Positions 1 through 64,000 of a stretch of 64,000 bases of DNA are shown here, one piece after another. Position numbers and translations under genes: made by a program. Where the stretch lies: NCBI GenBank assembly GCA_033030425.1, contig JAUFSD010000021.1:1116001-1180000 (forward strand), in the 5' to 3' direction. Each line of letters begins with the position of its first letter. The stretch's first letter is position 1. The stretch comes from Verpa conica. Lineage: Eukaryota > Ascomycota > Pezizomycetes > Pezizales > Morchellaceae. The notes under the pieces are model-generated. The model did no database searches and was not told the origin of the DNA. It saw only the letters and a list, made by a program, of their open reading frames with translations.

Positions 1-408
1 CTCAAGGGTGAGGCAAGCGGTGGGTTCTATATAAATGGTATCGAGATGACAGATGAGGGAATCGAGAAATGGCTGAGAAGTAAAGGTCTCGACCAAGGGT
101 ATCATGGTATGGGAACATGCAGAATGGGCAAAGCGGGTGATAAGCTCAGAGTCGTAGACTCCAAGGGGAGAGTTGTCGGTGTTGAGGGATTAAGAATCGC
201 GGATACAAGTGTTATCCCAGTCGTCATGAAGTACGCCCTCTCTCTATTATTAACTTACCCGGTGTGTAAATTATGCTAATCATCATCTGTCCTAAACAGT
301 AACCACCCGCAAGTATCTGCATACTTGATAGCCGATGTTGTCGCCGATGGTATCTTGAGAGATCATGCAATCTCTGGGAAGCGCCAAATGTTGGTTAAGA
401 CGTTCTAG
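1..408 (+). CDS. GMC family oxidoreductase, C-terminal end (partial)
   Basis: Frame 1 is open from the first base, so the gene starts upstream of the window. Exon 1-230 is followed by an intron 231-299 (GTACGC donor, GCTAAT branch-like site, CAG acceptor); exon 300-408 ends in TAG. Visible family marks are HGMGTCRMG, the conserved His-containing GTCxMG motif of the GMC C-terminal domain, and after the intron NNHPQVSAYLIADVVADGI, which matches the usual N-x-P ending that carries the second active-site residue. GMC enzymes are FAD-dependent oxidases or dehydrogenases of alcohols, sugars or choline; the substrate cannot be told from this end. The FAD-binding N-terminus is outside the window. The family call is firm; the subfamily is unknown. 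Confidence 0.9.
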
Positions 409-3400
409 TATTGCTCTGCATTAATTTTCTTATTCTCCCCCTCGATACATCGAGGTTAGGACCAAAAAAAAAGACTTGATGCAAGTGATGGGAGCGTTGT
501 ATTTTTTCCCTCCCCCTTTCCTTTTTCTTTTCTCTCTTTTGGAGCGGGAGTGGTGTTGAGATTGTTTAATCCGGGTTTTGGTTTTCCTTTTTTTGATATG
601 ATATATCTTCTTGTAAATACTTTTTTGTGTATTACGATAAACAATAATTCCTGCAAAGAAAGAGGGGAGGGTCTTCTCAAGTCGTGCAATTCCAATTCCA
701 TGATCTGGTGAAAGCTGAAAGTATTTCAGTTGCCGTAGTTGGTATCTGCAGGTCTAGTTTTCTTTCTCTCAACGCGGAACTTTCGGGTGTGTGATATATA
801 AAAACAAGTATGTGGCGAGAAAGGGAAAAAAAAAAAACTTTTCTCGGGAGAAGGAGGGATGGCTAGATATAATGAGCAGGATTTCCTGTAAGGGGCCTTT
901 GAGGTTCCAACCGTATGATCAACCTAGAGGGAGGGAGGGGGGGGGTGTTTCGAATTAAACGGATAACCTTGTGTTCCTCGGGATCCCAAGAAAGAAAGGC
1001 AAGAGGAGAGAAAAAAGACTCGCTGTGGAGGTTAATTTAAACTTGCTTCTTGTGTTGAAGTAACGTTGCACATATCCCATGCGGACACGGTTTTTTCTTC
1101 TTCTTTACCTCCTCCATCCCTCCCTCATCCCTCATCCCTTCACTTCATCCCGTAAAGGTGTGCGGGAAAAAACGGTTTCTTTCCTTTCTTTTTCCTCCCC
1201 TCCTCTTTCCCTTAATTTCTCTCAATCTCTCTCTCTCTTTCAGGGTGGGGTACTTGGGTAGTTTCGGAAGGGCGGGAATAACCGAGAGAGAGACGAGGCT
1301 GTACATATTTAGAAGTCTATTTTTTTTCTCCCACTAAGTTTGCGGGGAGATGATTGAGAGTATAGGTGGATGTTTTTTTTTTTTGATATTGGGTTGCTGG
1401 TGGAGAGAGACCGATGGTTGTGTATTATGAATAACCGCGCAAAACGACTGAGAATACTTAGGGAGGGGAGGGGAGGGGGGAGGGGAGGCTCCCACACCCT
1501 CCTTCAAATATAAAAGACAGCACGAGTCCATGAATTGAGTGGAACTACATTACATACTCAGCCGTTCCCCCAACGGTCTAAAGTAGAGATAGCTTGGGAT
1601 GCCTCGCCGCACATGTGCATATCCGAATTGTCATTTATTGACATATTTCCGCCAATGAAGTCGGTATTTATTTTTTATAGGTTAAAAAAAAAAAAAAACT
1701 TGGCTTGGTTTTTTTTTTTATTTTCGAATTCTTGCATATATGTATCATGACCGGAGATAGTTATGAGCTTCCGTAGGGTGCAGTACATATAGATATACAT
1801 GTGCTTTTTTTTGTTATTAAAATTGTTGAGGTTGGGGAGGGTGGTGGATATGTATGTATGTATTAGCACGGTCCTTCAAAGTCACAAAAGTATCATCTTT
1901 CACAGCGCTGAGACACAAGCGGTAGAGGTTCGGAGGATGCGGGGTGCGGAGGGGGAGAGGGGAGAGGGGAGCGAGTGCGGAGGGGGGGGCGGAGAATTCT
2001 TAAATAGTTAACTAACCAGTAGATCAGTACTACATAAAAGAAACGAAACAAAAAAACAAAAAACGAGAGGGGGAAGGGAGAAACGGCCGGAAGTATGCGT
2101 TTCTTATATCTTGTCACAAGCGTCCCCGGTCCGGGATTGTCTTACGGATGAAGGGAAGCAGGTTCCCCCCCTTACCACTACCTCTATCTCCGACGAAAGA
2201 CATAATGGAAGGATTCTATTCGCTTCTTGAATCGTTGATTAGCTGACATGCATATTGGGTAGAGTTTGAGGTATAATGAAACCCTATCTGTATGGGTATG
2301 CACTCTATAGGTTCGTAGTATCGCGTCATGTGATTCCAATGAAATCGGTGGGTGTAGGGTGGCTGCGTGTAGTGGAGGATATTCGGCCCGCCCACAACGT
2401 ATCATGTAGGGCTATCGTAAATCTGAGGGTCCAATGAAACAGTGATTGCTAGCAATCTGTCGTGAGGTGTTATATTCCCATTATTAAGAGCAAAAGAAGT
2501 TGTTGGTGCTTCATATGGTCCCATGATCGATATATGGGTAAAAAGGATTAAGAGATTGCAGTGGTCTTTTTTTTCTCCCCGTTTTGTTCTTTTGTTACTA
2601 GTTCGCTAACATGTACGGGAAGGTTGGAAGTTGGTGAGGGTTTTTTTTTAGTTGGGTGAAGAGTGTGCATATAGCCATATCAAAAGTTTATCCCTACTAC
2701 TACGTCAACGGCTTTCTTTTTTTTTTATCTGCGCCGCTCAGCGTTGCTCTCGTGGTGTTTAACCCTGGGTACTGAATGCACGACATACTTACACTATTAA
2801 TAGTAGAAACACTCCCAGCCTTACGGTTCACTCACTCGCTACCGGTAAGATTCTGAACGCCCAGATCATAACCAATAAAGCACTGAACCTGGGGGTTAAA
2901 CACCCCCCCACAACCAGGGAACATTCATATTCACACGCTCTAGCCTGACCAACCAAGACATTTAAGAAACATTACACCTTTGATTGACCTGCACACATAA
3001 AAAAAGAGATCCCCCCCCGGGAATCTGGTTAGACATTTGTAATTCCACACAGATCTGTGAGGTTCAATTATAGTGATCAAGAGAAGTTCTAATGCAGTTG
3101 GGACCGCATATTGATGTTCGGATGTTTCAGATCAGGGGGGGTTGAAGTGTAAGCGCTTGTCCTATCACTTTTTAATCTGTGGATTATCTATCACCTAAGG
3201 GGGGGAATGGGAATTTTGTCTATAGAAGTACGTTAATCACATTTCCCCATTGCCCCCCCCCCCATTTTTCCAGATCAAAGATTGAGTCACATGGCTCCCA
3301 AGTTTAACAAATCTACATTTAAGCTTTTTGTTATGGTACAACTATGTGGGGGGGTTCCTGCATGTTACTATTATTAGTTCCACTCACCCGCACACAAACA

Positions 3401-5784
3401 AACTGACATCGTGGATCCGATATGATTTACAACGGTCATATATATTTAGCGATTCCCACATCAATTGTAGGCAATGGGGGCGTGCGGGAGTCAATGAGCT
3501 TAATTATAGCGTCATAACACTACCAAAATATTCCCCTCCCCCCCACTGTCTTATACTCTTATAGACATGGAGCCTCAAATCTTAAATAACCGAAGCTTGA
3601 CATTATTCTTCATATAGCGAAAGATCAATACAGTAAATGCGACCCTATTAATAGTAGTACCTATGAAGACTAGACCACAAAGACCAGAATACTAGTAGAG
3701 TACAGCCAGCTGAAGGTGAAGAATACCTACCATCTTTGGAAGTTGTAAGGCGAACCCACAATACTTTTGCCGATGGCTATACCGTGCAGCTTGAGGCCTT
3801 TCTCACCCGCGGCCGAATTCCGGATCGACAGACTCGTTGAGCTCTGGATTGAGGGTTCCGTACATACACAACCCTGACAGGAGTACTGGATTGTATGCAG
3901 GTACAGTTTGACAATAATAACCACTCCATGGTGGTTGGTTTCTCTTGCAAGCGCTGGGTCTAGCCGTTTTGTTGTTTTGTTGGTTGGCATGGCGCCATGT
4001 GGTCCGAGCTTTTGTGCCAGGGCTTGAGCAGATACATGGGAGAGGACGCTGGAAGTGGTTCTACTACTACTACTACATACAGAGGTATATCATATCGGTT
4101 GACATTATAGAGAGGGAATCTATCTCATGATTTCTCTGTAACCGCTCTCTCTCTCTAGTGAGGGGGTTGTAATTGCATTTTAGAGTAGTGGACAGGGGGA
4201 GATTATCAGTCGGTCAGATAACCTTAGAATTAGTGCCCGGGTAACAACAACCACAGTTAATGGCAACGAACGATTAATCAGACTATGTTCTGATAAACCA
4301 CCACTCTTCCTGAGAGAGAGAGAGAAATCAGGTTTACCTCCATGCCTGACGCGGTCTACAGCCGAGGCTGTACGTGACACGACGGCGCAGAGGATCTTAT
4401 GGATCGGCTGTAAGCTTCCCGGGCAGCGGTTTACAAGGATTATCGGGGGACGACTGAATTGCCGTGAAGTTCATCGCTCTTCTGCACGATTAGAGTACTT
4501 GTTTGTACCTACATTCGTCCCCTTCTGGTACTGGGATTGGTCCGGATTCATCAATGTACATGGTGGATGCATTGGCATAACCACATACATGTATCCATGG
4601 AAACGACATGCCTATACATTGTATCATGGCATAGGAAATCGAGGGCACGCATATATAATCTCGAGAATATGTTTTCTCTGGTGAGAATTGTGCTTACGGT
4701 CACTGCATCTGCACGTCCGTTCAAGCGAGACAAAAAGGTTGCTTCGCGCATGGAACTATCCCGCATACGGGGAAGAAACGCAGACAGAAAAGAACAGGGT
4801 CTAGGGAGAGGAGCGACAGGCCCTACACGGGCGAATCAAAGCACGGTGCGGGGGGATCAGCCGCCTACCTAGTCTGGGCGCGTAGAGGAAGGTGATGGCT
4901 AAAGAACGAGTGACTGAGAGCATGTTACGCGAGAGGGATGCACATATGTGGGTCTACTATTACTCTACCGGTTGTTGGAAATCTAATTACGGCACGGAAG
5001 GTACATGTGAGGTTAGGCTGGCCTTGCAATCGATCTCTCTGAAGGCAGTGGATATTGATCCGAAAATGAGCCCTGTCAGCCAATTGCTGATCAAGGGAGC
5101 TCAGCCAGCGCCACTCTCACATCCATGAGTGCGGTGTTATTGGTTGATATTACTGTTGGTGGAAAGAGATGGGGGAGAGACACAGGAACGGTTTGAATCG
5201 TCGACGGCAGACTTGGAAGCCAATTGAGCTATGCAGGCGGCTTCACGGAAACTTGGGAATAATCCGAAGGGGGAGGGGGGAGAGAGGAGGATTTCTTCGT
5301 TTGCGGGTGCCGGTTCTCTGGGATCCTGAGAGAGGTTGTGGACGGGCCATGTAACCCCCAGGTTGATTACATTACCCTCTCCACCCTCTCTAATAATCCC
5401 GCCCAGTCCAGTCACGATTCGATTCCCCTCCGCCTCCCTCCTATTCCTTACATTAATATCCGTATCCGCAATACACATACATATTGGCGCCTCCCCTCCG
5501 CTTTTCTTCTCCCCTTCTCCTCTCTTTCTCGTTTCCCGACGCTTCCTGCACTCCCCCGGTCCTACTACTTAGACCCCCGAATATTCAACCTGCTGCGCGC
5601 GTGTCTTGATAGTTTCTCGACTACCTTCAACTATTTACTTGGGTCTTGGGATTTACTTTTCTCCGAAAACTTGGAACGTTACGACTGGTCAGGTACAAGA
5701 AAGAAAGAAAGGTCTTACATATCTTCATCCTCTACAACTTAGAACATCCTACGTACAACTTCACCTTTCACACAACCTTTCAAT
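409..5784. other. Long intergenic region, no gene recognised
   Basis: About 5.4 kb of low-complexity fungal intergenic DNA with many A, T and G homopolymers, GGGAGG tracts (1450-1480, 1940-2000) and C/T-rich strands. Open frames here are short, mostly begin without ATG and match no family I recognise. The last 400 bases (about 5375-5560) are strongly C/T-rich and lie directly upstream of the BIM1-like gene, as expected for a fungal promoter pyrimidine tract. Confidence 0.6.
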
Positions 5785-6587
5785 ATGTTTTCGACCACAT
5801 CATCATCGGCATCAACATGGAGACTGGTACTGGTAACTGTTCTCGCCACAGTACAATTTGCGACAGCGCATTTCCAGATTGTATACCCAGGATGGCGAGG
5901 GAACACACTGAAAGACGATTTACAATGGAACTACCCTTGTGAGTATCTTCCCTCCCCTTCTTTCCACACTCAACGTTTCATAATGCCCCACTCCCCGTAT
6001 ACTCTTTACTGACGGGATTAGGCGCTGGTGTTCCAACAACGAACAATAGAACGAACTGGCCTATAACTGGTGGTGACATCTCCATCATCCCTGGATGGAA
6101 CGCAGGGCATCCAACTGCCTACTTCTACGTCAACATGGGGTTCGGAAGTCAACCTCCAAACATGACCAACATCATGCTTCCAGTCTTCCAAATGACCGGT
6201 CCGAGCAAGAACCCTTACCCGGGTACATTCTGTCTACAACAAGTTCCTCTGCCTGTAAATGCTAGCGTCAAGGTCGGAGATAACGCGACTATCCAAGTCA
6301 TCCAAGTCGCCCTACATGGTGCTTCGTTATACAATGTAAGCTTACACTAGGATGTGGGGAACTAAGACTCTATGGGGGGGGTGCTAATTTGTTACTAGTG
6401 TGCCGATATTACCTTTGTGGAGCCTGAAGACGCCGACCCGATGCCAGAGGGTATGTGCGTGAACTCATCGACTATCGGTTTCAATCTTGTCTACACTACC
6501 CGCTCAGCTGCTATCCAAGCGCTTGTCGATAAGTCAACTATGATCACTGTATTACTCGGCGGTCTATTACTAGGATATATTTTGTAA
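5785..6587 (+). CDS. BIM1/X325-like secreted copper-binding GPI protein
   Basis: Three exons: 5785-5938, 6022-6335 and 6399-6587, with introns 5939-6021 (GTGAGT..TTAG) and 6336-6398 (GTAAGC..CTAG); all phases close and the stop is TAA. The signal peptide ends in ATA followed by HFQIVYPGWRGN, so the mature protein starts with His. An N-terminal His followed by a YPxWRG-type motif is the hallmark of the X325/BIM1-like family, whose members bind copper through a histidine brace-like site but generally lack LPMO activity. There are several N-glycosylation sequons, Cys residues in exons 1-3, and a hydrophobic C-terminal tail (MITVLLGGLLLGYIL) typical of a GPI signal. It is likely cell-surface and involved in copper uptake or wall biology. 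An AATAAA-like signal follows the stop near 6596. Confidence 0.88.
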
Positions 6588-9500
6588 TCGATATAAAATA
6601 AAACTGGATATCTGGGATGAGTCATGATGGAGTATTGCGTATGTGTGTGTGTGGGTAAGTGAAAGAGAGTATTATTTGATGGGGGGTATCGATGGTTGGT
6701 TGAGGTAGTCGCATTTGGGAGGGGGACTCGAACTCTCATCTTTTCCGCTAGTTCCATCTTATTTTTTTTATTTTTTTTTTATTTCTCTTATGTACAAAAG
6801 GGGCTTTCTTTTTCTTTCTATGTTTTTTTATTTTTCTTTTCTTCATAGGGGTTGTGGGTTTTTCTTTCTGGTTATGGTTTCTTATTTTTTTGACGGTCGG
6901 AGAGAGTGGGGGATTACCTTAGAGAGTTACATTCACTCTTAGCTTTGATGGCTGAGTTGACTGACTTGCAAGGGGGTGTATACTCTTGCAGAGGGGGGTG
7001 GTGGAGGGTTTGATGGTGGCGGAACGTGCCATTGCATTCAGAGCAATTCATTGGCTGTAAATGATGGAATTCTCTGTATTATCTTGATTTGAACTTTGTG
7101 GTACGTATACGGGGCGGAGCTAGGAGCTAGGCAGGAATTTTGTATGTGCATAGACCTGGAGCCTTTATGGTGTCTACACCTTTTCCACCTTTATTATAAT
7201 TTAGGATATATTCTCTCTGAGTACCTACATACTGTCTAAGTTCTCCCCTGATTTCCTGAGGCTGTTTGGAACAAAAGTTTCATTTCATTTAGTCTCGGAT
7301 CGAGGGGGGAAGTTATCTCCACCAATAAACCATGTGTTTGAAGATCTCTGGGCATTCGAGGGGGGGGGGGGGAAACTGAGTTTCGAGTTCACGGAGCGAG
7401 TATGGCTGGGTGATAGATTACTGGTTCTCATAAAATTGGCCCTAGGCTACAGTGCGCTGCAGGCGGCTGATAATTACATCGTTGCATATACATTCATTAC
7501 ATTCGATCTCTCTCACGTTCTCTCTCTCTTTCTCGGCCGGTGACATAAAAGAAGACTGGGCACATTAGGCAGAAAGCTTATTTTTTTCTTTCTTGTTCTT
7601 CTGTTGATGTGTGCGTACGTACGTGTAGGAATTAATGATGCAGATTCGAAGGCTGACAGTGAGGCTGACATTGGAAAAAAAAAAGCACTTTGCCGACAAA
7701 CTGATTGGTATTTCATAACGATTGGCGTTCTCAAACTGAAGAATTTATTTTTGATCTTTATCTCTCCATGAAGCTGCCCCCCCCCCCTCCCCCAAATCTT
7801 GTGATTTTTTCATTGGCAAGCCTGAAATTTTGTTGCGTATAAAGCCACCACCACCACCACTTTTGGGGAGGGGGGCAGCATGCACCCTTCACCGGGTTTT
7901 AGGATAACTCTAACAGTATTGCGTAATATCCTCTTATCTGTCTTGTTTTTTTTTGTTTTTTTTTTCGGAGTATAAAATCGGTTTCTAGTGCGTTTCTTTA
8001 CGTTGGGTGCGACAGGACCAGCTAGGGAAGATCACATTCCATCACGATCGCTGAGGATGCGATCGGGAAATACATCATAATGGACGGAATCGAAATATCG
8101 CTCCTTGGGTGTGATAAGCTATAGGATAGGATGTATATAGAGAGGGGGACAAAAAAAAGGTGAGGGAACTTGTAAGAAGTCTTTGGTTTTTGCACGAAGT
8201 AGACTGGAGTAGCTTATACCCATGGTTATTCTTACCGACCCCGCATCTTCCCCAGGGTAGTAGAGCAGCCGAGAGGCGCAGTACATATTTAATCATCGGT
8301 TCAATTGTAGAGTGCATTTACAATACATGTACTTGTGGCCAAGGTCCCTGGCCATGTGGTAGTTTAATTATTAATTTTAACTCTGTGGCGTAAAAAAACG
8401 GGAGAGGAGCTTAAATGAGCTCTGGATATATTTTTTTCTTACACTTGCTCTAAAATATTACATGCATTGCGTTGATGCCTCTTTTTCTTCTTCATGGCTT
8501 TTACTTCACTCGGGCCTTTAAAATGGCCGGGTATTTTAATGTAGGGTATATACTTAGCATGAAGTAGCTGGTATTATAGTTATTGTTTACTTTGTACAAC
8601 AATCAAGTCGTGGCACGATGTCTCAACAAGGCATCGTCAGCCCATTTGTATTTTAATGATTAGTAAGTTTCTTTTTTGTTCCTGTTTACTGACCAGGATC
8701 ACTGAGCGTACATTTAAAGCTTACTGTGCCCGCACGCAGCGATCTACCGTGTATTCGTACAGATTTACCGTGTAGAAGGATTGGACAGTAAAAAAAATAA
8801 AGTGACAGCATGATTACGTAGCTAGGGCAGGTCCCATCGTAAAATTCCCACGTTAATGTATATGACTATCAGTACTTGACTATAACATGTCTCATCAAGG
8901 TTGATGAGCTATCCATCTCTTTTGCCTCATTGTGTTGAATTATTATAATACGGCATGTTCGGGTGTAAACCAAGTTCTCGGGGCGTACAGAGCTCGAGGG
9001 CTATCAACCTGACTGCTGTTTTGTGCTTATAGCTCAAGCAGGTTCGGCTCTAGTACGTAGTGACAATAAGCTATTGGCATGTGAAACTGTATGGGCTAGG
9101 GTTTCTAATCCGAAGATCCTGGTCACCCGAGATCACTCGGAGGGGGGAGTCTTTGTCAGTGATTAGTAGGACTCTGGGATTCTATGTATCCTATCAGTTC
9201 CGTAGACATCTCCCTATCTCTGGTCGGATTAATCATCGCAAATGCCTAGACACCTCTTTACAGGACATCGCCGGATAGGATAATGTATCCCTGTTTCGGC
9301 CTCTCCCGCGCGCGTAACAGTCCTGGTTCTCTCAGTTATCGTAACCGCCTGGGCTTCGCTTTCTACAGATGTGTTTGAATCTAGAGCGTGGAGTTGTCTC
9401 ATCTGATGAAAGTTGTCTCTTGTTTGGTGCTTTTGTGTTGGTGAGTGGTCGTAGGGTAGGTCGTAAGGGGCTCTGTAGTATCTGAAGTCAGGGCTAGAGC

Positions 9501-9944
9501 TCCTTTGAGGGCTTCGGCTGTCGCGCTACTTTCTAGTTTCATGGTAGTCGTTGTAAAGTAGCGGGCGCTGTGGCTCTAGTATACGGTTCGATAAAACTCG
9601 CGCCTTGGTTTAAATTGGCGCGTTCCGTAAACTTCCATCAATCATAAATAGGTTTTCAGACGTTCGAATTTTTTTTTGTTGATGTGATTATCTCCTGATA
9701 TGACTGGCAGCCTAGGTTTATGGGGCGCTTGTATACTCGTACTAATTCTCGTTTAATCACGCTTGACGCAGTTCCCATAACTCAGTAATGATTACTAGGA
9801 GAAACTCTTCTTTCCAACGTTTAGAGCGCGTGGTGCTGCATTTTATCAACTACTTCTAGGCTCTGGCATGTATTCGGCGGAGTGAAGTTATGTTTGGTTC
9901 TTCGGTATGCGGTTTGGCAGCTGATAGGTTTAACCTTAGTAATA
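6588..9944. other. Intergenic region, no gene recognised
   Basis: About 3.3 kb with T-rich and G-rich homopolymers (G run near 7361-7371, C run near 7777-7793) and no frame with recognisable protein motifs. The candidate open frames are short and mostly lack an ATG start. Confidence 0.55.
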
Positions 9945-10138
9945 GGTGGTACAGGCAACTCTGTCTATAAAAAATAATATGTATAAGAATATTCTTAGGC
10001 AGCCCCCCCTCAAAACGCCCTACTAGACTACATCTGGAATAATTCCTTCCAGATCTGGCTAGGGCACCTTTCTTATAGTTGTTTGTAATTCTCGGTCCTG
10101 ACCGTATTCTTATAGACAGAGTCGCCTGTAGTACTACC
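9945..10138. mobile_element. Small inverted-repeat element (MITE-like), TA-flanked
   Basis: The ends are inverted copies: the left end reads GGTGGTACAGGCAACTCTG then TCTATAA, and the right end on the opposite strand reads GGTAGTACTACAGGCGACTC then TGTCTATAA. TA dinucleotides flank both ends (9943-9944, 10139-10140). There is no coding capacity. A second internal hairpin (ATCTGGAA/TTCCAGAT) lies near 10030-10055. The size, TA duplication and terminal repeats fit a Tc1/mariner-type non-autonomous element. The TIR motif CTATAAGAATAC recurs near 41276-41402. Confidence 0.6.
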
Positions 10139-10477
10139 TACTATACCCTAGGACTTAATTACTAATCTAGGTCGAATCCTAGGTCGCGTAAAGTATGATT
10201 TTACAAGTACATCTCCATATGTAGTACGCCAGTCTAAAGGGGATGGTATATCCAGCATCATGATATATGACTCGGTAAAAAGGGTTAATATTTTTTGGGC
10301 TTATTTCCTACAATAACCAGCTATAGCCAGCTATACTCTTAAAACCTCAATATAGAAAAAATACTAATAGAAATAACTCATAAATCATAGCGCCACCCTT
10401 GCTTCTTGGAAGTGGCTTGCCATCCCTAAAGTTGCTCTGACAAAAAAAAGAAACTATCTCCAAAACCCCTTGCTCTC
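10139..10477. other. Short intergenic gap downstream of the transporter
   Basis: AT-rich sequence between the 9945-10138 element and the transporter stop codon. It presumably carries the transporter 3' UTR. No further gene or repeat is visible. Confidence 0.5.
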
Positions 10478-12524
10478 TTAGACTGCCTTTTCAACCGGTT
10501 GGTCTTTATGTATAATCTCATGGTGTTCGTGGTCGCCAATCTGTTTCTCCACCTTCGCGGCAACTTCGGCTCTGACGTCATCGCCTTCGAACACTGTTTT
10601 TGAATACATATTAGTATCTGGGAGGGAGTTGACTACTGAGAGGGAGAGACTTACAGAAAGATAATTCTTCAAGAGTACGGCCAGAAGTCTCAGGGAACAA
10701 CAGGAAGATGATAACTCCTTCGACGCTAATCCAGCAGCAGTACCAGATGTAGTATCTCCAGCCGATGTTGTCCATTCCGATGGGGTTGACGAATGTGTTT
10801 ATGAAGGTTGCTGCTCGGCCCCACCATTGCTGCATGGTAATACCCTTTGATCGAATCGTGAAGGGGAATATCTCGATGAGGTAGGCTTTTTAAAATATGT
10901 TAGCTTTATGCACTACTACTATGATATTCGCCAAGAAAAAGAAAAAAAAGGAAAAAAAAAAACTTACTATAGGTGAGAGCGTTGAAACCCATATTGTAGA
11001 ACGGAGAATACATGAAGATCGCAACAACAGTCATGATACCAGCCGATGTAGTTTGTGTTGACGCATATCTTGCCGAGCTGACAGTCAAGATGATATAGAC
11101 ACAGAGGATGCCGCAGATACACGTCAAGTACATTTGTCGTCTCTTGAACTTGAACACAGCAAGCGCCATGCAAGTACCATTGACGAACGACCAACATGTC
11201 ATGCCGAGATTGACCAAGTTCTGGCGCTTCCCGTCTTTGATTCCGACTTGGTCGAGAATCTTCTTGAGGTAGAATGAAAGTGGGTTGTTTCCGGACCATT
11301 GGGTGAAGATACCGATGCAAAGGGCAAGGACGGCGCGACGACGGTTGCCGGCGGTCGTGAAGTATTGGCGCCAGGTCATTTTCTTGCCCTCGAGCTCGAG
11401 CTTGATGGTGGCTTGGATCTGGGCGAGTTCGATTGCGGCGAGTTCGGAGTCTTCGTCTCCCTCTGGATTCAAATTGGAATATTAGTCTTTTTTATTTTTC
11501 TCCCCGGCTAAAGAACACATGCACTTGATAGCTACATACCTGCGTGATATTTTACCAAGATCGCACGGGCTTCTTCGTGTTGGTCCTTAGAAATGAGGTA
11601 TCGAGGGGACTCCGGGATCCACCTAGAAGATAAGTATTAATAAACATCCTATGAAGGGAATCCAGCGGTAGGACTAAGGAAGAGCATACCAGATAAAAGC
11701 TAGCTGCAAAAAGCTAGGAACGCATTGAAGCAGAGAAGGGATTCTCCACGACCAAGTAGTCTTCATTTGAAAAGTACCATAATTCACACCAGCAGCAACA
11801 ATAGCACCGATAAACCAAGACGAGTTGAAGAGTGAGGTAAGAACAGCTCTTTCCTTAGGATACGAAAGCTCTCCGATCAACGACGAAGCTGCAACAATAG
11901 CGAATGGGATACCGAAACCGAGGATAATTCTAGCAATAACAAACATCGCGACTGATCACCTGTATAAGCGTACTAATCCCCAAGGATAAAGAGAGCTTGA
12001 GAACTTACAGTTTTGAGCTGCGCTTTGGAGGATGGAACCAACAATCATGATGAGAGAGCCAAGGACGATACTCTTCTTACGTCCGTACCTGTCGTTCACG
12101 ATCGGTACGAATGGAAGTGCAAGAATACAACCCAACGAATATGAAGCAGACATGAACCCCAACCTGGCTTTGTCCGGATCATTGAAATCTGACCACCTCA
12201 ACATCAGCATAGGTACTTGGTATCGTTAGAAGACTACATAGCTAGGACCTACAATGCTGCCAATACGGGATTGTTTGGATACCGTTCATCATAGAAGAGT
12301 CGAATCCGGAGGTCCATTCGACACCCAGACAAGACGGGATCATGACGAAGTAGAGTGAACGGAGATTGGGTTTCTTGTACCTGAGCAGGAAATGATATTA
12401 TTAGCCACAAAATTCTAGACCTATACGGGAGCTTGAATTAGAGAGGATATCTAACATACCATGGAACTGTATCTTGCTCCACCAATCGCGTCACCACTGG
12501 GTCAGCTCTTTCTCCTACAACCAT
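10478..12524 (-). CDS. MFS sugar transporter (hexose/lactose permease-like)
   Basis: Eight exons on the - strand: 12524-12460, 12380-12253, 12188-12009, 11951-11690, 11622-11540, 11462-10968, 10885-10655 and 10593-10478. They join with consistent phases to 519 residues. Motifs of the fungal sugar-porter family are present: WQHYFNDPDKARLGFMSASYS after TM1, DRYGRKKS (the R-x-G-R-R/K loop), a long amphipathic run QNFAMFVIARIILGFG, WWIPESPRYL (PESPR) at the end of the N-terminal half, TQWSGNN in TM7, and PETSGRTLEEL after TM12. The cytosolic tail is acidic then Lys-rich. It probably imports a mono- or disaccharide across the plasma membrane by proton symport; the sugar is not determinable. The gene appears intact. 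Confidence 0.93.
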
Positions 12525-15500
12525 CTTGAGAGTTTTTCGGCTATATTTCGGGTTTCTAATGTGATGTTGAATCTGGCCCCGACTCTGCGATATTGAAACC
12601 CACAATCCTCGAAACCAGAGGAAGAGAAGAGGGTGAATTTAAAGACTATAAATCATCCTTGCTACTCCTATAGAGATAGGGAAAAGAATTTTAAAAAAAA
12701 ATAAAAAAATAAACCTGGGTGATTCTGGTCACCCCGCATTGACGAGGGGGGTTCCCAATCAATCGGAAAATAGCATAGTCAGCCGCTTCATAATGTCTTT
12801 TACCCGGAAGGAGAAAAAAAAAACCACCCCAGAAGGCTGCAACCTGAATAGCTTCCCCCCTCCCCGTCGCGGTGCCCAGGACGTTAGGAAGTCTCCCGCT
12901 TCCCCGGAGGGTGAACTAAACCTAAGTGATGATCGGCTCTAGAATAAGGCTTGTGAAGCGATTCTGGGGTAAAGGCCGTATTATGGGCCTGTATCTGGGG
13001 TACCTTCTACTAATTCACAAGTGTCTCTACTGCACGTGGCTCGGGTAGTACGGACCGCACCCCCGAGAATACTTACCTGTTTGGTGGTCTTGGGCGAGAG
13101 GCAGCCTGACATGCCAAGACTGCCTCCAGGTGAATCCTCATGATATCGTCTGTGGGTTTTTTTGTTCAATACTTGATCTGGACGTCGGTTGTGGATACCC
13201 AGCGACCGTTTAAGAAAATACTGGGTTGGATGTATCACTAGTAGATTAATTACACTGCAGGACAGTACATTGCCCTCAAAACCCCACTCTTCCCCCACAT
13301 TACCAAGAATCACGTTTTAATATCTCTCATCCAGGTCATCATGTTGTGGAGTCTAACGGGCTCAACGAGACATCAACTCCAGCCAACAAACCACGCCAGA
13401 GTCGTATATTCTCGCGCGGAGCACTGCACTGGTAAATAGCCTCTTGTGGGGAAAAAAACACACGATATCTCCTAGATATGAAGGAAAGGGAAATCCAAAG
13501 CCCCCAACGCTCTCTCGGTCAATTCCTTTTAGGGTTATGATATTGAATTCCCAAAGAATCGACCCTAAGCTCTAGAAAAAAGGGGGGGGACCCTGACATC
13601 ATCGGTACCCAGTGCCTCATTTAGAGTACAGCCTTAGGGAAGATTCCCCCCCTGCTTCCGAGCGCAGCCACTGCCGGTTCGCTGCTACCGAATAAATTAG
13701 CCTTCTTCCCCCCCCCCCTCCCCCCTCCCCGCGCCGCATTGCGCGTGGAACCGGGAACACTTCCGTGACAGATTTCTGGGTCTATTTAATCCCTGGGCGT
13801 TATAATGTTCCACCAACAGATATTGTCTTGGGAGACATTTTAGACCTGCAGTTGGTTTAAAAAAGAATCTCGAAGCTAGATGGAATATATCACTTTTTTT
13901 CTTTTTTTCCCCCCCTTCCCCCTTCCCCCTTCCCCCTTCCCCCTTCCGCTTCCCCTTCGGAGACTCGTGTCGTTTTGAAAAAACCTGGTGTTTTTATGAC
14001 TCGATCTGCTTTTCTGTTGTTTTTTTTTATTTGCCTAATCGTTTTTTTTTTGAAATTGGACGCATGACTTTTTTGATGATGGCGAGATTCCTTAGCTTTG
14101 GTGGGGGCAGGGAGATCGATCTATATCATTACGAACAACACGTCCCCCGGCAGTACTTTTGGTTGATTTTTAGTAGTCATGATCTTAAAAAGTAGTTAAC
14201 GGTTAGGAATATCACTGACATTCCAACGCACCCGTTTCGAGGCAGCGTACGTCTAGCTACTGAGAACTATGTATTCCGTACTCTAGATGTGTACTGCGGA
14301 GCACGCTAAGGAGATGAAGCTAGCAGAGCTGTAGATAAGAGGTTTTTTTCCTCTGTTAGCTAGACAATCAACCAACCAGACATCTTGTGCATACGTTATC
14401 GGTGCATTAGAATCTTCCTTTGAACATAACTAGACGCAACCACAGTACTTTCCACCCGCCAAGACAGAACTATAACAAGAGGACTCTAATCAGTACACAC
14501 AACAGCTAAGCCCGATTATAGGAGTACGACATATACCCCCCCCCAATCCTAACTGAAAATAGAGCTCAACTCTTGTAGTAACCTCAGAAAAAGCACGCGA
14601 GTAATATTCGTGCACCATCTGTTTGGTTACGGCGTAGATGTTTTTTTTATTTTAATTCTCTCCATCCGTCTCTCCGCGTAACAACAAAACTATTCAATAC
14701 AGTAATCGGTAGACAGAACACTCTTAATATCTGTAGTCGTGTATCTGTGGAGGTGGGGGGTTGATATTCGGTTAAGGCGTATTCCGGAATAATTGAGCCT
14801 GTACATACAGTACTCCATGCATGTCGGTTTAGGTAATCCCCGGTGTCTGCGCATGGTTATAGTCTCGGAGTTGAATGGGGGAAGTGGGGGGAGGGGGGGA
14901 GAACTACGGTGTAATTCTCTCACATAAGCATTCGGGTTCTCATAAGTACGCAGTGAGTGAGAAGGTTTGGTATGTATGTTTTTGTTCTGGGGATTACACT
15001 GCAAGGGGGGGGTTGCTTAGTTAGGGATTAAGCGGCAGTGTTTTTTATGCGAAATTTGTTTTTCTACATATACATTCCGTAGTGTTCCGGGGAGTTGTTT
15101 GCATTTATCTCACTCCTAGGCGATGATTAGCCGTTTACGGCGTTGACAGGCCACCTTACTGCATACGATGAGGCGTTAATTTCTAGCTCAAAAGAGAGAA
15201 GCAATGGAAACAGATATTTCGGAGAATTAAGGGGATAACAGCGCTTATATGCGCTAGAGAGAGAGAGCTGTTATATTTTGACATAGCTAGTTTGTCTGTT
15301 TGTATTCTAGCAGCCACTCATGGGCGTTTCCTCGTATTCTTTGATGGGGCGCTCCTTGCCAAGTGAGCAATACTGGGGGATCGTCCCGGCGATTTGGGCT
15401 AGATAATTGGACAGGGTTTCTAGGGTTGGGCTCATGAATAGTTTTTTCTTCTAGGGTATGGTCAATTTCTCAAACTGGTTTCAGAAATAAGCCATCGTTT

Positions 15501-16797
15501 ACTTAGCGGGTATATATATAGGAAGGGGAGAGCGGCGGGGTCTGGGATCTTGAACCACTGTCAGTTCTTTCTTTCTCCCCCTTCTCTCTGTATAATCGTG
15601 GGTTTGTAATTCGCCGTTGCCGAGAGGAGGTGGCCTAATTGGATGGAGTATTTATTGAGAACAACTGCCCAATCAGCAATGCCTCTATATTTACGCTCTC
15701 TGGACTCGAGTAGAAATGGATGATGGGGGTCGGATGGTTCTAACGGGCTACAAGATTTGTTTTTAGTAAGGTTTGTGCTTTGGTTTCTATATAGAGTGTT
15801 CTCAAGCTCTTCCGGGTCCGTGGGATTGCACAATTCATCTCTCGCTAGGGTTACAAGGGGGTAGCGATTTCCAATTCCAGATCTATAAGTGGTGTTTTTC
15901 TGTGCTCACAAAGCTGAATGATCCACGAACCCAGAGGACGGACGGGAATTGACTCAAATTCACGAGGGTTACATGGCCTAAACTTACTCTGTCAAGGTGT
16001 CTGGTTTACTAAAAGGATCGTGTGATCAGAGTGCGGGCATTGGGCTACATTTGTGTATTTAATATACCGTCAGGTACTGTCTGATTGTTTTTTTTCAGCT
16101 GTTCTCTCCCCACATCTCCCGGGCTCAAGTCCGCAGCGGGCGCATGGTCTCTTATGAGGTCATGCCTGGGGGAAATGTTTACTTAAGAATTGATCTCAAA
16201 ATAACACCTTCTCTAATGAAAGGGTTTAGGCAGATATCTCCTTCCGATAACCGGAGAAAGTTTCTCCCTCCCTGGCAGATGCAATCTTATCTAAACCTCG
16301 GATCAGGCACACGAACCCAATCTAATCTGATGCCCAGCATTTGCACAACCCAAGCAATTGAAGCGATTGCAAAAGGGTTGTGAATGGCATTGGGGGGGGG
16401 GATCGTGAAGCCAGTCGCATAACCTAGGAAGAGGTTATTTAATGGAGTTGCTGGGCGATAACACCAAGGGGTTCTCGTCCGGTAACACGTGTTATTCTCA
16501 AACGCTTGGCTAAATAGGGGGACTATTTTTAGTAGGGTAATCTGATCGCGGCCATCCCCAGGCATCGCAACCCTTTCCACCTGCCAACCCCCCACCATCT
16601 TCTACCGCCCTCATCCTCATCCTCACCCTCACCCCAGCCAGCCCCCTTCTATATTATGGAGAAGTGCTTCCAGGCACCCTTCAGAGGATAATCTTTCAGA
16701 AACTTTTCACACACCCAGAGCTCATCACTCCCCCACCGTCCGTACATTCTCACTCGCCTGGCGCGCCCCTTCAACACCCCCCCCCTCCCCCCCAATC
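12525..16797. other. Intergenic region with pyrimidine tracts, no gene recognised
   Basis: About 4.3 kb between two divergently transcribed genes. It holds homopolymers, a CCCCCTT microsatellite (13909-13955) and, near its right end (16600-16795), a C-rich stretch that probably contains the promoter of the disordered-protein gene. The open frames do not resemble known proteins. Confidence 0.55.
13909..13955. repeat. CCCCCTT microsatellite
   Basis: About six tandem copies of a 7-bp pyrimidine unit (CCCCCTT), preceded by T-rich homopolymers. One strand is pure pyrimidine, so the tract could form triplex or slipped structures; no function is indicated. Confidence 0.8.
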
Positions 16798-17790
16798 ATG
16801 TCCTTCGAGAAACAAGCCCACAGTACCACCACTGAAGATCCCTCCGCGAATAAGAAACCCAAGAAATGGGCCAGTGTTCGCCGGAAGTTCTCTCTGATCA
16901 GGGCGAGTCGCAATAATGCATCTTCTCCTCCACCACCAGACACGCAAACAGCGGAGTCTCAGGCAGAAAGCTTTTGCCGCCCATATATACAAAAAATTCC
17001 GGATCACGACACACCAGGGAGAGAGACTACTCCTATTTCTCCTCCTCCTGCTCCTGTTCCTGCTCCTGTTCCTGCTCCTGCTCCCCTAGAAAAGAAGGTC
17101 CCAGAACAGAAAGCCCCAGAACAGAAGGCCCCGGAAAGGAAGAACCCGGAAAAGAAGACCTCGAGAAAGGCTGTCCCTAAAAAGATGCCTGTGGAAAAGA
17201 TCATCCCTGGACGTCCGAGTACGCCCTCCGACTCGGAGCCCGAATCGGAATGGGAGAAGGAGATTGCCCGCATCACGAAGGAGAATCTAGAGAGGAATAA
17301 CAACATTGAATTGTACCCCCCAGAACCCAAGCATAAAAAAACCCATCGGTTCAGGAGGAGGAAACAAAACAAAGCGGTTAGTTTCAGAGAGCAACTGGAA
17401 ATTATCTCTTACGCAGGAGGTGATGAGTCGGAGGAATCAGAATCAGAGACAGATTCAGATACAGATTCAGATAGCATGTCTGAAGACTCGGAGGATGAGT
17501 TGCAGAAGCTGCCTGAACCGCCGAGAGTGCATGAACCTCCAAAAAGGCCTGAACCTTCAAGAAGGCCTGAGCCGCCGAGAGTACATGAACCGCCTAGAGT
17601 GCATGAACCGCCGAGAGTGCATGAGCCACCAAAACGGCCTGAACGGCCTGAAGTGCAGAGATTGCCTGAAACGCCGAAACGGCCTGAATTGCATAGACTG
17701 CCTGAATTGCAGAAACTGGCTGGACGCCAAGTGACCAGAAAAATGCTCCCGGGCCAGGTGCGTTTGGTGCAAGATGATGGAAGTTTTTAG
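16798..17790 (+). CDS. Intrinsically disordered Pro/Glu/Lys-rich protein, unknown function
   Basis: A single uninterrupted 330-residue frame with a proper ATG, preceded by a C-rich promoter-like tract and followed by AT-rich sequence. No known domain is recognised. In order it shows a basic N-terminus (KKPKKWASVRRKFSLIRASR, about residues 19-38), a PAPVPAPVPAPAP stretch (about 83-95), a KAPEQKAPERKNPEKK-type charged repeat (about 100-130), a helix-prone segment EWEKEIARITKENLERNN (about 150-168), an acidic Ser/Asp tract (about 205-232), then repeats of PPRVHEPP/KRPEPP (about 238-310) with a basic end. Codon-scale repeats (CCTGCTCCTGTT; GAACCGCCGAGAGTGCAT) have clearly expanded. It could be a nuclear or cytoskeletal scaffold; that is only a guess. 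The long open frame despite low complexity supports it being real. Confidence 0.65.
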   Translation: MSFEKQAHSTTTEDPSANKKPKKWASVRRKFSLIRASRNNASSPPPPDTQTAESQAESFCRPYIQKIPDHDTPGRETTPISPPPAPVPAPVPAPAPLEKKVPEQKAPEQKAPERKNPEKKTSRKAVPKKMPVEKIIPGRPSTPSDSEPESEWEKEIARITKENLERNNNIELYPPEPKHKKTHRFRRRKQNKAVSFREQLEIISYAGGDESEESESETDSDTDSDSMSEDSEDELQKLPEPPRVHEPPKRPEPSRRPEPPRVHEPPRVHEPPRVHEPPKRPERPEVQRLPETPKRPELHRLPELQKLAGRQVTRKMLPGQVRLVQDDGSF

Positions 17791-18368
17791 CCCTCGTAAC
17801 AAATAACTATTGCAGGCAGTGGTTTTTTTTGTGTTTTGAGAGTAATCTTTTTTTGTATTGTTAATTTTTTTTTCTTTTTTCTTTTTCTTTTGGAGTTTCA
17901 TGGAGGTTAGTAGCGTGGGTGATTCCCAAAAGCATTTGTAATCAGTGTATCAGCCACTCTCTATGAGGGTGGCATGTCGACAGCGTACTATATAAACGGA
18001 CTAGACAAAAGCATACCATTTAAGATGCCTCAATGTCATGTAATAGTTTTTCTTCTATTCTCTCCTCGAATGAATACGATTATGTAAGTTTCCTATAAGA
18101 TTCTAAGGTTCGGGTTACAACTAATGTTTCCCTTCTACATTGTAGGTCACTTATTTTCTTTATCAAATAAATATACTCAAATATATGTATCTTCCATACC
18201 AGAGCTTTCCCTATTTCAGCAATCTAAATTTCCGAAGAGTTTCCTCCGACAAAAATACCCTTCCACTCCCATGACTACTTCAGCTTCCTTGACCATATGT
18301 TGTCTTGAAAGCGGTCTTGGCACATCTACATAGGAGTAAACATCAAAATTTCCTCGAGTAAGTATTTT
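17791..18368. other. Convergent intergenic spacer
   Basis: This region lies between the 3' ends of the disordered-protein gene (+) and the STAND gene (-). It is T-rich near 17820-17890, consistent with 3' UTR and polyadenylation signals. No gene is seen. Confidence 0.5.
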
Positions 18369-21300
18369 TCAATGACAATAGATGATGAGAAAGTAGGAAG
18401 ACGAGCTGGAACTAACCTCGAGTCTTGAAGCTAGACCAATCTCAAGCTTCTTGAACTTCTCCGCTTCCGGCTTAGACTTACTCCTTAGTAGTTCTGCTAC
18501 TGCGTGTTTCCCACTCCGCTCCACATAGTATAAGGGTGTTTTGCCGTAACTATTCGTTGAGTCTGCTACGACATCGTCCCTGCTCGCTAGTAGTTCCACC
18601 ACTGCGATATGTCCGTGCTGTGCCGCAAGAGATAATGGTGTATGGCCATAATTATCCTTTGAGTCTGCTGCCACATCTTCCCTGCTCACTAGTAGCTGGA
18701 CCGTTTCAAGGTGTCCATTCATTGCCGCATAAGATAATGGTGTTCGGCCGAGGATGTTTGTTGAATCTGCTACTACATCGTCCCTGCTTACTAGTAGCTG
18801 CACCACTTTGAGGTGTCCATATGCTGCTGCGTAAGATAACGATGATCGACCAGATTTATCCTTCAAGTCTGCTGCAACGTCGTCTCTGCTCACAAGTAGC
18901 TGTACTACTGCGAGGTGTCCGTTTACTACCGCATAAGTTAATGGTGTTCGCCCGGAAGGGTCGTTTGAGTCTGCCACCACATTGTCACAGCTCACCAGTA
19001 GCTGCACTACTTCGAGGTGTCCATATGCTGCTGCATACGATAGTGGTGTGCGGCCCTTGCTGTAGCCAAAGGCACCAGAGAAGTTCATATCTTTTAGGTC
19101 AACCTCGAGGCCTTCTAGTGCTATCAACGCCTGGGTCGATCGGGGCAATCCAAGTATGGCTGCTACAAAGAGTGTATTCCGGGTATTGAGTAGTGTGTCG
19201 ATATATAGGGATTCTTTGAAGAAAAATACATGGAGTGCCGATTCCACACGATTGCCTGTTTTGGAAAACTTGCAAATCTTTTCTAGGACACTCTCTTCTT
19301 CGCCTGAGGATTTTGTATGATAACCCCAGTTACGTGCAGCGTAGTCATAAAAAGCATTCTCGCGTATTAACCGCCTTACAAAATCCTTGTCTATACCATT
19401 TTCTGGTCGTCTGTCGAATCTGTCAAACGACAGGTATGTTAGGCATGTTTTTGCCATCATAGCATGCACATGTGCTCCATGAGTGAAATCAACACTTTTA
19501 TCCAAATATTCTTGGACCGTATAGTGGACAAAGCGAACTGTTTCGCTTTTTTCGTCAATCATGACAAGGCCGCCACAAACATCAATCAAATCGCCTTCTT
19601 CTAATAAATCCTCGTCATCGATCGCTGTATCATTTTCAGCTACGCTTAGGGCCTCGCGGAGTTCTTTGGGGTGGAGTGGTCTGGTAGCATGGGATATCCA
19701 TGATAATGCATTTAATGCCAACTCTCTATTGTCGTCATCTTCTAGTTTTATCCTTTGTAGAATAGTTTTGTATATGTCATCTAGGCCTGTTGGCAGTTGA
19801 CTCAAGCAAGTTTTTATATCTCTCGGGAGTTTCTTGCGGATAATAAATTCGACCTGAAATGCTACTAGCAAAAATCTGATAAAAAAAAAAAAATAGATAA
19901 TTCAGCTATAAATTTTGGCCAAGGCTTGGGAAAATATTGACTCACATGCCATCTGCTTTCTCTAATATTCGTGAGACTATTTCTCCGACTAATTTGACTG
20001 AGAGTGATCGTGCCGAGAGCCTGGATCTTACAAACATTTCGATATCTTCTTCGCGCGCCGATAGTTCTACTTTTATTGCTCCCTCGAATGTATTTCTGAT
20101 GTCAGAGACATGTGATCGGCTGGTGACAAAACCTTTGATATTTGTTTTCATCAAATCTTTGATGCATGATAGGAGTTCTCGTAGTGTAGTCTCACTACAC
20201 TCGTCCAAAGCGTCAAAGAAAAGCCACACGTAAGAAAAACTACGTGCAAGAGAAACGATGGCCTGGAGAAGCTCCTGCAAGTGCGGAGTTTTTCCAGTTC
20301 CATTAAAATTCTTATACAGTGATTCAATCTCGAGGGGTAGTTCGGATTTTTGGAAGCCAAGTTGTCGTAGAATGCTTGCAAAGATTTTGGTCGGGGTTTG
20401 GTCATCGCGGTCTTTAAATCCACAGTATATGTGTGCTAGTCCAAAGTTTCTGCCCATATCTAGGGACTTTTCGGTGATGTGGTCGAAAACAGCAGACCTA
20501 TATTTATATCTCGTTAGCAAGTAAACAATAAACAGTAAACATAAACAGCGAAGAAAAAGAGGAGAAGAAGTAGCTCATACATACGTTAAGACAGTTTTAC
20601 CCGCACCAGCTATATAATTGCCTTGTATTAGTTTATATTTTGAAATAACATATTCATATATACCTAAATACCTTTCCCATGGCAGAATAACCATGAGGGC
20701 TCATGAATCCAGCGCTGAAACTCTTCAGTATCAAAAAACCAACTTCCTGTACCCTCCTGCCTTTTTCGACGAATATCTGTATGCTTTTCATCGGGGTCTC
20801 CAGGGAATAGCCAACAAAGTTTAGTTACTAAGAGGCACCGTTATTATCTTTAGGAGGGTCTAGGGGTTTTGAAAGAATAAAACTTGCTTCTGTCCTCCTT
20901 TATTTTTTCTTCTGCGGCTCTAGTTTGCTCACTTCTAATGTCGATAAGGTGATGATTCACCTCCTTGCCCTCGTCTAATACGTCCATAAGCTTTGAGCTA
21001 TCTCGTGGTTAGTCGGCTGTAAGAAGAAATTTGGAGGTAGGCGACAAACACGCTATCAGCCGAAAGTGTAAGCATGAATGTAGTCTTATGTCTTTCCAAG
21101 CGTTCCATCAGCTCTATTGTTTCCCCCTTACTCAGTGGCCACTTTGCAATTTTTCCTGTATTGTTGATCATATCCTTTATTCTTGTAGTTATTGGTGTTT
21201 TCTTGTTTTTGCGGGTATCCTTGGTCCCCGAGCCCACGCTCTTTTGCGGCTGGTTTGTTTTATTTTTCGTAGGGGTTATTAGGGTTTCTTTCGTTATGGG

Positions 21301-21376
21301 CGTTGGGTTGATATTTTCCAATAGATCTTTCAACTGCTGTAGGATATCCTCACAGTCGGATATTCGCTGATGTTTA
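18369..21376 (-). CDS. NACHT-ankyrin STAND protein (fungal NLR-like)
   Basis: Clear exons are 19875-18369, 20497-19946, a 25-nt P-loop exon 20609-20585, and an exon ending at 20672 with the fungal STAND signature WLFPGDPDEKHTDIRRKRQEG then TGSWFFDTEEFQRW. Upstream segments (about 21376-20870) carry DCEDILQQLKDLLENI, KWPLSKGETIELMERLERHK, ALSAD-like and DSSKLMDVLDEG motifs of the helical N-terminal domain. The Walker A is GKAGAGKTVLT, the Walker B VWLFFDALDEC, followed by a winged-helix-like region (LPTGLDDIYKTILQRI, ALSWISHATRPLHPKELREAL) and about six ankyrin repeats (TPLSYAAAYGHLEVVQLLVS type). STAND NTPases act as oligomerising sensors in non-self recognition. The very N-terminus and one junction near 21030-21080 could not be resolved; the gene may be 5'-truncated or mildly decayed. 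It neighbours the lectin/coiled-coil array. Confidence 0.85.
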
Positions 21377-21411
21377 GTGATACCTATTGTAAGTAAGCAA
21401 GGGAAAAAAAA

Positions 21412-21435
21412 TTAAGACTGAAATTTCAGTCTTAA
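21412..21435. repeat. Perfect 24-bp palindrome
   Basis: Twelve-base arms TTAAGACTGAAA / TTTCAGTCTTAA with no spacer, just upstream of the first recognised exon of the STAND gene. It could form a cruciform or be a dimeric binding site; it may also be chance or a transposon footprint. Confidence 0.7.
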
Positions 21436-21615
21436 AAGAGCAAGGTTTGGAAAAGGGTATTTTGAACGGACCTGAGTTATACCCAGCATTACCAAGGTCA
21501 TCCACTACTAGTTTTAAAGCGACTAATATCCCAGAAAGCCTATATGTTCTTAGCTTCAAGCCGTGGTTCAAATTTCAGGGCCTATACCCAGTTACTTCGT
21601 TGATCAAGTTACGTA

Positions 21616-21861
21616 CCGTATATACTCGTATAATCCACTATCGCCGAAAGATCCGGGACAGGGTGGTTCACTAGAATTTTTGAGGCTATGTTTGAGGAAA
21701 AGGTTTAATGATTGTGGGGGCCAGTAAAGTTTCTGCTTAGAGTCCCAAGAATAGTGAGTGTAAAGCTGAACTCACTTCTGCCCCACAGAACTGCACTCGC
21801 TTGCAGGGAATCACCCTGCTTCGGATCTTTCGGCGATAGTGGATTATACGAGTATATACGG
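21616..21861. mobile_element. 246-bp MITE-like element with ~55-bp terminal inverted repeats
   Basis: The outer ends CCGTATATACTCGTATAATC and their inverted copy continue inward for about 55 bp with only a few mismatches. Both ends abut TA (21614-21615 and 21862-21863). The 130-140 bp interior is non-coding. TA duplication plus long TIRs points to a non-autonomous Tc1/mariner-superfamily element. It sits immediately 5' of the STAND gene and may have displaced its promoter or first exon. Confidence 0.75.
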
Positions 21862-22145
21862 TATATCATCGCGGGCGTCTTTGGCTGTGCTGATGTAATT
21901 GTACCCCTCCTTGACCACAACCTGAGCCAAGCTTATGAGCCCAGCTACTCCGCAAGCCACAGAAAACGGATCCATGTGTTCTTGGGATATTTGAAGAGAG
22001 TGGTTGACAGAAGTATGAGATATGCAAGTTTGTGTTCTCAGGAAACAGTTAGAGTAAGGGTAACTGATTGTATATAGTTCCCCGCTCGGTAGTCCGTTTC
22101 TGGAGAGTGTATATAAAGCGGGGCAGGGATCCCGCTTAGGTAGTA

Positions 22146-22563
22146 CTAGGGTGTGGACAAAAATGATCAGAACTCGACACCGATAGGCTCAAAAATTGCG
22201 TGTGCCACACCATTGAGCCAATAGTACACCTAAGAAATCCAGGCTTTGTATGGGGGAAAATAATTATCAGAACTTTTCTAATATTCCTGTTTAAAAGACA
22301 GAAAAGGAACTTAAAAACCCTTAGTAAATTGCGGTTCCTCTAGATATTTTTTGTTAATTTTTCAGGCCTCTAACCTTGACTTTTTGTAGAAAACAGTATA
22401 AATTAGGGTCAAATTGTGTTGTGAAGGTGGGAAATTTTCTTGGGGCACACAGTTGATATAAACCCAAAAGCAGGCCAGCGTGGCACCCCCAGGCCAACCA
22501 CAACCCTCCACTAGCGGTCTGTCCAACCGGAGGCAGTTCTGATCACTTACCCTCATACCCTAG
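22146..22563 (-). mobile_element. MITE family 1, copy A (418 bp)
   Basis: TIRs are CTAGGGTGTGGACAAAAATG.. and, inverted at the other end, CTAGGGTATGAGGGTAAGTG.., both followed by ATCAGAACT, and TA flanks both sides. It shares most of its length, in opposite orientation, with copy C at 55486-55868; shared blocks include GGTTGGCC.., GGGTTTATATCAACTGTG and CCCCCATACAAAGCCTGG. It encodes no transposase; the open frame through part of it is probably fortuitous. Confidence 0.8.
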
Positions 22564-22565
22564 TA

Positions 22566-22990
22566 CCGGGGATTAAGGGTAAGTACAGCGAACTGTCTCC
22601 CGTTGGGCAGTTCTTACATGTAAGCTTGTGGTTGGTCTGATAAGGCTACACTGGTCGCCAAAGTGGTATATGAGTTATGGATCCCCTAAGCCAGGAGACA
22701 TCAGAGACAGAAATTTGACTCCTCTTGATACAGTGTTAAACATAAATCATCAAGAACAAGCCTAAAGTACTACTAATATAAAGCCAATACAGGGTATAAT
22801 CCCATACTTATTTTTTTATTTTTTTAGAGTATATTCCTGATTTTAAAAGAGATATGTAAAAAGTTCTCCAGACTTTTTTCCCCCATACAAATGGTGGGTA
22901 TCACAGTAAATATATTGGCTCCTAAATGTGGCGCAAGCAAATTTCGAGCCTATGGGCGTCAAGTTCGCCGTACTTTGCGTGAACACCCGG
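22566..22990 (+). mobile_element. MITE family 1, diverged copy B (425 bp), abutting copy A
   Basis: TIRs are CCGGGGATTAAGGGTAAGTA.. and inverted CCGGGTGTTCACGCAAAGTA.., with TA at 22564-22565 (shared with copy A) and 22991-22992. Internal blocks align with copies A and C: GAACTGTCTCCCGTTGGGCAG, GTGGTTGG, TTTTTTCCCCCATACAAATG and TGTGGCGCAAGCAAATTT. It is much more diverged than A is from C, so it is the older insertion, with A later inserted at its boundary TA. Confidence 0.7.
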
Positions 22991-22992
22991 TA

Positions 22993-25471
22993 CATGTAGT
23001 TCTTGGCAAAGAGCCTCAAGGGATACCACTAAAGATAGTGGTACGAGCGTTCACAAACAAACGATTACGGTTATCTTTAGCTGTATAAGCGACTGGATGA
23101 TAGAAATGTTAGTGTTAGTAGTATAGTAAAAATATATCTGGGCGTTTACAAGAACGATAATGGTACTTCAGAAACTAAGACTAATGAAAATTATCGGCGT
23201 ATTTTTTCCCTGCACGGTGGACTGTTGGTTTTACGGAGGGTTCTTACTTAGGCTATAAGTACCCGGGATTAATCTGCGTTAGGAATAGGTGCGTAGTTAG
23301 GCTCTGAGGGTTAAGGTGTTTTCTGGCGGAAATTGAGCCTCCTGTTCTAATCATCTTGCCTTTACCAGCCCCTACAAGAAGGCCATTGTGTCGGGGATCG
23401 TGTGGGTCGACCCACTTGTAATTTTCGTACTATATCTATATATCATATTCCTATAATCAGGAAACTCCTCAATAACGGAATTAAGAATGCCATATATTTT
23501 GTTGGTCCCCCGTCGCTCTCCACGATCCATATACATGGCTATTAAGCCCGGAAACACATACAGCCTGTAGAGAGATAGATATATATCGTCTAGGTTAATT
23601 ACTTGGGGCGCATGTTTCTTACTCTGCCTTATATCCCTCTTTGCAGGGCAGGGCAGGGTGATACCATAGAAGTACTGGTTTATGATTATGACGTACATAC
23701 AGTCACTATGCAGAAATGTTCGTGATGAGACAAGTCTAAAATGACGGAATATGTCTCAGTGGGGAATTCCGGTAATGTTGGCCTATGTTAGAAAATTTGT
23801 AGAAATATAGGAACATGTAACTAAATACTCTAAATAGGAACTTGGGTGGATGAGATGGTAGAGAATTAAGGGAAATTTTGGCTGATAAATTACCTTTTGA
23901 GGTTGTTTTTTGGTAGATTTTTGGACTTAGATAAACATAACTTTATGGATCGCTTTGCGCCATCTGAAACCTGTTTCATCACGAACATTTCTGCATACTG
24001 ACTGTAGCTATAGAACCATTGAACACGACCTTTAAGGTTTTGCTATTGGAGGGATTGTTTAAGGTAACTAGAGGAGTGGTGTAGATTGTAGCACAGAATT
24101 TTGACATGATTTTCGATAGTAGGAAGAATGTAGAGTAGTCCGGCTGGTATCGAGGGGGATCTCCTCGCTTGAAAACACCGATGAGAGGTAGTCACCAAGT
24201 CATCTATTATGACCAAGGTCTTACCTTATAAAGAAGCGATATTTATGGGATTTCCTGACGCAGCCTTCACTATTAACGCGGTACTAGTCCTAGAATGTCA
24301 ATACCATTCGATATTCTCATCATATGGCCAGGGAGCACTTGAATGGAGCACCTAATATCTAGAACATTATATTACCCAGGTCTACAATAATTGTCATCAC
24401 CTTCCTAAAATTATATATCCCTCGATCGGAGTGATCATCTAGTGCACGCCATGATGTCTAGGCATAATTTTCCTGTGACTCATAGGAAGCTGGCACCCCG
24501 GTTTCTCGGGTTTGAGGGTGAAGTGACTATGTTCTGGCTCAGCCATCGATGGTACTTAGTCATCAATGTTGATGGCGGGGAGTGCTAGCTCTAAGGTCTT
24601 GCTTTTACCGAACGTTTAATTCTAGGTTAAAATGGCAATGGCAAGAAATAATACCGCTATAATTGAAGCTAGTAATTGCTGGTAAAGAAGTTCCTGGTAT
24701 GTGTCAAAATAAATCGAAGAGAAAAATAAAAGCAGTTCTGTTGGCTACCGGGTACCCAAGCCCCAGCGGGGCTCGAGACCAACATACGTCTGCTGGTGAC
24801 CGGGTTCGAACGCTCAGCATCGTTGCTGGCACCGGGGTTTGGGACCTCTATACCGTTAGGCTAGTGGTCCCAGTGTGAACTACGCTGTTTACTGTGTTTT
24901 TGACCTCTTGCAGTTGGTACCTAGCTATGGGGGCTGCTGAAGCATTCCCGAAGGGACAAATTACCCGCTACCCTGCATGACATGTGCTGCCTCCGACAAC
25001 AGTCCTTATACGTCAATATTGACAGGTAAGTGTCATCGAAATCTGGGTTAGAATAATTCTACCTTCATAGCCTGTATAAATGCTAAATAGTTGTGGTAGG
25101 ATAAGCCACTAGAAAATAATAGGTCCCTAGAACTATGTAATCGAAGATGTAGGTAGTTTACCATGATCGAAAATTACACGAGGAAGTCTATCCAGTGCCT
25201 AGGGGATTTTAGCTGCGTCATAGCTTAACGGTGGAGGCGCAAGTTGGGCATCTAAAAGACCGTTGTTCAACTTCCGCTTCGGCGTTGGGCTTCAAATTGA
25301 CGTAGCTTTTGTGAAATATTTTTATATACATCACAGCTTGGCTCTGTACTGTACTTTTATATTGTGGAACTCAATTTAGTGAGTACACTCTTCAGTACCG
25401 AGTATTTATTTGCTGGGTTTTAGAAACTCGATACCAGGATACTCTACAACAGGGACTTATAAAGCTTAGTG
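22993..25471. other. Intergenic region, no gene recognised
   Basis: About 2.5 kb with no convincing gene. Two degenerate tRNA-like stretches (24770-24870 on -, 25214-25304 on +) were noticed but do not fold as functional tRNAs. Confidence 0.5.
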
Positions 25472-25612
25472 CTCAAGATGTCCGGGCTGACATTAGATGT
25501 GGTGTCTTTGTGGGGATGTAGCGGTGATTGACAGGATTAGTGTGGACGGATAAGGTTTCCGGGACGGGCCGTCCCGCGCCGCCCCAGTAAGCGAGCCTTG
25601 GCGTGGAGCTAC
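25472..25612. repeat. 5'-flanking repeat of the array, copy upstream of gene 1
   Basis: The sequence from CTCAAGATG through GTGGACGGATAAG, CCGTCCCGC and CTTGGC is repeated in diverged form upstream of gene 3 (30317-30450). It includes a perfect GC-rich hairpin CGGGACGG-G-CCGTCCCG. It shows that the duplication units of the array extend several hundred bases upstream of the coding exons. Confidence 0.65.
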
Positions 25613-25887
25613 ACGGTTCTTAACCCTATTTGTGATTACGTACACAGGGAGAGTTTCTTTAGACCAAATGCCACTTTCAGAACATTGTCGGCAGGTGGCT
25701 AGTGGTGGCAATGCCTGACCGGTGAACGCATCTGGACTCAGTCACCCCTGGCTGGGACTGAGTTGGCAAGTTGAGTCTTCACACTGCCACAGCTAGCCAC
25801 CTGTCAACAGCGTTACTTTACTCCCTTGGATGCCATCTTGACCTGGTTTCTCAACGTCCCATCAAGAAAAGCCCGGACAATATAGAC

Positions 25888-27512
25888 ATGAATACAGCAT
25901 CAGATCCATCCCCACTTCTCAAGTTCAACTGTACCCCAGATCCTACATACTCTCCGAGCAAACATCTCACGAAAAATACACTTATGGATACCGAGGGCTT
26001 AAAAATTTGCTATCAAAGTTGGCCATATTCCTCTATGTTGACCCCCCCTTGAGAACTCTGTCGCTGAAGATTTACCTCCATCTCTCCCTTAGACTTCTGC
26101 GCTAGCCTCAAGTACATTCAGGATGGGGGAGGTGGATCTGTGCACGTCTACGAAAGTTTAGTGGCCGAGGTAAGTAGTCTATCCATCTGATCCCCTAGGT
26201 GCTAGTCAGGGCTTCCAAAGACATAGACCAACGCTGTATGTAGTTAAATAGTAGCTTCTTAAATGATCGTAAACGAAGATTTGAAGATACAAACAACACA
26301 ATATGCAGAGAGAACAATCGACTCAAGACGGAGGTGGACGGGCTTCAATCGAGAGTTTCGGCAATGAGGGAAGTGCAACAGCAAGCCAAAGACAAACAGA
26401 GCAGTGTGCTCTCATACCAGCAGTCCAACATGGGAGTGGGTGCATCGGGTTCGGGAGTCTCGGAAATGGAGGTTGATCACCACCACCAATCTGATATCCT
26501 CGAGAATTATGAAAATAAAATCTCGAAGCTCGAAAAATCATGCTCGGATCTCTGGTTAAAAAATGGTTGCCTCAGCGCGGAGCTAGAGGCACCAGCTAAT
26601 TACCTTGATGGTTTCGAAACAAGATACGCAGCGCTTGTGTTGTTAAACAATAGGCTCAAGAAAAAAGTGGAAGCGTTAAAGTCAAAGGTTTCAGTGATGA
26701 AGCGAGACCAGGAGCGGGGGCGCCAGCGGTATGATATTATCATTAAGGATCACGAAAACGAAATCGCAAGACTCCAGTCGTCAAACCAACAACTCCAGTC
26801 GTCAAACCAACAACTTCAGTCGTCAAACCAACAGCTTCAGTCATCAAACGGACATCTCCAGTCGTTAAACCAAGGTCTCCAGTCCTCAAACCAACAACTT
26901 CAGTCGTCAAACGGACATCTCCAGTCGTTAAACCAAAATCTCCAGTCGTTAAAAGAACAGCACGAGTCGTTAATCAACCAGCTCAAGTCTTACTCAAAGA
27001 GATTAGAGTGGGGGCGCCAGCGACAAGATAAAATCATTAAGGATCACGAAAACGAAATCACAATGTTGCGGGCGTCGGAAAAAAAACTCAACCAATGTGT
27101 CAAGAAGTTAGAGTTGGAGACTGGAAGTATAAAGGAGAATCACGAGCGGCAAGCTAGATTCATTAAAGACCACGAAAACAGATATCAAGTGCTCAAGTCG
27201 TCAAAAGACTTTCTCTACGAATATTCAAAGGAGTTGGAGCGGAATATTAAGGATATGGGGGGCAAAAACGGGGGTAGAAACGACAAGGCAAAAGAAACGC
27301 TCCAGAAGTGGCTCGAAAAGGAAAACGGAAAGCTTTCAGGCGAGTTAGAGAAAGCAGACTCGAGGATTTCAAATCTTCAGTTTTTAGTTGACCATAAAGT
27401 GAAAGAGTTGGGTGAACTGAAATCACATATTCTTACAGTGGCCACCACCGATGATCCGGAACCCACACACCGCCTGGATAGTGTTGCGGGTTTGAAGAGA
27501 AGGCGAACCTGA
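25888..27512 (+). CDS. Array gene 1: coiled-coil protein with basic tail
   Basis: Exons 25888-26017, 26093-26169 and 26244-27512; intron phases 1 and 0; 491 residues. The exon 3 boundary (..ATGTAG/TTAAAT) is set by matching the acceptors of the paralogs. Exon 1 is Pro/Ser-rich ending TEGLKICYQ; exon 2 holds FCASLKYIQ..VHVYESLVAE; exon 3 is a long coiled coil starting CRENNRLKTEVDGL. Residues about 245-308 are nine heptads of the LQSSNQQ type encoded by a 21-bp minisatellite. The C-terminus LKRRRT is basic. No lectin domain is present. No enzymatic motif is seen; the role is probably structural or multimerising. It is the most upstream member of the array and lies about 4.5 kb from the divergent STAND gene. 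Confidence 0.8.
26772..26960 (+). repeat. 21-bp coding minisatellite (nine heptads)
   Basis: Nine consecutive 21-bp units encode LQSSNQQ, LQSSNGH, LQSLNQG and related heptads inside exon 3 of gene 1. Units 1-4 are almost identical at the DNA level, and a GH-QG/QN three-unit pattern repeats. Each unit is exactly one coiled-coil heptad, so copy-number change lengthens the coil without breaking register. Confidence 0.9.
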
Positions 27513-28554
27513 ATAGTTAGTTTTTATGTGAGCTGTGGGGATGTGTACAAGTTAAGGATATTTACTGTGCATTTCATTGATTTTTTTCTGATGGTGTGTG
27601 GGCTTTTTCTTTGATTATTTACGGTATATCTATTTTTGTTTTACTGGGTACGGTAGTTTAATTTGTGTTTTTAACATTCGTGTTTATATTCTTTGCATCT
27701 ATGTTTATATTCTGAATATAATTTGAAACGTAGGGGGAAAGATAAATAGATGTAGTATTACACGAGTGAATGAATGAATTAATCATCAGTACATGGGTAT
27801 CACACGATATATTATACTTAGTATTTTAGTACGTTATATTGCTGTAGTAACTTTCGGCGCAGCATGCCTTTTACCTTAGCCTCTAGGGCTCACGCTGTAA
27901 ATGTATTTCAAACTAGATGTAACGTTGAAACATGTCTAGTACCGGGCCATAAATCACTAAAAATGGCTAAGATTACTGAGAGTGTAACTAGAACTACATA
28001 GATAGTACCTAACCATAAATAACCAACTTGTTATCTCAGCTAAAATAGCAATTACAGTACTGTAGACTCTAGGAGTAGTTGTAGGGTAAACCTTAGAAAT
28101 CACACTAAGCCTCTAAGTTTGTATGAAGTCTTGGCAATTTATAATTACAAATAAGTTCCGAAGCTACCAGTCTCGTGCGCGCCCATCCCCCACGACGCAG
28201 CTTCTTTAGTCTCAGATCCCCATCTTTGATATGTAATCTTTAGTAGTATACCTATCTTTCCTAATGTTCCTATAAACTGTGAAAGTTAATCATACTCAAT
28301 GTAATTGTATTTTTGTGGATAGAGTGGAATATAATCGCCCAGGGCAATGTATCTTAACTCAGGCTTCTAATACGCCAGTTACAGCCACAAGCAGCCACCT
28401 ACCAACAGCCACATCCCATTGGGTGCCTAACCACTTTCCACAGCTACCCCCGCCCTTGTTTTTTCTACTCCTTTTGATCCCTAATTACGACAATTACGCC
28501 GCAAATAATATAATCAAGGCCATATAGGACCTCAAAGCCGGTACATGTGTGACC
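27513..28554. other. Spacer between array genes 1 and 2
   Basis: 3' UTR-like AT-rich sequence, then the 5' flank of gene 2. The block GCCACC..CCAACAGCCAC..TGGGTGCCTAACCA (about 28380-28435) recurs upstream of gene 7 (53080-53130). Confidence 0.55.
28482..28527 (+). promoter_or_regulatory. TTACG-repeat block and TATA-like box of gene 2
   Basis: AATTACGACAATTACGCC (28482-28500) is followed by a CCATATAGG TATA-like sequence, about 30-70 bases before the start codon. The same arrangement precedes genes 3, 5 and 6. Confidence 0.55.
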
Positions 28555-29972
28555 ATGAGTCCACCCCCAGACGCCTCCCCGTCTGTACGGTCTACTACAA
28601 GCCCTGAATATACCCCGCCTGAAGATTCATTTATCAGTGCCAAGGACCTAGGATATTGTTATCAAGGTTATTTATCTTCCTCTCTTTTCTTCTCTACTAT
28701 ACTTGCTTTTCCCCCCCTTCGCACTTCCTTTGGGATTCTTTTGCTGAACCTTTATCTCATCTTTTTTTTCTTAGTCTTCCTCGGTAATCTCGAATACTTC
28801 CATGATAAGCCTAGCACCGTTTACGGATTATTAGTGACTAGTGTAAGCGGCTTCTATCTACCGAATATACTACAGCTATAGTTATGGAACTCCTAAGGAT
28901 ATATATATATCTAATACTACATTTTTAGATCAATGCTTGCGTGAAGGGTCGCATCGATACAGCACAGGCAGAGGTGACTAAGCTTAAATCAAAAATATCA
29001 GATATGGAGAAAGACAAAAAGAAGCAAGAGGAAAAGTACCAAAAGATGAAGAAAGACAAAGAGAAGCAAGCGGCAGAGCACCAAAAGACCAATACAGAGC
29101 TCGAAGAATTGCGTGGGAAACTCCAGGAAAATCAAGTGGCGCGGGAATCGGAGATGGACCTTGATACCAATGACGAGAGTTTGGGGGTTGGGTGCGAGGA
29201 GCCTTGTATACACCTAAGGCAGTACCACCAGCAGCAAGCCGGGATCCTACAGCGTTATCGAGCCAGTGATAAAACTCTGCGAGCGAAGCTTAGTGAAAGA
29301 TCGAGGATACTCAGATCAGTGTTTTCGGTGGTGAGGATGGGGATGGGACATCAAGCTGAAACCACCAAGCGGGACAGAATTAGAATCGGAATCGCCCTTT
29401 GGTTGTCGAATAGAAGGTTTAGGTCAGGGGTGAATGTGTTGAGGTTAAGGGTTTTAGAGCTAGAGTGGAGGAACCAGCAGCTAATCGATGCCCTTGAGAG
29501 TTACAAAATTGGGCAGCTCGAGTCGAACGCGCAGCCGGAGTCGGACGCGGAACCCGAGTCGAACATGGAACCCGAGAGTAAACAGCAAGCCTTTTCCTCT
29601 AAGGGTTCTAAAACCCAAGTGGCAACACTCAAATCGTTAGTCGAAAGTCTCGAAGAGGAGAAGTTAAAGGCAGAGCGCGAGCTCAGGAAAGAAGCCGATA
29701 TGCGTGAGGGCTCCGAAAATGAAGTTGTAAAGCTCAAGCTGTTAGTCTCGAAGCTAGGGGAGGACAATGAAAAGCAAGCCGCTGCTATTGAGGACAAGGA
29801 TCTTGAAATTGAGAATCTTCGTTTATCAGCTGAAAAATCCGAGGAGGAGGCCAATAGATCGAAATTGAAGCTACAGATTTTGAAAGACAGAGAATTAGCA
29901 TTCAGGTTGTCATACAGCGTACTCGAAGAAGACAATACTAGGGAAGACTCTAGGGATATTCTGGTAGCTTAA
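28555..29972 (+). CDS. Array gene 2: coiled-coil protein
   Basis: Exons 28555-28666, 28775-28842 and 28929-29972, phases 1 and 0, 407 residues. Exon 1: MSPPPDASPS..SFISAKDLGYCYQ; exon 2: a diverged FLGNLEYF..PSTVYGLLVTS; exon 3: a Lys/Glu coiled coil with KSKISDMEKDKKKQEEKYQK near its start. A Cys-containing motif GCEEPCIHLRQY (about residue 150) recurs in gene 3 as GCEQPCIHLSNY. Acidic pseudo-repeats QPESDAEPESN follow. It ends without a lectin domain; only a short lectin-like scrap (VIGTAY) follows the stop. An out-of-frame ATG lies 10 bases before the start (28545), also seen in genes 3 and 5. Function unknown. Confidence 0.75.
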
Positions 29973-30078
29973 GGGCATAAGTAACCCCCTTCCTCCCTCA
30001 GTTATAGGAACAGCATATCTTTTTTCTTTCTCTTTCTTCTTTCGCACTTAACTAGCTACAGAAGAACCTATTGCTTGT

Positions 30079-30210
30079 TGGGTATGAAATTTATGGCGGC
30101 GTTGGAGGGATTAGGAGACACTGACGCTTGGAATACATAGGGTAATTTCCTTAGCTTAGGCATATATAAATTTAGTATTTTCAGCTTATTCAAAATTTTC
30201 GAGATGGCCA
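30079..30210. repeat. 3'-flanking repeat of the array (gene 2 copy)
   Basis: TGGGTATGAAATTTATGGCG..GGGTAATTTCC..TAGTATTTTCAGCTTATTCA..TTTTCGAGATGG recurs in diverged form after gene 3 (32830-32965) and gene 4 (37055-37180), and more weakly after gene 6 (52540-52690). Gene duplication therefore included downstream flanks. Confidence 0.7.
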
Positions 30211-30316
30211 TCATCTATGTGATTTGTGGTATAATTGGAAGAAGTTATAAAGCCACATGGCTATGCAACGCCACTTTAAAATTGATACGACACCAGGGAA
30301 CTATCAGGTCTAGTGC

Positions 30317-30450
30317 TCAAGATGACATTCGATGCGATATCTTAGTGGGGATGAGTGATTAGTGGTGATTGGCATTAGTTTTCTCGGTTAGGGTGGACGG
30401 ATAAGCTTTCCGGCGCGGGCCGTCCCGCATTGAAGCATGTCTTGGCATTT
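30317..30450. repeat. 5'-flanking repeat of the array, copy upstream of gene 3
   Basis: Diverged copy of the 25472-25612 repeat: CTCAAGATG, GTGGGGATG, GTGGACGGATAAG, CCGTCCCGC and CTTGGC in the same order. Confidence 0.65.
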
Positions 30451-30756
30451 TGTCTTGGAACCTCTGCCTACATGTAGTACTGTGTAACCTGAGTTACATT
30501 ATAGCATAGAGGATGAACACAGGCCTGGGTGTCTATGCGACTGAGGGAGAGTATTCTTTTAACCATCTATTACCTCCAGAAGACTGTAGATAGATGATTA
30601 GGGGTAATTCATCTGAACTCACTCCCGGTGGTCTTGATGGAGATTGAGCTGGTAAGCTGAGCCTCTGTGCTCCCACAGCTAACCTATCAACAGCCTTACT
30701 TCAATTCCCACGGATACCCAACTGAAGACCGTTACCCTCTCGATCCAACGTCCTGC

Positions 30757-30784
30757 TTACGGCTGTTACGCCTCATTACGCCCC
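30757..30784 (+). promoter_or_regulatory. TTACG-repeat block of gene 3
   Basis: Three TTACG cores in close succession (CTTACGGCTGTTACGCCTCATTACGCC), about 50-75 bases before the gene 3 start, matching blocks before genes 2, 5 and 6. Confidence 0.55.
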
Positions 30785-30830
30785 ATCAGTGAACCCCAGA
30801 CCGTACCCCATAGTCGGTACATGTGTAGAC

Positions 30831-32841
30831 ATGAGTCCGCCCAAACGTTCCTCTCCGTCCGTACAGTCTGGAAACACCACAGACCGTAAATACGACCCGA
30901 GCAGGCATATTATTGATGATTCTTTTATGAGCAAGGAGGAACTAATCAATTGCTACGATGGTTTATCTACCTTTCTCTACTTCCTCCTCCGTTATTATTA
31001 CATATTTTTATACTTCTACTAGGGTTCTGTTGCTGAGATTTTTGTCTTATCCCCTTAGGGTTCCGCGCTAGCCTTACTCTTATTAGTAGTAAACCTCAGA
31101 TTGTTTACGAATCACTAGTGGCCAATGTAAGTAGTTTCTATCTATCTGATCTCTCGGGGCTTACTATTAGGCAGCTTCTAACGCTACATATAGTTCAGTC
31201 TCACCGTTAAAGCTCGCGAAGATGCACACAAAGCCTCCGAAAACCGACTCAAGGCAGAACTCGAGAAACTTAAATCGAAAGTTTCAGGAATGGAGAAGGA
31301 TAAAAAGAAGCAAGAAGAGGAGCTGGAGAGCCATAAAGAAAAGAACGCAGAACTCCAGGCGGAAAACAAGAAACTCCGAAAGGATCTAGAGGTATCGGAG
31401 TCGGAGGTCCCACACGCTTCATAGGTTCCGGAGGATTCGGAAATGGATATTGACACTCAGGAGAGTTTCAAAAGTGGGTGCGAACAGCCTTGTATACACC
31501 TAAGCAATTATCAACAGCAAGCCCAAGTGCTAGAGCATTATGAAAAGGAGATCGGAGTTCTTCGGTCATCGAATGAACAGCTCAATAACCAACTGGGGGT
31601 ATTCACGACAGAGATTACAAGGATCCAGTCATTAATCAAACAGCTCGAGTCGAATGCGGAACATGAGCGCAAACAGCAAGACGTTGCCCTTGAGGGTTCC
31701 AAAAATGAAGCTAAAAACCTCTGGTCAAGAGTCGAAAAGCTCGAGGAGGAGCTAGCGACATTTAGATCGAGTGTAGAGCTCGAACGAAAACAGCAAGCCC
31801 GCACGGCCAAGAAGAGCGGGAACGAACTCACAAAGCTTCAGCTGGCAAATAGCAAGCTGAAGGAAGGAAAAATGAAGATCTTGGCGTCAAATAACCAGCT
31901 CATAGGAGGGATAGGGATCCTGAAGTCGAAAGTTTCGGCCTTGGAACTCGAGCGCAAACAGCAAGCCGCTACCCTTCAGAATTTCGAAGCACTCCGGCTG
32001 TCGATCAAAAAGCTCGCGGAGGATGTGGAGCTCGGACGAAAACAGCTAGTTGACACTCTTAAGCGGAGCGAAAGCGAAGCTGCAAAGATTCAGTCGTCAA
32101 ACATCAACCTGGGGGTAGAAAGTGTGGAGTATTTGTCGTCAAACTGCGAGGTCGGAAAAAAGCTAGAGGAAATGGAATCAAAAATTAAAGAGGCGAAAGA
32201 GAAGGCCAATACCCCCGAGAAGGAAACCCCAACGCCCATGTCGTCAATCAAAAAACTCGAGGACTATCTTGTAATAGCGAGATCCCAGTTAAATCTCCAA
32301 ATAGCCACACTTAAGAGCCTGGAAAATGAAACTGTAACACTCCAATCATCGAATATCATGCTCAAAGCCGACAATAAAACACTCCTGTCCTTAAACGACG
32401 AACTCAGAGATCAGAAATCGGGCATTAAGGATCTGAAAGATGAAGATGCATTACTGCAGACGCTAAATAAGGCTCTCAGAGCAGAAAATGAAACGCTCTC
32501 GTCATTAAATAGCAAGCTTAAAGCAGAGTTGGGGCCACTCCTAGGAACGTTCGCTTGCTGTTCACTCCATTGCGGCAACGGGGGGGAAAGCGCCTCAATC
32601 GCGAAATCAACGCTTCAAGGCACTAGTAGCAGAGGCAAAAGAACTAGGGGTGACGGTTAGAGATCCAAGCGTAGCCCCAGCACAAGAAAAAAACGAACCA
32701 ACGGGATCGAAATAAACGGCCCTTTCAACCTACAAATCTCACTACAGACCTCCGATATTACGATTCCTGAGATTACCGGGCATGTTTGCATAAGGAATTG
32801 CCCTCCGTTCAGTCATAGGTGCTACATTTTGGGTGTGAAGT
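30831..32841 (+). pseudogene. Array gene 3: coiled-coil protein split by in-frame TAG, decayed lectin tail
   Basis: Exons 30831-30960, 31059-31126 and 31194 onward keep the family splice pattern. Exon 1: MSPPKRSSPSVQS..SFMSKEELINCYD; exon 2: FRASLTLI..PQIVYESLVAN; exon 3: VKAREDAHKASENRLKAELE then coil. An in-frame TAG at 31422-31424 interrupts the frame after 142 residues; downstream the same frame is open to a TAG at 32658-32660 (tail SSRGKRTRGDG). Beyond that second TAG, still in frame, NGIEINGPFNLQISLQTSDI and following codons (32700-32790) match the last lectin repeat of gene 6, with the frame running to a TAG at 32839-32841. It is either a pseudogene, two short genes, or less likely an amber readthrough gene. 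The 31443-32660 part alone could still encode a 405-residue coiled coil. Confidence 0.7.
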
Positions 32842-33761
32842 TTATGGTGGCGTTGTAGTGAGTAGGAACTAGGCTGAGATATTGAGCGTTGTGCTGAATA
32901 GGGTGATTGGCTTGAGTATACACATGTTTTAGTATTTTCAGTTTATTCAAAGTTTTCAAGGTAGTCACGAAGAGGGTATATTCTATCTAGAGTCAACGTT
33001 TTTTGTCTCTATAGCTTGATTCAGCGTCAGTGTCTAAATATTCCCTTGTTAGCCCTCACCCACTACCTAAACCTAGGTTCAAGCCTACTAAAACGACACC
33101 GGCACTTCTAAAATTATATCCTCAAGCTGCGGTATCCCTACCCCTGTCCCTAAAAACAATTCCGGAATCTAGTCCGACAACCCAAAAGTGCCAAGCTGTA
33201 ATTCATAAAATCACTTGTAGGTACCACTTTTAGGCTCCTTGGGTACCTTCAACCCCACCTCTCTTGTGGCAGTTATCTACTCAGGGCTTTAGAGCCTTGG
33301 TTTTTTTTGAGAATCATATTACGTGCTGTGGTGGAGGTCTGTTTCTTTTGTTTACTTCATCTCAATATGGATTTTAAGCTCTACGTAATATCAGCCGGCG
33401 TTGTATAGCGGACTTATCGTCGCTACCAAGAGGTATCCGTAACCGACGCATCTAAGTTAGAGGAAAGCCGAATAGCCTAACTACATGTAAGCTATACCGA
33501 AGCTTCTAGTTGAGAGAGGATCTAGTAGTATATTTCGATATCACTAGTTAGCTGAAAGAATAAACAGCGGAAAAGAAAACTAATGACTGCTGTTTCTTAT
33601 TTCCACTAGTAGTGTTGGATTTTTTTATTTATATCTTGCATCTTGCCAGACCTTTAGTATTTTGAATTGCCTATGGAGCATTGTAGCTACACAAGTTGCA
33701 TTCACTGTGTCACTAGCCTCATGTCATCTCTTATCATATAGAGATTCTCTCTTCATATATT

Positions 33762-33826
33762 GTTACATGTCGCTATAAGAAACGAAATCGGTTGCATACT
33801 TGACGTTCCATATAGCGAGGTGTAAC
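33762..33826. mobile_element. Short hairpin element, copy 1 of a tandem pair
   Basis: Imperfect inverted ends GTTACATGTCGCTATAAG and TATAGCGAGGTGTAAC enclose about 30 bases. It lies inside a diverged direct repeat of roughly 135 bp that also repeats GTGTCACTAGCCT..TCTCTTATCAT. Confidence 0.6.
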
Positions 33827-33893
33827 CGTATTTCTAACTTTGGTCACTCGTTTGCCCAGTGTGTCACTAGCCTTATAGTATCTCTTATCATTT

Positions 33894-33961
33894 GTCACAC
33901 CAGCTCGCTATAAGTGACAAAATCGGCTAGACACTTGGCGTTTCGTATAGCGAGGTGTAAC
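33894..33961. mobile_element. Short hairpin element, copy 2 of a tandem pair
   Basis: Inverted ends GTCACACCAGCTCGCTATAA and TATAGCGAGGTGTAAC, with the same interior order as copy 1 (AAATCGGNT..ACTTG.CGTT). Probably a miniature palindromic element duplicated in tandem. Confidence 0.6.
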
Positions 33962-34140
33962 TGTTAATCGTCCGATTGCTCGATGTGTCGCATGCCATAG
34001 CCACAACTACTACCGTCGACGTCGCTTGTACATACTAAAAATTATATAAATCTCAAATCTCATGATGTTCCCCCCACCACCACTCTGCTAAGAGGGTTCC
34101 CCCCCGTTTGAACTAACCATAGTAGCAACGGGTTAATAAT

Positions 34141-36876
34141 GTAAAAACAAGGTTCTGGAAGATATCTGGAAGTACCGAGATCAGAGGCCTCGCAAGCTTC
34201 GTAGTCCCCCGAAAACAGAGATTGAGCACCAGCAAGTTAATACTTATGAGAATTACAAAAGCGGAGTACGGCCTTTTTTTTTTTTTAAAGAATTACGTTG
34301 ATCAGAAACTGACTTGATTGAAAGAAGTGTGAGCTATATAGGAGTTTGAATAACGTCCCAAAATGTAAGGAAGAATAGTTACTTGGTTAATACAGTACCG
34401 TGTGCGCGTGACTTATTAGTGGACGAATCCGAAACCACACCAAAAACGCCCAGAATCAGCCATATTGCAACCTCTTTTACCAGTGCGCCACTAAAGGGAT
34501 TATTATATAATTCTGAATAATGGAAGCTAACTGTATGGAGAGTCGCTTTATGGGATTTTATGAAAAGATCTACCTGTTATAATATGGATTCTAGTGGTTC
34601 TTGTGGGGTGATTTCAAAAAAAGTGCCAAGACCAGAGATTGGTATAGGTCTTGGCATTTTCGATCAAATTCACAACTACCCTACATCTAACCCATACCAC
34701 TACTCTCATGAGTTACAAATAGGGTTCACACCTAGAATATGGAGCTCTCACCAGTATATCTAGCTTCTCTGATCAAATTGTAAAATCTGAAGTATAAATG
34801 CATGCTCTATAACAGCATGAAATTACTGAATTTTGGTTGATTTTAGTGTGCATCTACTGATCGATATAGGTCACTGTACTGTAGCTTAAATGCTCATCCG
34901 ATACCATACTGTGTAACCAGTGGAAATATCCGTCGGAGTAATACACTATCCGAAAGGAAATGTCTATCTGTATAGGAGGGTAACACTTGGCGAATGTATC
35001 AGTATATTTCAGGGGGGAATGGAGGCGCGGGAGGGGCTTGAGCACTAAGAAGACTGAACCCGCAAAGCTTCAAATGTCGAATATGTTCAAGTCAAGGATA
35101 AAATCATTGAAATCAAAGGTTTTAGACCTGGATCGGGGGAACCGACAGCAAGTCTATACACTTAAGGATTCTGAAAATGAGGTCGCAAAGCTCCAGTCAG
35201 AAATCGAACGACTCGGATCAGATGCGGAATTCGAGCGCAAACAGCAAGCCGTCACTCTTGAGGATTCCAAAAATGAAGCCGCGGAGCTACGGTCTTTGAC
35301 CGAACAGCTTGAGAAAGAGCTAGGGGCGCTGAAACTTGAACGGAAACAGCAAGACGACACCCTTGAGAAGAGCAAAAAAGATACCGCAGAGGTTCGGTCG
35401 TCAATCAAACAGCTCGAGTCGGATGCGGAACTTGAGCGCAAGCGCCAAGCTGCTACTCTTGAGAGTTCGAAAAGCGAAGTGGCAGCACTTCGGTTGTTGA
35501 TGGAACAGGTCAAGGGAGAGAAGTCGGAAGTGGAGTTCGAGTGCAAACAGCAAGCTGCTATGCTTGAGAGTTCAAAAAGCGAAGTGGCAACACTCCGGTT
35601 GTTAATTGAGCAGATCAAGGGAGAGAAATCGAGAGCGGAGCTCGAGTGCAAACAGCAAGCTGCTATCCTTGAAAGTTCGAAAAGCGAAGTGACAACACTC
35701 CGGTTGTTAATCGAACATATCAAGGAAGAGAGGTCGAAGGCGGAGCTCGAGTGCAAACAGCAAGCCACCACTATTGAGAATTATGAGAATGAGGCCGTAG
35801 AACTCCGGTTATTAGTCGAACAGCTCAAGGGGAAGCTAGGGACACTAGAGTCGGAGGTGGAACTCGAGCGCAAACAGCAAGCCGCCACTATTGAGAACTC
35901 TGAGAGTGAGACCGCAGAACTCCGGTTATTAGTTGAACAGCTCAAGGGGGAGTTAGGGGCACTAGAGTCAGAGGCGGAACTCGAGCGCAAACAGCAAGCT
36001 ACTATTCTTGAGGATTTGAACAGCAAAGTGACAACAATCCAGTTGTTGGTCGAACAGGTCAATGGAGAGAAGTCAAAGGCGGAGCTCGAGTGCAAACAGC
36101 AAGCCGTTATCATTGAGAATTTCGAAAGTGAAGCCACAAAGTTCCGGTCATTAGTCGAACAGCTTAAGGGGGAGGTAGCGGCACTGGAATTGAAGGCGGA
36201 ACTCGAGCACAAACAGCAAGCCGCCATTATTGAGAATTCCGAAAGTGAAGCCACAAAGCTCCGGTCATTAGTCGAACAGCTCAAGGGGGAGTTAGAGGCA
36301 CTGGAATCGAAGGCGGAACTCGAGCGCAAACAGCAAGCCGCTACCCTTGAGAATTCAAAAACCGAAGCCGCAAAGTACCGGTCATTAGGCGAACAGCTTA
36401 AGGTGGAGCTAAAAGAAACGAGGTCGAGGGTGAAGGGTTTGGAGAGCGGAGCCGTAGCCCTCCGGTTGTCATACAAAATGCTCGAAGCACAGAATAAATC
36501 ACTCTCGTTGGCAAACAACCAGATCGAGCGCCAGAAGGAAGTAGAGATGAAGAAATTGGAAGATGAAAAGGAGGGGTTGAAGGAAGAAATGGATGGGTTG
36601 AAAGGCGAACTGGTGACTTTGAAGAAAATAGCTAGGACACTGCGGTTGTCGGGTGACAAGCCCAAAGCAGACAATGTAACGCTCTCGTTAGTAAAAAACC
36701 CGCTGAAAGAAGGGGCGGCCAAACAGAAAGTCAACACCCCCGAGAGTTGTGGATGCAAAGGAAAAGCGCTCCTACCGCGGGGCGAACGGATTAAGGCAGT
36801 TATGGCAGAGATAGAAGAACTGAGGTTGAGGGTTATATTTAAAGGTGAAACCCAGGCACCAGGGGCAAGAGAATAG
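34141..36876 (+). pseudogene. Array gene 4: long coiled coil lacking its 5' exons
   Basis: A relic at 34141-34280 aligns with the gene 3 exon around its TAG (SEASQAS-stop, TAG at 34202-34204). It is followed by about 760 bases of unrelated sequence beginning in a T-run. The coil frame then runs to 36876, with its first ATG at 35074. It is made of repeats such as ELECKQQAAMLESSKSEVATL (about 35 residues) and ELERKQQAATIENSESETAE (about 39 residues), giving a heptad-patterned rod of over 500 residues. Lectin-like codons follow the stop in another frame (36873-36990: INDPFNPKISLETSGITAS). No exon 1 or exon 2 was found, so it is probably non-functional unless a new start is used at 35074, which would give 600 residues. 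Confidence 0.7.
35440..36400 (+). repeat. Tandem 105/117-bp coding repeats in gene 4
   Basis: Repeats alternate between GAGCTCGAGTGCAAACAGCA and GAACTCGAGCGCAAACAGCA starts, each followed by A(A)CTNGAGAAT/GTTCGAAAGCGAA and an LRLL(V/I)EQ(L/I)KGE coding segment. Period is about 105 bp (35 residues, five heptads) in the first half and about 117 bp in the second. High similarity between neighbours shows expansion by unequal exchange. Confidence 0.85.
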
Positions 36877-38134
36877 ACCTAACCGATATAAATGACCCGT
36901 TCAACCCGAAAATCTCATTAGAGACTTCCGGTATTACGGCTTCTGCGATGATCTGCCATATCCGTGGAATAAGTGGGGGGTTTTGCCTAGTTATAGGAGT
37001 AACCTTTTCTTTCTGCTCATAGCTATGTAGCTGCAGGGGAGCTTATTTTTTTGTTGGGTATGGGGTTTGTGATTGGAGGGACTGGGTTGAGCTACTGATT
37101 GCTGGATCAAACAGGGCGATTGGCTTAGGTATATGTGTGTTTTTGTAATTTTCTTATTCAACATTTTTAAGATGGTCAATGAGTAGGATGTGAGTCTGTA
37201 TGAGAGGCTAGATTCTAGTCGTGTGATTCATGTCACAAATCATAAACTCTAGATCTCACTTGGGATATATTTCCCTTCAAAAATGAGACCTAAGAAACAC
37301 TTACAATAGGACGACCCACTAGAAGTATCAGTGGGTATGGATAAGAAGTTGTGCCCAGTCTTTATGAGGCGTGGTGCCAAGCCCATACATTGCAGTGTTT
37401 AGACCGATGACAAGTCGACATTCAGAAGTGAGTAGACACGAGGCTTGGCATGCTGCGCTGGGGGAGTCTTTCTAGGTCGGTTCCTCAATACAGAGATATA
37501 GAATAAATTATTAAAAGTGCGATAAAAAATCAGTAGCCCTAGCTGTGCCGACCAGCCAGTATGTCCCCCATATGCCATAATAATCTTCACAACCCTTAAA
37601 GTCATTGAATTAATTAGCCTATCTATTATTTTTTGATCCAGAGCGTCCTACTTCCTGTGCCATAGCTTAATTACCCCAATGAACTCTTGCTCTGTGGTCT
37701 CTCGCTTTTGCGATGTTGGTGTAGTGGGGAGGGGTTCCACCGGTCCACTCACTTTTGGGCGCTACAAATCGAAGGCCTGCACCAGGCAGATGCCACCGTT
37801 ACCCGGACGTGGAACGTGCTTGGCTATCGATAGTGCACGGGCCAGACTATGGATTAGATGCTAGGGTACTTAATGGGATAGAAGTGTTCTCGTGTTTTGG
37901 GCTGATTCTCTAAAGTTGACCTCCCCAGGTAGCTTCTCGGGGAGTCCTATACCCCTTCGATAGTCTGCCGACCATCTCCCCCCCCCCCCTCCGTCCGATC
38001 GCAACTGCATGACTGTACCCTCTCGATCTGGTTTTTCAACATCCTTTAGTTACGGTCGTTACGACAATTACGCCCCCCAATAGTATTAATAAAGCTCCAG
38101 ACTATAGCATCCCGTGGCTGGTACATGTGGAACC
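36877..38134. other. Spacer between genes 4 and 5
   Basis: Contains the decayed lectin tail of gene 4 (to about 36990), the 3'-flank repeat (37055-37180) and the gene 5 promoter. No other gene is recognised. Confidence 0.55.
38048..38073 (+). promoter_or_regulatory. TTACG-repeat block of gene 5
   Basis: AGTTACGGTCGTTACGACAA then TTACGCC: three TTACG cores about 60-85 bases before the gene 5 start, preceded by CTCGATCTGG..TTTTCAAC as in gene 6. Confidence 0.55.
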
Positions 38135-39426
38135 ATGGGTCCACCTTCAGGCCCCTCTCGATCACTACCGTCTGGCGATACCCTAGATCATAAATATGAC
38201 CCGCGTCTAAAAAATTCATTTATGAGTGACGAGGAACTAATTGATTGTTATTATGACGGTTCATACATCTTCCCCCTTCCCTTAGGATTCGGTCGCTGAA
38301 ATTATGCCCTACGGCCTCCCTTAGGGTTCCACAACAATATCAAGCTCATCGATTGTACACCCGACCTCGTTTATGAAGTATTAGTAGCTAAAGTAAGTTA
38401 TTTTTTCACTTGCTGAATTTCCCTGAGGAGAGAGAGGGGGGGGGGTATACTGTTAATAACATAACCAACCGCTATATCTAGCTCGACATCATCGTGAAGG
38501 CACGTGAGAAAAAGACTGAAGATGTACGAAAGACCTCCGAAGCTAAAACCAGAAGCCGGTTCATGGCAGAGATAGCCGAACTTAAATCAAAAATATCGAC
38601 AATGAAAGAAGAGCTCGATGGCTGTAAAGAAGAGAACAGAGCGCTCCGTGAATCAGAAACGTCAGCAATGGATGTTGAGCACCAGCCTGATATCCTCGAG
38701 GGTTATAGAAACGAGATGTTGCGCCTCCGGGAGTCAAACGATCGTCTCGGTGAACAACTGAAGCTCGAGCAGCAATGGAGGGCTAGATCTTTTGAGGATT
38801 TCGATAGAGAACACCCAAGGCTGCAGGGATTAAGGAAGTTCCGTTTGAGGATGAGGGCGAAAGAAAGAAGAGCTATGCGGGAGCGTCGGGGGCGAAGCAG
38901 CATCATAGGGGGGGTTGAGTGGGACTTTAAGGCTATGATGAAGGAGTGCCAGAAAAAAACGGACGAAAACAGAAATCTCAAAAAATACCTACGAAAATCG
39001 AAGGAGAAGTTTGATGATATAGAGGAGAAGAACAAACAGCAAGCTAAAACAATTGATAGCTGCAAAGACGAAAATAAAGAACTCCAGAAATCAATAAAAC
39101 AGGTTAAGAGTAAGCTGAAGCGGAAGATTGAGGATTTGGAGAGTCGGATTAAGGATATGAAAAACAAGCCCAAAACACGCCTAGACAGACCGGAAGGGGG
39201 GGTTAAGGATAGCGGGGATTTGGAAAAGGAAATCGTAACGCTCCGGTCGTCAAACGAAGAGCTCACACGAAATTTAGACTTCAAGAATTCAGAGTATCGT
39301 TCTTCAATTACACAGCTCGAGGAAGGGGTACCGGGGTCAGCTACCTCGACAGAGACCGCTACCGTTGATGATAAGGAATCCCACGACCCAACAGCGAGAG
39401 CCAAGAGAAAGAGGATTGAGAAATGA
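38135..39426 (+). CDS. Array gene 5: coiled-coil protein with basic tail
   Basis: Exons 38135-38258, 38325-38392 and 38482-39426, phases 1 and 0, 378 residues. Exon 1: MGPPSGPSRSLPSGDTLDHK..SFMSDEELIDCYYD; exon 2: FHNNIKLI..PDLVYEVLVAK; exon 3: IVKAREKKTEDVRKTSEAKT then coil. Unlike its neighbours it has a basic insert RLRMRAKERRAMRERRGRS (about residue 180-200) and ends ARAKRKRIEK, a plausible nuclear-localisation-type tail. There is no lectin domain and the coil has little DNA-level repetition. It appears intact. Function unknown; the N-terminal module is shared with the whole array. Confidence 0.8.
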
Positions 39427-41275
39427 ATTTTTTGAGAGGACTGTACGAGAGTGTGTACTATTTGAGACTTTTTTTCATTATACTTGGTTCTCTATTTGTC
39501 AATTTTATTTCACTTAATTTGTTTTTATTTGTGCTTATTTTTGAATATTGCTTGAAAAAAAAGGGGGGGGGGGGAAGAAAAACAGCATTATATAGTTATG
39601 CTGGTGTGTTAGTATTTAGTTCGGTAGTGCCGTGGTCACTTAATCAGACAGGGAGAGGTCACTACCATTGGAGTGTTACGTTCGTCTACAACAAAATATA
39701 ATACATATATCAAAGGCGGCTTCTGGAGTGATATATTTGCTACGGTATACCCTCTACCGCTACCCTTAAGAATTACGCTACTAAATACCAAGTAGGGTGA
39801 AACGTGTTCTAAAATACATGTGCTCACGTGAGAGATGAAGAATTTAGGGGTATAATAATTGTACAGATCCATGACGCAATAAAACACAACGAAGTTACCC
39901 GTTGTACATTTATCAGAGGTTCAAGACCACCAGCCATACTGGATCTTTTGAACCAAACGATTGCACTAGCAGTTAAGCTAGTAAGTGTACTAGTAGTAGT
40001 CGATAACAGGTGTCCTGAAAAGGACTACACTACAAGAAGGGGCTCACCCCTCCTTGTTCTTTCTTTTTCTTCTTCTATAATTATACAATTTATATATTTT
40101 TGCTTCAACAGAATCAACGTCATCTTTTGATCAACACCTGGGGGATACTATTCCTTCTAAAAAAAGCGTCTATCTTCTGACCCCGACGCCGGCCCTGATT
40201 CATTCTCAGATGACAACCCTCAAGATTCCCCTAAATCTGTCACCTCAGGCCGGCATGTCATGAAAGGTACAAAATCCCTTCTCCATACCCGTGAAGGAGG
40301 GAAATGCTGACTTTATAACTATAACAGTGTCCACGTTGTACATAAAGAATCGTATTCTTCTATGTGTAGCGTGCAATTACAAGGATTCATAGTCACATGC
40401 CCATCCCTTACGTCGTAGCTTGCTGCGTCACCGTACTGCGCAGCAAAAGCGACTATTGGGGCTGGGTATAAGACTTAAAGATTCCTACATGGACATGTTT
40501 GTGAAGAGGTATGTATACTTATCCTAGTATTTATTCTTTAGTATATTAGCTAAAAGGTCGGGGTAGATGTTATACAGCCGCTACCTGATACGTCCAGGCT
40601 TCATTCCCTCTACATTCTTCCAAAAAACAGCTATAAAAACCTGATCCGGAAACCCAGTAGCTGCTATCCTCCGCAGCCAATCAGCTAAATCTGGTCACTG
40701 CCGTGTCACGGAATCCGATGGGGGGGGGGGTACCTAAACAGTTATAGATACACTTTATGAACTACTACAACTCTACGCTCGACTACTATAGCTGTAGCTG
40801 GACCACTGGGGAAAATGAGAGAGATCGGAGGCTTTGTATACGAAGACTCCCATAGACAGGGAGAAGTGGTTGGCGGCAATCAGAGGCAGGTTACCGGTAG
40901 TAATCCGGTACTTACTAGTTCTTTCGCCGAACTGGGCTTAGTTACAGGCAGCAGCAGTCCCGTCGACTGCGTTCCAGGTCAACAGGCGACTTACTACACG
41001 TGGTTGTCGTCAGAGCATAGTAGCTCAAGTGATGATACAATGAGGCATCCTGGAGGTGGAAATTTAGCTTCAGCTATTACACGACGAGTTAGCTCCTATT
41101 CGCCCGGAGTATTAGAAGGCTCCTCCCCAGAATTCTCAAAGGCTCAGGAAGCTCGCCGAAATTAATGGAATGGCTAGATCGAGTTCCGTAATATTTTGAT
41201 TGCAGAGACTGGCTGTAGGTTCTGTTGGACCATTGGGAAAAACGATAGTCGAAGGTTGCATGGAATAGAAGAGTG

Positions 41276-41402
41276 TACAGCGCAGTTCCCCTATACAAAT
41301 ATAAAAATAGAGCGAATCTGTATTCTTATAGGAGAATACTAGTGCCCATAAAATAACCAATGCCCGGCTCTGAACACGTATTCTTATAAGGTGACTGTGC
41401 TA
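41276..41402. mobile_element. Possible diverged MITE related to 9945-10138
   Basis: Left end TACAGCGCAGTTCCCCTATA and inverted right end TATAGCACAGTCACCTTATA agree at roughly three quarters of positions. The right end continues AGAATACG as in the 9945 element, and TATTCTTATAG occurs internally. Old and weak. Confidence 0.35.
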
Positions 41403-42494
41403 TATTCTAGAAAGTAAAGAGTGGGCGTACTCTAGGCCTAATATTACTACAAATGATGCTATTCAATATAAACGTAAAGGTCCCTGATGCGGGTAAATGG
41501 CCTTAAAAAATGTAAATATTTAAGCCAAATTAACCAAATCAATACTGTTTTCTGACTCTGAGCTCGTCTTTAGTTGCGGATTAAGTGAAACCTCAAGAGA
41601 CACTTACGTAATATTGTGGCAACCTCTGGAGCTATTACGGGACCTCTTAAAGACTCAAGAGATCGAAAAAGAGATCGAGAAAGGCCTACTATATTTCAGG
41701 GGGTATTCTGGCTCATCTTGTAGTCTCTGGAGATGGAAGAGTTCCTCCAGAGCTACCGGGGGAGCTCCGAGACATATCTCTATAGACTGAGATTAGATTA
41801 ATACCCTGGGCTGGTTCCGTATCGCCCGGGGAAGAGTCTTCTTCATCTCTAACTGTAACCCTTACCATAATATGCGTCCTTCATGACTAGTAAATAAATT
41901 AATCATAAATACATATTTATGGCTAACCTTTATGAAATTAATACCATAGTCTCTCATGGGATATTGTCTGGCCACACAGGATTATATCTAGTATATTGTA
42001 AGTAGATACATGCACTTTGGCCACAAGCCCCTCTGTTCGTTGCCGCTTGTAATTGATTAACTGTGACTGTTACCTAAGATTAATTACCCCTAGGAGTTAT
42101 ATATGGCTACGTACAACAGTATTAACGTGCTGGGTTAGGTAGATAAGTATGCAAAGCTGCCCTGCCTAAGCTGCTACCCGAGCCACCGCCACTTTGTTTC
42201 ACAGGTAAAGTTATTTTGCTGTGTCTGAATGTTTCAGACTCCAACCTTTCCCCTGTATGCTAATATATGGATCGCTTTGGTTATAATTTTTGCATTTGGT
42301 ACTCTCACAATTACTTTTAGTAATATTTACTTTCAAGCTTCACCTTTGCCTAGGACCAGTCATGTCGAGTGTACGCACCGCCACAACCAGCCCTGTCAAA
42401 AGCCCAACCAATAGTAAAATACTTCCTATGGGATGCCTGAGTGAAGGATCTAATCTCCTTCTTTCCCTCGATTCAGTCTTCTCAACGTCTTTTG

Positions 42495-42537
42495 ATTACG
42501 ATAGTTACGCCCCCAATAACAAAACCAAGGCCATATA
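42495..42537 (+). promoter_or_regulatory. TTACG-repeat block and TATA-like box of gene 6
   Basis: GATTACGATAGTTACGCCCC is followed by GGCCATATAAGACC, about 30-70 bases before the gene 6 start, in the same layout as gene 2. Confidence 0.55.
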
Positions 42538-43700
42538 AGACCCCATAGCTCGCGCTTGTGTAACCATGAGCGTACCCCCAGACCCACGCCCGACCCCGCC
42601 GTCTAGTTATACCCCAGACCCCGAATATGACCCGGACCCAAACCTCACAAGTAAATTTATGGATGCCACGGGCCTAATCAGCTGCTATAAACGTCTGTCA
42701 CCTTTCTCATTTTCTTCTCCACCTTTAGAACCCCGTCGCTGAAGATTTACCCCCCCGTCTCCCCTGTAGGCTTCTGTGCCAACCTCAAGCCTGTCCCAGG
42801 TTTAAAAGCCACACCTGAACTGGTTTACGAACGCTTGGTAATCAGTGTAAGCAGTTCCTATTTTCCGAACCTCCCGATATATACGGTTTCGGAAAGTTCT
42901 TGGAGAAATAGCTAACAGTGCGTGTAGTTCAATGAAGTCCTCAAGAAGCGTGAGCGAGAGGCCGAAGATGCACGCGTGATATCCGAAGCTACAGAGGTCA
43001 ATAAACTTAAGGACGAAAATTCCAGGCTTGAATCAAAGATCACGAAAATGGAGCAGGAGCACCAGAAAAAGTACCAGCGACAAACCAAAACCATCGAGAA
43101 TCGTGAAAAGGACAATACCGAGCTCCAGAAATTGAATGAGGAACTTAATAAAGAGCTAGAGGAGCTGAAATCGGAAATTTCGGCAATGGAGCAGAAGAAC
43201 CAGGAGCAAGCTGATACCCTCGAGAAAATCGAAGACGAAAACGCAGTGCTCCGCTGGGACCTGGAAGGGTCGAGGTCTAAAATCCTGATGGTGGAGCAGG
43301 AGTACCAGCAACAAACCGAAAACCTAGATCGCTGTGGAGACAATAATAGAAACCTCTGGTCGCAGAACGAGTGGCTTAATGGGGAACTGAGGGCATCGGA
43401 ATCAAGGATTTTGGAGGTGGTGTTGGAAAACGGGGAGCAAGCCGATGTAATCAAGAGATATGAAAAGAGAATCATATGGTTCCAGACGTTAATCAACAGG
43501 CTGAAGGCAAAGATTAAAGTATTGAGGCGGGAGAATTCAGCAGTGAAGCTCGAGTGCCAGCAGCAGGCCGTCATCCTTAAGAGATCCAGGAACGAAAACA
43601 AAACTCTCCAGTCGTCAAACAGTGCTCTCGAGTCTTCAAACGGTACTCTCCGATCGACAAACAGCAGCCTTGAGATGCAGCTAAACGAGTTGAAGTGGAA

Positions 43701-43705
43701 GTTTT
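43701..43705. repeat. Target-site duplication GTTTT, left copy
   Basis: GTTTT directly precedes the LTR; the same five bases follow the other LTR at 50151-50155. Five bases is the usual Ty1/Copia duplication. Confidence 0.9.
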
Positions 43706-44029
43706 TGAAAAACAATAGACTCAGTGTATACTAAAGATAGATATAACTAAAGAACAAACTTGATTGATACCTAAAGAAAGACGCAGGAGAAGCCTGCTTA
43801 TATAGTTACAAATCTGCTAACATAGAAAACATTCCGTAATCCCAATACAAAGTAAAAGCCAATCCGTTACCATACAATTCTTCCGATGCTCGGATAGAAT
43901 TTCCTTCCGTCGGTTATACTATTCCCCCGCCTGGTTACCCTGCCGGACCACCCGGGATTCTATTCCTCCGGTGTTGCCACACCCCGCATTCGCCACACTT
44001 AACTTCACAGAGTGTCACTCATTCCAACA
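43706..44029 (-). repeat. Copia 3' LTR
   Basis: 324 bp; on the + strand it starts TGAAAAACAATAGAC and ends CATTCCAACA, giving the canonical TG..CA ends. About 98% identical to the other LTR. Confidence 0.95.
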
Positions 44030-44038
44030 CCCTCCCTT
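44030..44038 (-). other. Copia polypurine tract
   Basis: AAGGGAGGG on the - strand lies directly against the 3' LTR, the expected place for the plus-strand primer. Confidence 0.8.
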
Positions 44039-45539
44039 GCTCAAGACAGTTAAGTTGTTTAAGAAAAGTTACATGTTTTAAACGTCCCAATCCTTTAGTA
44101 AATAAATCCGCTGCATTGTCCGCAGTTGGTACATATGAAAGTAAAAAATCCCCCGCTAAATACCTTTCTCGAATATAATGAAAATGTGTTTCAATGTGTT
44201 TGGATCGTCAATGAAAAACTGGATTCCTGGTAAGAGCTAGTGACCCGGTGTTATCACCAAATAGTTCGTAGATGCGTTTTTGTTTTGTCCAGAGTGCTAA
44301 TTCGTCGAGTCCTCTCTTCAGCCACACCATCTGCCTGGCAGCCTCCGATAATGCCATGTATTCCGCTTCGGTTGACGAGATGGCTACTGATTTCTGTTTC
44401 TCGGTTTTCCACGTGATCAGGCAGTCGTTAAGTACAAAACAATTGCCAGAGAAGGATCTCCGGGAGTCCATGTCGGAGGCGTGACTTGCATCCGCGAATC
44501 CTTTTAGCGACATGTCCTGACTAACCACCCGTGGGTACACTAGTGTTTGATGGATGGTTCCTCGCAGATACCGGAGTACTCTTTGTAGCGCTGTTGTATG
44601 TTCGGGTCCTGGATTAGACGAGAATTGTGACAGGAAGGTTACCGCAAACGCTATATCTGGTCAGGTGCCTAGTGCAGCATACATCAACGATCCCACTATT
44701 GCTTGATAGTGTGCTATCTCTGAGTTGGTAGCTGTTCCTGGTTCTGACGCTACTAATCCATGATTTTCGAAGGAAGTGGTGACCGTTCGGCATTCCATCA
44801 TATCAAATCGTTCGAGGACTTGTTGAATGTAGGCTGACTGGCTAAGCGCTATTTGCTGTTCGGAAACCGTTACTTTTATCCCAACTATCCAGTTCACTTT
44901 TCCTCCGTCTGTCATTCGAAAGGTTTTTGCTAGGTGTGAGGCTACTCGCTTGTCTTCTGTTGTGTCGCAGAAGAAGGTTCCTAGGTCGTCGACAAAGGCA
45001 GCTATGATTAGAGTTCCGTTTTTATTTATGAACACGCTTGGGTCGAAGGAGCTTCGTCTTAGTCCTAAACTTTCGAGTTCTTTGAATAGCACAGCGTGCC
45101 ATTCTCGAGGTGACTGTTTTAGTCCGTAGAGGGTTTTCTGAAGTTTCAGTACTTGTCCCCCCTCTACTTCGTACCCTAGTGGTTGTTCAACGTATACCTC
45201 TTCTTTCAGTTTTCCATTTAGGAAGGCGTTTTTAACGTCGCTTTGTCGTGTGTCCCATTTTGCTGAATGGGAAGCCATGATTGCAAATAGCATTCTTAGG
45301 GATTCGTACCGAAACACCGGGGAAAAAGTTTCTTCGTAGTCGACTCCGTATATCTGGGAAAAACCCTTGGCCACAAACCGTGCCTTGTACCGAGTAACCT
45401 CCCCGTCTGGTCCCAGTTTCTGGGTATACACCCACCTACTTTTGACCACTTTTTTCGGTTGAGGGGGTCTCGGGACTACCTCCCACACTTCATTGAGGAT
45501 TAGTGCCTCATATTCCTCCTTCATTGCTTCTTTCCATTT

Positions 45540-45545
45540 TACTTG
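45540..45545. repeat. 6-bp duplication flanking the nested insertion, left copy
   Basis: TACTTG here and at 46801-46806; removing the insertion with one copy restores the Gag-Pol frame (GKDQV/KWKEAM). Confidence 0.85.
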
Positions 45546-46800
45546 TGACGACTTTACCATCGTCATGACTAGTCTCAAGTACCTCTCCATATAGAGACAC
45601 CTAAGGATCTCCCTTGAGGCATAGGACTAGCTATCCTATTCCGGTCAATAGATACTAAGGAAAGTCATTACTATGATAGCCCGATCCCTAAGCGAGCTGG
45701 CGAGCCCCTAGGACGGAGCGAAGCTCACCGTCGTCGGTATGCGACAGAGACCAGAGTAATGCGTCTGTAGCTTATAGCTACGGGAGATACTAGCGCAATG
45801 AGACTGAAGCAGTTACCTCCATGAACAGAGTTAAGCTCCTGTTCTTCTAGGAGGAATAATAACAGCTTCGCTGATGGCCAATCTTATGGGAGGCCGAGAG
45901 CCATGAAACGAGAGCAAAGCTATGCTTAGTAGTTAGGGCCGCCAGCAAAAATAATAATTAACCTGGCGGCGTCACGAATCGAACCATACGGGGCTATGCC
46001 TTGTGCGTCGCCCTAAGGTCCTTATGGATCAAGATTACCTCTCCGCCACGCTCCCAGGTTGGACTAGGAACGTGGGAAAGGAATCTAAGCAACGGCAGGA
46101 ATCACCAGTGGGTTACCCTACCTAGGGGACTCTGTGTTTTCTAACACCCCCGAGGCGCCCCACTGTGCCACCCGCCGTTTGCAGAGGGGGCCCCCCTGAG
46201 TTGCTGATTCCCTAACAAAAAGACAAGTTTTGGACCCCAAAAATAACCCCAAAACCGTCAGGAAAATTCGTCCAACCGAACCAAACTCGGAGGGTATATG
46301 GGGGACAGTGCTGCGAATCCATAGGTGCAATCGGATTTGAAATCGGACCATTTTAGCAATAGTTACAGAGTTTTTAGTAACCAACGCTTTTTAGTCGCTA
46401 GTCTATCGACCCCGCTAGTTCTTAGGGGCGCTCTAGACTCAGTTGATTTCCAAGCGCGGAGGAATTGTTCCCCCGCTCCTTGGCAGCCTGCTCGCCTTCA
46501 AAATCATAGCTTAAACCCGTCCTTCCCCCAGGACAATCATTATTGCTAGTCAACGAACAACCGTTGTTCAGAGACCCTCATACTCTTTGCTAAAGACGTT
46601 TGTCTTCCCCTAGGAAGCAGAGCCTTTTAAAGTCTTTAGTTATCTATCCATTAAATCCTTATTCCTGTTTGCCTAGGAGCTGTCGACCTTCCGTGTTGAC
46701 GAGCGGTTCTAAGCCTCGCTGCTGAAGCTTCTCGTCAGAAAGGAAGGTTGTTGGTTTTTTTTGGTACGGCAGTACTCCCCTGGGAGTGCCCCCGTTACAG
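45546..46800 (-). mobile_element. Nested 1255-bp insertion of unknown class inside Copia Pol
   Basis: The edges are defined by the TACTTG duplication and by exact continuity of the Copia reading frame across it. On the - strand it begins CTGTAACGGGGGCACTCCCA and ends CGATGGTAAAGTCGTCA. No long terminal inverted or direct repeats were found and no convincing protein is encoded. It contains a tRNA-like segment with A and B boxes (45965-46055, -), so a large tRNA-derived SINE or other non-autonomous retroelement is possible. A TGTAAC..CA-bounded solo LTR is an alternative. Confidence 0.8.
45965..46055 (-). other. Degenerate tRNA-like region (pol III A and B boxes)
   Basis: On the - strand: GGGAGCG, then A box TGGCGGAGAGG (46048-46038), B box GGTTCGATTC (45985-45976), then CGCCGCC. 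Acceptor arms pair at five of seven positions, but the T-stem pairs poorly and no acceptable anticodon arm was found. The length resembles Leu/Ser tRNAs with a long variable arm. Best read as a tRNA-derived promoter or pseudogene. Confidence 0.4.
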
Positions 46801-49728
46801 TACTTGGTCTTTGCCATTTATGGCTTCTTTGAAGGTTGTGGGACAGGAGGTAATCGTCAAAAGTTCTTCCACTAACCGGATAGGTTTCTTGACTTCCCTT
46901 TGTCCTTTTCTCCTGACTAGGGGGATGTCGGCGTCTTTTGGTTTGACCCATTCGTTCGGGTGACTTGGTGCGCTTGGCGGTTCCGATCTAAGTGGCCATC
47001 TCGGAGGAGTGGAGGGTCCTTGTCCCATATCTTCCATTTCCTCATCTTCAAAGGTCATAGTTATCTCCCCTTCTTCTTCTCCTTTGTCGCTTTCAGAGGA
47101 TTCGTCTGACGTTTCTTGTTTGTCTCTGAAGTCTCCAGGGAAGTTGACGGGTTTTGGTGGTGATGGTGGCAATTCTTTTTCGGGGGACTGAGGAGAATTT
47201 GCTAATTCCTTTTCTTCTTCCCTTGATTTGGTAGCTTCCTTCTCGTCTTCCGAGTCTGATGATGACTCGGATGAGGAGGAGGATGAGGAGTATGAGGAGG
47301 AAGAATCTGTTGAAGAAAATATTTGGCTGGGAAAAAAGCTGCTTGCGGCTTCCTTGGTTTTTACCGCGGGTTTTTCGAACCGAACGTCTCTGCTTCGAAC
47401 GATCTGTTTTCTTGTCGGTAAGTAGACCCTGTACTCTTGTTGGCTTTCTCCAAAGCCGCAAACTTTGCCTTCTTCTGCTCTCGGGGATAACTTAGTTCCT
47501 GGCTTTCTTGCTTCTGGTGGGCAGAAGACATAGGCTGTTTCCCCAAAGTAGCGGAGGTGTCCTATTGATGGTTTGCGTTTGAAGTATGCTTCAAAGGGGG
47601 TTTGCTTTTCCAGTGCTGTATGTGGTAGGCGATTTTTAACGTGGGTTAACATTGACACTGCCTCCCCCCACAAGCTTGGTGGTAATCCTGAGTTGATTCC
47701 TGCGGTTCGTACTAGATCCTGTATGGTCCGGTTGAACCTTTCAGCTACCCCGTTGGATTCATGGGAGTAGGGGACGATTGTTTCGTGTTTGATGCCCTTG
47801 GAACTGAAAATCTCTTTTAGGGTGACATTTACGTACTCTCCCCCATTATCTGTTCGAAACCTTTGTACCCTTAGGCCTGTTTGTGTCTCTACTGCTTGGA
47901 TGTATTTCTTAACTGCTTCCGGTGCATCACTTTTGTTTTTGAGTAGGACAACCACAGTGAACCGTGAGAAATCGTCAATTAGGGACATGAAGTAGTGATA
48001 CCCCCCTGGTGCCTGGGTTGACTGTTTTCCGCTAAGGTCCGAGTGAATGAGTTCAAGTATTCTGGTTGTCCTGGACACGCTGGGAATTCGTGGTAATTTG
48101 GTGGCTTTTCCCAACTGACAAGCTGTGCATCCTTCAAATTTGTCGGGTAAGAGTTGGGGGTCCTGTACCATTTTCTTTACTTTCCTCAGTCCGTCTGATG
48201 GTAGGTGCCCAAGTCGTTGGTGCCAAAGTGAAGGTTGACTTATTGTTAACGCTGTTGCTGTAATTTTGTCGGCCTGATCCAGAGTGTAGAGACGACTTTG
48301 TTCATTCAGGGTCATTTTCCCTTGAGTTACTCCGTCCTTCAAGATACATATCTCCTTGCCTTTTCCTTCCATAGTAAATCCTTTTTCAGCTAGCCTTCGC
48401 CACGATATGAGGTTGGTGTCTCCGAGTTTGGGTACGTGAAGTACTTTGGTTAAGGTTATTGGCATTAGAGATCCTTTGATGTGTACTGTGCTATTTCCGG
48501 AGATTTCGATGTTGTGTCCCGCTGCATTTACCATTCCTTTTTGCGCCGTTACCGGTCCGAAAGTTCTTCCTGACATATGGTCGGTTGCTCCTGTATCGAA
48601 GATCCATTGGTCTCTTCTTCCAGTGGCTGTTGTAAGGCAGTGATTGTTTTGCGGGTTCATCATCATGGGGTCGGCGGGTCTCTCCCAGTTCATATCTGTC
48701 CACTCGTCGGCGTATTCTGGTGCACTTACTTTGGGAGAGAATTCGGGATACTCGGTGTCGACAAAGCACTGATCTATGAAGGAACTGTAGTGGGTGGTGG
48801 CAACCCAGCATGCAACCGTGATTTCGCTTACGTTTGCTGAGTTTTGTTTCGCTTCCTTTTTGGCCTTTTTCTTTTTGTTGCACTCTTTGGCCGTGTGGCT
48901 TTTGTAGTAGTCGCCATTTTTCTTGCAAAAAGAGCATTCCTTGGTTGGGTCCCTGACTGGTGGTTTCCCTCCTGCCGGTTTTTGGCCATTTTTGACGTTG
49001 AAGGATCCTGCGTCTGGGCCTGATATTTCTCGATTTTGAGCAATCGCCATTAGTTTGTCGTGTATCTCGGCAAAGGTAATCGACTCTTTGCTGAGAACAT
49101 TTTCGACGACGTTGGCAAGACTTTCGTGTCTGAGGGTTTGTAGGAGGAAGTTCTTTTTGGACATGTTGGATTTGGTCATGTTTTTGAGGTGCCAGGCGAA
49201 GTCATCCGCATCTTCTTTCTGAGCTCCTGCGCATTGCTGTACAACGGTTCGCCATATGTTGGCGAAGGTGGTGAGGTGGTCTTTTAGCGAGTTTTCGGGT
49301 GAGTACTGGAGACTCGTGAGATTGGCAAACGTCATGAAAAGTGTGGTAACGGTTTGAAGATCGAACTGTTCCTCTAGTGCTTTCCACAACACTGCTGGAT
49401 TCCCGTCTTGGAGAATCACATCTTTGACTTCTTCGTCTATGTTATTGAGGATGAAGGATACTGCCCAGTTGGTCTTATCTTCCCACTTCCTATGAGCCTT
49501 TTTGTAGGCCTTCTGTTTCGCTAGGTGTTCCGTCGGAGATGTTTCGGAGGTGGAGTCGTGTTCTCCTGGGTCGACTGGTTCTTTGGCAATGCCTTTGACG
49601 AGATCGATTGTGCGATAGTATTTGAGTGCGACTTCGGCTTCGAACCTCCATTTGCGATAGTTATCCTTGCCTGTGAGTTTTTTGGCAAGGGTCGGGATGC
49701 GACTGGGGCTGCTTTCGTTGTCGGACAT
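46795..49728 (-). pseudogene. Copia Gag, protease and integrase portion
   Basis: Starts at the ATG 49728 (MSDNESSPSRIPTLAKKLTG). Gag includes a nucleic-acid-binding Cys/His region CSFCKKNGDYYKSHTAKEC, the protease WIFDTGATDHMSGRT (DTGA), and integrase zinc-binding HQRLGHLPSDGLRK..CTACQLGK. The catalytic core is IHSDLSGK..RFRTDNGGEYVN..HESNGVAERFNRTIQDL, i.e. the D, D and E residues. The YFGETAYVFCPPEARKPGTK region is typical of Copia integrase, and a Ser/Glu-rich linker follows. The frame is intact until the nested insertion, where CTG TAA from the insert ends it. No frameshift separates Gag from Pol. Confidence 0.93.
46801..46806. repeat. 6-bp duplication flanking the nested insertion, right copy
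   Basis: TACTTG, identical to 45540-45545. Confidence 0.85.
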
Positions 49729-49813
49729 CGTTTCGAAGTTTTTCAAACGGTATGGATCAAAGAGATGTTAATGTGCTGATTGTTTATGCGTAGTAGAAGC
49801 TGTTTTATCTACC

Positions 49814-49826
49814 CGGGCTCATAACC
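49814..49826 (-). other. Copia primer-binding site, half-tRNA-iMet type
   Basis: Directly inside the 5' LTR the + strand reads CGGGCTCATAACC, identical over GGGCTCATAACC to the anticodon arm of eukaryotic initiator tRNA-Met. Drosophila copia and yeast Ty5 prime from a cleaved initiator tRNA half ending there, whereas most elements use the tRNA 3' end. Confidence 0.8.
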
Positions 49827-50150
49827 TAAAAAACAATAGACTAAGTGTATACTAAAGATAGATATAACTAAAGAACAAACTTGATTGATACCTAAAGAAA
49901 GACGCAGGAGAAGCCTGCTTATATAGTTACAAATCCGCTAACATAGAAAACATTCCGTAATCCCAATACAAAGTAAAAGCCAATCCGTTATCATACAATT
50001 CTTCCGATGCTCGGATAGAATTTCCTTCCGTCGGTTATACTATTCCCCCGCCTGGTTACCCTGCCGGACTACCCGGGATTCTATTCCTCCGGTGTTGCCA
50101 CACCCCGCATTTGCCACACTTAACTTCACAGAGTGTCACTCATTCCAACA
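49827..50150 (-). repeat. Copia 5' LTR
   Basis: 324 bp; ends CATTCCAACA on the + strand. Its other end reads TAAAAAACAATAG, the TG terminus having become TA by a G-to-A change. Expected to hold the element promoter. Confidence 0.95.
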
Positions 50151-50155
50151 GTTTT
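50151..50155. repeat. Target-site duplication GTTTT, right copy
   Basis: Matches 43701-43705; gene 6 coding sequence resumes at 50156. Confidence 0.9.
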
Positions 50156-50820
50156 CGGATATGAAGTTGGAGTATCACAAACAGACTAAAACCCTCGAGG
50201 ACTACGAAAACGATAAAAAATCGCTCCAGTTAAGATACGACCAGACTACGAAAGAGCTAGGAGAGTCGATATCGGTAGTTACAGCGATGGAGCTGGAGCT
50301 CCAGCATAGATCCGAAACTCTTAAGAATTGCCGGCTGCTAAAAGACCAGCTTAATAGAGAGCTGGAAGGATTGAAATCGAAGGTTTCGGAGGTGGAGAAG
50401 GAGAACCAGCAGCACGTCGATAGTATCGGGAGGCACGAAGGTAGAACCGAAAGGCTCAAGTCGTTAAATACCAAGCTCGAGAACGAGAACGAAGATCTCC
50501 GGTCATCAAAAAAACAGCTTGAGGAGGGCCTGAGAGCATTGAAACAGACTGTTTTAGATGTGGAGCTGGAGAATAATCTTCAAGTCAAAAGTCTTGAAAA
50601 TTATAAAAAAGAAAAGAAAAATTCTACTACAGAGCTGAAGGCATTGAGATTGATGGTTTCAGACCTAGAAAAAGAGCGGCAACAAAAAGACGACGACCTT
50701 AAGAGTTCCGGGGAAGAAGTGGTAACGCTCCAGTCTTTAAAAGAAGAGCTGGAGAAGGAACTGGGAGTACTCAAACCGAAAGTTTCAAAAATGGAACGAG
50801 AGAGCAAGCAGCAAACCGAT

Positions 50821-51324
50821 GCCCTTAAGAATTCCACAGCAGAAGTGATAACACTCCGGTCTTCAAAGGAAAAGTTAGAGAAGGAACTAGGAGCACTCAA
50901 ACCGAAGTTTTCAATACTGGAACGAGAGAGTCAGCAGCGAGTCAATTCCCTTAAGGTTTATATGGGGGCAGTGACAAGGCTCCAGACTTCAAAAAAACAG
51001 CTTGAGAAAGAACTGGAGGAACTCAAACCGAAGGTTTTAAAACTGGAACAGGAGAACCAGCAGCAAACAGATGCCCTTAAGAATTCCACAGCAAAAGTGA
51101 TAGCACTCCGGTCTTCAAAGGAAAAGTTAGAGAAGGAACTAGGAGCACTCAAACCGAAGTTTTCAATACTGGAACGAGAGAGTCAGCAGCGAGTCAATTC
51201 CCTTAAGGTTTATAAGGGGGCAGTGACAAGGCTCCAGTCTTCAAAAGAACAGCTCGAGAAAGAACTGGAGGAACTCAAACCGAAGGTTTTAAAACTGGAA
51301 CAGGAGAACCAGCAACAGCAAGCC
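50821..51324 (+). repeat. 252-bp tandem duplication in the gene 6 coil
   Basis: Two adjacent 252-bp units (50821-51072 and 51073-51324) are nearly identical over most of their length; both encode KNSTA(E/K)VI(T/A)LRSSKEK..FSILERESQQRVNSLKVY. 252 bp is 84 residues, or 12 heptads, so the coil register is kept. The low divergence implies a recent event compared with gene duplication. Confidence 0.85.
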
Positions 51325-52509
51325 GATTCCAAGGAAGAAGCGACAAAGCTCCGGTCATCTATCACAAAGCTCGAGGAGGAGCTAAGGGTACTTAGGCTGG
51401 AGATTTCGAGACTAGAGATGAAGACCAAACAGCAAGCCAGCGCCTTAGAGAGCTGCAAAAGCGGGAGAGAAACACTCCAGTCGCCAAACGACAGGCTTAA
51501 GGCAGAGCTGGAAGTACAGGACTTAACTACCTTGATAAAAGCTGTTACCATTGAGGCCTATAATCCGAACTGGGCTCTGGGATCGAACCCTTCTATTGGA
51601 TTATTTCACACTAGCGAATTCGAACTGGACTATGCCACAGATGCTTCACACACTAGTGGGATCGAGCCGGTCTCTGCCACAGAGGATTCCGACACCAGTG
51701 GAGTAGAACTATTAGATTATCCCCGGGTATCGTATTTGAAGGCGGTATCTTTTATCAATGATTACCCTGAACCTCTAGCCCTCCCTTTAGGGCTCACCTC
51801 ACTACATACCGAGGAAAAAGACTTTTTTCCAGATATCGGTGACTTTGAAATGGATTTATCCTCCTATGCTCAGAATGTTCGAAGTAGCGGTTTTCAGATC
51901 AATATTGATGTCTCTCAGAGCATATGCAATGCTGGCTGTACATGGCTAGAGATAAATCCCAAGGACCCAGACTTTCAATGCGGCAGCTTCAGCACAGTAG
52001 ACCAGCTGTATCGGTGGGATAGACGTTGGACAGAGCATTGGATCACCTTTCCCCGGCGGTACACTAAGCCACCGCAGGTGGTTGTTTGGCTAAAGCGATT
52101 TGCTTTCGACTCTCATAATTGGCGTCTATCTACGTATGCAGTCAACGTAACTGCCACGGGTTTTCTAATCGGTGTTGAATCTCCTATGGACTCTAAGCTG
52201 AGCTTTGCCGAGGTGTCATGGGTTTCTTGCACGGCAGATAAACCCGGAGTTTTCAGTAGCAGCATTCTGACACCAAGCATTATTACCCCTAGGCATAAGG
52301 GATATGTAAAATTTAAAGAGGGTACTTTTGTTGCCCCTCCTCGCGTCATAATGGCAATCAACCGAATTGAGATAACCAAACCTTTCGACGTGGAAATCTC
52401 ATTGAAGACTTACGATATTACGGTGTCTGGGATGGCTTGGCATATTGATGGCATAGAAGGTTCTTTCCCTTGTGTAGTCATAGGAGCCAGCTTTTTTGCT
52501 CTTAATTAG

Positions 52510-53227
52510 ATAGCTATAGGAAGGCCTATGGGTTTTGGGGGTATGAAATTGGTAGTCGCATTTGAGGAATTAGGGGCCTTGCTGAGAGGAATTAAGCGTT
52601 GGACAAAAGTGGGTTACTGGCATGGGCATACTCGTGTTCTTTATAGCTTTTTTTTTTGTTTTATTCTACATTTTCATGACAGTCACTGGCCGGAAATGTA
52701 AGTTCATTATATAAAGGAGGGGGCAGATTCAATCAACTACAAAACTTAAATTATAGGCCAGGTCTTGGGTACGTTATACTTGCCAAAAAATAAAATGTGC
52801 CTTCTAGGTTTACTTGACTAGAGTTTTCCTAGTATGGTTGCAACGCCTAGCTAAGCAAACCTGGAAGACATATTTTATTTTTCGGCAAGTACATACGCAT
52901 CTCTCGAAGTCCGACCTTCTGACGCAAGGTTAACACGCGCTGAAAATTTGGGAGCCACGAAAGATACAAACCTACCCCAACACAGACAAAACCCACCGCA
53001 TCTTTATTTTTTTCGCCATAAATTACGAGCATTAACTCTTGTTGCGGGTCAAGAGATAATACGGTACATACCTAGTCACAGCCACAATCAGCCGCATGTC
53101 AACAGCCACTACCATGGGGTGCCTAACCAAAGGATCTAGGATAACCTCTTTCCGCTACCTTCTCGATCTTGTCTTTTGATCCCTTTGATTATCAAGTTAC
53201 ATTATATAAGTCACTATATAGCTGGCC
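52510..53227. other. Spacer between genes 6 and 7
   Basis: Diverged 3'-flank repeat (52540-52690), then the gene 7 5' flank with GTCAACAGCCAC..GGGGTGCCTAACCAAAGGATCT (compare upstream of genes 2 and 6) and TTATATAAG near 53204. No separate gene is seen. Confidence 0.55.
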
Positions 53228-55016
53228 ATGGGTCCAAACCGTTCACCCTTAGACCCGCCCCCGCCTCCGCCTCCTAGCTATACTCTAGATCCTCAATATG
53301 TCCCGGCCCCGCATCTCACGAGTGATTCATTTCTGAGTAACGAGGACCTCATCCACTACTATAAAGGTTTAGTTTTACCTCTGTTTCTTCTCCGCTTCCT
53401 TTCCCCTTAGAACTGTATTGCTAATACTTTACCCTACTCTCAGACTTCTATGCTAGCCTCAAGTACATCCAAGCTGCACCCGAGCTTGTTTACGAGCGCG
53501 TAGTGGCAAATGTAAGTATTTTCTATACGCATCTCCCGGAGTGTACTCTCAAGGACATGACCAACGCTATGCATAGTTCAACACTGCCGTAAAGGCGGCC
53601 CGTGAACGCGACCCCGGAGATGCACCTATCGCCACCACTGGAGCTTGCAAAGGCGGGGCGGACGATCAGCTTAAGGCAGAGATAGTTCAACTTAAATCAA
53701 CGATTTCAGCAATGCAGCTAGATCGCCAACAGCAAGTCGAGATCCTTGAGAATTACAAGAAAGAATACATAACTCTTCGGTCATCAGAGGACAGGCTCAA
53801 GGCAGGGGTGAAAGTACTAGGATCTAAGATTTCGGCAATGGGGCTGGAGCGCCAGCAGCAGCTTGACACCCTTCAGAAATACCAGAGCGAGAATGAAATA
53901 CTCCAGTCATCAAATGACAGTCTCAACGTAGAGCTAGAATCGCTGAAATCTAAGATTGCAGCGGTAGTGCTTGAAAACCAGCAACAAGCCAACATACTTA
54001 GGAATTGTAGAAACGAAAATGCTTCACTTCAGTCATCAAACCACAGTCTCGGGGCAGAGGTAAAAGCGTTGAAGCTGGCTATCTCGGCGCAAGCTATCGA
54101 CCTTAATGGCTGCAATTATCAGAAGGGAACCCCAAAGTCACTCAACAGCAAATCCAAGAAAGAGATAGTGTATCTAAGACCCGAGGTTGAAGAAACAGAC
54201 AATCCTATCATCGGAATCTTCCACCATAACGAAGTAAAACCAAGGGACGGTTCATCCTCCTCACAGAAGATGTTGATCTCTTTCACCAAGACATACCCTG
54301 CGCCTCCAGCCCTAGCTTTAGGGATCACATCACTACACAGTAGGGGGAACGATGGCACGCTCAAACTTAGACGCCAAAATAACATAGACATAACCTCCTA
54401 CGCCTTTGATATTCGGAGAGACGGCTTCGAGGTCAATATCATCTCAATCACCCACGGCGCCAGCTGCACATGGCTAGAGATAAAGCCGAACGATCTAGAC
54501 TTCCAATATAGCAGTTTCATTACAGAGAACAGACATGGGAAAGAACGTTGGGTCACGTTTCCGCAGCCTTACACTAAGCCACCACAAGTAGTTCTCTGGT
54601 TAAAGGGCTTCAGTTCTGACTCGGATAATTGGCGCCTACATACCTATGCAACTGAAATATCTACCGTTGGCTTCAAGATCCACATCGAGCCTTGGGGAGG
54701 CTCTACATTTAAATATGCCGTGGTGTCGTGGGTTGCTTTTACGGCAGATAAGCCAGGCGTTTTTAGTGGCACTGTCCAGACAAGCCCCTGTAAATCCCAG
54801 AATAGGAATGAGGGACGCGTAAGTTTTGAAGAAACTTTTTCTGCCCCTCCCCGCGTCATAATGGCAATAAATAAAATAGATATAAAAAGCTCCCAGAGTC
54901 TGAATGTTTCATTGAAGACTTCCGATATCACAGATTCTGGGATGACCTGGCATGTTGACGGGATGTCAGATACCTTTCCTAATTCAATAGGTGCTTCGTT
55001 CATTGCCCTTAGTTAG
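53228..55016 (+). CDS. Array gene 7: intact coiled-coil H-type lectin protein
   Basis: Exons 53228-53366, 53444-53511 and 53577-55016, phases 1 and 0, 548 residues. Exon 1: MGPNRSPLDPPPPPPPSYTL..SFLSNEDLIHYYK; exon 2: FYASLKYIQAAPELVYERVVAN; exon 3: short coil (about residues 90-245, LERQQQLDTLQKYQSENEIL type), linker, then three H-type lectin repeats at about 300-385, 392-475 and 481-548. Diagnostic segments are WVTFPQPYTKPPQVVLWLKG, WRLHTYATEISTVGFKI, SWVAFTADKPGVFSG and FSAPPRVIMAINKIDI. No signal peptide is seen, so it is probably cytosolic, like other fungal lectins. It is the only uninterrupted lectin-bearing member of the array. The coil probably multimerises the lectin heads; ligand and role are unknown. 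Confidence 0.9.
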
Positions 55017-55345
55017 CTCAAGGGGGTCTATTCATTTCTTATTCGAGTTTTTCAGTTTATTCTGGGTTTTTAGTGCGGTAACTAAAATATATTGAATGAG
55101 TTTCTTTTTTGAAAAGGATCATTAGACGAGGGCGTGGGTTTATCATAAAGGTATGGGGCTAGACGCCAGCTCCGTAACCTATATCATACAACTATGAAAT
55201 TTAGATCCGATCTCAAGACAACATAGTGTAGAACCACAGGAGTTTATACTCCCCATTACATCGTTCTATCTCGATATCCCAACTCCAAACTCCTACCCCT
55301 CGAGAAAGCAAGTACCTCACTAGGCACTATAGCATACTACGCCTA

Positions 55346-55474
55346 CCGGGGTAAGTTTGTTGACACTTGGCTGTGGTGGCTGTGGTGGTGGTTTTTCCTG
55401 GGAAATAGTCAATAACTTTGCAATTTGGGTGAAGATTAGTGCCACCACTACCACTGTCAACAGACTTACTCCGG
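55346..55474. mobile_element. 129-bp MITE-like element
   Basis: Ends CCGGGGTAAGTTTGTTGACA and inverted CCGGAGTAAGTCTGTTGACA. Inverted-repeat similarity continues as GTGG/GGTGG tracts for about 35-40 bases. TA precedes the left end; the right side has CA, perhaps a mutated duplication. Eleven bases from MITE family 1 copy C. Confidence 0.6.
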
Positions 55475-55485
55475 CAGGTGTAGTA

Positions 55486-55868
55486 CTAGAGTATGAGTGT
55501 AAGTGATCAGAACTGTCTCCGGTTGGGCAGACTGCTGGTGGAGGGTTGTGGTTGGCCCGGTGGTGTCACACTGGCCTACTTTTGGGTTTATATCAACTGT
55601 GTGCCCCAAGAAAATGTCCCACCTATGCTTTCTTCTGCAAAATGTCAAGACGATAAAATATCTAGAGGAACCACAGAGGAACCACAATACTGTAGCAATT
55701 TACTAGGGGTTTTTAAATTATTTTTGTCTTTTAAACAGGGATATTAGAAAAGTTCTGATGATTTTTTTTCCCCCATACAAAGCCTGGATTTCTTAGGTGT
55801 ACTATGTGGCGCACGCAATTTTTAATCCTACCGGTGTCGAGTTTTGATCACTTTTGTTCACACTCTAG
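55486..55868 (+). mobile_element. MITE family 1, copy C (383 bp)
   Basis: TIRs CTAGAGTATGAGTGTAAGTG.. and inverted CTAGAGTGTGAACAAAAGTG.., both continuing ATCA(G/A)AACT; TA at 55484-55485 and 55869-55870. It matches copy A (22146-22563) in inverted orientation across most of the length, with one internal block replaced or diverged. Confidence 0.8.
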
Positions 55869-56804
55869 TATATTTCGTAGTGACAAATAATAGACCCTCA
55901 GCTACCATAACGAGCTCACCCATAATGAACATTCCTTATCCACACCAGACCCACCAAAAACAAAATTCACCTCTCCAAAAACAACCCCAAAACCTCCTCC
56001 AAAACCTCCTCCAAACCTTCCCCCCCTAACCGCCAACCACCCTACGGCCCATGCATATTACGCCACCATGCAGCGCCAAGCTGTCATCTGCAGGTACGCG
56101 TTCAACCAGGGTTAGGGCGAAAGAAAGCCATATGCACGTCAACAGAAACATATGAAAAAAACAAACAGCGGTTACAGGTGACGCGATAGAATTGTACCTG
56201 CAGACACCAATTTTAGAGCCTATCCCAAGCGATTCGGGTTGGTGGCCCTTTGTGTGGGGTAGATGCTCTATTCAGGGGAGCTGGAATTATTGACAATTCT
56301 TTGTGAAAACCACATGGCGTGCGCTCTATGGTGGAGGTCTGGTTGTTTTGTTTACTAGACGCTCGCCTATTTTAGGCTTCGTATCAGTCAGGACTTGCAT
56401 TACATAGTGAACCTGGCTTTCTGGATCGTGTCCTAATAATTGATACTCCTTTAGTCGCGTTGTTGATGGTGCTATTTTCGGTGTTTAAGGGCGGTATGAG
56501 AGACGCGAATGCACGAGTAGGAAGTAGTTGCAGCTGCAACCTTGTTTGAAGTGTGTAAATTGGTTTCCGCCCCTTTGCAGGATTCAACTGCAAAGAACGC
56601 CTCCAAATATCCTATACAACTGCACCTTGGGCAGCGGACTAAGAAAAGTATATACAAGAATGATAAAAAGGTAAAATAAACTATCTGTTTTAGGAAAGGA
56701 AGTAAAAGGTGGATATCATCAAAAGAAAGGGACCCCCGGGAAAAATAAAATCGAACGGCCCCCAAAATAAAAAAGCATAAACGTAGTAAAAAATAAGTTA
56801 CGCC
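55869..56804. other. Intergenic region, no gene recognised
   Basis: Contains a C/A-rich segment (55930-56035, CCTCCAAAACC repeats) and a block near 56290-56355 resembling 33290-33355. Probably includes the 3' UTR of the DUF3176 gene at its right end. Confidence 0.5.
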
Positions 56805-58767
56805 CTAAGTGTCCCTACCCTTCGTAAATCTCGTTGGTGTCGTCCCCGCGCCCATAATCTGAACTGGTGCAATTCTCAACTTCAGCTCCTCCCCAAACGA
56901 CCTCACTTTCGCTGAATCTCCTGTATACGCAACACCGCTTGTATCTACATCCCTCTGTACATGACCATCAAGCCCTATAAAGATTCCTGCAACTTGACTG
57001 TTCCCTAGCCACCCCACTGGACCACGTATATCCTTTCTCGTTTTTATAACCACCGCCAGCATAAATATCAATGCCAGGACCCATATAGTTGCGGGGAATG
57101 CAAACCATGCCCAGTGCGCGCGAGTGTAGCTCTCCAAGACGCTAGCTGTACCATTGATCTTCTGTACTGTTTCACCCTCGTTTCGGACTGCAGCGGACAT
57201 GGACACCACCATAGAATCCATGACAACGCCAAAGTCATTCGAAAGGAGGTTTATATACATGCTGCGGTGGAATTCTGATATTGATCCGGGCGCTGGAAGG
57301 TCTTTGATGACTCTCGCACCCCCAGTGAGTGAGTAGGTAAGCCCGTTGCTCATGGCGTATAGCGCAGATAGGGATACGTTTGTTTCACCAGTAGGAGAGA
57401 TTGCAACCAACTCGCTAAGGAGTTCGTCATTGATTTCTGTAATGTCTGGGATGGGGAGGATCCATTCAGAGACGGAGGTAGTGTTGATGAGTGTTTCATT
57501 GTACGTGCCGTTGACGACGGATGCCTGGTACTTTTGCTCACAATATGACATACCGCATTGGAAACCGCGGGCAACATGACCGCTACCGGGTGCGACATAG
57601 CCAGGTGCGACGGGGAGATTATGGGTGTCATTAAAAGATGGGTCAGGCTGGATGTAGAGTGCGGTAAGGGCAAGTCGATTCGCGGGGATAGAAACCTGGG
57701 TCCCGATTGGTGTCGAGTTGGCTGGTAGGGCGACGACTTCGAAGAATGTGTTGCCTCCGCCGACAGAGGTACCGTTGAAGGTGTATTTGCAGATTTGTCC
57801 GGAGGTGAAGCAACTACCGCTCTGGCAAAACTTTGTACCAGCAGTCAATGTTGTACAGTTGCGCTCCAGCTGGCTGGTGATCTCCTCGCACGTATGGCAG
57901 ACACCGACAGAGGTTGTGATGGGGAAGGTGCAGTTTCCGGAGGAGCAGGTATAGTCGGTGGTCAACCCGGCTCCGAGAACACTGGAGGTTGCACCCCATA
58001 GAAGAGCGCGCGGGGTAGCCAAAATCAAGCCATTATTAAAGCCACGGGTAGGAGAGTATGAGGGGTTGGTGGATAACAGGGGGGTCTGAGTTACGTCGAC
58101 GACTGAGCGAATTTCGTACGAAATGAGCTGCTGGATTGCTGGGTCGAAACCGAGCGATACAATCATCAATGCGGCACCAAGGTGAACCAACAACCTAGGG
58201 ATTATCAGCGCGAATACCTCCATATTAACCTCTAAACACATACCCTCTGCGAAACCGGAATATCCAACCCAAAGCACCAAAGACATCTCGAGATGCGCCA
58301 TCAATCAAATCCAAATCCGATAGCTTCCTTCGCTGCGCTCCAAACAAGACCCACCTCATCTGGCCAATACACTCTGCGACAGGAACCATCAAAGTAACCT
58401 TTGCAATAACCGAAAGCCACGCCAGAACCGAGTTGAGGGTGATTGATTCATACCACCCTGATATAATATTCGTGTGAAATATCTGCTCGGGATTGTCGTC
58501 AAAGACCCACACGACGAATGCCGTGATGGCCAGTGTGATACCACTCACTGCGAGGGCTATGCAGTGGTAGAGAAAAGTACGCCATGGAAAGCGACGAGGA
58601 CGGCTCGGATGCGCGGGTGGAGGTGGAATAGGTGAGGATGGTAGATTTGGAGCAGAGCTAAGTTGATATGAAGGTGGGGCTTCAGGGTCAACTTCATCAG
58701 CTTTTGCATGTGCAGGAGGGCCGGGGAAGAGGATGCGGAAGGTGAGGTTCCTGAGCATGGTGGTCAT
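56805..58767 (-). CDS. DUF3176-family fungal membrane protein
   Basis: Two exons, 58767-58244 and 58194-56805, separated by a 49-bp intron (GTATGT..CCCTAG); 637 residues. The start is the first ATG (MTTMLRNLTF), not the upstream TTG. The N-terminus is Pro-rich and cytosolic; TM1 YHCIALAVSGITLAITAFVV, TM2 around SVLAWLSVIAKVTLMVPVAE, the conserved QMRWVLFGAQRRKLSDLDLI..ASRDVFGALG segment, and TM3 LLVHLGAALMIVSLGF. A large Cys- and sequon-rich outer domain follows (TCSSGNCTFP, CHTCEEIT), then TM4 near WFAFPATIWVLALIFMLAVV. The FD..QQ..S(Y) segment and layout match DUF3176, a large fungal family of unknown function often numerous in filamentous ascomycetes. It appears intact. Confidence 0.9.
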
Positions 58768-61642
58768 GATTGTCAATCTAGAGCAAACAATGCAGAAAGT
58801 GATTAAGAGACTCTCGCTGGGAGAGGCAGAGGATGGACGTTATGTATGAAACCTCCGTCTAGCGGGAGTGAGACTCAATGGGAGGAGGGGGTAGAGAAGG
58901 AGATGGAGGATAGGAGGGGAGGATGGAGATGAAGAGGGGAAGAAGAAAGAAGAAACGATAGATGAGCAAAGAGAGGAGAGAAGACAGAGAAGACAAAAGA
59001 CAGAAAAGAGACAGCTAGATCGTCAATGGAACAAACGGCATCATATTACAGCAGCACGAATAGAATGGAATGGATCGATGGCAGCCAAAGAATTAATCCG
59101 GACCAGGGACCCAATGAAGACAGGCCATAGATAGATCAGCCTCAACACCATCACCACCCATCACCATCACCAATATCGCAATATCGCAATATCCCCAAAA
59201 ATACACCCCTCTCCCATCACACGCATCAAGCCTAAAATTAACCGAGCGAAACATCGCAGGGGCCAAGTTGTGTCACGATTGGCTGCAGAAGCGCCCGCGC
59301 TATCCCTGCATTATGTTGGAATCTGCACACGGCCAATCAGTCTGCTCAGGTACAGGGGCCCTCGGTAATCGATAACCAGGTCCCGGAAGGAGAGTGATCG
59401 CTCATTGCGTACATTGCGTAGGTACCCGCTGTCTAACCTTAGCCAAGAGATTGCACTGAGGGTTCTCTCTCTCTCCGAAATTGGTATCTATTGCTTGTGT
59501 TTGCTGTTTGCTATCCAATATTAAAGAGTTCTCACTGCTCTAACAATATTTTGTTGCGGCGACATCAGGGGTGATACCAAGATGCGATAGATTAATAAAT
59601 ATCAAACCTATTGCCATCCATCCCCGCTGGGTAACAGTGCCGAGACATCCAGACAAGGATTGCACGGCCGATTCCCGGATACCCTAACCCAATATCAACA
59701 AACCACCAAAGTAATCATGAAAAGATAAAAGACACTACCGGCACGTTTACGTTAGACTAATACTACCCTCGTACGGACCAGCGGGGGTGCCGCGATTCTG
59801 ACTGTTGCTTGTCTTCAGTAGGGCCTGGAATCGAACAAAGCGTCAGAAATAGCGGAGGAGGTGGGAGCTGATTCCTAGTGGTGGCTCCTTACTTTATAGT
59901 GTGCGGGCATGTCAGCTAGTGCGGGTATAGTGGTGCGAGACCCAACGGTTAATACGCGAATAAAAAATACTATAAACTGACGCGTCCGCTTTGCCTTCAG
60001 ATCATCTAGTGACAACTCCGCGGAGAGCCTTTAGTCACACTCTATCACTCGGTAGGGCTGAAATACTAGCCGGTTTCGGGTAGTACGAGTGATCATTCGT
60101 GAAGGTTGAATAAGTGTAAAATACAGCATCTCACTTGAGTATGTAGTAGATGATGGCTAGGAATAAAACTTTTGATTATAGGATTAGAGCCCTAGATCTT
60201 GCGTTCACAATAATGGTTTTTTTTCTAGCTATGAGGTCTTCGAATAGTAAGATAGTAATATTTTATCGTCCTGCTGGCACTTGTACTGAGTCCTTACGTG
60301 GAACCCTTGCCCCGTATTACTAGTTTAGATTTCTATAATAAAGATTTAGCAGTGACCCTAAGGTTACTAAGTTATATTTAATTCGAGTCTGCGGCTAAGA
60401 GAGACAAAAATCACCCATGACATAGACCTAGCCTTGCCTATACTTTATAGCGCCGGGGGATTTCTTATTAAGTAGTTTAGAGACTTCTAATTACCAGTTG
60501 TATTAGCTTAACATTCTCAGCGGTCTCGTGGAGTTAACTAAGATTTGGTGAAATCTGCTACTCTGAAAACTCGAGTGATCCTACATGAATCTAATGATTT
60601 ATTATAAGATAAAATTAAATATACTATCGGAGACATATTATTAACTATGGTCTATAAGCTATTATAATAAGTACCAATGAGAAAGTAGCCACACCAGGCT
60701 TCGGTGTCAAATATATTCGAAACCGGGTAGCGTTACAGTCTTGTTTGAGAAAAGTCCGGTCCCGTGAAGGTGTAGGACCACCAGTAGCTAAGCCAGGAAT
60801 ATTTGCCTCTTCACTATTCTTGGCATAAGACTCAACTAAGAGGTCTCCGACCGGGTTCTGGAAGTGATTTGTATTTTTATCTAGTATTAGATTAAAGTCA
60901 GAGAGACGAGGGCCGGAACGAACCTAGATGCAATGGATGTAGTCTACCAGGGTTGCCTCGCGTATTGTAAGAAAGGGCACCTAAACTGGCCTTATCCAAT
61001 CCATACGGGAATCATATCATGGCAGAGTACTACACAGGTCAGAAAGCGAGAGTCTATACATTTATTAATTTGTCTACCCTGTTTTCTCACACCCCTCACA
61101 GAGACTATTGACTATCCTACTGCGACTCGAACTCATAGTCTTCTTGGCTTGCGCCGTAGATAACAAATATCTGTTGTGCGTTAGTTTTATGGAGGGTCTG
61201 TAAGGGTGTGCCTTCGGGGGTTGGAGGAAGGGAATGAGAGGTGGCATTAATTAGAGTAGACAATGAGACTCTGCATGTGTGGCGCTGTTGAAGCATGTCA
61301 GCCACAGCAAATGCATGTGGTGAAGATCTGTGAAGGTGGGGTATTGGTGGGGCTGAGGATGCACTCAGGCTTGGCGCGTCAACGATCAGCGAGAATATCA
61401 ATCAATGTCCAGATGAGACAGTGACGGCATTGATGGAAAGGGATATCCGCCTACGGGTCACGCATAGGACCTGCAGTGGAGCGTGAGTGAGACATCTCTC
61501 AAATGCGGGGATACAGGGTTTAATTCTTGCTTCACTGGATCATCATCTTCGATCCATCAATTCATCCCCCTCACTCTGCACCCCATCTAGAGATATCATA
61601 TTCCCAACAACTATATAAACCCATCAAGGAACGCCCCCCAAA
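58768..61642. other. Intergenic region between divergent genes, no gene recognised
   Basis: Purine-rich (GGAGGA/GAAGAAG) 5' flank of the DUF3176 gene at 58800-59010, CACCAT/ATATCGCA short repeats near 59150-59190, then AT-rich sequence. The last 130 bases (CATC/CCCC-rich with ACTATATAAAC near 61608) probably form the FluG-like gene promoter. Confidence 0.55.
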
Positions 61643-64000
61643 ATGGAGCAGTATCCATCCCTCTACACAATGCCTCCCCCTCCTCCAGCCTCGATTTCGG
61701 ACCTCCGTAATCTAATTCTCTCTCACCCAATCATCGATAACCATGCCCACAACCTTCTACGAAACTCTCATTCTGCTGCTGCCCCGCTCGAATCCATCAC
61801 TACCGAGGCCTCGGGTGCCGCTATCGACGATGTCCAACACTCTCTCGCCCACAAACGAGCCGTCAGCCAATTGGCTCGCTGGCTTGGTTGTGATCCCGAC
61901 TGGGACGCTGTCAAGGCGAAGCGAGCTACCCTTGATGGACTAGAGTGGGCAAAAAAGAGTTTCGCCGGGATCCAATGCGTTCTCATGGACGACGGTTTGG
62001 ATGAGGATACCGCCGAGGATTTCTCCTGGCATGATCAGCTCACTCCCGACCGGACACGGCGGATAGTCAGGATCGAGAAGGTTGCCGAGACTGCCCTGCA
62101 AAAGTGCTGCTCAGAGCTTCCGGAAGACACAAATGATCTATCCATGCTTGGCCCTGAGATCTTTAATAAATGGGCTATCGAGTTCTCCGCCATCATAAAG
62201 GCTGCTCTAAATGATCCGAATGTGGCTGGTTTTAAATCTGTGGTGTGCTACCGCACTGGTCTCGACATCTCCCCCGAAGAGCCTGTGGCTGGTCCGTTAA
62301 TGGATGCTTTTGCCGCCGTTCTGCGAAGAGCTAGAGCAAGCAATGGGTATAAGATCAGGGAGAAGGTTTTTAATGACTTCTTGGTCCGTGAAATTTCAAG
62401 GTTCATCGGCGAGCATCAAGAAAAGAAGCCACTACAGTTTCATACTGGTCTTGGTGATAATGATCTCAATCTTCTCAAGGCTAATCCTGCGTAACTCATC
62501 CCACATCCTCACTTAGTTCCTAGCATTTGTTAATCAGAAATTAGTCATCTACAATCATTTATCAAGGCCAACCCAGAGGTACCGGTGGTGCTCCTCCACT
62601 CCTCCTATCCATACACTCGCGAGGCTGGCTACCTTGCAACTGTCTATAAGAACGTCTACCTTGATTTTGGCTTGGTTTTCCCCATGCTTTCACAAGACGG
62701 ACAGAAGAGTGTCATAAAGCAGCTCTTGGAATTGACGCCCACAAATAAATTGCTGTGGAGTACCGATGGGCACTGGTTCCCGGAGACATATTCTCTAGCG
62801 AATGCACAGATGAGGGAAGTGCTGAGCGAGGTGAGTACTACTGCACTTATCACTTGGACTGCTCTTTCTCACAAAATACATAGGTCCTGGTGAAACGTGT
62901 GACAAAAGGTCAAATGACCTTGGATCACGCTGTAGACCTCACAAAAAAACTACTCTTTGATAATTCGAATAAGCTTTATAAACTCAACCTAATACCTAAA
63001 TTCTCTGACGGATCATACCCTCCATTGGCCGTCGACTCGATAGCATACGCACACCCAGAAGTTAATTTCTTGAATCAGTTTCTTTCGAAAAACCCTCAAG
63101 TCAAGATCTTCCGGCTACAATGGCTCGATTATACTACTACCCTGCGTCTTCGTTTGGTAACCGTCACACAGATGAAGAAGATGGTTGAGAAAAAGTCGTA
63201 TCTGGCAATTACAGCTGGTGCTATGTCGCTCCTACAAAATGATATGGTAACCGGTGACTTTAGTCATTATGGAGAATGCTTGCTTGTCCCAGATTGGACA
63301 AGCTTGCGCTCCTGTGAGGGATATTCTCCAGGCCATGCAAGTGTAATGTGCTTTCTCCGTGACCCAGATGATGCGGAGAAGGAGCTGGGTATATGCCCTC
63401 GGACGGTCCTATCAAGAGCTGTAAAAAAGGCAAAGGAGGACCACGATGTACAGTTTTTGGTGGGTATTGAATCCGAGGTTGTGTTTCTTCACCGCAATAA
63501 GAAGGAATCCGAGGGGCTGAATCCAATCTCAAATGTTCATGCATGGAGTACTTCACGTTCTCTCTTGAATAAGAGTATGGATATCCTCTCGGAGTGTGTC
63601 GAAGCTCTAGAGGGTAGTGGGGTTGAAGTTTTATTATTTCATCCAGAGAGTGCAGACGGTCAATATGAAATTGTCACTGGCCCACTTTCTCCGCTGGCGA
63701 GCATTGACACACTATGTCATACACGGGAAACAATCGTGAGTATTTGCTCAAAATACGATGTTCGGGCTTCGTTTTACCCAAAGCCATACCCCGATGGCGC
63801 AGGAACAGCTGCGCATGCTCATATTTCAATATCCCCACCGACTGAGGAGAATGGGGAGTACTTCTTCGGTGGTATTTTAGATAGCATGAGGGCTGTTTGT
63901 GCCCTAACAATGCCAAACGTCGCAAGCTATGATAGAATCGTCGAAGGCGCTTGGGCAGGTGGAACGTGGGTCGCTTGGGGTGACAAGAATAAGGAAGTTC
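61643..64000 (+). CDS. FluG-like protein: amidohydrolase plus glutamine synthetase-like domain (partial)
   Basis: Exons 61643-62490, 62545-62830 and 62884 to beyond the window; introns 62491-62544 and 62831-62883, phases 2 and 0. The N-terminal half is amidohydrolase-like: PIIDNHAHNLL carries the metal-binding HxH, with FKSVVCYRTGLDI, QFHTGLGDND, VVLLHSSYPYTREAGYLA and LLWSTDGHWFPE in the usual order. The C-terminal half is glutamine-synthetase-like: FLVGIESEVVFL, HPESADGQYEIV, HAHISI and FFGGILDSMRAVCALTMPNV then ASYDR. This fusion is the FluG architecture; Aspergillus FluG controls asexual development, but many fungal paralogs have unknown roles. The start ATG follows ACTATATAAAC. The 3' end is cut by the window. 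No frame breaks are seen. Confidence 0.92.

Follow-up and report, generated by a model that had tools for sequence, protein, structure and literature searches.

What kind of locus is a row of seven related genes in which a long coiled coil is only sometimes followed by a lectin head? The question is raised by a stretch of Verpa conica contig JAUFSD010000021.1, analysed here as a window of 64,000 nt, in which a sequence-only reading had described seven same-strand copies as a fast-evolving recognition locus. The tandem array is confirmed. A three-exon plan is common to six copies (g1, g2, g3, g5, g6 and g7), with an exon 1 of 112-139 nt, an exon 2 of 68 or 77 nt, a long exon 3 and introns in phases 1 and 0 in all six, the splicing of these models being predicted from the sequence. 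The copies resemble one another beyond chance in parts of the coil DNA and of both the 5′ and the 3′ flank, and exon 2 aligns with relatives on other contigs.

All seven lie on the forward strand. The first, g1 (25888-27512; exons 25888-26017, 26093-26169 and 26244-27512), encodes a coil with 21-nt (heptad) repeats and a basic tail, GLKRRRT, without a lectin. A coil without a lectin is also encoded by g2 (28555-29972; exons 28555-28666, 28775-28842 and 28929-29972) and by g5 (38135-39426; exons 38135-38258, 38325-38392 and 38482-39426), the latter with the basic tail RAKRKRIEK. Between them, g3 (30831-32660; exons 30831-30960, 31059-31126 and 31194-32660) has a coil, a basic tail and an in-frame stop (end at 31424), and g4 (34984-36876) is a 5′-truncated copy consisting of exon 3 only, a 630-aa frame whose coil is built of units 105 and 117 nt long; a search for an exon-2 relic upstream of g4 found none, with no match better than 12 aligned bases. 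The last, g7 (53228-55016; exons 53228-53366, 53444-53511 and 53577-55016), joins a coil to three H_lectin domains in a frame open throughout. While the shared exon plan and the truncated copy of the earlier description stand, its copy plan needs one correction, as 42566-52509 is a single gene, g6, split by a reverse-strand Ty1/copia LTR retrotransposon (43706-50150) lying inside exon 3. The 5′ part (42566-43705) comprises exons 42566-42692 and 42770-42846 and exon 3 from 42928 to the element, and the 3′ part (50151-52509) a coil with 126-nt (six-heptad) units and an H_lectin head. The LTRs are identical at 317 of 322 positions, a 5-nt target duplication, GTTTT, is found at 43701 and 50151, and g6 is open on either side in an unchanged frame, the offset across the element being 0 mod 3. 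Three-exon models are open in four of the seven copies (g1, g2, g5 and g7); the other three, g3, g4 and g6, carry damage.

A three-domain H-type lectin head is retained in g6 and g7 only. Our Pfam scan, covering eight array frames and one N-terminal module, placed H_lectin (PF09458, curated cut-off 24 bits) in g6 at 87.5 bits and in g7 at 141.4 bits, and found no match over cut-off in the frames of g1, g2, g3, g4 or g5. Two stretches of the g6 head pass in Pfam, and the family model spans its whole three-repeat region. The C-terminal lectin modules of the earlier description hold for g6 and g7, whereas g3 and g4 keep only relics of the third repeat past their stops. These lie on the forward strand just 3′ of g3 (32696-32786; 70% identity to g6 52356-52446, E 2e-7) and just 3′ of g4 (36897-36961; 75% to g6, E 1.8e-8, with 36915-36959 at 80% to g7, E 8e-7). 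It is the DNA comparison that makes both relics firm, as profile matches past g3 and g4 (E 1.7 and 0.36) are no better than chance matches in the same list and alone would be insufficient. Both genes have lost their heads. Very likely g2 also once had a head, since lost; its 3′ flank (30053-30115) matches the DNA directly past the g6 stop. The same comparison found no trace of a former head in g1 or g5. A lectin-type head is present, or once was, in at least four copies and, as five of the seven are headless today, this family of lectins seems to be on its way to becoming something different.

The predicted structure of g7 shows a helix of 143 residues and a head whose three H-lectin domains lie in a single chain; a modelled domain fits HAA/HPA at 1.4-1.5 Å over 86-87 residues, a six-strand sandwich like that of Helix agglutinin. 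Foldseek gave discoidin II as its sole match at E ≤ 0.001. The fold alignment, A3, includes 31 of the 56 homologues described below. In the fold comparison PCSK9 stood above the Helix agglutinins by Z; its leading rows show about 7-9% identity, and we read this as a shared three-fold arrangement, not kinship. For the GalNAc site we take the conserved residues to be Arg63, Trp83 and Tyr89, with columns assigned by alignment. The residues in these columns are DSC, RPS and EIV in the repeats of g6 and D-H, RWK and NMN in those of g7, so that neither gene has a full set in any of its three repeats. Relatives with complete sets exist, for example L005 in all three repeats, and the full site is also missing outside the array lineage, in both L012 genes, L015, L017, L007, L013, L020 and L028. 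These gaps in g6 and g7 leave sugar recognition by array members without support, and the evidence leans against it.

The array is one part of a much larger family. H_lectin loci in this genome number 32, at least 20 of which have the same N-terminal module, formed by exons 1 and 2. The exon 1/exon 2 module is genome-wide and not specific to the array; an early pattern search, with five of its six matches in the array, had suggested a private module, which the exons read at other loci and a protein search ruled out. The family is enriched towards contig ends, and none of the 12 ends read bears a TTAGGG array, so nearness to contig ends is no proof of a subtelomeric position. Against Pfam the module has no match (best E 0.089, with every family hit by a single one of the 16 members). 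Candidate PDB relatives, down to E 0.00022, were judged to be chance, the two best, one in a designed and one in a leucine-rich repeat protein, covering only 11 profile positions. Of the six window copies with the module, the alignment behind these searches (A1) includes g7, together with 15 relatives; with the C15 relative, 16 of the 19 module loci outside the window are aligned, L019, L024 and L029 being left out. As queries, the whole of g7 exon 3 had at least one homologue among the matches listed and its residues 225-479 alone had none, while a profile search with alignment A2 gave 56 homologues. By tblastn P0015 reaches at most 47% identity to loci of this genome, and the idea that it comes from the genome was rejected on that ground.

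How new is this design? The portions of the literature searched describe no fungal system with the full design, which fits the earlier reading; one part is known, since many of the 56 homologues are fungal proteins carrying three H_lectin domains. A 2021 paper (PMC8227253) reports H-type lectins in 30% of the fungal genomes surveyed and states that none had ever been isolated from a fungus. Helix pomatia and H. aspersa agglutinins and the discoidin C-terminal domain resemble g6 and g7 by PF09458 and modelled fold, but here three domains per chain stand behind a long coil, the site is incomplete and five of the seven copies lack the domain. The same head occurs in fungal proteins with three H_lectin domains, either on its own (about 279 aa) or following a zinc-protease domain (about 530-540 aa); here its partner is a new module and coil, not a protease, and head loss is seen. 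A BTB-H_lectin fusion, present in this genome (L011) and elsewhere (P0011), again has the same head, with a BTB domain in place of module and coil. Nematode-trapping Orbiliomycetes have H-type lectins too; A. oligospora has four such genes, compared with the 32 loci of this genome, and the portions consulted of the papers concerned mention neither coil nor N-terminal module (PMC3924618, PMC8227253).

In our tree, built from 28 of 39 genome hits (at least 170 residues) and 14 of the 56 homologues and with bootstrap values not fully settled, the array falls within a single lineage of the family; its sister lies 11 kb away and keeps two complete site sets, and the g6-g7 pair has support of 92/66. 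Fast evolution, as first claimed, is borne out by exon 2, where differences at codon positions 1, 2 and 3 come to 0.387/0.375/0.492 for the six copies in the window and to 0.295/0.206/0.555 for 16 relatives, and by the continuing loss of heads; a recognition role stays conjectural, the incomplete Arg-Trp-Tyr set speaking against recognition of sugars. N-terminal dN/dS reaches 0.83, near neutral, with synonymous sites partly saturated. In the coils, all 23 within-gene spacings examined (14 of the 18 of repeat family D2, its four between-gene ones omitted, and nine within g4 of the 13 of D1) hold the frame and a heptad or four-residue-stutter register. The 3.5-residue periodicity in g2 and g7 is not above every shuffle, and g2 also has an 18-nt repeat outside heptad register. 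Coil length correlates with site loss (Spearman -0.59, p 0.012) across 17 module genes, which are not independent and were scored once rows shorter than 150 residues, loci absent from the exon-2 list (L024 included) and L035 had been dropped. The two are only loosely tied, because relatives outside the lineage lack a full site as well.

We favour, at roughly even odds, a family of leaderless lectins of the defence type, multimerised through their coils, with the array as one fast-evolving, head-losing branch. The array would have arisen by local duplication within one lineage of this genome-wide family. In the standard protein, exons 1 and 2 are predicted to encode a conserved N-terminal module of ~50 residues and the start of exon 3 a coiled coil, followed by a single-chain, three-domain head laid out like a covalent version of the Helix agglutinin trimer. 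The coil, perhaps with the module, would multimerise the chain, so that intact members show many sugar-binding heads and may act as cytosolic defence lectins, freed once the cell is eaten or broken. By hydropathy none of the six spliced models has a secretion signal in its first 40 residues, as in the fungal cytoplasmic defence lectins, nor a hydrophobic leader or membrane helix. In the array lineage the coil would have lengthened in coil-compatible steps, and residues of the sugar site would have disappeared from the head, which five of the array's seven copies have lost or lack. Tentatively, the headless forms may serve as coil scaffolds or partner subunits for head-bearing paralogues.

For the role of the headless forms, plain decay is a strong rival. 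The array may, as a minority possibility, be a dying cluster of relaxed, failing paralogues without present function, whose frames stay open since coil codons rarely yield stops. The g3 stop, the loss of exons 1 and 2 from g4, the 6.4-kb transposon in g6 and the five missing heads all fit, as do the almost equal differences at codon positions 1, 2 and 3 in the core of exon 1 across the six copies in the window (0.396/0.348/0.375) and the long open frames that the opposite strand of the coils also holds. However, four three-exon models are open, as are the g6 flanks of the element in one frame, the 23 coil spacings keep frame and register, and dN/dS stays under 1 both in the g6/g7 heads and in each of the 45 g4 unit pairs.

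It is unlikely that the coil-lectins are variable sensors or decoys of an allorecognition or immune-receptor locus like those of fungal STAND/NLR receptors. The array is tandem and fast-evolving, its two lectin genes lie under 200 kb from a contig end, a NACHT-like/ankyrin gene occurs at 18369-20574, in L009 kinase and ankyrin genes are found immediately beyond the window, and the BTB-H_lectin fusion recurs. Yet NACHT, NB-ARC or other signalling domains over curated cut-off occur in none of the eight array frames, and site residues are being lost, diversification not being what is seen. Less likely still are exported multivalent agglutinins acting outside the cell like collectins, whose stalk and three-fold lectin head offer a functional parallel only; C-type lectins are multimerised by stem and coiled-coil regions (the part consulted of PMC12355970), but the Pfam scan finds no C-type lectin or collagen domain here, and without a leader or membrane helix the proteins would need an unconventional route. 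That exons 1 and 2 lie outside these genes, exon 3 being translated alone or the long frames being non-genes, is very improbable: the intron 1 donor is weak in most copies (GC in one relative) and the homologue P0001 is annotated as starting at the exon-3 motif, but intron phases agree between copies, a C15 relative carries the canonical GTAAGT at this donor, and changes at third positions are in excess in the codons of both exons among the 16 relatives (0.418/0.277/0.628 in exon 1).

Returning to the head-losing lectin family, we see a large H-type lectin family in one fungal genome, enriched towards contig ends and built on an N-terminal module without a Pfam match, with several steps of head loss preserved side by side in one array. 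Because these steps stand side by side, a single locus allows the rebuilding of a lectin family into coil proteins, and selection on coil length, to be tested. As a long shot, the headless coils, which retain the module and coil of the family, may form a paralogue-made control layer, co-assembling with head-bearing lectins elsewhere in the genome to set head number or poison assembly, and the basic tails of g1, g3 and g5 could direct some of these proteins into the nucleus; if so, this lectin family would generate its own regulators through repeated loss of the head.

Seven related genes, g1 to g7, lie on the + strand between 25888 and 55016 of the window (G000:C21:1116001-1180000), in a genome of 45.8 Mb and 25 contigs. 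Six of the seven follow a single plan (exon 1 of 112-139 nt, exon 2 of 68 or 77 nt, a long exon 3), with introns of 65-108 nt whose phases are 1 and 0 in every case; g4 consists of exon 3 alone. The 5' flanks (e.g., 28484-28572 against 42495-42583, 79%), coil DNA and 3' flanks match between copies. Between g3 and g4, at 33739-33964, is a diverged pair of 91-nt direct repeats that are 73% alike. Almost every one of 22 copies, namely the three-exon window genes (g1, g2, g3, g5, g6 and g7) and their relatives, has a weak donor at intron 1, reading GT then a pyrimidine in most and GC in one; the intron 2 donor is mostly GTAAG. One relative, on contig C15, carries a canonical GTAAGT at intron 1, where most copies are weak. 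The weak donor is a possible sign of regulated splicing.

Within the array only g6 and g7 match Pfam H_lectin, and a profile built from 32 homologous rows spans the head of both completely. Directly 3' of the stops of g4 and g3 this profile gave matches (E 0.36 and 1.7) on par with stray matches elsewhere; the relics there are firm because of direct DNA comparison rather than profile E-values. Downstream of g4, 36897-36961 matches g6 (75%, E 1.8e-8) and 36915-36959 matches g7 (80%, E 8e-7), and downstream of g3, 32696-32786 matches g6 (70%, E 2e-7), so g3 and g4 both formerly had a head. The same is very likely for g2, whose 3' flank resembles the DNA immediately past the g6 stop (72%, E 2.6e-4). 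No head trace was seen at g1 or g5 in these profile and DNA comparisons. Basic tails end the headless g1 (27471-27512, GLKRRRT), g3 (32615-32660, GKRTRGDG) and g5 (39385-39426, RAKRKRIEK), and look like nuclear targeting signals.

A Ty1/copia LTR retrotransposon, recognized by its LTRs, target duplication and protein matches (gag, integrase, reverse transcriptase), splits g6 at 43706-50150 on the - strand. The LTRs are identical at 317 of 322 bases (98.4%), the 5-nt duplication GTTTT stands at 43701 and 50151, and the element's reading frames are in separate pieces (46795-49767, 44661-45626 and 44208-44660). The g6 halves were handled as two unjoined pieces; since the exon 3 frame is open on both sides with an offset of 0 mod 3, it was most likely still open when the element landed.

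In the surviving heads the aligned sugar-site residues are incomplete. At three scored columns, which we take to be Arg63, Trp83 and Tyr89 of Helix agglutinin, the repeats read DSC, RPS and EIV in g6 and D-H, RWK and NMN in g7; locus L005 elsewhere in the genome has RWY in all three. A full set occurs in at least one repeat of 6/17 module genes scored, the module being the N-terminal ~50 residues encoded by exons 1 and 2. Lectin L009 (C21:1181694-1182695), ~11 kb past g7 on the opposite strand, has two full sets and is sister (support 99/94) to an eight-member clade (95/88) of L026, L027, g6, g7, L030, L024 and two L014 genes, in a tree whose bootstrap had not fully settled and in which L027 and L030 sit on long branches. 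No member of this clade has a full set. The set is also absent outside the clade, from both L012 genes, L015, L017 and the non-module loci L007, L013, L020 and L028, which weakens a simple rule for site loss. Coil length and retained site residues were negatively correlated (Spearman -0.59, p 0.012, 17 non-independent genes).

The coils keep their register. For the D2 coil-unit family, all 14 spacings within genes divide evenly by 21 nt (four between-gene spacings left out), and nine spacings in the g4 coil leave 0 or 12 mod 21, which corresponds to complete heptads, with or without an extra four-residue stutter; these are non-independent cases because distinct lengths are few (105, 126, 168 and 651 for D2; 105, 117 and 201 for g4). 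An 18-nt tandem repeat in g2 (29519-29576) is off this register; the part of the coil exon that holds it is rich in Pro, Glu and Ser. Heptad coverage exceeded the shuffle mean in all eight coil pieces, and periodicity exceeded all 300 shuffles in six, g2 and g7 being the exceptions. With synonymous sites partly saturated, dN/dS was 0.36 for the g6/g7 heads, 0.11-0.90 for g4 coil units (45 pairs), 0.41-0.76 for g6 coil units (6 pairs) and 0.24-0.83 for the N-terminal regions (15 pairs).

Genome-wide, 81 H_lectin matches were grouped by us into 32 loci. A protein search with exon 2 found 21 places, a lower bound because it caught just g3 and g7 among the six window copies; 18 of the 19 outside the window lie directly upstream of an H_lectin locus, and the remaining one (C15) starts a gene that has a long coil and whose head has decayed. 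Counting g6 and g7, the module is present at no fewer than 20 of the 32 loci. Its consensus is YxPAPYLxxxSxLSAxQLVxxFxDFYxSLxYISxAPELVFERLVANLN, and the best Pfam match among 16 members scanned had E 0.089. Differences at codon positions 1/2/3 of exon 2 were 0.295/0.206/0.555 in 16 relatives, a pattern that marks a coding exon under selection, and 0.387/0.375/0.492 in the window's six copies. Outside this genome, P0001-P0004 open with a motif resembling that of exon 3, or run through one, ahead of H_lectin domains. Named homologues of this genome's lectins are fungal, bar one bacterial exception, which together with gene style marks the genome as fungal. Locus L011 (3153-4865, G000:C4) fuses a BTB domain to three H_lectin domains; P0011, from elsewhere, is a relative at 59% identity.

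H_lectin loci crowd contig ends, 27 of 32 lying <250 kb away (27% expected, p 2.5e-11), or 17/22 after collapsing to clusters (p 1.5e-6). A subtelomeric position is likely, though all 12 contig ends read were without a telomere array. Among the neighbours is a NACHT-like (NPHP3_N) and ankyrin-repeat gene of the fungal STAND/NLR type (18369-20574, - strand), which lies in two frames and holds roughly five 102-nt repeats at 18530-19049. Beside L009, just beyond the window (L009 3765-8260, - strand), are a protein-kinase-like gene, its N-terminus possibly a HeLo-type domain, and a long ankyrin gene. A glutamine-synthetase domain frame (61619-63999, + strand) follows a frame without a Pfam match; order and sequence are reminiscent of FluG-type proteins.

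Fungal H-type lectins are already known from genomes: one paper reports that none had ever been isolated (PMC8227253), and another reports four in Arthrobotrys oligospora (PMC3924618). No account of the array's gene design was found among the matches listed (titles and abstract starts of open-licence literature), where the one joining H-type lectins and coiled coils concerns rotifers. Hydropathy gave no hydrophobic leader or membrane helix in any of six spliced models (those of g3 and g6 being partial), and intact members of the family resemble multivalent lectins of the cytosol, in which the coil would assemble chains and the three-fold head would take glycans. Cytoplasmic lectins that target predator gut glycans are an established fungal defence class (PMC10512399). 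In the array lineage the stalk would have lengthened and sugar-site residues would have been lost, and then the heads. That the headless coils are decaying without function is a strong rival, though put below even odds; our first choice is that they would serve as scaffolds or partner subunits.
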